From Cyathus striatus (lineage: Eukaryota > Basidiomycota > Agaricomycetes > Agaricales > Nidulariaceae), in assembly GCA_025738555.1 (NCBI GenBank), contig JAOVFP010000017.1:3100001-3164000 (forward strand): a stretch of DNA of 64,000 bases, written 5' to 3'. How positions within the stretch are numbered: the stretch's first letter is position 1; each line of letters begins with the position of its first letter. A program made the translations under genes and the position numbers. Below the pieces are notes generated by a model. The model saw only the letters and a program-made list of their open reading frames with translations, had not been told where the DNA came from and did no database searches. Shown one piece after another: positions 1 to 64,000 of this stretch.

Positions 1-300
1 GAAACCTTGCGAATCAGACGGGAGCCGTTTTTGGCTTAGGAAGTCTGTTGGACTCTAGTTGCTCTAATATAGGGGATCTTTCCACGATCATTGATATGCT
101 GTCTCCGCTTCTACCATCTTGAATAGAACCTGGTAGTAGTACGTCTTTTGTACGTTGTGTGATAAATCTCGACTACTTACTTTTCGTTGGAGCTTGTCTT
201 GTTTGTCAACTTCAAATTGAATCCGGGAAAATTTGAAGTCCTAAGATGCCATAAGCTTCAAGAAAAAATATATATAAATAACGCTTAGGCGGATTGTTTG

Positions 301-1291
301 CAAGAGGTGACAGATCCTCCGATCTTGGACATCTCTTCATGCCACGCGAGCGAGACAGCGGCTGCATCGGCGGTCAAAGACGCAAGCGAATACCACTTCG
401 GCACACCTCTTATCCGAAGTGCTGAATATCAGAATACTTAGTACTGTAAGTACCAAGCACTTGTAAGTTATCAATTATCTACTTTACACAATATGTAGCA
501 CATATGCATATGTACTAAGCATTATTCAAGTAAACTGGAAGAATATAGCAAGGGATGTAAATAATAAATTCTTGTTTAACGGACTATGTACAATGTATTT
601 GTGATCCGACATGTGATCCTGTTGCTGAGTGAAAATAACATGTTAGCATGAACCAAGCTTTACAGCTCTGATAAAATTAATAGTTATATACAATTTACTT
701 ATAAGTATATGTACCAGTACTTTCGTGCGTACGTGTTTTTAGTTTCTAGACAATATGTATTGTCATGTATGATGTATAGTGTTGATAGAGTGCGCCTATT
801 TATTGATACAAGCGCATGTCCTACGAGCGGCCACAGACAGGTATTAGTGATATGCATATCACTACTTCCGTACTTTTATGTTTGAAATTTCCAGAAAAAC
901 ATGATATGGTGCACTTGCTTGTCGATGTTCGTACCGGCTGTTGTAATTAAACTGTTGTGCTCATCTCATTCATGCTTTCTCAACGGCTTCAACGATCTCT
1001 ATACGGTCCACATTATCTTATATTTTTTGACGTCAACAAACATACTTAATTCAGCATATTTAACACTTAGAACATGGACCAGAGAATTTCCGAGTACAAT
1101 AACCTGCAGAACACAAGTAAGTACACAGGACATATTTCTTACTCGGAAGGTGCACTCCAACCAGCACTAGCCGACAGCTCTTTCGCGCGTGCCGTCCTGC
1201 CGAACATGGCACTAAACCTATTCTGTAGACCCCCCCCCACCCACTAGCTGACATCATAGACGTCCGGGATCGGAGGATCTGTCACCTCTTG
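301..1291. mobile_element. Non-autonomous TIR DNA transposon (MITE-like), 8-bp TSD
   Basis: Bases 301-330 and 1262-1291 are inverted repeats matching at 28 of 30 positions; the outer end reads CAAGAGGTGACAGATCCTCC. The element is flanked by a perfect direct repeat ATTGTTTG at 293-300 and 1292-1299. An 8-bp target duplication with short TIRs is typical of hAT or P-like elements. No transposase is encoded: the interior is AT-rich and the longest open frames (89 and 65 codons) show no recognisable domain. It is therefore a 991-bp non-autonomous element that needs an enzyme from elsewhere. The termini do not exactly fit the usual hAT start, so the superfamily is an inference. The intact duplication suggests a fairly recent insertion. 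Confidence 0.85.
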
Positions 1292-1299
1292 ATTGTTTG

Positions 1300-1810
1300 A
1301 GTGGCATACCTGTTTGCATACCTGAATTATTTAAGCTCAGCTTAAACTTTGCCTAAACTAGCTTTTGACTCGTACTAAGTATTTGCTCAGCGCTCAATGC
1401 TAAGTGCTAGTTGATTGAACTTGCTTGGAGCAACGCAGGACGGTGGAAAACCGTCACAGTCGCGTTGATGCTTTCAACTTCCATGTCAGACTTGACCACT
1501 TTTTGGTTATTTCAGTCATCTATCGACGGTTACGACTTACGACCCCGCTGGAGATGAATCGATGAAGCTTGAAGCTTGAAGCATGTTAAGGCTGGGCCAT
1601 CACGCATGAAACCTGGAGTGGGCGCCAGGATTGGTTATGCAAGCAGATTCCGATGGATTTGCGAAGGCTGCTGTCGGCTGACGGCCAGCAAGGTGAGGCT
1701 CTTCTGCGTGGCCCTATTCAAAATTCACCTTACTGATGCTCTTTTAGGAGCTCCATAATGTCGAGACCCCCCACGCTGTACGATGGCTTAAGCCACATCG
1801 AAGTCTCGTG
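1300..1810. other. Intergenic, no gene recognised
   Basis: Short open frames occur, for example 1576-1758, but none has a recognisable domain, and there is no clear promoter or repeat. Nothing can be supported here. Confidence 0.5.
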
Positions 1811-2165
1811 CATTCGGCTGCACAGAGTCGAGCTTAACCTTACCGGTCACCGGTCACTCTCTTGCTCACACGCCAACGTCTATCGGTCATGCTGGTTTCT
1901 TTCGTGGATGGTTTTATCATTGTCTCCTCGTTCATTCGGCTGCACAGAGTCGAGTTTAATCTCACCGCTGCTCACACCCCACCATCTATCGGTTATGTTG
2001 GTTTCTTTTGTGGATGCGTTTATCGTTGTCTCCTCGTGCATTAGCTGCACAGAGTTGAGCGCAACCTCACCTGTGTCGCTCTCGTGTCAACCGCTGCTCA
2101 AACCCCACCGGCTACCAGACATTGGTTTCTATCGTACATCTGGCTGCACAGAGCTGAGCCGAACC
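1811..2165 (+). repeat. Degenerate tandem repeat, about 100-120 bp period
   Basis: The core CTGCACAGAGTCGAG, usually preceded by CATTCGG or a variant, recurs starting near 1811, 1933, 2039 and 2137, giving intervals of 122, 106 and 98 bp. Between cores there are shared segments such as CTCACACnCCA, TATCGGT and TTGGTTTCTTTCGTGGATG. A 194-codon frame at 1758-2342 runs through the array, but its composition follows the repeat and it resembles no family, so I treat it as non-coding. Confidence 0.65.
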
Positions 2166-2637
2166 CCGTCCAAGTCACCCTCGTATCAACTTTCGATCGG
2201 TGTCCTTGGGGCTGCATTGTGTGTCTTACGAGTCTTCATTAAGCGTGTCAAGAACATATGCATATATATATCCTTGAGCTCTGGCTATATGGAAATGACA
2301 TTCTTTGGTCGCTGGCCTGTGTCCCGCACACTAAGGACATGAAGCTCGGCGATGACACGACCTCGAGAAAATTGCCGCCGACACCCTAAGCGTTAAACGT
2401 AACATTTGACATTGTGTTTGCTATGTCTTCCTCCGCTCCGTTGCAAAAAATGTCACTTGTAGCTATACCTTCGAGAATCATGCTCAAGATTCCCGCCCCT
2501 GGTGTGTACCGTGTTTGTTTTATGTCGTTCGAACATCTAACGAACAAGCTTCTACAGCTCACACAGACAACAGCCCTCATTCACTCTTACCAAGACACCA
2601 TAACCAACCTAACAAGCTAACGTAGAAATCCTCGACG
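2166..2637. other. Intergenic, no gene recognised
   Basis: This is the space between the tandem repeat and the kinesin relic. No domain-bearing frame is seen. Just downstream, at about 2697-2730, there is a small CGTTCATCGTTCA-type simple repeat. Confidence 0.45.
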
Positions 2638-5090
2638 ATGCCAGCGATCCCCGGCACTCTACTAAACGACAAAACCTCCAACTCTGAATACCAGGCTCAT
2701 CGTTCATCGTTCACCGTTCATCGTACATCACACCCAAGCACCCCATCTCTATTTCAAGCATCTCCAGCGTCAGCGACCTCTCCAATCGCCTCTCCCGCAC
2801 CCATAGCAGGAGCAGCCTCCTCAATACCACTCACAATAAGTACAAAGTCTCCCTATCCGTCGAATCGCGCAAGACCGTCAAATCTAACCTCTCCACGTCC
2901 AAAGGTCTCCCTCCTGTACCTGGTACGCCAGCTAAGGGTGGGAGCGTGAGTCGACCTAGGACACCAGTGTCCCCGAGGAAGTGAGGGAGAACCTGAGCTT
3001 GTTGCCTGCGACGAGCGAGATGGACGTGAGTAATGTCGATCCTGAGCAGGTGCTGGTGGACTATCAGACTGTTGAGCCTGAGGATGTGTTGTTTGATGCT
3101 GAGGATCATCTCGTTGAGGCGGATAAGGCTGATGATAAGGTTGGTTTCCGTTTGGTTCGTTACTCCTCTTTCCTTCATTTTTGTTGCTGACGATTGGATG
3201 ATAGTGTGCGCCCATCGGGCAACCCAGCGCATGGTCCCCAAGTACTAATGAGATCTCTCTCTTGCCTGCGTACCACAAACATACCACCCTCGCGCTCACA
3301 TTCACATTCGACTCCATCCTCACCGGGTCGGAAAACAAACCTATATACATCGCCACCTCGCGCAAACACGTACGCGCTGCAATGGAGGGGTACAACACAG
3401 TCGTCTTTGCGTACGGACAAACCGCCTCAGGAAAGACGTACACACTCACAGGAGACGAAAACGAGCCAGGTATCATACCCCGCGCTACAAGAGACATCTT
3501 GTCATTCATCAGCAACACGCCTGAGAGGGAATACCTCCTCCGCTGCTCGTACCTAGAAATCTACAACGAAACGATCATCGACCTGCTTACTCCTCCCTTG
3601 TTGGCCTCGGCGAATCCGGTACAGATTCAAGGGACAGGGAACGATATAGGAGATTGTTACGAGTCTGGCGGGTGTAAATGGTGTTTTGAAGAGGGGGGAG
3701 GGGAATAGGAGAACTGCGAGTACAGATTGGAATGAGGGGAGTAGTCGGAGTCAGTGATTTCCGGGTTGTTATTGAGAGGAGGGAGAGGGGAGAGGAGGAG
3801 AGGCCTGTTACGCCTGTCCCGCCTAGTGCCACAATGGGAGGCAGACTGCCGGGCTTGATGGGACGAGGTTGCAGGCTAGAGGTGGGAGGAGTGTGAGGAC
3901 GTCAATTTTGGTTTGTCTTTCTGCTTTATGGTATGGGGTAATGGCTGACGTGGTGGAGCGTAGAGTATTATTGATCTTGCGGGGTCAGAGAAGGCTACGT
4001 CCAATAAGGAACGGACGAGGGAGGGGAAGTATATGAATACTAGGTTCGTTGTTGGTTTTGTGGTTGGTTGTAAGATGCTGACGAGGTATAGTTTGTTGAT
4101 ACCAGGAACTGTAATTGGAACGTTGGCGGAGAATGCTGCTCGGGGGAAGACGTACGTTCGTCCTCGCAAATTATCGCTGTGTTTGCTGATGGATTGAATG
4201 TAGGGATCACGTACCATACCGCAACTTGAAGCTTACGCACATTCTGCAACCTTCCTTGTCCGGTAACGCACGCATAAGTGTGATCCGTACAATCAACCCC
4301 GACCCCTCAGCCGTCACCGAGAGCACGAGCACGCTGTTGTTCGCTAAGAGGGTCAAAGGAGTCCACGTACGTTTTACTTTCTTCATTTGCTAGGGAGCGG
4401 TTTCTAACTCGACTCCGTAGCTCAATGCACAGAAGAAAGAGATCGTTGATACAGATGCGCTCATTGAGCGGTATAGGAAGGAGATTGAGGATCTCAAACG
4501 TAGGCTTGTGGAGCGTGAACCTGATGCTCCTGTTCGGAATCGTCAGCTGTTGGTTCGTGAAGTACGTCTTTCCTTGCATACCGTTGTCTACTTCGTTGAT
4601 ACGATATACCGTAGCAAATTGACGAAACGAAGGCGATGGGCGATCTCAATGGGCGCATTAAGCAGCTTACGAAGCTCATTCTGACGAGTCAAACAGCGGA
4701 TGATGCTAAGAGTGACGATTCGAGACCTGCTAGTCCTACTAAGGTCGACTTTGATATGTCCCCGTATCAGGTTTGTCTTTCCCTTGGTCGTGTTGTGCAT
4801 TTGCTTATGATGATAGCTTCAACAAGAGCTTCTTGCTGCCCGCACGCGGATGGAGTCTCAAGCCAACCAGCTTCTGTCGCTTGAAGCTGCGCTGACTGCT
4901 CGTCCGCCCCTTCTGCCTACTGCCTCTGAAAGCGATAAAGATAAGCTTATCGCTGAGTAGGGAAAGACGATCCGGGAGCTAGAGATTGTCGTAAGAGGGT
5001 ACGAGGAGAACCTGGGCGAACCGCTGCAGAAGTATCCGCTGTCTACAAGAAAGTTTCACATAAGGCGTCTTTATGATATTCTTCAGTTGT
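2638..5090 (+). pseudogene. Decayed kinesin-7 (Kip2/CENP-E type) motor gene
   Basis: The motor core is clear: a TFTFDSILTGSENKPIY block, then the P-loop GQTASGKT (about 3415-3438), GIIPRA, YLEIYNETIIDLL, IDLAGSE (about 3970-3990) and the LLFAKRVKGVH neck (about 4336-4370). A Ser/Pro-rich N-terminus precedes it and coiled-coil-like pieces follow (ERYRKEIEDLKRRL, LNGRIKQLTKLI). Kinesin-7/Kip2 motors are plus-end directed and regulate cytoplasmic microtubules. The frame is broken several times. Near 3150 the VRVRP block is disrupted, the region after 3610 changes frame, the switch-I SSRSH motif reads SSRSQ then stop (tga 3755-3757), and a tag at 4958-4960 interrupts the coiled coil. The C-terminus stops near 5090. 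The lesions are too many and too central for mis-spliced introns alone, so it is most likely dead. Confidence 0.8.
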
Positions 5091-5263
5091 CGATTCAGCG
5101 ACACGATCTTCCTCGGGCAGGGCGTGCTTGGGCAATTTTAGTTCGATGTACTGAAATACCCTCCTCCCTGATGTGCACTACAGGGCTCTGTTTACTAAAC
5201 GATTCGGTCTGTTTCGATACATCTAATTCTTCTCGAACTATACAATATCTACGTATGATAAAT

Positions 5264-7923
5264 TCAACTGCTACCAGACTCTATGTCCTCTTCCGAGTCA
5301 GACGCCATGTTAATTGTGGGCATTTCATCCTCATCGTCGTTTTCACTATCATCGTTGCTTAGAGGAATTAACGTGGTTCCTGGTAATTGTTGAGTGGACG
5401 ATTGTTGAGGATATATATTTTGCGAAAGAGGTGTTTTGTGGCCTGTGTTGTCCGATCCAGGTTGTTTTATAGGCATAGCAACTGGTGTAATCTTTGAACC
5501 TACTGCAACTGCACTATCATGTTGAGTTGCAGATGCAACAGGTGGATTTTCTGGCGTTGGTGCTGATTGTCCTAACGAGGGTATTAACAAAGTAGGAGCT
5601 CTGGGATTTTCATCGTCCCTCATCGCATCCTCCGATGTGTGCTGCAGTGCCTCTAGGCCTAACGTCTTTCGAATTCTCTCCTCCTCTTGAGACTCTTCTG
5701 ATATATACAATGACAAAGCCTCGACGGTGGGCATCGAACGAAGGAGGGGCGGTACTCGAGGGTGCAATATAAGATCGAACATGCGCTGTAAAAGGTGTCA
5801 ATTTTGAATATAACGGGAAATTACAATTCTGAGCCTGTACCTCTTCGTAACTATCATTGGTGATGGTTTCGAGAACAAGAGGAAGGCTCTTGCTTAGCAC
5901 ACCAGAAGTACCGCATGCAATGGTGATTGCCAAACTTCGCAGTTTATTATGCACCTGAGGAAAGAGGCCACTATCGGGAGATAGTAATGTAGGTGCTATT
6001 TGTGGAAGGGATAAGTTCAGCGAAAGGATTGTTCTTGAACATATCGATAAAATTGCAGGTGGTAGATCCTCATTTCGGAGCAAATGATGTACCACTAGTA
6101 TCAATATTAGTGGACAGTCCCAAATAATTACCCAAGCGTACCAGTCAAGGCTGCGAGCAGCGCCTTCCCTTCGTCTTCAGTGGGACACATGACTTCTTTC
6201 GTTACACTAAAAACTTCATCTCCTTCATAATTCCGCGCTCGCTTCTTGCTTTTCTTGCCTTTCCCAGAAGTTATTTCATTAGATGAGCCACTTAGTGATG
6301 ATTGCGACGACAATAGCCGTGCTGATATAAAGGATATCACTGCCGTGGCAACGCGGTTCAATATTAAGGGGGAACCGGCGGAGGGGCTGAACTTCAGAAG
6401 CGAGTCAAGAGCTCCGAACAATACCACAAGAAGGGCCCTAGATATTGTGAGATATCAATGCACCATAGAGATGTTAGGTACTCACGATGTAGGCTTCCCT
6501 TCCAAACATTGAGATATGATGGTTAGGAGTCGAGCAGCGTGTGGCCTCAGGTGAGACCTTGCACTGAAACGAAGTAAGCGATAGCAGTACTTTCTTTCAG
6601 GTTAGAGCTTACGGTACCTGAACGTGATAGCGTGCAGCAACTGAGAGCCATATTTCGTGATTGAGGGAATCGCTGTCATCTCCATGGAGCGTACAATTGG
6701 GTCGACAAATCCATCTACCTAAAGAGGGGATGTCAAGCATAATCACTAATAATTGGATAGTGCACTAACCTGCGCTTCTGCATTCGCTGTGAGAAGAGCG
6801 GACGCAAACTGGACGATGCTTCCAAGAGGTAGTTGAACATGCCTGTGAGTGATAGCCCTGCAAATACGGTCGTCAGTACATGCATAATCTAGCATAAAAC
6901 ATTCGATCTACTTCAAAAAATCACACAGGATAACGATACTACATCGGAGACGTTCGAGATTAAGCGGAACAGAAATGCTGGGATCTTCGTGTGAATTTTG
7001 CTCTCGAGAATTATGAAAATCTGGACTTTATCAAATAAGTACGTTATACAGGAAAGATGAATAGGAAATGGAATATAACCTGAAGAAGGGAAGGTGGTTC
7101 TTAATGCTAAGAAGCTATTCCAACCGAAATTCAAGGTCTCGTCAAAGGAATTCCTCCAGAGGCCGCTAGCTCCAACCTTTCCCCCGGTAAAATGTAAAAC
7201 ACAATACAGAGCGGAGCAAGCTTCAACTAACGACCTTTGCGATGTACCAGACGTATTTCCATTGAGGTGAAGTAAGGCCAGCTTTGATAAAGCGGAATGA
7301 GACGCGCGGTGTGCGGCAGGATAAACAGGAACCAGCCGGTGGAGGGTCCATATGCATTCTAACTTCGACGAACGTCAGTAAGTCAAAATTTAAGGGCAGG
7401 AATATCATACCTTTACTTCCAGCTCAGGAGTGTTTTGAGCGGTTTGGATCAGAGATGCGATGAATTTAGGAACATTCGGGTTTGAAACTTGTCTTTGAAA
7501 CTCGGACATATCGGTTAAAGACGTAAATATTATTCGCGCAAGTCGAATTGCAGCTTTTATCACAGGTGTCTGCTCATTTTTCTATAAAATAAAAACTAGA
7601 TAAGACTGCAAAGAATGAAGAGTGAGAAAACGAACCGAGAGTAAAGGGAGCGCAACTCCTAGCCAACTTTGGCCAAACTCAATCATAATGCTCCGAGAGC
7701 ACACAGAGGTTTTATGTGCAATGCATAAGCCTGCCCAGCGAGCGCATGGTTCTTTGGAATGTAACAAAGAATTGACTCTTGTGGTCCACTTTGCGAGGTG
7801 AGGGGAGGGAAAAAAGGACTGAGTTGTAAGGGAGTTGAGAACAAATGGCAAGTTTTGAGCAGCAGAAATGTCTGAAGCAAGCTGTATTTGAAGCAAGAGC
7901 TTTAGAAGGTGTCCATCTTCCAT
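5264..7923 (-). CDS. RIX1: Pre-rRNA-processing protein RIX1 (IPI2/PELP1 family)
   Basis: Rix1 with Ipi1 and Ipi3 forms the nucleolar/nucleoplasmic complex that works with the Rea1 ATPase in ITS2 processing and pre-60S maturation. The first exon starts MEDGHLLKLLLQIQLAS at 7923 and contains KWTTRVNSLLHSKEPCARWAGLCIAHKT, the N-terminal Rix1 helical-repeat signature. The second exon (7581 downward) has TPVIKAAIRLARIIFTS. Further exons give LNFGWNSFLALRTTFPSS (about 7080-7134), a GKGKKSKKRAR basic patch (about 6250) and an acidic tail DDSENDDEDEM (about 5330), as expected for a nuclear Rix1. About eight or nine introns of 50-70 nt are inferred; not every junction was resolved. The upstream frame extends 15 codons to 7968, but those codons lie in palindromic DNA, so the family-like Met at 7923 is preferred. 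Confidence 0.85.
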
Positions 7924-7928
7924 AATGG

Positions 7929-8059
7929 CGATATGAATATGTTTGCAAGGGAGCGTTCTCAATCTCAAAAACTTAGCCGATACAATCTGATCCCGCCTAT
8001 GGCTTCAATACCAAATATGTAGCTATAGGCGGGATTCCCTTGCAAACATATTCATATCG
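7929..8059. repeat. Palindrome centre upstream of RIX1
   Basis: Bases 7929-7952 are repeated as an exact reverse complement at 8036-8059, and 7990-8000 as 8025-8035. The right arm lacks the 37 bases 7953-7989 but is otherwise continuous, leaving a 24-nt loop (8001-8024). Together with the inverted copy at 9718-9883, this shows that the RIX1 5' end was once duplicated in inverted orientation. Confidence 0.9.
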
Positions 8060-9717
8060 GGGAGTCCCCTTTCCCCCTTTACAACTCCGAATTAATACAC
8101 CTCGCACGAGACGCCAAACTCGCCCTTCTCTTTATAGATGACTGCGCTGTTTTGGTGGTGGGGGCTTCCTTCACGGAGACACATGCCACGGGCTCGCAAC
8201 CACAATTGCGAGTTCGGCATCCCTAAATTCCAACTCGTTGACCTCACCCCCCGCCGCACTCCTCCTCCTAACCTTAGCTACGACCCTTTCAACACCCCAT
8301 CTCCACTTACCCAACTGGCCCGAGTGCACCGCCAAGCTGCACTTCTCATCACTGGAGCAATGCGCTCCTCCCCTACTGACCTCACGCTTCTCCTAGCCAA
8401 CCTCCCCCCTTCCACGTCCTCCTCGCCCACCTACAATTCCGGGCAGCTACACGCCTCGCTACCCTACCCCGATCACACCCCCTCTTCTCCCATGTTCGCT
8501 CAGCAGCAAACCGCTTTTTCAAACACCACCGCTCCCCTCTCCACTTCCTTTTCCACCACTACAACATAGACCCATCCTCCACTGAAGACATTACACCTGC
8601 TTGCCGATATCCCTATTGGACCCCCCCCCCCTTCTCCATCACAGTAGATAGCAACCCCGAAGAAGCAATTCTCCGGGACTCTTCTGATTCATCTGACATA
8701 GTTATATATACTGACGGCTCTGGCCTAAATGATTACATAGGTGCCTCAGCAGTACTTTACCGCAACGGGCATTTCATCAAAGGGCTCCGATACTGTCTTG
8801 GACCGGCGTCCCTCTTCACGGTCTATAACGCGGAATCCACTGGATTTATCTTGGGGATTCACCTCCTCAAGACCCTCAGAATCGGCAACTACAGAACTGT
8901 CTCCTTCGTGGCCGACAATCAGGCCTCCCTCTCAGTAGCAAACAGCACGTACTCCCAATCTGGCCATGTTATCACAGACAACTTCCTAGACCTCCTGGAA
9001 GGGCTCCTGAAACGCATCCCCCTCGCCTCCAATCTCAGCATTGACATTCGTTGAATCCCGGGCCACATGGGGGTCCCAGGCAACGAACGCGCCGATACGG
9101 AAGCCAAGCTAGCCATTGCGGAAGGCTCCAGCGCCCCCTACCTCCCGCGCTGCCTGCACAAAACCCTCCCTGCCAACATATCCGCCATGCGCGCTCACCA
9201 CCACGCCCAACTCAATAGTCTCATCTCCACCATGTGGCAAGCATCACCCCGATTTCACCGCATAAATCGTATAATCCCCACCAGGCAGTCAAACATCTCC
9301 GCAACACTCCCCCCACCCTACCTCGCAAACTCTCCACAGCACTAGTATACCTCATTACAGGCCACTGCCCCCTACGCCAACGCTTGCACCGCATCGGCAA
9401 GGTTGACTCCCCCTTCTGCACAACCTGCCACCGCAAACCTGAGACAGTCGATCACTTCCTCTTCCACTGCCGATTCTACAACGATGCCAGACTCATCCTC
9501 GCACGACGGTGTAAAACACCCGCGCGCCGCCTCACACTCCACACTCTACTCCAGACACCCAACCGAATTGCCGCCCTACTCCGCTACATTAACGACACCG
9601 CCCACTTCCGCCACACTTTGGGAACTTTACCAGAGTGGGACCCGCCCCAAGACTGAACTCTCCACCAGCCCATAGCCGCCTCGATGAAATGCCCACCCCC
9701 ACGACGTAGATAGCTTA
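8060..9717 (+). mobile_element. 3' fragment of a LINE (Tad1/I-like) with RNase H, decayed
   Basis: 8110-8570 corresponds to the end of a reverse transcriptase ORF (KFQLVDLT, then VHRQAALLITGAMRSSPTDL). 8690-9130 is an RNase H type I domain: IVIYTDGSG, YNAES, FVADNQAS and HMGVPGNERAD supply the D-E-D-D acidic set. 9400-9480 is a C-terminal zinc knuckle (FCTTC ... HFLFHC), as in I/Tad-type LINEs. The coding sequence is shifted between frames, and a TGG to TGA change at 9053-9055 interrupts the RWIPGH motif. The 5' half (endonuclease, catalytic reverse transcriptase) is missing and no poly(A) or target duplication is seen. The fragment sits inside the right arm of the RIX1 palindrome. Confidence 0.85.
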
Positions 9718-9883
9718 CCTTTACTCTCGGTTCGTTTTCTCACTCTTCATTCTTTGCAGTCTTATCTAGTTTTTATTTTATAGAAAAATGAGCAGACACC
9801 TGTGATGAAAGCTGCAATTCGACTTGCACGAATAATATTTACGTCTTTAACTGATATGTCCGAGTTTCAAAGACAATTTTCAA
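9718..9883 (+). pseudogene. Inverted partial copy of RIX1 exon 1 end, intron 1 and exon 2
   Basis: This stretch is the reverse complement of about 7485-7648. It contains the end of exon 1, the whole 54-nt intron and the beginning of exon 2 (NEQTPVMKAAIRLARI). Within the roughly 80 exon-2 bases compared there are three differences, all transitions. Retention of the intron shows a DNA-level rather than RNA-mediated duplication. Confidence 0.9.
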
Positions 9884-10134
9884 ATGAATCCGTGCGCAGT
9901 ACCTTCCGAGGAATAGAAGTGTTCATCCCCCGTCTTCGTGTGTGACAATTTGCACTCATGTTGTCTCGAGAAGTTTCCATTTTACACGGTCTTGCATCAC
10001 AAGGACATTATTACTGCCTCCATACCGTATTATGCAGATTCCGAAATGTAATCATTTAGTCAGCGCAATCGTCTACTCAAATATGCTGTGAGCCTCCGCG
10101 CTGAATCCGACTTTACGAGTTCCTTACTGTCAAC

Positions 10135-12064
10135 ATGGTGCGTTGGACTTACGTTTTAACTGTCTTCATTTTCGCGTCTTTGGTCAATGGTCAAGGATCT
10201 GGCTTAACCGTGCACACTCAAGAAGGCGATGTGACTGGTACCCTCATACTTCCAACGGTTCGTCGTTTTCTAGGCATCCCGTTCGCAACGTCCAATCGCT
10301 GGCAAGCCCCTCAACCTGCTCCAAAACGAAGCACAGTTTTCAAAGCCACGCAATTTGGAAATTCTTGTCTGCAGAGTCTGCCACCTGATACGATTGGGTA
10401 TCTGGAGCTCACAGGACAACGTGGACTAGATGTAGCTGAATCCGAGGATTGCTTGACTCTCAATATTTGGTCTCCTGCTGTAGGGAGGAAGCAAAACACA
10501 GCAATCTTGGTTTGGATATATGGTGGTGGATTTTCTTTCGGGACGGTGGGAATCACAACTTTTTATCGATATACTTATGTTATTAATAGCGATTCGCCTC
10601 TTTCAAGAGTAATCTCGCTGTTTATCAGGGCGAAACTATGATACGAGACAACGATGATATTACGCTTGTCACCTTCAATTATCGTTTGAACATCTTCGGT
10701 CAACCGGGTGCACCTCAATTAGCTAACAGCACTCAACCACAAAACTTTGGGCTTCTTGATATCGATGCTGCTATACAATGGATACATGCCAATATCGAGA
10801 GTTTCGGAGGAGATCCAAATAGGATAACTATTTTTGGACAAAGCGCGGGAAGTCTTGCTGCAGATGTGTATGCTTTCTCCCATCCTAACGATACTATCGT
10901 TAAAGGTGCGTCATATGCACCACCAACTTTCGCAGGAAATTAACACTCTCAAGGTATCATCGAGCAGTCAGGAACGTAAGTCAAACAAGTAAATCTTTTT
11001 TGGGCCAAGTATGTACGCAAATAACTCCCAGGATCTCTGGCGGTCCAAGCTTCGAAAATACCATTCCGTCAAATGGATCCACTTGGACTACGGTTGCAAC
11101 ATCAGTCGGGTGTGGCCCAAGTAACCATAATTTATAGTGGAACGTCGCACGTTACTGATCATCTTCATCTAGCTCCTAACTCCGCGCAGTTTGACTGCAT
11201 GAAGTCAACTCCCGCTCGCGTTCTGGGAGATGCAATCCTTAGTACCGGCTCATCTTTCATGCCTTTGATCGTCGATGGTAAACCACACCCCCCCCCAAGT
11301 ACGATTCTGTTATTAATAACAATATTGAAGAGATTACATTCTTCTCAGACCCAGACAAACGCTCCGCAGATGGAAATTTCCTCCGAGTTCCAATGCTCGG
11401 AGGGTCGACATTGAATGAAATGGACGTTTTCCTTGTTGCCCAGCAACTTGTAGCGAAAGGGCTCACCGTTCCAGTTATTACCGAAATAGTATCCGATGCT
11501 ACCACTCAAGTAAGTCTGCTTAAATACTTGTCAGTGCCACAATCATAATACTCATCACAACCATGTAGATGGTACTTACTTGTCCTGCTGGTGGTGCTGC
11601 CATAACTCGCAACAATTTTGACGTTCCAACATGGCGATATCAATACCAAGGTTGCTTCCGAACTTATCAACATTGGACCATGCTGACAAAATGATTTAGC
11701 AATCTTCCCCGACTTGTCTACTCGACCTGACCTTCGCTGTTACCATGCTTCAGAGATTCCGATGGTGTTCGGCACATTTACTGCACCATTCCCCAATATT
11801 TCTTCGACTCCGGAGGAAGTCGCACTGTCAAAGTATATCCAGTCAGCTTGGGTCGCCTTTGCGCGCGATCCTCAAAAAGGTCTACTGGAATTTGGTTGGC
11901 CTATGTACAATCCCAATACTACAAGCCTCGTGGAAATAGGGAATCCTGCTAATGTAACAGGCGCTGTCTTTGGCTCAGGGAGCTTGTTGGACACTAGCTG
12001 TTCAGACATGGAAATGTTATCCTCTGTGGCCGGAATGCTGTCAGGTTTACTCCCTGGAAAATAA
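10135..12064 (+). CDS. Secreted type-B carboxylesterase/lipase CE1 (canonical oxyanion loop)
   Basis: An alpha/beta-hydrolase that cleaves carboxylic esters. It starts with a signal peptide (MVRWTYVLTVFIFASLVNG). Family marks are FLGIPFA, EDCLTLNIWSP (signature 2), the oxyanion loop YGGGFSFGT, the nucleophile elbow FGGDPNRITIFGQSAGS with catalytic Ser, the acidic residue near GGSTLNEMDVF, and the catalytic His in CYHASEIP. Introns of 47-75 nt can be placed by comparison with the paralogues; the first is 10546-10607 and others split VK|G, SG|T, the GCGP stretch, VDG|E, TQ|M and YQ|G. The joined frame appears open, with about 540 residues and a stop at 12062-12064. It is the most diverged of four tandem genes and the only one with the standard GGG oxyanion sequence. 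Confidence 0.88.
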
Positions 12065-12458
12065 CTGAAAGTCTTGTAGGGTTTTTTCTTCTTCAGTGGC
12101 TATGAATCCATATGATATCACATATATACATTAAAACTCTCTATTGTGAACATCAATGCTCGGACGACCTTACAAGGTACATATTTTCCTAGCTATTCTA
12201 AGGTCTCTTCCGACGTCTCCCTCTTCTTCTAAGGCTATAATATATTTTGAGCTCGGATTAAAATACGCAGCAGTGAAGAACGGAAGGCCGCCGCCACATA
12301 CCTACATATGACAGAAGTTTCCAATCAGGAAATTACACAAAGCTCGTTACATCCGCCCAGACGTTTAGGTATATGTTGTACATAATTACATCTTTATTCG
12401 ACTTTGAGGTGTGTAAATGATAACATATTTCATTACTACGCCTCCGATTGGACCATAT
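12065..12458. other. CE1-CE2 spacer
   Basis: This holds the CE1 3' untranslated region and AT-rich spacer. No open frame of note and no repeat was seen. Confidence 0.5.
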
Positions 12459-12664
12459 TAAGGTCATATGAGATGAGATTATCATTCTCCAATGCCTACC
12501 GGAGACTATTTCTCCCATGTTCGTTATGCATGTGCCCGAATTCTATATTCGGTAGCTAAAACTCTATAACAGTATTCTGAAGCGAAGCTTCTGAGCTTCT
12601 CGTTACTCAGCTTATGTAGTCTATTAAAGCAGTTCAAACCTTAAGGGTCAAACTGAGCAGGACG
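12459..12664 (+). promoter_or_regulatory. CE2 upstream block shared with CE3 and CE4
   Basis: A block beginning AAGGTCAT and continuing through CAATGCC to ATGCATGTGCCC and a TTCTATATTCGGTA-type segment precedes CE2. Related blocks occur before CE3 (about 16903-16990) and CE4 (about 19154-19245). The best conserved part is CATGTNNTTNATGCANGTGCCC. Its presence at a similar distance from three starts suggests promoter DNA copied along with the genes; function is inferred. Confidence 0.55.
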
Positions 12665-14460
12665 ATGAAAATTTCCACCACCCTTGCGCTCTTCCTCATA
12701 CCTCTAGTTTCAGCAGCTGGAAGTAATGACGGCTTGGTTATAAACACCCAACAAGGACAAGTACAAGGATCCCTTGCCTCATCCACAGTCCGACGGTTCC
12801 TCGGGATCCCATTTGCGACTGCAGGACGATGGGAAGCACCCCAAACTCCCCCGCGTCGAAATGGCGTTTTTCAAGCTGACAAGTTTGGGGACTCTTGTCT
12901 CCAATTCTTTCCGCCTAATAATAGGGAATACGTGATTTTAACAGGTCAGGGGGGGTTGAATGTGACAGAGTCAGAGGACTGTCTCTCTGTCAATATTTGG
13001 TCTCCGAGTGTTAATAGGAAGCAGAAAACCGCGGTGTTGATGTGGGTGTACGGAGGCCATCTTGACTGGGGAACTGTAAGGTTTCGCGCTCCTAAGTATT
13101 TCAGAGGCTAATCAGAAGCTCCACAGAGTAACCTCCCATTGTACACCGGTGAAAACATCGTACGAGACCACGACGACATTACAATCGTCACATTCAACTA
13201 CCGGCTCAACATCTTTGGGCACCCGGTTGCGCCACAATTGATCAATCCCGCACAATCGCAGAACTTCTGCCTCCTCGATGTTCATGCAGCCGTGAAATGG
13301 GTATTCGATAATATAGCCAATTTCGGCGGGGATCCCGAGAGGATCACTTTGTTCGGGCAAAGTGCGGGCGCGTTTGCTACCGATGGGTATGCCTTTGCTC
13401 ATCCGAATGATAATATGGTCAAAGGTAGAGTGTTTTTTACTGTAGTACGAGTCCAAGAGTTCTGACATCGCGTTGTAGGTCTGATAGAGCAATCCGGAAC
13501 GTACGTATCTAAACCGCGAATATGTAAGCTCGTCTTGAAGTTTCCATAGGATGTCGGGTGGTCCAACATTTGAGGTCACCGACCCCCCATTCAATGCTAC
13601 GCCTTGGACAACCACAGCAGTAGCAGTCGGCTGCGGATCAGGTACGCCTACATTCTACATTTAAGACATCACTGAACGCCTTCCAGACGCAACACCCGAA
13701 CAGTTTGCATGCATGAAATCCACCCCAGCTCGCGTGCTTGAAGAAACCATAACAAATAGCAACACCATCTTCGGACTGCACGCAGATGGAATCACTTTCT
13801 TCCCTGACATCACAGAGCGTGTCGCGAATGGAAACTTCTCCCGTATACCAGTCCTAGGTGGCACAACAGAAAACGAACGTGATATCTTCCTCGTCGCGCA
13901 GCAAATTGCTTTCCAGGGGTTCGTGCTCCCGGGAATAACAGAGATGGCTTCAGACGCGGTAACGCAGGGTATGACATGCAATGCGGGTACGACTGCATTG
14001 GGGAGAAGGAAATTTGGTGTGAACACGTGGAGGTATCAGTATCAAGGTCTGCACTGTTTCCCGTTCCAGCAGAGAAATGAAAACTGACAACGAAACAGCG
14101 ATATTCCCGGATTTATCGACTCTCCCCTCTCTACGCGCCTACCATGCCTCTGAAATCCCACTTATCTTCGGCACTGTCACAGTTCCATTTCCCAACATCG
14201 CGCCAACACCCGAAGAACTTGCCTTGTCAAAGTACATTCAATCTGCCTGGGTTGCGTTTGCGCGGGACCCGGTGAACGGGCTAATTGAGTTCGGGTGGCC
14301 TTTGTACGATCCCAGCACACCGACGTTGGTACAGATAGGGAATAGAGCGAATGTTAGTGGGATGACGCTTGGCCTTGGGGGGAGATTAGATGCGACGTGT
14401 CCTATGAGGGATGTGATTATGGATATAGCGAATACGTTAGTTGGGATGTTGCCACCGTAG
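12665..14460 (+). CDS. Secreted type-B carboxylesterase CE2 (His in oxyanion loop)
   Basis: Same architecture as CE1: signal peptide MKISTTLALFLIPLVSAAG, RRFLGIPFATAGRW, EDCLSVNIWSP, nucleophile FGQSAGA, acidic region GGTTENERDIF, and His in AYHASEIP. About six short introns are placed by homology (for example after DWGT, within VK|G and before ATPEQFACMKS), leaving an open frame of about 540 residues. The unusual feature is the oxyanion loop: instead of YGGGF it reads YGGHLDWGT, with the third Gly replaced by His (codon 13058-13060). CE2, CE3 and CE4 are much closer to each other than to CE1. The product is probably extracellular; its substrate is unknown. Confidence 0.87.
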
Positions 14461-14582
14461 ATCTAGAAATAAGGAGTACATCGTGAGAATTTTCAATTTC
14501 ACCTCTGTCTTCAAAATCCTTCTTTCATAATCCCAACATAATCCTTTATTAATAGTCTGTTTTCCTCATAACGTAGCTCAAG

Positions 14583-16690
14583 ATGTCGCAAACCTTCGAA
14601 TCTATTTGTAGTCCTAGTCAGCAATTACTTCAAGATGCTCGCGACGTTACTGAGCGTCATGACTCGAAGACTTGGAGGGAAAATATGTTCAGCAAATTCC
14701 TCTTCATGCTCCTATGACTGGCAAATGGATGTAGCAGAAGCACTAGTCCTCAAAGTGGACACTCTGCATTGCTGGCACAGGAGCAGACAAGACTACATCT
14801 ACTGCGATGCCGCTGTTAGACCCTTCAAGCCGGGCTCTGACTACCTCACCACTCAAGGTCTTGCAAGAGGAACAGGTAAGTTCATGGTCTTTGAATATCG
14901 CATTTACTTATACATCTACTAACTTATCAGGTAGTTAGATTTTTAAAATGGGCATTACAGCGGTAGCTGTTAATAAAAACACATGGAATGCGCAACTCAA
15001 GGCGGTATGCTGAGTATCAACTATATATGGACAACAAACTCACCCTATCGCTCAGAATATTGAAGAAGGCAAGTTTCAAGCACTTCTTACATCACCTGAG
15101 ATGTGCTGCGCAATGAAGAGTTTAGAAGGGTTGTGTGTAGTCGAACATTTACGGTTAATCTCAAGATGGTCGTCATAGAAGATGCTCATTGCATATCGCA
15201 GCGGGAGGGGATTTCCAGACCGACTACAGCCTCCTCTCCAAATTTCGATCGTTCTTTCCTCCCTCCATCCCTTTCTTCGCCAATTCTGCGACGTTACTTC
15301 CTGTCGCTCTTCGCGATGTACAAGCCCAACTTCAGCTGGATTCTCTTCGCACATTTATGGTCAATCTCGGCAATAACAGACCCAATATTGCGCTCTCTGT
15401 TAAGGCGATCAAATCCACCTAAGATTTTCAAGCTGTTATTCCCCTCCTCACACGTGATGGAGTTTTACCAACATCTTCGAACGATCTCATCAAGACGTGT
15501 CTCTTTGTAAACAAGACCTTTCTTGCGCTCGAGCTTCATCGATTTCTTCAAAGTCAATTCCCTGCCTCTCTTGCGTCATCGATCGACATGATTTATTCAG
15601 CTCGCTCGGTTTCGGCAAAGCGTCAGGTGATGAAACAATTTACGAGAGGAGAGATAAAGGTACTTATAGCTACAGAGATCGCTGACATGGTATGTTCAGG
15701 ATTTACTACTATGAAATGGTTTCTGACTGTTTTTATAGGGTGTCAATATTCCGGACATTGAGCAAGTCATACAATTCGGAGTCCCTTCGTCGTTATCTGT
15801 TTGGATCCAACGGGATGGGCGTGCTGGATGCCCTTTTGATATCAGTGCACGCGCTGTTCTTGTCGAAGCCTCAAGACACAAAGTCTCTGGAAAATCAAAA
15901 TATTGTGCTCATGGAAACGAGGACTTCGATATTGGGATGCAATCGGTAAGAAAAGTCGGGGTGGAGCTGCAGCGATGGATAGATGTGAAGCAGTGCTGTC
16001 GAGACTTTCTCGACATGTACTTTAACAATCCACCTGGCCGGCTAGGTGTGTGATGTTCTTTATATATTCATTCTTGTTGATTAATGGTTTGCTAAAGCTG
16101 TTACATATACTTGCTGTGATTACTGTGACGGTATGGCTGAATATTCTTTAAAGAAAATCGGTCTGTAGCTACACCATCTCAAGCAACTTCAACTAGTACT
16201 CACTTCACGCCATCTCATCATGCTAATGTCAATGGAAATCGCCCTATGAATGAGCTATCAGACCCGACCAACTCTATACCCCCAGTATCTATCGTCGTGG
16301 TAACCATCTTAAAGCTGCTCGAGACGCTCTTATATGGCGTTTCAAGATTCAAACGCAAGCTTTATTCCCCCAGTTCTTTCACCGCCCCCGGTATTTTTCC
16401 TGACACTATTCTTTCCGCTCTTGCCTCCCATGCTATGATCACAACCTTGGAGGACTTAGAACGATGTTCTTCATCGTCTTGGACTCGCTGTGCGCCACTA
16501 TGATGATATGGCCGTTTTGCAACAAGTTGACGCTTCCTATTTGGAGCAGCGTGAAGCGAAGAAGCAGCATACTTACATTTCTAATAAAGAACAGAGTAAA
16601 CAACGGAAGGAGGAGGAAGCATGTTTAAAAAAACAGAAGAAGGATGTCAAACTCCGCTTCAAAGGTTCAAGCAAACCTCAGAACTTCTGA
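14583..16690 (+). pseudogene. RecQ-like DEAH-box helicase relic
   Basis: Pieces in all three forward frames make up a RecQ-type helicase: start MSQTFESICSPSQQLLQDA (14583), PYDWQMDVAEALVLK, a degenerate Walker A where IAGTGADKT replaces the usual AGTGAGKT, a DEAH-box relic (IEDAHCISQ, about 15175-15200), then FRPDYSLLSKFR-like sequence, VFVNKTF, motif V/VI-like IATEIADMGVNIPD and IQRDGRAG (about 15665-15830), and a C-terminal CCDYCDG zinc-like motif near 16115. Frameshifts and a lost P-loop Gly show it is inactive. It ends with a Lys-rich tail (KKDVKLRFKGSSKPQNF) at 16690. Such helicases are multicopy in many Agaricomycete genomes. It separates CE2 from CE3. Confidence 0.82.
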
Positions 16691-16744
16691 TTTAAATAAA
16701 AAAGGCCCGCTCTCCCCATCCTCAGGTGCATGTGTAAGAAAAGA

Positions 16745-17043
16745 ATTTTCTAATACGAAGTTTGATAGCTCTTTGTTGGGGCTCCCCTATGCACGCAGCA
16801 AAAAGGGTTCAGTTACTTACGTGCTGTTACATTCGTTCCACGCCGAAGTACATTGAAAGTTCCAACGCACTTCTCTATGACACCGTCACGGGTCGCAATA
16901 AGGTCATGAGACGACAATATTGTACTTCAATGCCCACCAAGGACCTTTTCTCTCATGTTTTTCATGCACGTGCCCAAATTTTGTAATCGCTTAAAGGAGG
17001 TGAGTCGAATTGTACCAAGCCAAAGGTCATCCTTAGCAAGACA
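16745..17043 (+). promoter_or_regulatory. CE3 upstream block shared with CE4
   Basis: From TTCTAATACGAAGTTTGATA (about 16750) to the start codon, this segment aligns with about 19029-19361 before CE4, including a CGCAATAAGGTCAT stretch and ATGCACGTGCCC. It marks CE3 and CE4 as products of a duplication that carried about 290 bp of upstream DNA. Confidence 0.6.
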
Positions 17044-18853
17044 ATGAAGATTCTCGCCTTCCTCGCCTTCCTTCTCGTAGCTCTAGTCTCAGCAGCCGGG
17101 AATCAGGCCGGATTGGTTGTAAATACGCAGCAAGGCCAAGTGGAAGGTACTCTTGCTTTGCCCACAGTCCGACGCTTCCTCGGTATCCCATTCGCCACTG
17201 CAGGTCGATGGGAGGTACCCCAAACTCCCCCGCGTCGTAATGGTGTTTTCCAGGCCAACAAGTTTGGGGATTCATGTCTCCAATTCTTCCCTCCCAATAA
17301 CAAGGAATATGTAATTTTAACCGGACAGGGGGGGTTGAATGTGACAGAATCAGAAGATTGTCTCTCTCTGAACATTTGGTCTCCAAGTGTTAATAGAAAA
17401 CAGAAGACTGCGGTGCTGGTGTGGATATACGGAGGCCATCTAGACTGGGGAACTGTAAGACAAGAAATTCATCGCCAGAGCTGGAGGCTAACATACAGTT
17501 TCAGAGCAACCTCCAAATGTACAATGGCGAAAACATTGTGCGTGACCACGACGATATCACGATTGTCACTTTCAACTACCGACTGAACATCTTTGGACAT
17601 CCAGTTGCACCACAACTGATCAATCCCGCGCAATCGCAGAATTTCTGCCTCCTTGATGTACAAGCAGCCGTAAAGTGGGTTTTCGAAAATATAGCCGATT
17701 TCGGAGGGGATCCCGAGAGGATCTCTTTGTTCGGACAGAGTGCAGGGGCGTTTGCAGCAGATGGGTATGCATTTGCAAACCCAAATGATAATATGGTCAA
17801 GGGCGAGGCGTTTGTCACTGCACAAATCCACGAGTACTGACAATGTGTTGCAGGTTTAATAGAGCAGACTGGCTCGTGAGTACGGAAGAACCAAATGAAG
17901 AGATCCTACCATCTGACGTTCCTTGACATTTCCGACAGGATGTCAGGCGGTCCAACATTCGAGGTCACTGACCCCGCCTTCAATGCTACGCCTTGGACGA
18001 CCACCGCAATAGCAGTTGGCTGTGGAGCAGGTGCGCCATGCGTTCCGCGTTTAGGGTATCACTGAGTACCTACCAGATGCGACTTCCAAACAATTCTCAT
18101 GCATGAAATCTATCCCTGCTCGCATGCTTGAAGACACCCTCGTTAAAACAAACACCATCTTCGGACTCCACGCAGACGGAATAACTTTCTTCCCCGACAT
18201 AGACCAGCGCGTCGCAAACGGAAACTTCTCCCGCATACCAGTACTAGGAGGCACGACGGAGCACGAACAAGACATCTTCCTCGTCGCCCAGCAAATCGTT
18301 TCTCAAGGATTTGTGTTACCAGGAATAACAGAGGCAGCGTCGGATGCGTTGACGCTGGTTACTACTACCTGCAATGCAGGGACGGCTGCGTTAGCCAGGA
18401 TAAAGTTTGGCGTGAAGACGTGGAGGTATCAATATCAAGGTCTGTCCTATCTCTTTTCTTCCAAGAAAAGGAGACTAATCAGAGAGTGAAGGCATATTCC
18501 CAGATATATCAACCCTCCCTTCCCTACGCGCTTACCATGCCTCCGAAATCCCTCTCGTCTTTGGTACAGTCACAGTCCCATTCCCCAATATCCCGCCTTC
18601 GCCCCAGGAGCTTGCCTTGTCAAAGTACATACAGTCTGCCTGGGTTGCATTTGCACGGGATCCGGAGAATGGATTGACAGAGTTCGGGTGGCCTTTATAT
18701 GATCCCAGCACGCCGACTTTAATACAACTGGGGAATAGTGCGAATGTTAGTGGAATGACGCTTGCGATTGGAGAGAGACTAGATGCGACGTGTTCAATGA
18801 GAGATGTGATTACGGATGCAGCAAATATGTTGGTTGGAATGTTGCCATCGTAG
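17044..18853 (+). CDS. Secreted type-B carboxylesterase CE3 (His in oxyanion loop)
   Basis: Signal peptide MKILAFLAFLLVALVSAAG, RRFLGIPFATAGRW, EDCLSLNIWSP, FGGDPERISLFGQSAGA (nucleophile Ser), GGTTEHEQDIF (acid) and AYHASEIP (His). The first intron follows DWGT (gtaaga ... ttcag, 17455-17508) and joins to SNLQMYNGENIVRDHDD. Later introns match those of CE2 and CE4, and all joins examined keep the frame. The oxyanion loop reads YGGHLDWGT, the same Gly-to-His substitution as CE2 (codon 17437-17439). The C-terminus (DVITDAANMLVGMLPS) ends at 18853. Confidence 0.87.
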
Positions 18854-19361
18854 AGTAAAAAGCAGTAACTGTTGTTGGTGTAGCATTTCGGAGGCTTCTT
18901 GAGAATTTGTTGGCCTGTGCAAACCCCGAATATTGCAAACCTTCTTGGAATAGAGCTCTGTGAATGTTGTAGGCGCTGTCTTTGGTTGAGGGGAAGCCCG
19001 CGGGTGTATGTCTGAGGCAGACAACGTTCTAACGCGAAGTTCGAAGACTCTTTACCCTGTGCATGACATTAAGTTACGTACATTCTTTTAACGTTGAAAT
19101 GTCCAAATGATAACAAACATCTCTCCCCACAACACCGTCAGAAGCCGCAATAAGGTCATCTGAGAAGACGCTGCCGTGCTTCAATGCCGATCAATAACAA
19201 TTTCTCTCATGTCTTTCATGCATGTGCCCAAGTTCTATAATCGGTATTTGAAAGCTCTCCAACTATGTTCAAAAGCAAAGCTTTCAAAAATTTAGTTGCT
19301 CAGATTATATATAATCTGTTTAAACATATCAGACCTACCAAGGGTCTACCTGAACAAGACG
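18854..19361 (+). promoter_or_regulatory. CE3-CE4 spacer with shared upstream block
   Basis: The first 170 bases show no feature. From about 19029 the sequence is homologous to the DNA before CE3, and 19203-19245 carries the CATGTCTTTCATGCATGTGCCC motif seen before CE2 and CE3. A frame at 19296 would extend CE4 by 22 residues, but the signal-peptide Met at 19362 matches the paralogues. Confidence 0.55.
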
Positions 19362-21155
19362 ATGAAGATTTCCATCCTCGTCACCTTCCTTCTCATACCT
19401 CTACTTTCAGCAGCCGAGGGTAAAGATGGCCTACTCGTAAACACGCAGCAAGGTCAAGTACAAGGATCTCATACTACCTCGCCAACAGTCCGACAATTCC
19501 TAGGTATCCCATTCGCGACTGCAGGTCGATGGGAGGTACCCCAGGCTCCCCCACGTCGAAATAACATATTTCAAGCTGACAAGTTTGGAGATTCATGTCT
19601 CCAATTCTTCCCTCCCAATAACAGGGAATATGTAATTTTAACCGGACAGGGGGGGTTAAATGTGACAGAGTCAGAGGACTGTCTCTCTCTGAACATTTGG
19701 TCTCCAAGCGTTAATAGAAAACAGAAAACAGCAGTGCTTTTGTGGATATACGGCGGTAGCCTCGACTGGGGAACTGTAAGACAATGAACTCACCACCAGA
19801 GTAAGAGACTGACGGACAGGTACACAGAGCAACCTCCCGATGTACAATGGTGAAAATATCGTACGCGACAACGACGATATCACACTCATCACAATCAATT
19901 ACCGATTGAACATCTTCGGGCACCCTGTTGCACCACAGCTAATCAACCCGGAACATTCACAGAATTTCTGTCTCCTTGATGTACAGGCAGCCGTGAAATG
20001 GGTGTTCGATAATATAGCTAATTTCGGTGGTGACCCCGGGAGGATCACTTTATTCGGACAGAGCGCAGGGGGGTTTGCAGCAGATGGGTATGCATTTGCA
20101 AACCCAAAGGACAATATGGTCAAGGGTGAGGTATTTTTCACTGTACAAGCCTGCAAGTTCTGACAACGCGTTGCAGGTCTGATAGAGCAGTCCGGAAAGT
20201 AAGTAGGTAGCGAAATTGAATATCCTTCGCTTCTTGACGGTGCTTGTAGCATGGCAGGTGGCCCAATATACAACACTTCATTCGATGCAACATCTTGGAC
20301 GACCACGGCTGTAACAGTCGGGTGCGGAGCAGGTGCGCTACCCGCCTCTTCGACCGAGCTCTAGCTAAACGTATACAGATGCGACCCCTGAACAATTTGC
20401 ATGCATGAAATCCATCCCCGCTCGCACGCTCGAGGACACCATATTAAAAGGCGACACCGCTTTTGGGCTTCATGCAGACGGAATTACTTTCTTCACTGAC
20501 TTGGACCAGCGCGTCGCAAGTGGAAACTTTTCCCGCGTACCAGTTCTAGTCGGGACTACGGAACACGAATTTGACATCTTCATCGTCGCCCAGCAAATCG
20601 CTTCCCAGGGGTTTATATTACCAGGAATAACGGAGGCAGCGTCGGATGCAAAGACGCTGGTTATTGGTACCTGCTATACAAGTAATGCTGCGTCGGGGAG
20701 GATAAATTTTGGCGTGAAGACGTGGAGGTATCAATACCAAGGTCTGTCAAATTCCCTTATTGGGGAGAATGGGAAACTGAACATGAAATGAAGGCATATT
20801 CCCAGACATATCAACCCTCCCGTCTCTGCGTGCTTACCACGCCTCTGAAATCCCACTCATCTTCGGCACAGTCACAGTCCCGTTCCCTGACATCGCGCCA
20901 ACGCCCGACGAACTTGCCTTGTCAAAGTATATTCAATCCGCCTGGGTTGCATTTGCACGGGATCCAGAGAACGGGTTGACAGAGTTTGGTTGGCCATTGT
21001 ATGATCCCAGCACACCGACGTTGGTGCAGTTAGGAAATAGTGAGAATCCGAGTGGGATGACGCTGGGACTTGGAGAAAGATTGGATGCAGTCTGTCCTCA
21101 GGAAGATGTGATTACGAACGTAGCGAATACGTTGGTTGGCTTGTTGCCTCCTTAG
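19362..21155 (+). CDS. Secreted type-B carboxylesterase CE4 (Ser in oxyanion loop)
   Basis: Signal peptide MKISILVTFLLIPLLSAAE, RQFLGIPFATAGRW, EDCLSLNIWSP, FGGDPGRITLFGQSAGG (Ser), VGTTEHEFDIF (acid) and AYHASEIP (His). Introns lie at the same places as in CE2 and CE3; the first follows DWGT and joins SNLPMYNGENIVRDNDD. The join after SG|N gives MAGGPIYNTSFDATSW, so this copy differs by small substitutions but stays open. The oxyanion loop is YGGSLDWGT, the third Gly being Ser (codon 19758-19760). The nucleophile is followed by GG where CE2 and CE3 have GA. Confidence 0.87.
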
Positions 21156-22071
21156 GACATGTCAGGGCTGTAATAACTCTTTCCAATACATTGCCCAGAT
21201 TTTTGCCCTCCCCCGTGCTTCTCATTTTACATAGACCTGCAAGGAAGTACATTGTTGAGTCCTTGAGGAAACCGTAGAACATTGAGACTTGTACAGAAAT
21301 AATGGACCGTCATCCTTTAAGCCAGAATAATAAGAACACGAGTTATTAATTTAAACTTTACTTGCCTATGGACAATGTTCCAAACTCCATGTTTAGAAAA
21401 TATTACAATCTATATTGGACTTGAATAGCATGACGACCATATGGCAACGAACTTGAGTTTTATCTGCCGTCCATTGTACATGACATGAAAATGTCTGTTC
21501 GTGAGCACTGAGCACTAGATATTATATTTAGATGCGAAAGCGTCTGGACAATGTCGAGTCCCAGTCCATCCGCTTTGATAGCAGAATTCCCGCAGATCTT
21601 TGTTGACATCCAGAGCACTTGCACGCCTAGAGGTCGATACCTTGCTACCCTCGTACACGGATAGAACGAAAAAGACACGAAGAAACGCGTCGGGGGCACC
21701 TGCACATCGGACGCGCCATCGGTGATCCGAGGTTGACCGGGGCGACATCCGCAGCGGCTCGACCGCAAACGCGTGCGCAAGTCGTCATTGTCCCCTCCCC
21801 GCGTCAAAATCTAATCCGAGAGGCTGATTTCGTAGCCGGGCCTCCAGGCCACTGTTATGTTAGATAATATGGTTCCCTTTCATGCTGCAACTCATTGTCC
21901 CCACCATCATCATCGTTTTGGAAATAGTATAGGTAAAGAGGTTGAGCGTTCTGGTATAAAGCCCTGCTCCACTCTGCAAGTTGGAATATCATCCCCTCAT
22001 CGATACTTGTATTTTATTCAAAAAAACCTTATTTTTTGAATTTGCATTTTCCCCGCTGGGTGTATTAAATC
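21156..22071. other. Intergenic, no gene recognised
   Basis: The CE4 3' region and the promoter side of the next gene. A 115-codon minus-strand frame at 21460-21807 has no recognisable domain and no supporting context. No TIR or tandem repeat was found. Confidence 0.45.
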
Positions 22072-22737
22072 ATGGCGTCTACTTCTTCCTCCACACAACA
22101 AAACGTATGTGCCTTTCTCTTTTGGTTTTTGCCTTGCGCTGACATTTCGATAGCTCCGCTTACCCACCGGGCTCTCTCAGCTGCCTTCGATTACAGCTAT
22201 CATCCGCGAACGGGCGGTCGTGCAATTCGACGAAAACCCTTGTGCGTCCCCTGGGAAGGAGGGAGACGACGACGACGACGACTACACGCTCAGCGCGTAC
22301 GGCGACATTTCGCTGAGCAATGACAGCTTCCTCCCTGGGATGCTGGGGGAACTCACGCCCATCCGGAAGAAGACGAAGACGAAGAAGGTCGTTGATGGGA
22401 GTCCGTTGAAGGTTGTCAATGGGACGCCCAAGCGGCGCGGTAGTGTGAGCTCGCCGTTGAAGTTGGGACAGAAGGGGAGAAAGTCGCCTCCTCCTGTCTT
22501 TTCCAATGGGCTCTTTGACGAGGTGTGTGTTATTTTCTTGCGTGAGATGATTGTAAGCTGACGCGCGGACAGTACCCGCTCCCGCCCCTGCTCCGCAAGA
22601 TCCTGCCTGCGTCGCCCACGAAGGTCAAGCAGAACAACAAAGCGACATTTGAGGACATGATGGAGAAGAGGACGATGGCAGTGATCCACGCGCCACGGGC
22701 ATTGAGGACTGTAAAGATGAATGTGTCTGGTGTATGA
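22072..22737 (+). CDS. Unrecognised small basic/acidic fungal protein
   Basis: Three exons are inferred. Exon 1 encodes MASTSSSTQQN; intron 22105-22152 (gtatgt ... gatag); exon 2 reads LRLPTGLSQLPSITAIIRE, then an acidic run KEGDDDDDDYT, LGELTPIRKKTKTKK and RRGSVSSPLK; intron about 22522-22573 (gtgtgt ... gacag); exon 3 reads YPLPPLLRKILPASP and ends NVSGV. The product is about 205 residues, charged and largely disordered, with no transmembrane segment or catalytic motif. The SPLK and RGSVSSPLK stretches look like kinase-site contexts and the KKTKTKK run like a nuclear signal, but no function can be assigned. Confidence 0.65.
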
Positions 22738-23045
22738 TAGTAATAGTGTATTGTATTGTATGAACACGTGACTGTGGCTTTGTTTCGGCAACGGCAACGT
22801 GCGATTTGAAATGGCGAGGCTGAGCCAGAGCAGCTCAGGAATCAGAATAGTCTCTCTGCGACGTTCATCTCCCCTCGTTGCCATTCCCTCCAGTCCTCCC
22901 TCCCATCCACACATGCTCTTCTAATTCACTCCTTCACACCAGTCAATCCCGTAAGTCATCTCCAGTATCTCTCTTGCCCCACTGAACCTACCCCTCCCCC
23001 AAGCACCCAGTCTCACATCCGCCACCTTCTGTCTCCAGCTCACCA
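22738..23045 (+). promoter_or_regulatory. Spacer with probable 5'UTR intron of next gene
   Basis: A GTAAGT donor near 22951 and a pyrimidine-rich tract ending CTGTCTCCAG at about 23039, just before CTCACCAATGGG, form a plausible intron in the 5' untranslated leader of the gene starting at 23046. The tract is CT-rich, as in many fungal promoters. Confidence 0.4.
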
Positions 23046-24973
23046 ATGGGTGCAGCATCCACCGATGCATCACCCGCTCCAGACGAAGACTGGCTCATCG
23101 TAAAACAGGAGGATTGGTGGAGCACAGACTACCCAGCAGTTTCATGGCGATATCTCCCTCCAAATCCAAAACACAACAATCCATCTCCCTCTCCATTGTA
23201 TTTCCATCACTCCACCAACTACCCCACGAGGTCTCGCCGCGATACTAGCACCAATAAGCTCGTGCAATTTTCAGGCGACGAGGACGATATATCGCTCAAC
23301 ACCTCCCTTCCAGGCGTGCAGGCAGCTCTCGACTCTCTCAGCATCTACGAGTCACACTCCGGGTTCCACTACTCTCCCTTTCCCTCGCTCAGCCCCCGCG
23401 AGCGCGGCGAAAATCCAGACATTGGCACAGCCATACCCATGCACCTTGTCGAGCAAGGCAGGAAGCTCTGGGGGTGGGCCGTCCGCCAGCTCCTTTTCTC
23501 TCCCTTACCGGAGAAGAACCAGGATCAGGAGGAAGAGCAGGATTTTGACTTTTCGTCGTGGAAGGAAATTTGGGGGTCGTTGGAACGGGGAGGGAATTTG
23601 CACAGATCCACTAGTACATTGTCCTCTATCGATTTGACTGAGGATTCCTTCTCCATGCCTGCTACCCCCAAAGCTAAATCCTTCGACGCAGTCCACATCT
23701 CCACGTCTCCATCAACTGACTTTTTCTTCTCTTCGCCCTCTCCTTCCCGCCCTCTCAACGCCTCTGCATCCTCCTTCGTTCCCACCTTCACGTTCGCCAA
23801 GCCCGAGCCCGCAAAGGAAACCGAAAAGGATGTCTTCACCGGAGATTTTACCTTCGCCAGTCTCACCACCCAACCTGCGCCAATGGTCAAAATCAAGAAA
23901 GACGAGCAGGGGTTCTTCACCGAGGTGCACGTCGAAGCTTCCAATTCTTCTTCTTCCACTTCATCGTCATCTTCGCCGTCTCTTCCAAATTCGAGCACCA
24001 GCTCCATTCTTCTCCCGCCGTTCTTGCAAGAGCCTGCACGGAGGAAGTCCAAGACGAGGCAAATTGTCGACAAGCTGCGCTCGCAGTCCCAGTCGCAGTC
24101 TCAGTCCAGGAGGGGTTCTAGTCAATCGACGCCTGCGCATACACCGCTTCTTGATAAAGACGACCCGCCCCTCTTCTTCCCTGAAAAGAAGTATGCCTCC
24201 CATAGTCCTTCCCCTTCCATGGACTTTGTCGTGAGACCCCGGTCAAGCGTCAGCGAAGGTCAAGCGTGTACGCGCTCAGGGGAGGATGTAAGATCCGGTG
24301 TGTCCACCCCCGGATGGAACTCTGAAATGAGGGAGAAGGAGAATAGCAATAATAAAGATAAAGAGGAAGGATGGATAGGTTTTGACGATGGCAAGGAAAA
24401 AGAGAAACGCAAAGGGTTGTTACATGTTCTCAGTCGGCGACGCACGGATTCGTTGGGAAGCACCGTAAGCGCCATCCATTCGCCCGACTCTGCCTCTTCG
24501 AGTGATTTCACAGGGAGTGGGAGGGAAAGCACACGCAGTTCAATCTCGCCCGTGTCCACTCCCCCTCGTCGTCATGCGACGACGGGTGGATCGAAGGCTC
24601 CGTCGTGGCTCCTCCAGCGGTCAAAGCAGCTGCAGGGAGAGGAAAGAGGAGATCACCTTCCTCCTTTTCCTCCTCAACATCCACTTCCGGAACAGGGTCG
24701 GCGGCGGGCACACCACCGCTCTTTCCATCGCTCGCACTCTACCCGCCGTCCATGCACACCCATCTCCCCATTCCAACGCCAACGCCAGCGCTAGCACAGA
24801 TACCGTCTCCAGCACCCCCTTCGTACCAGAACCAGTACTTTTACCCGTACAGTGCACAAGGGTACGTGCAGGCGAGGGCAATGCATATGCCCAGACCTGT
24901 GCATGGGCACGTTATGCCTGTGCCGCTGGGGATGGGAATGCCCATGTACGGCAAGGTTCCCGGAACGACGTAG
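23046..24973 (+). CDS. Large Ser/Pro-rich fungal protein of unknown function
   Basis: The frame opens MGAASTDASPAPDEDWLIVKQEDWW and continues as low-complexity Ser/Thr/Pro sequence with a Gln/Ser run (SQSQSQSQSRRGSSQS) and a basic patch RKGLLHVLSRRRTDS. Read without splicing it ends at 24794 after an implausible Arg/His-rich tail. A GTAAGC donor at 24465 and a GCAG acceptor at 24538 remove 74 nt and keep the frame, joining LGST to FNLARVHSPSSSCDDGWIEG and then to a Pro/Tyr/Met-rich end (SYQNQYFYPYSAQGY ... MYGKVPGTT) at 24973. The joined product is about 617 residues, mostly disordered. No family is recognised. Confidence 0.65.
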
Positions 24974-25534
24974 CGCGACGAATCATTCGCATCTAATAAC
25001 AATATCAACTTCAACAACACCGTGCTGTATTTATACGCTGCCCGACTGGTGCTCCTCGGACTCTCTTTTTTCCTCTTTACGTAGCGTTTCAACAACACCT
25101 CATCAACAAAAAATGCATTTCTGGATCGTTTTTTCAAAAGCTGCATTTTTGCATTCTTAATTTTTCATGTGCAATATCTTTTCTTGATTTTTCACTACCC
25201 CATTCCGATTTTTAAAGAGCTCCCGGGAGCTCATGTATTAACCCAATGGCTTTTCTTAACATTTAACTTAACCACCTTTTTTCCTTCTCCGTTTTCCCTT
25301 GATTTTATGGCATTTACATGCGTGCATGCGTCCATCCGTACATACATCATACATACATACATCCTATGGTTCCCCCGTGTTGCTTTCTTGTTTGGAAGGA
25401 AATGTAAAGTAGGTTAAGTTAGGTAGGAAATGACAAGGTCTGAATATGTAGGCATTTTCTTGGTAACTGTCGCGACTTGAGGGATTTCTGAGTTCAAATT
25501 TTCATTCTAATTACATTACATGAAGCAGCCTGCA
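24974..25534. other. 3' region with ACAT microsatellite
   Basis: Two genes converge here. A CATACATACATCATACATAC simple repeat lies at about 25337-25366. No RNA gene or further coding sequence is seen. Confidence 0.5.
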
Positions 25535-28500
25535 TCACTCAATAATAATAGCCCAATCCTTCGCAATGGCCACCTTCGGATCCTTAATATGCAGAATGGA
25601 AGGGGTTCCATCCTTCTTATCGCTTGCCGCAACTCCAGGCGTGAACTCCCACACCAACTCTTTCCCGCTCCCTTCTACCTTCACATTCGAAGGCTTCGCC
25701 GCCAGCCCCACAACAATAATCTTCTCCACCCGCACCTCTTCGACGCTCTTCGCGAATGCGTTGCTGGGGTTGTATGCGGTAAGAGACACGCTATCCACTG
25801 CTTCGCTAGGTTTGGCCTTTCCAAGATCTCTGCTTGTGATACGGAGACCTTTAGACTTCTTGCTCGGCTTTTCAGCAACAAACTCGCGCCAGACAAAGTC
25901 ACCCTTTTGGTGGTCGTACGACGTGCCATCGTCCAGGTACAGTTCACCTCGCGCATCACCGGCTTTACTAAGTGCTACCCGGAGCGTAAATGGATCCAGC
26001 TTCATCGCCGTCGATGCCCGTCTGGGGCGTTCACGTGTAGGAAGAATGGAGCCTCCACGAACGAACAGTGGGACTTGGTGCAGTTCTGCTTGGACTGTAA
26101 TTTCTTTACCTTTTGCGGCCCCGCGATAGGCATAGTGCGTAAAGTAGTCGTAGTAGACTTGATCTTCGCCGAGGTAGACTGTGGCTTCGGTCGCGGATTT
26201 GTTGGTGACAGGTTTGACGAGCAAACCCGAGGAGCCGATATAATACTGGTCATCGATTTCGAAGCCGTTTTTGTCCTTTGGAAGCATGACATATTGGGGT
26301 CTGGTGATCATTAGCTAAAGTGTGAAGAGCGTGGGTAAGTTAATTACCTGAGTACAGGGAGACCCGTTACAGAGGCTTCGCGGAAGGCCGTGTACCAAAT
26401 AGGCAACTGGCTATACCTCAAACGGAGGATATCGCGAACGATGCTCTTGTAGGGTTCGTCCAACAGGAAAGGTTCGCGGCGTTTCGTATCAATGTGCGCG
26501 TGAGCACGGAAGAAAGGGGCGAATGCCCCAACTTGGTACCAACGAACTAACATCTCCGGCTCAGGGTTTCCGAAGAAGCCACCAACATCAGCTGAGGGTG
26601 GTGTGAGTATACGTACTGCGCAAATGGAACGGAGTATCGCCTACATCCAGAGAAACTCATTCCTGCAATGTTGTTTGCAAGGACCATCTTAATACCGACT
26701 GCCATGTGCTCCCAGGTACCAAGGTTATCGCCGGTCCACATCGCCCCGAATCGTTGAGAACCAGCAAAGAAGGAGCGGGTAAGGACGAAGGGACGCGTTA
26801 CTGGCTCAGAGCGGGCTGCAACAGCTTTGTATGTTTGGTTGGTCTGTGAAATGGTGAGACTCATGGTTTGGTGCACAAGGAATTCAAACATACGTAGAGC
26901 ATTCCATTCAAGTTGTGAATATCACGATGCTCCCATCCACCGTGATGAATATTATCCTTAGGCATGGTGATTTCAGGGCCATTGAAGACAGAGGGCTACA
27001 CAACTTGAGAAAGAGTCAGCCTTCAAGTATAGCAACACACACCTCATTCATGTCATTCCAGATGTGAATAGCATCAGTGCTCTTGACCCAAGACCAGCCA
27101 CTTTCAACACTATAAGTCTTGAAAAGTGTCTTCCACCAATCCCAGGATGCAGGATTGAAAAAGTCAATCCAGGCACTGCTGCCAGACCAGCACCAGCCCT
27201 CATATTCATTATTTTGCTTATTTTTGACAAGAAGGTCGCGTTCTGTTGCTTCCTTATAAACAGGGTAGTCTTGGGTGCGCTTTAAATGAGGATCAATAAT
27301 AACAACCATCTATGAGGGAGTGTAGTTAGCAGCCGACTACAATGAATATCTGATTTACCAACCTTGCGACCGAGGGCGGCGACATCGTTTGTCATCTCAA
27401 CTGGATCAGGGAAAGTCTTCTCGTTCCAGATGAAGTACTTGTGATCCTCAGCGTATTCAATGTCAAGCCAGAACACATCGACTGGCATATCCTCCTCGTC
27501 GAAGCGCTTCTGTACAGCCCTAACATCGTCAGTGCTGACATAGTTCCAGCGACACTGGTGATAACCCAAGCTCCAGTCAGCGGGCATAACAGGGGTTCCT
27601 GTGAGTCGCGCGTATTGCTTGAAGACATCTTCTGGTGTAGGTCCTGGCATGAGGAAAACATCCAAAATGCCGGACTCAGAGACCCAGTGAGTTTCGGTAG
27701 ACGCTGGATTAGAGTGAACAACATCTATCCACGTTTCAGAAGCAACAGCATCGAAAATTCCAACAGTGGTATCGGCAGAGTGAGCATGGAGAATGGGAAT
27801 AGAGCCATAGAGAGAGACAGGAGAAGATGCAAGATATTCAAATACATCAGCATTATAAAGCCTGTACGGGTCGGTGAATGTAGGTTCTTCTCCGGCAGTT
27901 GTGGGTAAAGCAAGGCGAGTTGCATGCTGGGGGATACCGAAGATTGTACCATGATTAGGGAATGTAATATCAATAGAAAGAGACTCGGGCCCTATAATTG
28001 TTATAAGTGTACGTTAGTATTCAATATATTAGACGTTATGTTCGCAGCAACCTTTTGGTTTGGTGTCCGTCCAAGAGGAGAATGATTCGTCCCAGTATGC
28101 GTCTTCTTCTTCACCCTCAAACCACGCGCGAGGATTCTCCTTCTTTATAACGACCTGGGCTTCGCCTTCAGCGCCTTCACCTTCAGCAGGTTGTGCCTCC
28201 TCTGTCTTAGTTTCCTCAATGGTTTTGTTGCGGAAGTGTTCCATATGAAGTAAGCCTTGACCGTTTAGAACAACTTGCTCCTTTCCATTCTTAAGGAGAG
28301 AAACACGCAATGGTTCAAAGGAGACCACAACCTCAACATCCTTCTTCTCCCCGTATGTAGCGCGAATATCCTTCTTTCCGGCTGTCCACTTAATATCGTG
28401 ACTAACCGATGGCTCTTCAATAAGAGCCCATGAAGCTGTCTCATCATAACGTTTCCGAAGACCTCCTACTTCATCCATACGAACTCGCACGACACCATCG

Positions 28501-28781
28501 CCATGCACTCGGAGTTCTAGTCCAAACTTGATATCGGGATATAAAGAAGATGTAACATCCGCCGAGAATGTTGCCTGGTTCGAAGAGATGGAAACGGAGC
28601 TAGGATCAACAGAGTAGGGGGACTTCCACGACGTCCCGGCTTCCTTTGCACGAGCTGCGAGTGCTCGGCCTCGACGACAGAAGCCAGATTGTGAGCATGT
28701 TTTGAAGTCGTGGGCTTTGAAAGCGACAGCTTCCTGAGACACAAGAAGAACAAATAGCCCTAGAAGAGTCCAGGAGCGCAT
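25535..28781 (-). CDS. ROT2: ER alpha-glucosidase II, catalytic alpha subunit (GH31)
   Basis: Trims the two inner alpha-1,3-glucoses from N-glycans in the ER, acting in the calnexin cycle with a beta subunit that retains it. The start at 28781 gives a signal peptide ([20 protein letters not shown]) followed by [12 protein letters not shown], typical of glucosidase II. Then come the N-terminal beta-sandwich, GIPQHA and [44 protein letters not shown], the nucleophile motif IWNDMNE (Asp codon 27052-27054), [18 protein letters not shown] with the acid/base Asp (26727-26729), [16 protein letters not shown] and the C-terminal beta domains. About seven introns are inferred; all key motifs are intact. 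A frame 25 codons longer (28856) exists but adds a non-signal leader. Confidence 0.93.
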
Positions 28782-29514
28782 TTGGCCCAACACCCTCTTG
28801 CTAGGTGAAAGAAAAGAGAAAGTAGGAGGTCGTTGTGTAAGACGTGTAAGTACCAACGGACACGTCGCGTCATGTCATGACCGTTGTTTGGATTCGGCTT
28901 CTAGATCAAATAAAGACTTCAACTTCGTGAATAATACTTACACCACTTTTCATCTCCCGTAATACGCCGCTCTCCATGACAATCCTACATTGGTCCTACG
29001 ATCTTTTTCTTACTATATATCAAGTTTCTGTGTTGAGTCAAAGCATCAAGAACTGAAATAAATGGATATTTAAAGCTCTCTCAATTGTGCAGCACAAGGT
29101 TGTGTCTTACTAGCAGAACAGTCACCAGTGGCATCCGAAGATAAGTTCATATTCCTATCTTCAACTATATTAACGACGTCCTTTTGACCCATAGTATTAG
29201 CTCACTTCCTACGCACTTACAAAAGTAATACTAGGCCATATTATTGTGCTTAGTATCAAAATAACTTCCCAACCCGGGCCAGCGTGGAAAGTATTCATTT
29301 CATTTGGGAAGTATTATCGTACGCTGTGCCTTCTTCATGACGTTCACTATTATGGAAGAGCAAATCCTTCCAAAGGATCCGCCTATGGTTATTAGCCTCA
29401 CGATGGCTATTAGAAGTTCTCATCAACGTGAGACGATGTAATCATGTGGCATGGAGAGCGACATATGAGACTCCAGAAAAGAGAATCCTTCCTCCTTCCT
29501 CATCCTGCCGACAA
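28782..29514. promoter_or_regulatory. Divergent promoter region, glucosidase II / MFS-A
   Basis: This separates two head-to-head genes. Bases from about 28880, including TTGTTTGGATTCGGCTTCT, are repeated near 32110-32141 and mark the left edge of the MFS segmental duplication. The run GATCAAATAAAG at about 28905 is the empty counterpart of the insertion site of the element at 32144-33179. Confidence 0.6.
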
Positions 29515-31889
29515 ATGTCTTCTGCAAGCCAACAAAGTAGCGAGGGCATCCAAGAGAAAGAAGCTGAGGAACATTTGGAAAATTATGAATCTCTACCAAT
29601 CATAAAACTCGATAAAAATCTCCTTCCACTAATTCCGCAGCCAACAGACTCTCCTTATGACCCTCTGAACTACCCCAATGTACGCCTTTTCGTTTTTTTT
29701 ATGAACGTCTTCACTGAAAGCTTGTCATTCTAGTGGCTCAAATATACCATTCTCCTTCAAGTCGCTTTGATTGCCTTTGTCTCTAATTTTAACGTCGCTG
29801 TTATTAATCCTGCAGTTGTCCCGATGTCGGCCGAGTTTGGAATAAGACCTGTCATTGGGACGTACCAAACCGCTGCTGCCATTGGAAGTGGAGCGCTTGG
29901 TCCGTTAATCTTTACACCATTCGCAAACGTCTATGGGAGACGTTCCTGCTACCTTATAGCAGTGTTTATAGGATTTATAACTGCTGTTGCTTCAGCGCTA
30001 TCACATTCATATGCAGGCTTGATTGTGGTTCGTGCAATCAATGGTTTTGGTCCCTCAGCATCATACGGACTTGGGGCAGGAACTGTAGTGGACTTGTTTT
30101 ATATGCACCAAAGAGGAAGGGCTATGGGATTATTCACATTAATGCAAACTAGTGGAGCTCATCTTGCGCCAATTGTAAGTGGCTTTCTCATTAATCCTTT
30201 CTATCATCGTCCGTAGCCCAATTATGTCTTCCAAGGTAGGTGGTTATGTGGCTCGAAGCCTTGGATGGCGCTGGTGCTTCTGGGTAGGAGCCATTTTAAA
30301 CGGTAAGCGAAGGAAATATAAACTACAGCACTTGATTCTAAGGGGTTTTACCTGAGGATCTCTGTTTTTGATATCTTTATTTGCATTGCCAGAAACAATT
30401 TTCGATCGGCCAGAGAACTCCCCGCCATACAATAATCATCCAACAGGGACTTCTGAAGAGATCTATTTACCACCAGCGTTTCAATGGAGAATCTTTGCTG
30501 ATCGTCTATGGTTTTGGGACAGGCATAGACCGAAGTCAAGACGTGTAAAACGTTCAGACTTTTTTTTCAAGCCACTAGGAATGTTGAAATATCCATCCGT
30601 ATTATTCCCAGTGATACTTCTGTAATCTTTTCTCGATCTTTGCATTAGTTATATGATTGACATCAAGTCACCAGTGGAGTGACATACGGCTTTGCTTCGA
30701 TTGAACCAGCTCTTATTTTAGCAACATTATTTACTCAGTTATATAACTTCGACACCGTTCAGAATGGGTAACTAGTAGTATTTCTTATCTCTCTATGCTC
30801 AACTTTTCACTGATTATAATTATATTTTCAGGTTGGCCAATGGGATCACTCTTCTTCTTGGAGCGTATGTTCTATATTCTTAAATAAACACTGCATTAAA
30901 TATCATCTTATTTAACCACAGGGCGTTGGGAGAACTATGCTCTGGGCCTGTTACAGACTGGATGATTCAACGTGCCCGGAAGAAGGCAGTTAATAAAGGA
31001 GATATCCCACCTGCTGAACTTCGATTACAAGGCATATGGACAGGAGCCACTACCGTACCTGCCGGTTTACTGATGTGTGTGGTGTCGGTTCGTGCTGTGG
31101 GGTATGCGACGGCTAATATATTTGTATTTTCTAGATGTACGTGGATGTTATCAGTTATCGATGGAATATATCATACGAGTAAACCTATATCATTTAGACG
31201 GCTTCACGGTACATTTTCGAACTAGCGGAAAATTTATTCCACCATGCATAGGAATGGGTATGTACATCAGTGTCTCTCTACAATTATCATCTAACAGGAG
31301 CTCCACATTCATGTCAACTAAAGCACTTGCATGTTTTGGAAGTAAGTTTTCCTAATCCACCGCTTCCAAACAAGCATCTCAAGAGAAAATTCAGTCCAAA
31401 TCATTACCTCTGTATGCTATTCATACAGCTGCGGTGACTGCTACAGATCTCGAAGTAATGATGTCAGTCAATGCTTTAAGTAAGCTATTTTATCTCCTTC
31501 ATAAGTATTATTTGTATATCCCGTGTAGTTTTTTTAGGCAGCTGTTTGGGATGACTCTTGGATTTTATTCGTAAGCAGGAGAAGTTATATTTAGTTAGAT
31601 TACTTACACTTACAACATTTTTTCCAGCCTACAATTTGGCGAAAAGGTCTAATCCGATCATTTATAGCTCTCGTTGAGACACTGACATATATGTGGACAT
31701 GATGAACAGATTGGATTCGAGCTGTCTTTCACTGTATTTGCCATTATATGGTCAGAACAAGTTTTGTCCAACCAATATACATCCAAATCTCAATATTTTT
31801 ACATTAGCATGGTGGTTTTCTTACCAATTGTAGCATTGATGTTCAAGGGAGAAAAGTGGAGAAAAATGTTGGGAGATCCAGACTTGTAA
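29515..31889 (+). CDS. MFS transporter, copy A (drug/multidrug-type)
   Basis: A major-facilitator membrane protein. The N-terminal cytosolic part (MSSASQQSSEGIQEKEAEEHL ... PYDPLNYPN) is followed by WLKYTILLQVALIAFVSNFNVAVINPAVVP (TM1), the motif-A-like NVYGRRSCYLIAVFIG, RAINGFGPSASYGLGAGTVVDLF, the GWRWCFWVGAI helix, a long central loop (PETIFDRPENSPP ... RSDFFFKPLGM) and the second half (GVTYGFASIEPALILATLF, GALGELCSGPVTDWMIQRARKK, CIGMGMAL-type and SRSNDVSQ segments). About ten or more introns of 45-120 nt; every join I tried keeps the frame, including ATGT|ACGGC across a roughly 120-nt intron near 31080-31200. The stop is at 31887-31889. The earlier Met at 29428 is not conserved in copy B, so 29515 is preferred. 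Confidence 0.8.
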
Positions 31890-31923
31890 GGGTTACTTTC
31901 CAATTACTTACTTTCTGTATCTA

Positions 31924-32090
31924 CCTCTCCCAGCGCCCACCAGTTCAACTTCAAGCCGCGTTACACGTTACTGCTGTACTATATTACTCATAAATTCCTC
32001 TCTCCATGGAGTGCTTGTCGAATATGCAGCTTTTTTCCACGCATGAATAGCCCGTAAATAGCTAAGTAACGTGGAGTTGAGTCAAGGTTG
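31924..32090 (-). pseudogene. Remnant of the EthD-like gene 3' end
   Basis: Downstream of MFS-A the sequence CTACCTCTCCCA, then CCTCTCTCCATGGAGTGCTTG and CACGCATGAATAG, aligns with the C-terminal coding end of the gene at 36129-36815 (about 36129-36290). Only this tail is present, with indels. It shows that the duplicated unit was transporter plus neighbour and that the neighbour decayed in this copy. Confidence 0.75.
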
Positions 32091-32143
32091 AGTGTAAACG
32101 CCGTATCATAACCGTTGTTTGGATTCGGCTTCTGGATCAAATA

Positions 32144-33179
32144 CTGTACTATCTCAGGAACTCGGTCACATTAACGTAAATTCGAAATTTATAACTTTTA
32201 AAGACTGTGAATTTAGAATAAAATACATGTGCTGCATAGAAGACCTTGTATAGAACAATTTCCAACTTTAATCGCATTTTTTGAAGTATTCTATGAGATG
32301 TTACGAATATTTTTGTCGCGAGACCTCAGAAAGTGGAAAAACCGGGAACCCGGCCACCCCTTATTAATAATATCAGGGCTTGTCTAGCAGCCGAACTAAG
32401 CTTACCGGACTTACTCGGACTTAACAACTAAATATCATCTTCGTTCCATGAATAACAATGATTTCGATGTTTGAAGCCACAAATTCGCACATTATACTTC
32501 AAAAACGGCTGTAAAATATTAACCAATATTTATTCTACTTATAATGATTAACTACAGTGCTTGATCCGGCCTGAAGCATTCAATATTTGATATGTTAGGA
32601 TGAAAAAATGAAAAGTAGAGGTTCTGGATAGATCTACAGTTTCTAAACAAAATAAAATGGCTAAAATTACATTAAAACTTGAGTAATAATGCAATGATTG
32701 TATGTATTCCGCCTTATAATTTTTGTAGCATCTTTCTATCATTTATGAAAGATAGAAACAGTTCAATATACACCTTGAAACTGCTTCTTTGTACCACTCT
32801 GATGTGTAGATTAGTGAAATAGTATAGAAACGAGTGAAAATGAGATTTATGAAGCAGTCCAAATCAATACAGGGAGCTTTAAAATAGATATATAGCAGGA
32901 TTGCATGCTTTGGATGCGCTGCATACGGCTGCAGCATTATCTTCCTTCTAGAGTGTGGGAATCTGCATCTTAGATTTAGCCATTTTTGGTTGTAGCGGTC
33001 AACTAAGTTCTGAATTTCTCGATGTACAAGAGAGTAGCAATCTAAATACTTATACGCTATATAGATATTATAGTAATGTACCGTACTGTATCAAAAATTT
33101 GCACAAATGGCTGATGTGGAAGTTGGAGGATGAGCTGTGACCGGGTTCCAGGTGTGACCGAGTTCCTGATAGCCGACAG
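32144..33179. mobile_element. TA-flanked inverted-repeat element (Tc1/mariner-like MITE)
   Basis: The ends are inverted repeats starting CTGT: a perfect 17-bp core TCAGGAACTCGGTCACA at 32154-32170 has its reverse complement at 33153-33169, and the outer bases match with small indels. A second inner inverted pair, GGAACCCGGYCAC, lies at about 32345-32357 and 33136-33148. A TA dinucleotide flanks both ends (32142-32143, 33180-33181). Removing the element and one TA rebuilds GATCAAATAAAG, exactly the sequence of the paralogous copy at about 28905. The interior is AT-rich and non-coding, so it depends on a transposase elsewhere. TA duplication fits Tc1/mariner; the superfamily is inferred. Confidence 0.85.
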
Positions 33180-33181
33180 TA

Positions 33182-33747
33182 AAGCCTAATTCAACTTCGC
33201 GCAAACGCGGCTAAGTTTGATCTCTGTATTCCATGGCAATCCAACGATCTTTTTCACTATTTCTTGCTACTATATTCACCTATTTCAGATTCCGTGTGGG
33301 TTTTATGTTATTACGAACTTAACGATGAATGTTCAAATCTCTCAATCGTCCAGGAGCAACCATTATGTGTCAGTTCAAGTATATACACTGGTATGTACTA
33401 GTGGAAATTTGTGGAAATTCTTGGGAAACTCAGCTTCAAGCCGCTTATCTGCAACTACCAACAATGCTAAGTCCTTTTGACCCCATAGTATAAACCCTCT
33501 TCTTACACGATTACAAAAGTATCACTGGACCAATTTATTGTTTAATGCCAAAATAACTTTCCGATCCAGCGTGGAAAGTATTCAATTCATTTGGGACGTC
33601 TTGTTGTCCGTTGTGCCTTCCTTGTGACGTTCACTGTTAGTAAAGTTCTCATCAACGTGAGACGAAGTAATCATGTGGCATGGAGAGCAACATATGATAC
33701 TTGAGGGAAGAAAATCCTTCCTTCCTCCTTGTCTTACCGATAGATAA
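33182..33747 (+). promoter_or_regulatory. MFS-B upstream region, duplicate of the MFS-A upstream region
   Basis: Segments such as CAACGATCTTTTTC, GCGTGGAAAGTATTCA, GACGTTCACT and CATCAACGTGAGACGA are shared with 28980-29440. The promoter was therefore duplicated with the transporter gene, and both copies may respond to the same signals. Confidence 0.6.
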
Positions 33748-36112
33748 ATGTCTTCTGCAAGCCAACAAAGTAATGAAGGTATCGAAAAAAAAGAAACTGA
33801 AGAACATTTAGAAAACTATGAACATTTACCAATTGTAAAGCTCGATAGGAATCTCCTTCCGCTTATTCCACAGCCAACAGACTCTCCTTATGACCCTTTG
33901 AACTACCCCAATGTATGCTCTTTCTATTATCATGCATTTCCTTCACTGAAAACTTGCCATTCTAGTGGCTCAAATATGTCATTCTCCTTCAAGTCGCTTT
34001 GATTGCCTTTGTCTCTACTTTTAATGTTGCTGTTATTAACCCTGCAGTTGTCCCAATGTCAGCTGAGTTTGGAATAAGACCTGTCGTTGGGACGTACCAA
34101 ACCGCTGCTGCCATTGGAAGTGGAGCGTTCGGTCCGCTGATCTTCACACCATTCGCAAACGTCTACGGGAGACGCTCTTGCTATCTCATTGCAGTGTTTA
34201 TAGGACTTATAACTGCTGTCGCTTCAGCGCTGTCACATTCATATGCAGGCCTGATTGTGGTTCGTGTGATCAACGGCTTTGGTCCATCAGCATCATACGG
34301 GTTAGGTGCAGGAACTGTAGTGGACTTGTTTTATATGCACCAAAGAGGAAGGGCTATGGGTTTGTTCACATTAACGCAAACTAGTGGAGCTCATCTTGCG
34401 CCAATTGTAAGTGCCCTATCAATTATTTCCATGCCTTCCGTAGACTGATTGTGTCTTCCAAGGTAGGAGGCTATGTGGCTCGAAGCCTTGGATGGCGCTG
34501 GTGCTTCTGGGTAGGAGCCATTTTAAATGGTAAGCAAATAAGAAAAAATACACTATTTGATTCTAAGGGGTTTAACTAGGTTCTCTGTTTTTGATATCTT
34601 TATTCGCATTGCCGGAGACAATTTATGACCGACTAGAGAACTCCCCGCCGTACAGCAATCATCCAACGGGGACTTTAGAAGAGATCTATTCACCACCAAC
34701 ATTCCAATGGAGAGTCTTTGTTGATCGTCTATGGTTTTGGGACAGACATAGACCTAAGTCAAGACGAGTGGGACGTTCAGATTTCTTTATCAGACCACTT
34801 GGAATGTTGAAATATCCTTCAGTCTTATTCCCGGTGATACTTCTGTAGCCCTTTCCCAACCTTTGTGCATATCATATAATTGACATCAAGTCATCAGTGG
34901 TGTGACATACGGATTCGCTTCAAATGAACCCGCCCTTATTTTAGCAACATTATTTACTCAGTTATATAACTTCGACACTGTTCAGAATGGGTAACTATTT
35001 CCTATCTCTTTATACTCAACTCTTCACTAATATTGTAATTATGTCTCCAGATTGGCCAATGGGATCACTCTTCTTCTTGGCGCGTATGTTCTGTTTTCCG
35101 AATAAAAGAATCACAACATTAAATAGGCATCTTATTTAATCACAGGGCGTTGGGAGAACTATGCTCTGGGCCTGTTACAGACTGGATGATTCAACGCGCC
35201 AGGAAGAAGGCAGTTAACAAAGGGGATATTCCACCTGCTGAACTTCGATTACAAGGTATATGGACGGGAGCTATTACCGTGCCTGCCGGTTTACTAATGT
35301 AATGTTAATTTATTATATCTTGGAATACACAACAGTGACTAATATATTTGTATTTTGCAGATGTACGTGGATGTTATCAGCTATCGATGGAATATATCAT
35401 ACGAGTAAACCTATATCATTTAGACGGCTTTACGGTACATTTTCGAACCAGTGGAAAATTTATTCCACCATGCATAGGAATGGGTATGTACATCAATGTC
35501 TTTTACAATGATCGTCTAACCGGGAGCCTATTCATGCAAACTATTAGCACTTGCATGTTTCGGAAGTAATTTTAATTCCTAATCCGCTTTCGAACAAGTA
35601 TCTCATGAAGACATTTAGTTCAAATTATTACTTCTGTATGCTATTCATACAGCTGCGGTGATTGCTACAGATCTCGAAGTAATGATGTCAGTCAATGTTT
35701 TAAGTGAGTTTATTTTATGTCCTTCACAAGTATTAGTTGTTACATCTATTCGTGTAGTTTTTTTAGGCAGCTGTTTGGGATGACTCTTGGATTTTATTCG
35801 TAAGCAGAAGTTATATCTGGTCAGATTACTTGTACTTACAACATATTTCCCAGTCTACAATTTGGCGAAAAGGTAAAATCTGATCATTTATAGCTCTCCT
35901 TGAGACACTGATATATATGTGAACATCCCGAACAGATTGGATTCGAGTTATCTTTCACTGTGTTTGCCATTATATGGTCAGATATTTTACCCATCCAATA
36001 CTCAACCAAATTTAAATATTTTTACATTAGCGTTGTAGTTTTTCTACCAATCGTTGCATTGATGTTCAAGGGGGAAAAGTGGAGGAAAATGTTGGGAGAT
36101 CCGGAATCGTAA
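33748..36112 (+). CDS. MFS transporter, copy B (possibly splice-impaired)
   Basis: A tandem paralogue of copy A with the same exon pattern: MSSASQQSNEGIEKKE, PYDPLNYPN, the TM1 block, NVYGRRSCYLIAVFIGLITAVASALS, GWRWCFWVGAI, SLFLISLFALPETIYDRLENSPP, GVTYGFASNEPALILATLF, GELCSGPVTDWMIQRARKK and the C-terminal FKGEKWRKMLGDPES (stop 36110-36112). At the intron after PAGLLM, copy A has a donor (ATGT|GTGTGG) that keeps the frame to ACGGCTTTACGG, while copy B reads ATGTAATGTTAA there, so the same donor is lost and an in-frame stop follows. Copy B may therefore be truncated or spliced differently. Otherwise it is highly similar in coding sequence. Confidence 0.7.
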
Positions 36113-36128
36113 GGGTTACTTTCTGTAT

Positions 36129-36815
36129 CTACCTCTCCCACTTCTTCAGATCGAAGCGTTCACGCTGTACTACGTTATTCATAACTTCCTCTCTCCATGG
36201 AGTGCTTGTGGCTAATTTATACTCTCGCGTGTCGAATGATGCAGTGTTCTCCCACGCATGAATAGCTAAGTAGCGTGGGGTGGAAGATGAAGATGCAGCT
36301 TGCAGGATGTAACGCGCAGAAGACAACCATCCAGGGACTTTCTGCAAAAGTGGAATATGTTCATCCGTGTACCAATCATTGAAGGAAGTTTCACTTGAAG
36401 AACTTGGCGTAAGTGCAACTCCTATAAAAATTTGCATCGTCGAGGAGCGGAGTGGATGTGCCCCCTGAACATCAAGTAGCTTAAATATGCTGCATTCGGT
36501 GTTTATTCCGTTCTTTCCCAGCTCTTCCACTATTTTTGGTGGAATAGTGGTAAAATCATCTTTCCGGTTGATAAAGGAGAACGCCGCGGTAAGAGGCTGA
36601 TTTTCTTGAATACTTTGAAGGAATTGGATCGAAGAATCCGGAATTTGGTTTGTAACGCAACGTTGAATATCTTGGGTTGATTTTAAATTAGCAAGTGCTT
36701 TTAAAACATTTTGAACTTGGTGCATACCAGCTTCGTTTATGGGCGTGAGCGATGCACTCCCCCGGAGGATAATTAAAAGTAAATGACTCTCGTGAGGATT
36801 ATGTGCCTCTGACAT
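36129..36815 (-). CDS. EthD-like dimeric alpha/beta-barrel protein
   Basis: A single-exon frame of 228 residues from MSEAHNPHESHLLLIILRGS (Met at 36815). The C-terminal half FNDWYTDEHIPLLQKVPGWLSSARYIL ... YLAIHAWENTASFDTREYKLATSTPW has the WY.EEH.P...VPG pattern of EthD/dimeric ferredoxin-like barrels common in fungi; such proteins range from monooxygenase partners to proteins of unknown role. No signal peptide is seen from this start. The upstream extension to 36869 would need a GTG start and is not used. The 5' end of the Helitron array begins 121 bp upstream (36937), so the proximal promoter is very short or lies in transposon DNA. A decayed tail copy lies at 31924-32090. Confidence 0.65.
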   Translation of the reverse strand: MSEAHNPHESHLLLIILRGSASLTPINEAGMHQVQNVLKALANLKSTQDIQRCVTNQIPDSSIQFLQSIQENQPLTAAFSFINRKDDFTTIPPKIVEELGKNGINTECSIFKLLDVQGAHPLRSSTMQIFIGVALTPSSSSETSFNDWYTDEHIPLLQKVPGWLSSARYILQAASSSSTPRYLAIHAWENTASFDTREYKLATSTPWREEVMNNVVQRERFDLKKWER

Positions 36816-37830
36816 GGTGGAAAATAACGGCGCGGAAAGCAGGAGGAAAGTCAAGAAAGGTTTACTCACCTTATATCATTCAGAAGAAGCTAATGCATGA
36901 GAGTCGACGTGCATTTGGATTTGTAAACTTCTCAGATCTATATATAATGAGAGAAGGCCTGGGAATTTGAGGTATAGATGGTGCGTGTGAACGGCCGAAT
37001 GTGATAGCCGCGGATGGTTCATGGGAAATTGCGGTATTTAGAAATTGTTGGAAATTGAAAATAATTGGAAATAATAAATAATAAAATTTTAATGTATATT
37101 TGGCATCTTTACTGTTTTCGGAGGAAATTGATGCGCCGCGGTGCGTCTTTCCTTTTTGGCTAGAGATTGATGGGTTGCTGTACCGATCTGGGATTCTGCT
37201 TAAAACGGATGGATGCAAATATTGTTCAACAAAGTAAATGACTAAGCACGCCACAATGGCTGATTGATGGCTGCACTGATGCAACGAAATTGTGCTGCTG
37301 GGACTTCCTTTCCCTTTCCCCCCTCCCCCCTTGAGTTGTAACAGGACAATAATACAGTACATATTTGTAGATATATACTGGGACTATAAATATTTAAGTA
37401 TTATGAAAATTATTGTGACTGCTGTAGTGATTTATAGTGTATTTGTTATATTTTGAGGTATTGTGATGTGCTGTTTACTGTAATTATATTGTGTTGGAAT
37501 GTTGGAATGTGTTAAATAAGGATATTTATGTGGATAAGAATGGGAGTATAATTGATAAGTTATGATGTATTTGATGGATGGTGTAGTAATTTATAGTGTA
37601 TTATATGTAGTTTGAGTTGATTTTCAGCAATTGATGATGAGAATATTTGGTTGTCAGTGTATAATATGTGTTTAATTGATGTGAATACTGGGAATGATGT
37701 TGAGGAAGATTGGTTGAGATATATTTGTGATGTAATTTATGTGTAAATGGTGATAGGTGTAATATTCAGGAAGACTCTGTTGTTCAGGGCAATTGTTGGG
37801 CTATAAAATATGATATATACAATATGGGTG

Positions 37831-38080
37831 ATATAACCTAAATGAGGTGCAATAAATTAAAGGGAGCTCTAACTGATTGATACTTGATGGGTGATTAATG
37901 TGAATGAGTGTGTGTAGATATAATCTAAATGAGGTGCAATAAATTAAAGGGAACTCATAATTCATTGATACTGGATGGGTGATTGACGTGAATGAGTGTG
38001 TGTAGATATAATCTAAATGAGGTGCAATAAATTATAAGGAGCTCTAACTGATTGATACTCAGTATTGATTGCCTTGGGTG
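37831..38080 (+). repeat. 87-88 bp tandem repeat inside E1 (three copies)
   Basis: Units beginning at the CTAAATGAGGTGCAATAAAT motif occur near 37837, 37924 and 38012. E4 (about 49758) and E6 (about 59037) each carry one copy, so the expansion is specific to E1. Confidence 0.8.
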
Positions 38081-38788
38081 TAGATATAAAGTACACAGGT
38101 GTAAATATGTGAGAATAGAGGACACATGAGGATGTGGGATGTGGATGAATTGGAGATGGTGGAAGGTGGATGCACAATAATGTGGTGTGATTAATGGAGA
38201 TTGCATTGGGTGGAAGTGAACCAAGTGCAAATGATTATCCTTTTCAGGGAGATCTGCGATCATTGTGAGTAGGACAACAAACAACAGAAGATCAAAGCTT
38301 CACTGAAAGAAAGAATCTGTATATCAGGTAGAATATTCTGAGGAGGGACAGTTTCTGAATCTATGGCATACTTAGAGTCTAGAGACCATTGATGAGTAAT
38401 TGATAGACAGTAAATGTTATTGCAGACCTGTTTTGTGAGCAGGTTTTTGAGTATTTTGGTTTTGTTTCACCAGAAAGCCATGTTTGATAGCAGAATTTAA
38501 GAAAGGGGTTGCTGAAATCCAAAGTTGGTTGTGATGAAAAAGAAAAGCATAGTTTACCAAATGGTGACTGGGATCAAATGGGTACCCTACAGCTAAACAA
38601 GACCAAACTGTTAGTATCACATGAACTACACTTCAGTAAGCATCTATGTGTGGATGTGTGTGGATATAAAGCACACAGGTGGATATATTTCTGATGGGTA
38701 AACTGCAATAAATTAAAAGGAGCTCTAACTCATTGATAGAAATAGTTAGAGATATATAAGTGATGCAATTTAAGTGTAAATGATGATG

Positions 38789-39124
38789 GGTGTAGATATA
38801 AAGAACACGGGTGTAGATATAAAGAACACGGGTGTAGATATAAACAACACGGGTGTAGATATAAAGAACACGGGTGTAGATATAAACAACACGGGTGTAG
38901 ATATAAAGAACACGGGTGTAGATATAAACAACACGGGTGTAGATATAAACAACACGGGTGTAGATATAAACAACACGGGTGTAGATATAAACAACACGGG
39001 TGTAGATATAAACAACACGGGTGTAGATATAAACAACACGGGTGTAGATATAAACAACACGGGTGTAGATATAAACAACACGGGTGTAGATATAAACAAC
39101 ACGGGTGTAGATATAAACAACACG
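38789..39124 (+). repeat. E1 minisatellite, 21-bp unit x16
   Basis: Sixteen uninterrupted 21-bp units with core GGGTGTAGATATAAA; units alternate AAG and AAC early, then become uniform AAC toward the 3' side. Being a multiple of three, it reads through as GVDINNT repeats, but the reverse frame is equally open, so coding is not implied. It ends about 25 bp before the 3' module. Confidence 0.95.
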
Positions 39125-39148
39125 GGTAGATATATATTTCATGGGATA

Positions 39149-39346
39149 GCAGGGGGTTTGGGGGGTGCAACCCCCCAAGAAGAAAAAAAGCGGGGGTCTG
39201 GGGGCGCAGCCCCTCAGCCAAAGGACTGGGATTAAGAAGCAGGGGGTCTGGGGGGCGCAGCCCCACAGCAAGCTGTCATCTGTGTGGAGCGGAGGAGGGA
39301 GCCGACAGGCTCCCGTACCCGTAGCGGAGCACGGGTGTAAAGCTTG
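39149..39346 (+). repeat. Helitron 3' module with hairpins (E1 copy)
   Basis: A GC-rich block found at the 3' end of all six complete units (also 47080-47276, 48523-48721, 50451-50649, 57929-58127, 59879-60079). It contains three G-run/C-run hairpins of the types GGGGGGTGCAACCCCCC, GGGGGCGCAGCCCC and GGGGGGCGCAGCCCC, and a terminal stem CCCGTAGCGGAGCACGGG, followed by ten bases ending CTTG. A hairpin about ten bases before the 3' end is the hallmark of Helitron termini. Confidence 0.9.
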
Positions 39347-39809
39347 TCTATATATAATGAGAGAAGGCCTGGGAATTTGAGGTATAGATGGTGCGTGTGA
39401 ACGGCCGAATGTGATAGCCGCGGATGGTTCATGGGAAATTGCGGTATTTAGAAATTGTTGGAAATTGAAAATAATTGGAAATAATAAATAATAATATTTT
39501 AATGTATATTTGGCATCTTTACTGTTTTCGGAGGGAATTGATGCACCGCGGTGCGTCTTTCCTTTTTGGGCAGAGATTGATGGGGTGCACTCGCGATTTG
39601 GGATTCTGCTCAGAACGGATGGAACCAAACGCTCTTCAACAAATTTAAATGACTAAGCATCTTGAAGGGGTTGAGCACAATGCCCAGGCGCGTTATTAAG
39701 CGCATTATTAAGCATTCGACTTTTGGAAATGGGCTGTGCCGCATTGCTGCATGCTGCACTGATGCTGTGCTGCCACCCTTTCTTTTCCTCCCTCCACTTC
39801 TCCCCCCTC

Positions 39810-40700
39810 GATTTTTGGCCTCTCTATCATACTGTAAGTGTTTAGCAACAATGTTGCTTCAATGTGACTGAAATTTCGGATTTTTTGGAAGCCACTGCAC
39901 CATTATATAGTGCATTCTTTGCATTTCTGCGAGTTTTTGCCTATTTTTTAAAATAAAAAATAGCTGCCTATTGAATCTTTTGCTCCCTCCACTCCCCCTC
40001 CCCCTCAATCTTTTGACCTCACCATCCTACTGTAAGTGTTTAGGGATATTATTGCCTCATGTTCACTGAAATTTCGCATTTTTTGGGGCAGCCACTGCAC
40101 TATTCTATAGTGTTTTTCTTGCTTTTCTGCGAGTTTTTGGTGTTTTTTTTTTTTCTTTAACAGGTACTCTGGACCTCTGGACCCTTGGACTTTTGGCTCT
40201 TGGCTCTTGGCTCTAGGCTCTGTGCTCTCTTGGCTCTGGACTTTGGCTCTCTAGCTCTCTGACTCTCTGGCTTCTCTGTGTTCTTTGTTTGTGTATTAAG
40301 TAGGGATTGTGTTTTTGCTGCAGCCGTCTCAGGCATTACAGTGGCAGGAGAATTGGCAGACCAAGGTGAAGTGCAGTGAAGTCCTACCTACCTGGCCTCT
40401 CTTTACGAGTGTTTGCCGGTTGCCACACAGCTCTATTTGTATTAGAGTTGGGACCGCTCTCTGTGCACAGTGTGTAGGGAGATTGGTGTGGTGTATTTTT
40501 CAGTCACCCCCCTTCCTTTTTAGGAAGTAGCTCCATTTTCAACTACCACTGTTTCCACCGATTTCGCCTTTTTTTCTCTGTGTCATTGGGATAGCCCAGC
40601 TGGACCAAATAACTGCTCTATTTATTCACAAGGTATAGAACAAATTCAGTGGCATTCATGTATGTGATTTTGCTTCCTAATGAGTGAGCAGGATGTGTAC
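39810..40700 (+). promoter_or_regulatory. E2 leader: tandem intron-like segments and conserved block
   Basis: Two related segments each contain a TACTGTAAGTGTTTAG donor, a TGACTGAAATTTCG branch-like stretch and a T-tract ending in AAG or CAG, then a CACTAT-type stem-loop (ATTCTATAGTG) and TTTCTGCGAG. A CTCT/TTGGCTC-rich tract follows (40180-40270), then a block from CAGCCGTCTCAGGCATTACA conserved in E5 and E7. Probably the spliced 5' leader of the Rep-helicase transcript; the transcription start is not determined. Confidence 0.55.
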
Positions 40701-40716
40701 TGATCATTGTTTAAAG

Positions 40717-43700
40717 GTCAACTCCCATCAGCGCTGCAGAGCAGGCACGCCAAAATGCACGGCAGGCTGAGCGCGAGTTACGTGTATTGAATACCCCTGA
40801 AAATAGGCAGGAACCTCTGCCTGCTGCTGTAGATGGTCCTGCCCAGCCTCCATATTACCATCTGCCTGCTGATTTGGAGGCCTGGCGTGTGAGCCTTCCT
40901 CCCATTGTGCCACCCATTGGCAGAGGGAGGGGAAGGGGAAGGGGTAGGGGTAGGGGAAGAGGTCAGGGTGAAGAAAATGGTGAATCAAGTACACGAGGTG
41001 ATACAAGTCGTGGTCGACAAAGAGGAAGGGGTACAGTTGCAGCTCAGAGGCAGAATGCTAACCCCCCACTTCCTGTGGAGCATCGTCCAGCTCCTGACAA
41101 TCAGCAAATTATACAATGGAATCCTCCCATGGTTGCAGAGGCAGTTCTGCCACTCCATCATTTGGAAAATATTCAATGGGCTGATAACAATCCACCACAA
41201 CATATTCCTCGCATGCATGCACCCCTGCCTGTAGCTGCTCCTTGGAATAACTTTGTACAGCAAAATATTCCTCACATAAATGTACTGCCCCCTGCCACTA
41301 ATCCTCAGATTCACTGGAATGATCCTGTCATTGCAGAAGATATTCCTCAGCAGAATAACCTGTTGCCAAATATACAATGGGCAGCAAATATTCCCCCACC
41401 TCCTCCTGTTAATCCACTGCAAAACATTCCTCACATAATTACACCTCCTCCCCCAGCTGTTCAAAATGTGCAGTGGGACCATCCAATCATTATTGAAGCT
41501 ATTCCACCTCCTGACATTCCTCCTCAAAATGTACGATGGGCTGCAGATATTCGACGTCCCATCTTCCCTCTTCCTGTAACTATTCCCCAGGTCATTCTTC
41601 CACTTCCCCCTGTTGCTATTCCAAATGTGCAGCAGATTGCTCAAATAATGGCTGAAGCTTTGCCTCCTGCCAATGATCAAGGTGTTCACTGGATGCCTCC
41701 AGTTCTACATCCCAATCCCCTACCAGTATGTGGCTTTTTAGAATGCTTTATTTAACTATTTTAATTATGATGTAAAGATTAATGCCCCTGATATTGCTCC
41801 TGCCACTCAAAATATTCGATGGCATCACCCTGTTCCCACACATCATCGCCCATTCCGTGTTAATCAACAGATTAATGATGAAAATCCTCCTGCTCCAGTT
41901 CCCATTCCTGTAACCCCTTTCCAGGTTAACCCTCCACCTGTTCCTGCTCTTCCTCAGCCATTGCGAGTTAATCAACAAGATACTCCAAATGTACAGGGAA
42001 GCATGCCTGCTCCTCTACCCCCTATCCAGGTTAATCCTCCACCAATTCCTGCTCAACTTCAACTTTTACATATTAATCAACAGAATACTCCAAATGCTGA
42101 AGGCACTCCTGCTCCTCTACATCTTCCACCATTCCAGATTAATCCTACTCCTGCTCCTTTACCTGCTCCTGCTCCCCCTATCCAGGCTAATGCCACCCCT
42201 GCCCTTGCTCCTTTACCTGTTCCTGCTCCTGCTCCTACTCCTGCTCCTGCTCTTCTTCAACCTTTCCGAGTTCATCTGCAAGATCCTACCAATGTACAAG
42301 GAAATGCCCCTGTTACTGTTGAACCATTTCGTGTCTTTCAACATAACCATTCTAACATTCAAAATCATTCTGATTTTCATTGGGTTCCTCCAGTAATGCC
42401 ACCACCACCACCACCACCACCACCACCACCTCTTCCAAATTTTCATTTCATTGAACAATATCCTGCAGTATGTCCAAAATATTACTTTTATTGTCATCAT
42501 ATTAATTTGAATTACAGCCTCCTGTTTTTGTTGAACCCATTATTGCTCATCCACTTCCAATGCCTGCAGTTCCACCTCCACTTCTTCAGTTCAATCCACA
42601 AAACATGATGGTTATTGATGTGCCAGATATTCCTCCAACTCCCACACCACCACCTCCACCCCCACGTCCTCAGCACATTCCTATTGCTCGCCAGCCATTT
42701 GATCGCAATTGGCCAAAATTTACTCTTGGGCATTTCACTGATGTCTGTCCTGACTGTAATGCATTGCATTGGAAGGCTGAACGTTTGACTGCTTCAACCA
42801 GAGAGCGTCTTCAATTTGGAAGTTGCTGTCTGACTGGAAAGGTTAAACTACCAGGCTGGGGCCAATCACCCAGGGAGTTGACAGAGCTGCTCGCAAAGGA
42901 TGGAAACAAGAATTTCCAGGACAATATTCGTCAATACAACTGTGCCTTTGCCATGACATCCATGGGAATTGAGAATAATGCTTCCATCCAGGCTGGAGGT
43001 CCATATGTTTTCAAAATTGGAGGTCGAGTTACTCATTTTGCTGGATCACTCCTACCTCGCCAAGGTCTTCCCAGAAAGTATGCTCAACTCTACATTCATG
43101 ATCCAGCTGAGGCACCTTCACCTCAGGATCGAATTAATGGTCATCCTGCTAATCGTCGTCTTAACATGGATGTCAATGTCATGAGAATATTGGAAGATAT
43201 TCTCTATCGTCATCATCCAGGTGCATCAGTCTATCGGAAGGCCTATCAGGAAATACAGAATAATAACCCTGCTCGCAATTTTCGCCTTGCCATTTGTCGT
43301 CCTGTAGGCACAGACCGACGGCGATACAATGTTCCAACACAAGATGAGATTTCAGTCCTTCTGCTTGGGGATGGTGATCGGGTTGAGGGACCTCGCGAGG
43401 TCATCATGCATCGCCTTGATGGTGCACTGGAGCGAATCAGTGAGGTGAATGCTATGTATTGGCCATTTCACTATCCAATTCTGTTTCCACAAGGTCAACT
43501 TGGATGGCAGCCTGGCATTCTATATCATGGTGTGCAGGAGGTGGATAATGTAGATCATGTGCCCAACAGGCTACCAGGAGAGGAGGAGGATGCACCCACA
43601 ACCAAGAAGCGCAAGCATGTCTCACAAATTGAGCATTTTCGCTACTACATCCATCCACGTATTGGTGAGAATCTTCATCAATTCAGGACAAAGAAGCTCT

Positions 43701-46700
43701 TTCAGGAGTATAGTGTGGATACATGGGCATGTACTGAGCAGGGTCGGTTGCGTTGGATTGATGGCCATCAACCAGAGATCCGTGCTGAAACCTATCAGGG
43801 AATAGTGGATGCCATTGCAGTTAATCCAGATGTGCAAGGGGAAGAACTTGGGAAAAGGGTAATCATTCCATCGAGTTTTGCAGGAAGCACTCGATTCATG
43901 CAGCAGAACTGTCAGGATGCACTGGCTATCAATCGTCACTTTAAGTTTCCAGACTACTTCCTGACAGTGACCATGGATCCCCATCACCCAGATGTGAAGA
44001 GTGCCTTGCCTGAAGGAGTGGAAGCTCATGACCGGCCAGACATTGTGGTTCGGGTGTTTCGTCAAATCCAGCAGCAGATCATCCGAGATATCTACCAGGA
44101 GGGCATCTTTGGACAATGTGTTGCACATATTCATACCATTGAATACCAGAAGCGTGGACTGCCACATATGCATTTAATTGTGTTTGTGGCTCCTGAGGAC
44201 AAGTTGCGCACTCCTGAGGACATTGACAGCATGATCACTGCTGAACTTCCTGATCCTGACACTGAACCTGAGCTGTATGATTTGATTCTGAGAACCATGA
44301 TTCACAAACCCTGTGGTCCTGGCAGCAATCAGTCATGCATGGAGGGTGGCAAGTGCTCAAAGGGATTTCCAAAGGCTTATCGGGATGAGACCATCATCAC
44401 AGATGATTCATATTCTGTTCTGAGAAGGAGGGAGATCACCAGATTTCAGCCCATGACCAGAGATGGGACCCCAGTGAATAACTGCTGGGTTGTGCCATAC
44501 AATCGATATCTGTCATGGAAGTACAGGTGCCACATTAATGTTGAATGCATTGCATCAATCAAGGCTATCAAGTACATTTACAAGTACATTTTTAAAGGCC
44601 ATGATCGTGCTACAGTGGAGTTTTCACAGGAACTGAATGAGATGAAGACATTCTTTGATGCTCGCTATGTCTCTCCCTGTGAGGCTGTGTGGCGACTGTT
44701 TGCATTTAAATTGCATGAGGAGGTCCCAAATGTGGTTCGGCTGTCAATTCATCTTCCAAATGAGCAGTCTGTTATATATGATCAGAATGCTGAAGATGTG
44801 CGGGAGGCAGTGGAGCGTGCATCAACACAAGATACCACTCTTACTGCTTACTTTAAGGCCAACATTGAATACCCAGCAGCAAGAGAGGTTCTGTACCAGG
44901 ACATGCCCAATACCTTTGTGTGGAATAAAACTGAGCGCAAGTGGACACTTCGACAGCGAGGATTTGCCATTGGACGGACATACTTTGTTCATCCAAATGC
45001 TGGGGAGCGATTCTACCTGCGAACATTGCTGACAGTGGTCAAGGGTGCAAAATCCTTTGCAGACTTGCGAACAGTTGATGGAGTTGTGCATCGGACATTC
45101 AGAGAGGCATGTTTGGCCTTAGGACTTCTGCAGGATGATGGTGAATGGAGAGAGTGTTTGCGAGATGCTGCTGCTATGAAGACAGGTTATCAGCTGCGCA
45201 GCCTGTTTGGGACTATTCTTCGAGACTGTGGGCCTGTGGATTATGTGGGACTCTGGAATGAATTTAAGGAACACATCTGTGATGATCTGGGACATATCAT
45301 TCGAACACACCTTCATCTTGCAGATCCTACAGAGGAACAGATCTATGATTATGGGCTGTATCTGATTGATAAATTTCTGATCAGTTCTGGCAAGTCTCTG
45401 TCACAATGGATAGATATGCCACTACCACTACCAACAGAAAACTGGCATGAACGGGAGCAGCAAGCCAACAACAGGAGGGAAGACCAAACAAACAATCCAT
45501 TGATTGCAGTATACACTGCATATGATGTAGTGGAACAGCACGCTCTGGGTCAGGAGCGACTTGCAACTTTGAATGAGGAGCAGCGTGCAGCCTTTGATCA
45601 GATAGTGAGGGCCATTGAGACACAATCTGGGGAACTGTTCTTCTTGCATGGCCCTGGAGGAACAGGAAAGACCTATGTGTACAACACACTATGCTATTAC
45701 CTTCGGGGGGAGGGAAAGATAGTGATTGTTGTTGCATCATCAGGAATTGCTGCTCTTCTGATTGTTGGAGGGCGAACAGCTCACTCTGTGTTCAAGATTC
45801 CAATTGATATCAATGAGACATCAATGTGCAATATTGCACGGGGTCAGATCTTGCTGGGCTGATTGAGAAGGCTGATGCAGTATTTTGGGATGAGGCACCA
45901 ATGCAGCACCGACATATTCATGAGGCAGTGAGCCGGACTTTCAAAGACCTTCGTCGTTCTGATCGACCATTTGGAGGATGCACTGTGGTGTATGGTGGAG
46001 ACTGGCAACAAATCCTTCCAGTGGTGGTACGAGGGAGCCGACCTCAGATTGTGTCAGCATGTCTTCAGAGATCTGATCTTTGGGCAGACATTACTGTAAT
46101 TCACTTGCGACGTAACATGCGATTGAATGTGGAGGATGAATCTGAACGACGATTTGCTGAGTGGCAGCTAGGTGTTGGACATGGAGAGCACACTACAAAT
46201 GAGGAGATTTCAATTCCAAACCACTTCAAGTGCACTTCAAATACTGTGGAGTCACTGATTTCAACTATCTACCCTGGACTTTCATCAGCTGAAGGACATG
46301 GTGATGAGTACTATGCTGAACGAACGATTCTGTCAAGTCGAAATGATGATGTGGATGCTCTGAACTCTCAGATTCTGGCTTCATTTCCAGGGGAGGCAAC
46401 TTCATTGCACAGTGCAGATACACTGCCAGATGATCAACGGTATGATGGGGAACTTCTTTACCCTGTGGAGTACCTGAACACGATCAACTGCTCTGGATTA
46501 CCACTGGCACACTTGGAGTTGAAGATAGGATGTCCTGTGATGGTACTTCGAAACCTGAGTGTTTCTGATGGAGTGTGCAATGGAAGCCGTGGAGTGATTA
46601 CAGGGATACGGAACCGAGTGTTGGAAGTTCGACTGTTAACTGGGGACAGGAGAGGAAGTCGGGTGTTTATACCACGGATGAAGCTTGAACCATCATCTTC

Positions 46701-46950
46701 TCAAGTTCCTTTTCGGTTTTGTCGACACCAGTTCCCTGTTCGACTTGCATTTGCAATGACGATCAATAAGGCACAAGGACAGTCCGTTTCACATGTTGGA
46801 TTGGACCTTCGGAATGGAGTGTTTACACATGGTCAGTTTTATGTTGGAGTGTCTCGAGTACGATCAGTACACCAGATGAAGGTGATTTGGGATGCTAGGA
46901 GTGAAGAATCTGTAACGAAGAATATAGTGTATCCTGAAGTGTTACTTTAG
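40717..46950 (+). pseudogene. Helitron Rep-helicase of E2 (one frameshift)
   Basis: Exons 40717-41725, 41778-42467 and 42518 onward join in frame. The first 570 or so residues are Pro-rich with repeated QWNPPIIAEAIPP-like units and an RGRGRG run. Then come a zinc-like CPDCNALHW, the Rep domain with HUH motif PHMHLIVF and tyrosine motif KYIYKYIFKGHD, and a PIF1-type superfamily 1 helicase (GPGGTGKT, VFWDEAPM, GGDWQQILPVV, AMTINKAQGQS, GVSRVRS). At 45840-45843 a G-run has four G where intact E5 has five, shifting the frame between Walker A and B; the second half continues in another frame (45826-46950). A sequencing slip is possible. HUH nucleases nick and rejoin single strands in rolling-circle transposition. 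Confidence 0.9.
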
Positions 46951-47276
46951 TATGTTGTAGATACTGTAGATAAGATTTTAGTAGTGTTCAGTAGTGTACT
47001 ATGTTTATATTGATATATATATATATATATTAAAAATAAGTAATGAATTGGAAAAAGAATAAATAAGTTAAAATATCAAGCAGGGGGTTTGGGGGTGCAA
47101 CCCCCCAAGAAGAAAAAAGCGGGGGTCTGGGGGCGCAGCCCCTCAGTGTTTGGAACTGGGATTAAGAAGCAGGGGGTCTGGGGGGCGCAGCCCCACAGCA
47201 AGCCGTCATTCGTGTGGAGCGGAGGAGGGAGCCGACAGGCTCCCGTTCCCGTAGCGGAGCACGGGTGTAAGGCTTG

Positions 47277-48721
47277 TCTTATATATAATGAGACAAGGCG
47301 TGTGAATTTGTCCGAAAATGTGTGGGAATTACTGTATTTGGGGGATTTCGATGGATTGGGATGAAATTTGGATATTTCGGGAAATGTTGCCTTTAATGTA
47401 GTGTATGGCAGTATTTGTGACGAACTGCCACTTTGGGTGGGAATCGATGGATCTGAAGCGATTTGGCAGGGAAATGACTAAGCTTCTTGAAATGTGTGTG
47501 CCACAATAGATAAATGACTAAGCTTCTTTCCATGTGCACGCCACAATGGCTGGAGTTATGCTGCTGGGACTTCCTTTCCCTTTCCCCCCTCCCCCCTTGA
47601 GTTGTAACAGGACAATAATACAGGATATATTTGTAGATATATACTGGGAGTATAAATATTTAAGTATTATGAAAATTATTGTGACTGCTGTAGTGATTTA
47701 TAGTGTATTTGTTATATTTTGAGGTATTGTGATGTGCTGTTTACTGTAATTATATTGTGTTGGAATGTGTTCCCCCCTTGAGTTTGGTACCACAATTAAA
47801 TAAGGATATTTATTTGGATGTATAATAAGTGTGTAATTGATAGAAATACTAGGAGGGATGATATATAGATTCAGGATATGTGTATAGTTTCTGATTTTGG
47901 TGGATAGGTTTATATTTGGGGATTGAGGAATATTGATATATATGACATGGGTGACATATATGATATATATCAGACAGGTATATAAATAGCAGTTGATATT
48001 TGGGGATTGAGGAATATTGAGATATACCACATGGGTGATATATATGATATATGAAGATCACAATAGGATTATAATTGATAAATAATAAATAATTTGATGG
48101 GCACTGTAGTAATGTATGGTGGATATACAAATGTTCTTGGTGTATATCTTGAGTGTAATGAATAAAAATAGTGAAGACTAAGGCTTCATGAAAAGAAAGA
48201 ATCTGTATATCAGATAGGATATTCTGAGGAGGGACAGTTTCTGAATGTACAGTATACTTAGAGTCTAGAGACCATTGATGAGTAATTGATAGACAGTAGG
48301 TGTTATTGCAGACCTGTTTTGTGAGCAGGTTTTTGAGTATTTTGGTTTTTTTTCACCAGAAAGCCATGTTTGATAGCAGAATTTAAGAAAGGGGTTGCTG
48401 AAATCCTATGTTGGTTGTGATGAAAAAGAAAAGCATAGTTCACCAAATGGTGACTGGGTGTTGATATAAACAACATGGGTGTAGATGTAAAATACATGGG
48501 TAGATACATGGCTCATGGGTTAGCAGGGGGTTTGGGGGGTGCAACCCCCCAAGAAGAAAAAAAGCGGGGGTCTGGGGGCACAGCCCCTCAGCCAAAGGAA
48601 CTGGGATGAAGAAGCGGGGGGTCTGGGGGGTGCAGCCCCACAGCAAGCTGTCATCTGTGTGGAGCGGAGGAGGGAGCCGACAGGCTCCCGTACCCGTAGC
48701 GGAGCACGGGTGTAAAGCTTG
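47277..48721 (+). mobile_element. Helitron unit E3, non-autonomous
   Basis: A 1.4-kb unit starting TCTTATATATAATGAGAC and ending AAGCTTG. It carries the pyrimidine-rich CCTTTCCCTTTCCCCCCTCC stretch and the AAGAAAGAATCTGTATATC segment shared with E1, E4 and E6, but only about two degenerate minisatellite units (about 48458-48510) before the 3' module. No coding sequence. Confidence 0.85.
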
Positions 48722-50649
48722 TCTTATATATAATGAGAGAAGGCGTGGGAGTTTGGGTATATAAGTAGCGTGGGACAGCCGCTTTCGTGTGGGAAACTTA
48801 CCATGTTGAGAGGGGCATCAGTATTTAGAAAAAAGTTACTGTATTTGGTACTGTTTCTTTTCTGGGTGAATTGTTACTGTTTATTTTGAAAGGCGATGAG
48901 TGACCTTCCATTTTGAACTGAGAATTGATGGGGTCAATGGCCTCTGCCAGAAAGGGAAGGATGCAAACACTGTAAAATAAAGAAAGTAGATGACAAAGCA
49001 CACCACAATGGCTGATTGATGGCTGCACTGATGCAATGAAATTGTGCTGCTGGGACTTCCTTTCCCTTTCCTCCCCCCCCCTTTGAGTTGTAACAGGACA
49101 ATAATATGGTATATATTTGTAGATATATACTGGGAGTAAAAATATTTAACTATTATGAAATTTATTGTGACTGCTGTAGTGATTTATAGTGTATTTGTTA
49201 TATTTTGAGGTATTGTGATGTGTTGTTTACTGTAATTATATTGTGTTGGAATATGTTCCCCCCTTGAGTTTGGTAGGACAATTAAATAAGGATATTTATG
49301 TGGACAACAACAGGAGTATAACAAGTAACTTATGATGTATTTGATGTATGGTGTAGTAATTTATAGTGTATTATATGTAGTTTGAGTTGGTTTTCAGCAA
49401 TTGATGATGAGAATATTTGGTGGTCAGTGTATAATATGTGTTTAATTGATGTGAATACTGGGAGTGATGATATGTAGATAAAGGATATGTGTATAGTTTC
49501 TGATTTTGATGTGTGGGTTGATATTTGGGGATTGAATGATATTGATTGAGATATAGTTATAATGTAATTTATATGTAAATAGTGATGGGTGTGATATTCA
49601 GGAAGACTCTGTTGTTCTAGGCAATTCTTGGACAGTAAAATATGATATATACCACATGGGTGATATATATACATCTCAAGAGATAATTAAGAGATCTATA
49701 TTTTGAGGGGGTGAGTTTTGATGGGGTGTAGATATATAACCACATGGGTGATATAACCTAAATGAGGTGCAATAAATTAAAGGGAGCTCTAACTGATTGA
49801 TACTCAGTATTGATTGCCTTGGGTGTAGATATAAAGTACACAGGTGTAAATATGTGAGAATAGAGGACACATGAGGATGTGGCATGTGGATGAATTGGAG
49901 ATAGTGGAAGGTGGATGCACAATAATGTGGTGTGATTAATGGAGATTGCATTGGGTGGAAGTGAACCAAGTGCAAATGATTATCCTTTTCAGGGAGATCT
50001 GCGATCATTGTAAGTAGGACAACAAACAACAGAAGATCAAAGGTTCACTGAAAGAAAGAATGTGTATATCAGATAGAATATGCTGAGGAGGGACAGTTTC
50101 TGAATGTACAGGATACTTAGAGTCTAGAGACCATTGATGAGTAATTGATAGACAGTAGGTGTTATTGCAGACCTGTTTTGTGAGCAGGTTTTCAAGTATT
50201 TTGGATTTGTTTCACCAGAAAGTGACATTTGATAGCAGAATTTAAGAAAGGGGTTGCTGAAATTCAAATAAACAACACGGGTGTAGATTTAAACAACACG
50301 GGTGTAGATTTAAACAACACGGGTGTAGATTTAAACAACACGGGTGTAGATTTAAACAACACGGGTGTAGATTTAAACAACACGGGTGTAGATTTAAACA
50401 ACACGGGTGTAGATTTAAACAACACAGGTAGATATATGCTTCATGGGTAAGCAGGGGGTTTGGGGGGTGCAACCCCCCAAGAAGAAAAAAAGCGGGGGTC
50501 TGGGGGCGCAGCCCCTCAGCCAAAAGAACTGGGATGAAGAAGCAGGGGGTCTGGGGGGCGCAGCCCCACAGCAAGCTGTCATCTGTGTGGAGCGGAGGAG
50601 GGAGCCAACAGGCTCCCGTACCCGTAGCGGAGCACGGGTGTAAAGCTTG
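48722..50649 (+). mobile_element. Helitron unit E4, non-autonomous
   Basis: A 1.9-kb unit from TCTTATATATAATGAGAG to AAGCTTG. Its first 150 or so bases resemble E7 rather than its immediate neighbours. The middle is shared with E1 and E6; the minisatellite at 50268-50426 and the 3' module close it. No transposition gene. Confidence 0.85.
50268..50426 (+). repeat. E4 minisatellite, 21-bp unit x7.5
   Basis: Seven and a half units of the 21-bp repeat with ATTTAAAC in place of the ATATAAAC of E1, identical to one another. The variant is fixed within the array, so it was amplified separately from the E1 array. Confidence 0.95.
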
Positions 50650-51070
50650 TCTATATATAATGAGAAGAGGCCTGGGAATTTGGGTTTATATGGCGCGTGG
50701 GACAGGCCGGAATTGGGGGGGGGAAATTACGCGTTCAGGTAAATTTCGATAAATCGAGGTGTGGGGCTTGCCATGTATAAATTTATTATGGAAAATAGAA
50801 ATGTGGCTGTTTTGGGATGGAAATTGATGCGCGCACAGGCATCCTGCCGCTTTCGGTTGAGATGGGTGGCTGCGCTCGCAATTTGGGAGGGCGTTGATGG
50901 CTCCCAACCTAAAACGGCGAGGTAAATGACCAATCATCTTGAGCCGCTTGCTGAGGGGCATGACTAAGCATTTGGAGATGGAGCGCGGCCGCGCAGCAAT
51001 GGGGCGCATGCTGCACTGATGCTGTGCTGCTATCCTTTCCCCTGCTCCCCCCCACTTTCCCCCCTTTATT

Positions 51071-51970
51071 TCTTGCTGTAAGTGTTTAGGCATAATGTTG
51101 CTTCATATTGACTGAAATTTCGGTTTTTTGGCAGCCCCTGCTCCATTCTATAGTGCAAACTTGCATTTCTGCGAGTTTTTGGCTATTTTTTATTTTTAAA
51201 ATAAGAAAATACAGCTACCTTTTGGATCTTTTGCTCCCTCCACTTTCCCCCCTTTATTTTTTGACCTCACGATCCTACTGTATGTGTTTAGGGATATTAT
51301 TGCCTCATGTTGACTGAAATTTCGCTTTTTTTTTGGCAGCCACTGCACTGTTAAACAGTGTTTTCCTTGCATTTCTGCGAGTTTTTTTGGAGTTTTTTGT
51401 TCTTTTTTTTAAAAACAGGTACCCTCTTGGACCCCCTTCTGGGCCTCTGGACCTTGGACTCTTGGACCCTTGGCTCTGGACTCTGGCTCTCTGGCTCTCT
51501 GGCTCTCTGGCTCTCTGGCTCTCTGGCTCTCTGGCTCTCTGGTTCCCTGGCTTCCCTGTTTGTGTATTAAGTAGAGATTGTGCTTTTTGCTGCAGCCGTC
51601 TCAGGCATTACAGTGGCAGGAGAATTGGCAGACCAAGGTGAAGTGCAGTGAAGTCCTACCTACCTGGCCTCTCTTTACGAGTGTTTGCTGGTTGCCACAC
51701 AGCTCTATATTTAGAGTTGGGACCGCTCTCTGTGCGCAGTGTGTAGGGAGATTGGTGTGGCATATTTTCAGTTGCCCCCCTTCCATTTTTGGAAGTAGCT
51801 CCATTTTCAACTACCGCTGTTCCCACCGATTTCGCCTTTTCTTTGTGTTGCTGGGATAGCCCAGCTGGATCAAATAGCCACTCTATTTTTTCACAAGGTA
51901 CAGCACATATTCAGGAGTTTTCATGTACGCTGTTTCAATTCTCTCTGAGTGAGAAGGATGTGTACTAATG
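51071..51970 (+). promoter_or_regulatory. E5 leader with intron-like segments and CTCTGG array
   Basis: Two segments with GTAAGTGTTTAG or GTATGTGTTTAG donors and TTTTTTGGCAG acceptors. The second has the stem-loop CACTGTTAAACAGTG where E2 and E7 have CACTATTCTATAGTG, a paired change that preserves the stem. A CTCTGG tandem array (about 51472-51560) and the block conserved in E2 and E7 follow. Confidence 0.55.
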
Positions 51971-51983
51971 TAATTATTTAAAG

Positions 51984-54900
51984 GTCTACCACTCCTATCA
52001 GTGATGCAGAGCAAGCTCGCTTAAATGCACGGCAGACTGAGCGTGACTCGCATGCTTTGGGCACTCCTGAAAATAGACGTGTGCCTCTGCCTGCTGACCC
52101 CCTGGCCCAATCAGTGTATCACCATCTTCCTGCAGATTTGCAAGCAAGGCTTGCCAGCCTTCCTCCCCTTCTGCCACCCATTGGAAGGGGAAGGGGTAGA
52201 TGTCGTGCTCAAGAGGGAAATAATATTCCTGCCCCTCCAAACCAGCAAAACATACAATGGAATCCTCCAATTATTGCTGAGGCAATTCACCCACACAATC
52301 ATCATCTAAATGCTCAATGGGTTGATGACATTCCACCACAACATATTCCTCGCATGCATGCACCTCCCCCTCCAGCTGCTCCTCAGATACACTGGAATGC
52401 TCCAATTATTGCTGAGAATGTTCCTCCACATCGTAACACACCTCCAAATATACAGTGGACTGCAGATATTCCTCCTACACCTATTATTCCACCACAAAAT
52501 ATTCCTCACATTCATACACCTCCTCCCCCAGCTGTTCCAAATGTGCAATGGAATCCTCCAATAATTGCAGAAGCCATTCCTCCAGTCAATGTTCCACCTC
52601 AAAATATACGATGGGCTGCACGTAACCCTCAGCCTGTTGTTCCTCCTCCTCTGGCTGTTCCCCAAGGCATTCTTCCCCCTCTTCCAGCAGCTGTTCCAAA
52701 CATTCAGCTTAATGCTGAAGCTTTGCCCCCACACACTGACCAAGGTATTCGATGGATGCCTCCTGTTCTACATTACAATCCCCTGCCAGTATGTGGGTTT
52801 TAGAAATGTTTCAACTAACTATGCTAAATGTTATTATTTAAAGATTGATGCACCTGAAGTTCCTCCTGCTCCCCAAAATATTCAATGGAATAATCCTGTC
52901 CATGCACATTCTGCCATTCCTCCCCCCTTTTCAAGTCAATCAGCAAGATCCTGCTGTCATTCAATTGAATGCTCCTGCTCTGGCTCCCATTCAGATTCCT
53001 CCTTTCCAAGTGAATGCTCCCACTCCCCCACCACCATTTCAGAATAATCAGCTTCCCACTTTTCAAGTCAATCATCAAATTCCTCGCAATGTTCAATTGA
53101 ATGCTCCTGCACTTGCTCCCATTCATATTCCTCCTGTTCATGTAAATATTCAAAACCCTCCAGATATTCAATGGAATTCTCCCATTACTACACCCTCACT
53201 TCCATTGCAGAATAATCAGGAAGTTTGCCCTATTTTGCAGTGGAATCCTCCCCCTCAAATTCGTGTTCTTCCACAAATCCCCCCTCCTCCTCCTCCTCCT
53301 CCTCCCCAATTTCAACGGTTCCAATTTATTGAACTCAACCCTCAAGTAAGTGAGGAACTTTACTCTTATATTCATTATATTAAATCATATTGCAGCCTCC
53401 TGTCTATGTCGAATGGCATGCCCCAGTAGTGGCTCATCCAGTGCCAATACCTGCAGTTCCTGCTCCTGCTCCCCCACTACAATTCAATCGAAACATCATT
53501 GTAATAGATGTACCAGACATTCCCGCACCTCCACCACCTCCTCCCCACATTCCCATTGCTCGCCAGCCATTCAATCATAATTGGCCAAAATTCTCACTTG
53601 GACCATTCACTGATGTCTGTCCTGACTGTGATGCCTTGCATTGGAAAGCTGAACGTTTGACTTCATCCACCAGAGAGCGCCTTCAATTTGGAAGTTGCTG
53701 TCTGACTGGAAAGGTTAAACTTCCAGGTTGGGGCCAATCACCCAGGGAGTTGATGGAGCTACTTGGCAGGGATGGAAACAAGAATTTCCAGGACAACATT
53801 TGTCAATACAACTGTGCCTTTGCCATGACATCCATGGCAGTTGAGAAGAATGCTTCCATCCAGGCTGGAGGTCCATATGTTTTCAAAATTGGAGGTCGTC
53901 TCACACATTTTGCTGGATCACTCCTGCCTCGTGAAGGTCTCCCCAAAAAATATGCTCAGCTGTACATTCATGATGCAGCTGAGGCACCTTCAGCTCAGGA
54001 TCGAATTAATGGCCATCCTGCTAATCGTAATCTTAACATGAATGTTAATGTCATGAGAATATTGAAAGACATTCTCTATCGTCATCATCCAGGGGCATCA
54101 GTCTATCAGAAGGCTTATGAGACAATACGGAACAATAATCCTGCTCGCAACTTTCGCCTTGCCATTTGTCGTCCTGTAGGGACAGATCGACGGCGATACA
54201 ATGTTCCAACAGCAAATGAGATTGCAGTTCTTCTGCTTGGTGATGGTGATCAGGTTCAGGGACCTCGTGAGGTGATCATGCATTGCCTTGATGGTCGACT
54301 GGAGAGAATCAGTGAGGTGAATGCAATGTATTGGTCATTTTACTATCCAATCCTGTTTCCACAAGGTCAACTTGGATGGCAGCCTGGCATTAAATATGAT
54401 GGGGTGGAGGAGGTGGATAATGTGGATCATTTGCCCAACAGGCAACCAGGACAGGAGGAGGATGCACCCACAACCAAGAAGCGCAAGCATGTCTCACAAA
54501 TTGAGCATTTTCGCTACTACATCCATCCACATGTTGGTCAGGCACTTCATCAATTCAGGACAAAGAAGCTCTTTCAGGAGTATATTGTGGATACATGGGC
54601 AACCACTGAGCAGGGTCGGTTGCGTTGGATTGATGGTCATCAACAAGAGATCCGTGCTGAAACCTATCAGGGAATAGTGGATGCCATTGCTGTTAATCCA
54701 GATGTGCAAGGGGAGGATCTTGGGAGAAGGGTGATCGTTCCATCCAGTTTTGCAGGAAGTGCTCGATTCATGCAGCAGAACTGTCAGGATGCACTGGCCA
54801 TCAACCGGCACTTTAAGTATCCAGACTACTTCTGCACAGTGACCATGGATCCCCATCATCCAGATGTGAAGAGTGCCCTCCCTGAAGGGGTGGAAGCTCA

Positions 54901-57817
54901 TGATCGGCCAGATATTGTGGTTCGGGTGTTTCGTCAAATCCAGCAGCAGATCATCCGAGATATCTACCAGGAGGGCATCCTTGGGAAATGTGTTGCACAT
55001 ATCCATACCATTGAATACCAGAAGCGTGGACTGCCACATATGCATTTAATTGCATTTGTGGCTCCTGAGGACAAGTTGCGCACTCCTGAGGACATTGACA
55101 GCATGATCACTGCTGAACTTCCTGATCCTGAGACTGAACCTGAGCTGTATGATTTGATTCTGAGAACCATGATTCACAAACCCTGTGGTCCTGGCAGCAA
55201 TCAGTCATGCATGGAGGGTGGCAAGTGCTCAAAGGGATTTCCAAAGGCTTATCGGGATGAGACTATCATCACAGATGATTCATATTCTGTTCTGAGAAGG
55301 AGGGAAATCACCAGATTTCAGCCCATGACCAGGGATGGGACCCCAGTGAATAACTGCTGGGTTGCACCATACAATCGATATCTGTCATGGAAGTACCGGT
55401 GCCACATTAATGTTGAATGCATTGCATCAATCAAGGCTATCAAGTACATTTACAAGTACATTTTCAAAGGCCATGATCGCGCTACAGTGGAGTTTTCAAG
55501 GGAACTGGATGAGATGAAGACATTCTTGGATGCTCGCTATGTCTCTCCCTGTGAGGCTCTGTGGCGACTGTTTGCATTTAAATTGCATGAAGAGGTCCCA
55601 AATGTAGTTCGGCTGGCACTTCATCTTCCAAATGAGCAGTCTGTTATATATGATCAGAATGCTGAAGATGTGCAGGAGGTGTTGGAGCGTGCATCAACAC
55701 AAGATACCACTCTTACTGCTTACTTTAAGGCCAACATTCAATACCCAGCAGCACGGGAGGTTCTGTACCAGGACATGCCCAATACTTTTGTGTGGAATAA
55801 AACTGAGTGCAAGTGGACAGTTCGGCAGCGAGGATTTGCCATTGGACAGACATACTTTGTGCATCCAAATGCTGGGGAGCGATTCTACCTGCGAACATTG
55901 CTGACAGTGGTGAAGGGTGCAAAATCCTTTGCCAACTTGCGAACAGTTGATGGAGTTGTGCATCAGACATTCAGAGAGGCATGTCTGGCTTTAGGCCTTC
56001 TGCAGGATGATGGTGAATGGAGAGAGTGTTTGCGGGATGCTGCTGCTATGAAGACAGGTTATCAGCTGCGCAGCCTGTTTGGGACAATTCTTCGAGACTG
56101 TGGACCTGTGGATTATGTGGGACTCTGGAATGAGTTTAGGGAACACATCTGCGACGATCTGGGACACATCATTCGAACACACCTTCATCTTGCAGATCCT
56201 ACAGAGCAACAAATCTATGATTATGGGCTGTATCTGATTGACAAATTTCTAATCAGTTCTGGCAAGTCTCTGTCACAATGGATAGATATGCCACTACCAA
56301 CAGAGAACTGGCGTGAACGGGAGCAGCAAGCCAACAACAGGAGGGAAGACCAGTCAAACAATCCATTGATTGCAGTATACACTGCATACAATTTATTGGA
56401 ACAGCATGCTCTGGGTCAGGAGCGACTGCAGACTTTGAATGAGGAGCAGCGAGCAGCCTTTGATCAGATAGTGCAGGCCATTGAATCTAAATCTGGGGAG
56501 CTCTTCTTCTTGCATGGCCCAGGAGGAACAGGAAAGACCTATGTGTACAACACACTATGCTATTACCTTCGGGGGTCAGGAAAGATAGTGATTGTTGTTG
56601 CATCATCAGGGATTGCTGCTCTTCTAATTATTGGAGGGCGAACAGCTCACTCTGTGTTCAAGATTCCAATTGACATCAATGAGACATCAATGTGCAATAT
56701 TGCATGGGGGTCTGATCTTGCTGGGCTGATTAAGAAGGCTGATGCAGTGTTTTGGGATGAGGCACCAATGCAGCACCGACATATCCATGAGGCAGTGAGT
56801 CGCACTTTCAAAGACCTTCGTCGCGATAATCGAGCATTTGGAGGATGCACTGTGGTGTATGGTGGAGACTGGCAGCAAATCCTTCCAGTGGTGGTGCGAG
56901 GGAGCCGAGCTCAAATTGTGTCAGCATGCCTTCAGAGATCTGATCTTTGGGCAGACATTACAGTGATTCACTTGCAACGTAACATGCGATTGAATGTGGA
57001 GGATGCAGATGAACGAGATTTTGCTGCATGGCAACTGGCTGTGGGTCATGGAGGGTACACTGTTGATGAAGATATCCAAATACCAAATCACTTCAAGTGC
57101 ACTTCAAATACTGTGGAGTCACTAATTGCAACAATCTACCCTGGACTTGATTCAGCTGAAGGGAATGTAGATGAGTACTATGCTGAGAGAACGATTCTGT
57201 CAAGTCGAAATGATGATGTGGATGGTCTGAACACTCAGATTCTGTCTTCATTCCCAGGGGAGGCGACTTCACTGCACAGTGCAGATACACTTCCAGATGA
57301 TCATGGGTATAATGGGGAGCTTCTTTACCCTGTGGAGTACCTGAACACGATCAACTGCTCTGGATTACCACTGGCACACTTGGAATTGAAGATTGGATGT
57401 CCTGTGATGGTACTTCGAAACCTGAGTGTTTCTGATGGAGTGTGCAATGGAAGTTGTGGAGTGATTACAGTGATACGAAACCGAGTGTTACAAGTGCGAT
57501 TATTAACTGGGGACAAGAGAGGATCACAGGTGTTCATACCACGTATGAAACTTGAACCATCTGCTTCACAAGTGCCATTCCGGTTTTGTCGACATCAGTT
57601 CCCTGTTCGACTTGCATTTGCGATGACAATCAATAAATCACAAGGACAATCAGTTTCACATGTTGGATTGGATCTTCGGAATGGGGTGTTTACACATGGG
57701 CAGTTTTATGTTGGAGTGTCTCGAGTTCGATTAGTTGGTCAGATGAAGGTGATTTGGGATGCCAGAAGTGAAGAAGCTGTAACAAAAAATATAGTGTACC
57801 CTGAAGTGTTACTTTGA
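51984..57817 (+). CDS. Helitron Rep-helicase of E5 (main exon intact)
   Basis: Exons 51984-52788, 52844-53345 and 53396-57817 by comparison with E2. The last exon alone codes more than 1470 residues without a break: DIPAPPPPPPHIPIARQPF, CPDCDALHW, QYNCAFAMTS, the HUH motif LPHMHLIAF, KYIYKYIFKGHD, GELFFLHGPGGTGKT, VFWDEAPMQ, GGDWQQILPV, QRNMRL, AMTINKSQGQS and GVSRVR. The N-terminal part has the Pro/Trp repeats (NIQWNPPIIAEAI ... NVQWNPPIIAEAIPP). Exon 2 is one base too long (502 nt) because of an extra base near 52920-52930 in a CCCCCCTTTT run, so full-length translation may be broken there. An internal start in the last exon could still give the Rep-helicase core. Confidence 0.88.
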
Positions 57818-58127
57818 TTTATGATTGATACTGTAGATAAGATTTTAGTAGTGTTTGGTAGTGTATGATATATATATTTTGAAAATAAGTGATGAATTGG
57901 AAAAAGAGATTTGAAGCTCAAATATTAAGCAGGGGGTTTGGGGGGTGCAACCCCCCAAGAAGAAAAAGAAGCAGGGGTCTGGGGGCGCAGCCCCTCAGCC
58001 AAAGGACTGGGATTAAGAAGCGGGGGGTCTGGGGGGCGCAGCCCCTCAGCAAGCTGTCATTCGTGTGGAGCAGAGGAGGGAGCCGACAGGTTCCCGTTCC
58101 CGTAGCAGAGCACGGGTGTAAGGCTTG

Positions 58128-60079
58128 TCTATATATAATGAGAGAAGGCCTGGGAAAGCGGATATAGATGTAAGTGTGGGAACGCTAATTGGGGATAAGC
58201 TGCGAATGGTGCGTGTGAAGGGCCATTTCCGATATCCGCATTTGTCGTGGGAAACTTGCGATGTTTAGGTTTGTGTCTTGGAAGGGAAACTTGCAGTTTT
58301 GGGTTGGAATTGATGCGCCCGCGAGGGTCTTGCCATTTTTAGTTGAGATTGATGGGTGGTGTACTAATCTGGAATTGTGCTATAAACGGATGGATACAAA
58401 CCATGTTCAACAAAGTAAATGACTAAGCACGCCACAATGGCTGATTGATGGCTGCACTGATGCAACGAAATTGTGCTGCTGGGACTTCCTTTCCCTTTCC
58501 TCCCTCCCCCCTTGAGTTGTAAGAGGACAATAATACAGCATATATTTGTAGATATATACTGAGACTATAAATATTTAAGTATTATGAAAATTATTGTGAC
58601 TGCTGTAGTGATTTATAGTGTATTTGTTATATTTTGAGGTATTTTGATGTGCTGTTTAGTGTAATTATAATGTGTTGGAATGTGTTCCCCCTTTGAGTTT
58701 GGTACTCCAATTAAATAAGGATATTTATGTGGATAAGAATGGGAGTATGATTGATAAGTTATGATGTATTTGATGGATGGTGTAGTAATTTATAGTGTAT
58801 TATATGTAGTTTGAGTTGATTTTCAGCAATTGGTGATGAGAATATTTGGTTGTCAGTGTATAATATGTGTTTAATTGATGTGAATGCTGGGAATGATATT
58901 GAGGAAGATTGGTTGAGATATATTTGTGATGTAATTTATGTGTAAATGGCAATAGGTGTAATATTCAGAAAGACTCTGTTGTTCAGGGCAATTGTTGGGC
59001 TATAAAATATGATTTATAAGACATGGGTGATATAACCTAAATGAGGTGTAATAAATTAAAGGGAGCTCTAACTGATTGATACTCAGTATTGATTGCAGAG
59101 GGTGTAGATATAAACTACACAGGTGTAAATATGTGAGAATAGAGGACACATGAGGATGTGGGATGTGGATCAATTGGAGATGGTGGAAGGTGGATGCACA
59201 ATAATGTGGTGTGATTAATGGAGATTGCATTGGGTGGAAGTGAACCAAGTGCAAATGATTATCCTTTTCAGGGAGATCTGCAATGATTGTGAGTAGGACA
59301 ACAAACAACAGAAGATCAAAGCTTCACTGAAAGAAAGAATGTGTATATCAGATAGAATATGCTGAGGAGGGACAGTTTCTGAATGTACAGGATACTTAGA
59401 GTCTAGAGACCATTGATGAGTAATTGATAGACAGTAGGTGTTATTGCACACCTGTTTTGTGAGCAGGTTTTCCAATATTTTGTTTTGTTTCATCAGAAAG
59501 CCATGTTTCATAGCAGAATTTAAGAAAGGGGTTGCTGAAATGCAAAGTTTGTTGTGATGAAAAAGAAAAGCATAGTTCACCAAATGGTGACTGGGATCAA
59601 ACAGGTACCCCACAGCTAAACAAGACCAAACTGTTAGTATAACATGATTTACACTTCAGTAAGCATCTATGTGTGGATGTGTGTAGATATGAACCTACAC
59701 GGGTGTAGATATGAACCTACACGGGTGTAGATATGAACCTACACGGGTGTAGATATGAACCTACACGGGTGTAGATATGAACCTACACGGGTGTAGATAT
59801 GAACCTACACGGGTGTAGATATGAACCTACACGGGTGTAGATATAAAATACATGGGTAGATATATGCCTCATGGGTTAGCAGGGGGTTTGGGGGGTGCAA
59901 CCCCCCAAGAAGAAGAAAAAAAGCAGGGGTCTGGGGGCGCAGCCCCTCAGCCAAAGGACTGGGATTAAGAAGCAGGGGGTCTGGGGGGTGCAGCCCCACA
60001 GCAAGCTGTCATCTGTGTGGAGCGGAGGAGGGAGCCGACAGGCTCCCATACCCGTAGCGGAGCATGGGTGTAAAGCTTG
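58128..60079 (+). mobile_element. Helitron unit E6, non-autonomous
   Basis: A 2.0-kb unit from TCTATATATAATGAGAG to AAGCTTG. The middle resembles E1 and E4, with the 22-bp minisatellite 59681-59834 before the 3' module. The terminal hairpin carries an ACGGG to ATGGG change that still pairs as G-T. No transposition gene. Confidence 0.85.
59681..59834 (+). repeat. E6 minisatellite, 22-bp unit x7
   Basis: Seven identical 22-bp units, core GTGTAGATATGAACCTACAC. Related to the E1 and E4 units but with one extra base and CCT inserted, so this array was built from its own founder. Confidence 0.95.
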
Positions 60080-63000
60080 TCTTATATATAATGAGAGAAG
60101 GCGTGGGGAATTTGGGTATATAAGTAGCATGGGACAGCCGCTTTCGTGTGGGAAACTTGCCATGTTGAGAGGGGCATCAGTATTTAGAAAAAAATTACTG
60201 TATTTAGTATTTTTTCGTTTTTGGGTGATTGTGAGTGTTTTTTTCGAAAGGTGATCACTGATGGAGGGGGGACCTTCCCATTTTGGACTGGGGATTGATG
60301 GGGTCAATGGCCTCTGCCTGAAACGGAAGGATGCAAACGATGTAAAATAAAGAAAGTAGATGACTAAGCTTCTTCAAAAGGTCGCGCTGCATGATGAGGC
60401 GCATTGCATTGCAATCATTACTAAGCGATTTGTAAGTAGATGGCGCGCCGCGCCGCCACATTGCTGCAATGCTGCACTGATGCTGTGCAGCTGCCATTTC
60501 CTTTGCTCCCCCCACTCTCCCCCCCCCTTTATTTCATGCCCCACTATCATACAGTATGTGTTTAGCCACAGTTTTACTTCATTCTGACTGAATTTTCGCT
60601 TTTTTTGGCAGCCACAGCACCATTCTATAGTGTTTTTCTTGCATTTCTGCGAGTTTTTGCCTATTTTTGGGTATCTTTGGACCCCTTCTGGACCTGATTT
60701 CACTTCCCCCTTGATTTTTTACCCCCCCATCCCACTGTATGTTCTCAGGCACATTATTGCTTCATGTTGACTAAAATTTCGCATTTTTTGGCAGCCTCTG
60801 CACTATTCTATAGTGTTTTTTCCTTCCATTTTTGCAAGTTTTTGGTGTTTTTTATTTATTTAACAGGTACTCTGGACCTCTGGACCCCTTGGACTTTTGG
60901 CTCTTGGATCTAGGCTCTAGGCTCTGTGCTCTCTTGGCTCTGGACTTTGGCTCTCTGGCTCTCTGGCTCTCTGGCTTCTCTGTGTTCTTTGTTTGTGTAT
61001 TAAGTAGGGATTGTGTTTTTTGCTGCAGCCGTCTCAGGCATTACAGTGGCAGGAGAATTGGCAGACCAAGGTGAAGTGCAGTGAAGTCCTACCTACCTGG
61101 CCTCTCTTTACGAGTGTTTGCCAGTTGCCACACAGCTCTATATATATTAGAGTTGGGACCGCTCTCTGTGCACAGTGTGTAGGGAGATTGGTGTGGCATT
61201 CTTTCAGTTGCCCCCTTCCTCTTTAGGAAGTAGCTCCATTTTCAACTACCACTGTTTCCACCGATTTCGCTTTCTTTCTTTGTGTCATTGGGATAGCCCA
61301 GCTGGACCAAACAACTGCCCTATTTTTTCACAAGGTACAGAACAAATTCTGTGGCATTCATGTAAGTTATTTCACTTCTCCATGAGTGAGTGAGTTGAAT
61401 GCATGCTAATATTGTTAATAATTGGTTTAAAGGTCAACTCCAATTGATGCTGCAGAGCAGGCTCACATAGATGCACGGCAGGCTGAGCGTGATGCACGTG
61501 CTTTGGACACCCCAGAAAATAGGCATGTGCCTCTGCCTGCTTCTGATGCTCCTGCCCAGCCTGTGTATCCCCACCTTCCTGCTGATTTGGAAGCAAGACG
61601 TGCCAACCTTCCTCCTCTTCTGCCACCTATTGGGAGGGGAAGGGGAAGAGGTAGGGGAAGGGGAAATGGTGATTTAAATGCAGGTGGTCTGCAACGTGGT
61701 AGGGGTAACAATGGTGGAAGGGGAAGAGGCAGAGGTAGAGGTCGGAGGGGAAACCAGAATCCTCCACCTCCTGTGCAATATAACCCAGCTCCCCCAAATC
61801 ATCAAAATATACAATGGAATCTTCCAATTGTTGCAGAGGCCATTCACTCACATGATAATCACCCTCAAAGTATTCAATGGGTGAATAACTTGCCCCCACT
61901 GGATATTCCTCACATGAATATGGGTGCCCCTGCAGCTGTTCCTCAGGTTGCATTTCAGCCACAAAATATTCCTCACATAAATGCACTGCCTCCTGCACCA
62001 CCCCCTGTACCTGCCCCTCAGTTTCACTGGAACAATCCTGTTGTTGCAGGGGATATTCATCCACATAATAATGTACCTCTGGATGTACACTGGGCTGCAG
62101 ATATTCACCCACCCATTAATCCACTGCCTCTTGCACCACCCCCTGCACCTGCCCCTCAGTTTCACTGGAATGAACCAGTGGTTGCAGATGACATTCATCA
62201 ACACAATAATATGCATCTGAATGTACACTGGGCTGCAAATATCCACCCACCTATGAATCCACCTCTGGCACCTATTGTTCCTGTGCAACATGTTCCCCAC
62301 ATCAATACACCTGCTCCACCAGTTGATCGCAATGTACAATGGAATCCTCCAATAATTATTGAAGCCACTCCTCCTCCCACCATTCAGCCTCAAAATATAC
62401 AACAGACTGAAAATATTCCTCCACAGAATATCCATCCTCCAGGGGATCCTCTAATAATTATTGAACATCCTCATGTTCAGCTTCCTCCTGATCATTTTCC
62501 TGTAAGTGTTATTCTTAAAAGCTTAAATTTATAATTTTACTAATTATTACTTTAAAAGGTAAGACAAAATGTACAGTTTGCTGAAGCTGTCATTCCTCAA
62601 AATCCATTAAATATTCGATGGAATGCTCCCTTTCCTGCTCCTCCCCCTGTTCGTCCTTTTCGTGTCAATCAACAATATCCTCCAAACTTTGAACAAAATG
62701 CCCCTGCTCCTGTTCCTGCTCCTGCTCCTGTGCAAGTTCCTCCATTTCATATTTATCAACAAATTACACCTAATATTAATTTAAACCCACCTATTGCTGC
62801 TCCTCCCACTCCTGTGTTTCATCCTGATCCTCCAAATATTGAACAGAATCTTCCTGCTCCAGTTGCCATCCATCCATTTTGGGTGAATCAACAGATTCTT
62901 CCTGAAAATGAACAGAATCCTCCAAATCCTGTTGCTATTCAGCCATTTCAACTTATTCAGTTTAATCCACCAACTCCACCTGCTCCCTCCCCCTCCCCCT

Positions 63001-64000
63001 CCCCCCTCCTCCTCCTCCTCCCCCTCCTCCTGCTCCTCCTGTGCATATCCCCATATTTCAAGTCATGCCACAAATTCCTCAAAATATTGCACCACCACCT
63101 GACTTTCCACCTCCTCTACGCTTTGTTGCAGAATACCCTGTGGTAAGTACAGATATTATTATTATTAATAATATTCTAACATATTATTTAGCCTCCCATG
63201 CAGGTTGAATGGGATATTCCTGTACTTGCTCATCCACAGCCAATTCCTGATCCAATACAAGTAGATCACAATATCATGGTTATAGATATACCAGATATTC
63301 CTCCACCTCCTCCACCTCCTCTCCGCCCCCCCCTCCTCCACAACTTCCTATTGCTCGCCGTCCATTTAATCGCAATTGGCCAAAATTCACACTGGGTCCA
63401 TTCACTGATGTCTGCCCAGACTGCAATGCATTGCACTGGAAAGCTGAACGTTTGACTGCATCCACCAGGGAGCATCTTCAGTTTGGAAGTTGCTGTCTGA
63501 CTGGAAAGGTTAAACTTCCAGCTTGGGGCCCATCTCCCAGGGAGTTGACAGAGCTGCTTGCAAAGGATGGAAACAAGAATTTCCAAGACAATATTCGTCA
63601 ATACAACTGTGCCTTTGCCATGACATCCATGGGAATTGAGAATAATGCTTCCATCCAGGCTGGAGGTCCATATGTTTTCAAAATTGGAGGTCGAGTTACT
63701 CATTTTGCTGGATCACTCCTACCTCGCCAAGGTCTTCCCAGAAAATATGCTCAGCTGTACATTCATGATCCAGCTGAGGCACCTTCACCTCAGGATCGAA
63801 TTAATGGTCATCCTGCTAATCATCGTCTTAACATGGATGTCAATGTTATGAGAATATTGGAAGATGTTTTTTATTGTCATCATCCAGGCGCATCAGTCTA
63901 TCGGAAGGCCTATCAGGAAATACGGAACAATAATCCTGCTCGCAATTTTCGCCTTGCCATTTGTCGTCCTGTAGGCACAGACCGACGGAGATACAATGTT
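60080..64000 (+). mobile_element. Helitron unit E7, Rep-helicase coding, cut by window end
   Basis: Starts TCTTATATATAATGAGAG. The leader has intron-like segments (about 60540-60665 and 60715-60850) with the CACTATTCTATAGTG stem, a TTGGCTCT/CTCTGG tract (60895-60975) and the conserved block from 61026. The coding region begins at 61433 and runs out of the window. Confidence 0.88.
61433..64000 (+). pseudogene. Helitron Rep-helicase of E7, partial and frameshifted
   Basis: Exon 1 61433-62501 has STPIDAAEQAHIDARQAERDARAL, TPENRHVPLPA, RGRGRGRG runs and NIQWNLPIVAEAI-type repeats. A second exon from 62559 (VRQNVQFAEAVIP) continues the Pro-rich region, and another from about 63192 leads to QVEWDIPVLAHP. 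The frame breaks in C-rich runs near 62985-63010 and 63330-63345; the conserved block (NWPKFTLGPFTDVCPDCNALHW) and what follows are read in other frames up to 64000. Disrupted, unless the homopolymer counts are wrong. Confidence 0.8.

Follow-up and report, generated by a model that had tools for sequence, protein, structure and literature searches.

Head-to-tail Helitron stacks in Cyathus striatus and their probable growth by insertion at resident left ends

How do Helitrons come to lie directly against one another, many in a row and all facing the same way? The question is raised by a 64,000-nucleotide stretch of contig JAOVFP010000017.1 of Cyathus striatus (the window; contigs are abbreviated below, this one as C17), in which a preliminary description had reported seven Helitrons with zero bases between them, mixing coding and non-coding units and flanked by host DNA at the left edge only.

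The stack and its elements

The six junctions in the window (39346/7, 47276/7, 48721/2, 50649/50, 58127/8 and 60079/80) are exact, as described, and read CTTG|TCTATATATAATGAG or CTTG|TCTTATATATAATGAG. Seven M-type left ends lie on the + strand and none on the − strand, in keeping with the shared orientation reported, and the left edge at 36937 follows host sequence ...CTCAGA, whose last A is at 36936. The count of seven was too low: the stack continues past the window to a total of 12 units, still with 0 bases between units, so that ‘seven’ reflects the cut made by the window edge. It ends at C17:3189066 with CTTG|TAGATC, and its last unit is of C type.

All units in the window are of M type and on the + strand. 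Four of them, E1 (36937..39346, 2410 bp), E3 (47277..48721, 1445 bp), E4 (48722..50649, 1928 bp) and E6 (58128..60079, 1952 bp), gave no tblastn match to the RepHel of E5, which agrees with their description as non-coding. The three units described as coding do carry RepHel. In E2 (39347..47276, 7930 bp), which matches the leftmost unit of another stack (C1:908160) at 97.8%, it spans 42506..46950 (+) in two overlapping frames, 42506-45862 and 45817-46950. E5 (50650..58127, 7478 bp) has an uninterrupted open frame of 1477 codons at 53384..57817 (+) with Helitron_like_N, PIF1 and Pif1_2B; the first two domains are also matched in E2. The RepHel of E7 (60080..64000, continuing to C17:3167940 and followed by five more units) has one stop and lies partly past the window edge. 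Reading the E5 translation by eye, we found what we take to be the HUH, double-Tyr and Walker A motifs.

The 5′ TC end is present in 7/7 units. At the 3′ end, a hairpin stands 11 nt from the terminus in the six complete units, within the canonical distance of about 10–12 nt (E1, 39318..39346; the same end type at 47248-47276, 48693-48721, 50621-50649, 58099-58127 and 60051-60079, all +). The terminal CTTG departs from the canonical CTRR, but HELPO2, a Helitron family of Pleurotus, is reported to end in the same way, so that the group is known to deviate at this point. The flanks likewise fit insertion between A and T without target duplication, as 45/45 examined left edges follow A (49 rows were tabulated, four of which were dropped as junctions) and 9/9 right host flanks start with T. 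By their domains and termini, the stacked elements are RepHel Helitrons with 5′ TC and 3′ CTTG ends.

Junctions and neighbour order across the genome

The arrangement is not confined to this locus. Genome-wide, 118/154 main-motif left ends stand directly after the 3′ end of another Helitron. The search for other CTTG|TC junctions that had been proposed returned 68 and 48 matches to the two junction patterns of the window and 0 for each reversed-pattern control, which excludes chance. Assembly error or local duplication, to both of which repeats are prone, is a scarcely credible source of these arrays, given that a stack is made up of dissimilar units, that one and the same exact joint is seen at dozens of loci and that errors would not place founder types on one side.

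We counted 128 junctions (the left side of C22:485655 lies outside the stretches covered). For 11 of them the list has no left neighbour within 16 kb, and these stay outside the neighbour matrix. The remaining pairs, written left|right, are M|M 99, M|C 9, M|A 6, M|B 1 and A|A 2, with no A|M, B|M, C|M or C|C. A non-M element is rightmost in 16/16 mixed stacks, with a probability of ~7e-12 under random order. As read from the assembly, the largest stacks hold about a dozen copies, and the founder lies at the far (right) end. Two A founders have only ~320 bp in common and no standard 3′ end, yet they bear 8 and 10 M units, which suggests that a left end is enough to serve as a target. We considered whether the coding stretch beside one of them (C1:941347) was captured and rejected this, because the element shared with the C21 founder stops after ~320 bp; the stretch, from which five frames yielded one protein with a Pfam match (ICMT/PEMT family), was treated as host.

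Direction of growth

Taken on its own, the position of founders is mirror-symmetric. Stacks could in that case also have grown rightwards, with later elements inserted at the 3′ edge (CTTG|T) and the A, B and C elements arriving last; a GT option was raised for maize (Du et al. 2008, PMC2267711). The decisive case is the stack C1:2492459-2518908. The B left end at its right end occurs once in the genome, yet the first 8 bases of this end, TCTATTTA, stand 25 kb away at the left edge of the same stack, to the left of eight M units. A unique left end with its own prefix at the opposite edge implies that the founder came first, and in this one stack, the only one with such an order-proving stub, the founder is accordingly read as present before the units on its left; 16/16 mixed stacks are consistent with this order. 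Stubs of left ends occur at 11/45 left edges, and none were found at internal junctions. Both observations speak against rightward growth, which would need G|T in place of A|T and runs, weakly, against the age trend given below; we regard it as very unlikely.

Age signals were compared unit by unit in six stacks (47 units, from 72 stretches fetched by place; C1:1205494, which contains a second head, was dropped). CpG o/e declines rightwards along the stacks (S −32 of 110 pairs, p 0.020), and leaving out the C and B founders gives p 0.033. The coding units of the window’s stack, at positions 2, 5, 7, 11 and 12, have terminal branches of 0.003, 0.018, 0.059, 0.041 and 0.298. The branches run the opposite way in C1:2490959 (0.043 then 0.024) and C1:1203994 (0.571 then 0.043, the first being a rearranged, poorly aligning unit), and the non-coding units of C21 and C1:640926 show no clear fall. 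The signals thus weakly suggest younger units to the left, with exceptions. The left-young gradient predicted earlier is present in this weak form, and the proposal that E1 is the youngest unit fits it but is not proven by it.

The same units bear on the idea that several copies were made and inserted together, as rolling-circle concatemers or by read-through. Helitrons are known to form head-to-tail circles, and rolling-circle copying has been invoked for tandem arrays. In the stacks, a direct neighbour is the best match in 7/47 units against 2.6 expected (p 0.026), and the adjacent C1:920158 and C1:927815 are 94.8% identical. Concatemers would nevertheless be an improbable origin: there are no near-identical neighbours among the 47 units, the two closest pairs (97.8%) sit in different stacks and the same ordered pair is not seen in any two stacks (the sole pair above threshold is weak and lies inside the window’s stack). 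Neither the founder order nor the B stub is predicted by such copying. Together with the dissimilarity of the units, these last two observations bear out the earlier preference for successive, leftward insertion at the 5′ edge over simple concatemer copying.

Target choice and proposed mechanism

In the simplest form of that proposal, each insertion regenerates an A|T target at its left edge, one such site among others. The A before all 45 examined left edges and the T opening all nine right host flanks agree with it. Unbiased choice is insufficient, however, as it predicts ~0.002 left-edge hits among ~15.5 million sites, against the 128 junctions counted. Each M-type left end also contains four internal A|T sites, and no joint was found at the three covered by the search, the fourth lying outside it. 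Insertion without preference is therefore highly improbable, and the target looks like the element’s own cleavage site rather than any A|T.

We consider it probable that the stacks grew leftwards, with newcomers inserting time after time, and exactly, at the cleavage site in the left end of a resident Helitron. M-type copies would preferentially integrate at this site (A|TC) of a resident M, A, B or C element, presumably because the transposase targets the resident left end as its own recognition and nick site. The CTTG 3′ end of the newcomer would be joined to the 5′ TC of the resident and the flanking A to the TC of the newcomer; with both joins, the host A stays at the outer left edge, growth proceeds leftwards and the founder remains at the right. 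What the sequence itself provides is the exact junctions, the founder type rightmost in mixed stacks, one founder that came first and the lack of stubs found inside stacks. New units may alternatively enter a stack at one of its internal joints (G|TC).

The stubs call for an explanation of their own. All 38 open with TC and have A as their last base, whereas A occupies only 53% of the positions at which they could end. Because 16 lie in one run (C9:1758137-1758309) resembling a local duplication, the 38 are not independent, which leaves 22. Besides the B case, three heads (C15:725577, C9:1717934 and C9:1758152) have a nearest stub of a type other than their own. In the A stack C3:5149807, two stubs accompany two listed units, but the stretch covered stops short of the right end and the stack could hold a third. 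Stubs may reflect plain replication slippage, against which stand their uniform start and end and the fact that some differ in type from the head. That they are aborted starts, in which a nick at A|TC is extended a little way from the A and then rejoined at an A, is about an even bet. A by-product of each insertion is not favoured, since a solo element (C5:629108) carries a stub. An origin of the stubs by insertion at A|T sites inside left ends was considered first and dropped, as matching cut left ends were not found: of eight hits, two are shortened but complete left ends, C1:2670198 proved in context to be a C-type end surrounded by unrelated DNA, and the remaining ones do not resemble cut left ends in the printed letters.

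A fuller reading, which we offer tentatively as possible but doubtful, is that M-type Helitrons have the left ends of Helitrons as their specific target site and that a newcomer takes the flanking A of the resident and thereby silences the resident, so that only the head of a stack could start transposition. The stubs to the left of a head would then record, in order of time, the aborted starts made by one head after another.

Comparison with known systems

Tandem Helitrons and the idea of 5′-edge insertion are already published; what is new is the scale, the order and the stubs. In plants, arrays of centromeric Helitrons were reportedly described by Xiong et al. in 2016, under a title that attributes them to rolling-circle amplification; they share the tandem arrangement with the stacks of C. 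striatus, whose units, by contrast, are dissimilar. Stubs or founder-ordered stacks were not found in the literature searched, which included few subscription papers, and relatives in other species were examined as proteins only. HELPO2 of Pleurotus ostreatus shares, among its described features, AT insertion, the CTTG 3′ end, a subterminal hairpin and RepHel, and the word ‘tandem’ does not occur in the main text (PMC4289320). Three Helitrons in tandem are reported from another fungus, Metarhizium acridum (Chellapan et al. 2016, PMC5148889), but as one case and with non-canonical, Helitron2-like ends.

The closest parallel is the maize pair (PMC2267711). There, unlike Helitrons meet in an exact 3′-end|TC joint read as consecutive insertions, and the authors point to the host A together with the first element’s T as a possible A/T target. 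The report left open the insertion order and the choice between consecutive insertion and a rolling-circle origin. Unlike that single pair, C. striatus offers many ordered stacks, with proof of order in one. Because this order is preserved in the stacks, either question can now be tested directly. The stacks also hold the history of a transposon family in layers, and they suggest that landing on its own kind allows a Helitron to spare its host.

Structure and genomic abundance of the stacks

All six joints between the seven head-to-tail Helitron units of the window (E1–E7) are exact, as the preliminary description had it. Its count of seven stacked units holds for the window, but the whole stack extends to the right and comprises 12 units, from 3136937 to 3189066 of C17 (contig JAOVFP010000017.1; other contigs are abbreviated likewise), its right-hand side having been fetched beyond the window. 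Every 3′ end (RTS) abuts the next left end (the 5′ TC terminus), and the stack closes with CTTG followed by TAGATC. RepHel matches were found in the units of 7.5–7.9 kb and none in those of 1.4–2.4 kb. The RepHel frame is stop-free in E5, lies over two frames in E2 and contains one stop in E7 and six in the unit at position 11; the closest protein matches of the E5 RepHel reach up to 55% identity, with plant proteins among the lower-ranked matches. The last unit (6.4 kb, left-end type C) has best DNA matches of ~77–78% identity, and its RepHel is 66–74% identical to that of E5. The non-coding units E1, E3, E4 and E6 each carry, a few hundred bases before the 3′ end, a 21–22-bp minisatellite containing GTGTAGAT (window 38788–39134, 48455–48501, 50269–50429 and 59681–59844, respectively); in some, a small hairpin is possible by eye. 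Host-side genes in the window include three carboxylesterase-family frames in a row (10105–10641, 12620–13111 and 16987–17586) and pieces of a glycosyl hydrolase family 31 gene (27282–28874, minus strand).

Across the assembly (107 Mb, 24 contigs), the left ends TCTATATATAATGAGA and TCTTATATATAATGAG occur in 98 and 64 exact copies, which are lower bounds since decayed ends are missed by exact patterns. Removal of eight copies that are stubs (short left-end prefixes standing left of a stack) at two loci leaves 154. The search for further CTTG–TC junctions proposed in the preliminary description was productive: CTTG directly precedes 116 of these left ends (68 + 48, two junction patterns) and mutated 3′ ends (CTAG, CCTG) precede two more, while the remaining 36 are left edges, or heads. 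Type C is the subset starting TCTATATATAATGAGAGAAGGGTGGGAAA (16 copies, up to two mismatches allowed), and the other 138 form type M. Type A (TCTAAATAGAAAGAGA) has 19 copies and type B (TCTATTTATGAAGAG) one.

Order, age and direction of growth

For each junction, the closest listed left end lying to its left, at most 16 kb away and on the same strand, was taken as its neighbour; such a neighbour was lacking for 11 of 128. M stands left of M in 99 pairs, of C in nine, of A in six and of B in one, and A left of A in two, although an unlisted decayed unit may intervene between two listed ones; no listed pair has A, B or C left of M, or C left of C. A non-M element occupies the right end in 16 of 16 mixed stacks (probability ~7e-12 under random order), and none of 15 C-type 3′ ends is followed by a listed left end (compared by eye with the listed M, A, B and C left ends). 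This pattern alone is mirror-symmetric and does not tell which side is older.

The stubs break this symmetry. In the stack C1:2492459–2518908, the left-edge stub TCTATTTA is identical to the initial 8 nt of the B left end, whose single genomic copy sits at the right end of that stack. Judged from these sequences, the B element was in place first and eight M units came between it and its stub, because the stub is a prefix of a left end found once, in that very stack. At the heads C15:725577, C9:1717934 and C9:1758152, the nearest stub is of another type than the head's own, as expected if the present head arrived later. Beside a stack head, at C9:1758137–1758309 (minus strand), left-end pieces are repeated at a 22-bp period.

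Among 45 left edges examined (36 M or C, nine A), the preceding base is always A. Left-end prefixes of at least 4 nt adjoin 11 of them, two of these being weak (TCTA twice; TCTAAA), and a cut-off of 6 nt or more gives 10 of 45. All 38 prefixes end in A, and A also lies left of the outermost stub in 11 of 11; an imperfect stub at head C21:1323031 is outside this count. As controls, prefixes adjoin 17 of the 9727 A residues between window positions 1 and 36900 and 44 of the 3178 in the heads' outer flanks, the latter including parts of long stub runs.

Age measures, though also influenced by composition and sampling, favour a young-to-the-left order in a supportive rather than strong manner. Within stack and size class, CpG o/e declines from left to right (S = −32, p 0.020, over 110 pairs; S = −27, p 0.033, over 97 pairs once the C and B founders are left out). 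The C17 stack's second, fifth, seventh and eleventh units, all coding, have CpG o/e of 0.39, 0.36, 0.33 and 0.30 and terminal branches of 0.003, 0.018, 0.059 and 0.041; its non-coding units are less regular in CpG o/e (0.56, 0.34, 0.34, 0.37, 0.43, 0.47, 0.31). The left-young gradient suggested earlier finds weak support in the CpG trend and in branches of C17 and C1:906660 (0.003, 0.011, 0.018), but branches run opposite in C1:2490959 (0.043 then 0.024) and C1:1203994 (0.571 followed by 0.043, the former in a rearranged unit with a poor alignment). Stacks C1:640926–648525 and C1:1203994–1232126 show strong CpG loss throughout (o/e 0.06–0.12 and 0.17–0.35), with C>T/G>A changes in 3′ ends, which would fit cytosine deamination or a RIP-like process.

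Target and mechanism

Insertion at an A–T site of the 5′ edge, as first proposed, agrees with the exact edge joints, but with an estimated ~15.5 million such sites, extrapolated from the window's host DNA, only ~0.002 out of 174 freely placed insertions would be expected to hit the edge of a left end. Four A–T dinucleotides lie inside the M left end. We looked for 3′ ends fused to a left end that had been cut at one of the first three. None of the eight matches was recognisable as such a cut end; at two of them (C7:4306854, C14:712539) a shortened left end is joined at its proper edge. The left end seems to suffice as target, because two ~320-bp A founders, C1:941347 (stretch L014 from position 4688) and C21:1295939 (stretch L084), carry eight and 10 M units without a standard 3′ end seen at their inner end. 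They have only their first ~320 bases in common (98.8% identity) and share the same inner end.

Alternatively, stacks could be made by copying neighbouring units together. The best match is the direct neighbour in seven of 47 units from six stacks (2.6 expected, p 0.026), and one weak ordered pair recurs inside the C17 stack; yet none of the 47 units is nearly identical to its direct neighbour, no two of the six stacks share an ordered pair and the two closest unit pairs (97.8%) sit in different stacks, which counts against copying. Successive insertion is our preferred reading.

Helraiser transposase is described as making exact head-to-tail joints and cutting precisely at the joint. Through the same recognition, we propose, a left end already in place and following an A would become a preferred target: it would be nicked between A and TC as though starting its own transposition, the incoming CTTG end would be joined to the freed TC, and the flanking A would go to the newcomer, making it the next target. 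Stubs may arise by nicking, synthesis of a few bases and rejoining at an A. Their formation would need no visible insertion, because the solo element C5:629108, with host T after its 3′ end, has a 14-nt stub. The boldest part is that internal left ends, which follow a G, may no longer start transposition, as suggested by the lack of stubs before M left ends within stacks in a search requiring an exact GTAARGCTTG end.

Comparison with known systems

Our literature search, with most subscription papers outside its scope, found no published account of founder-ordered stacks or stubs. Adjacent Helitrons and the idea of insertion at the 5′-edge A/T were already reported in maize (PMC2267711), as were three Helitrons in tandem in Metarhizium (PMC5148889), and the CTTG 3′ end of the C17 units is shared with HELPO2 of Pleurotus, as described in PMC4289320.
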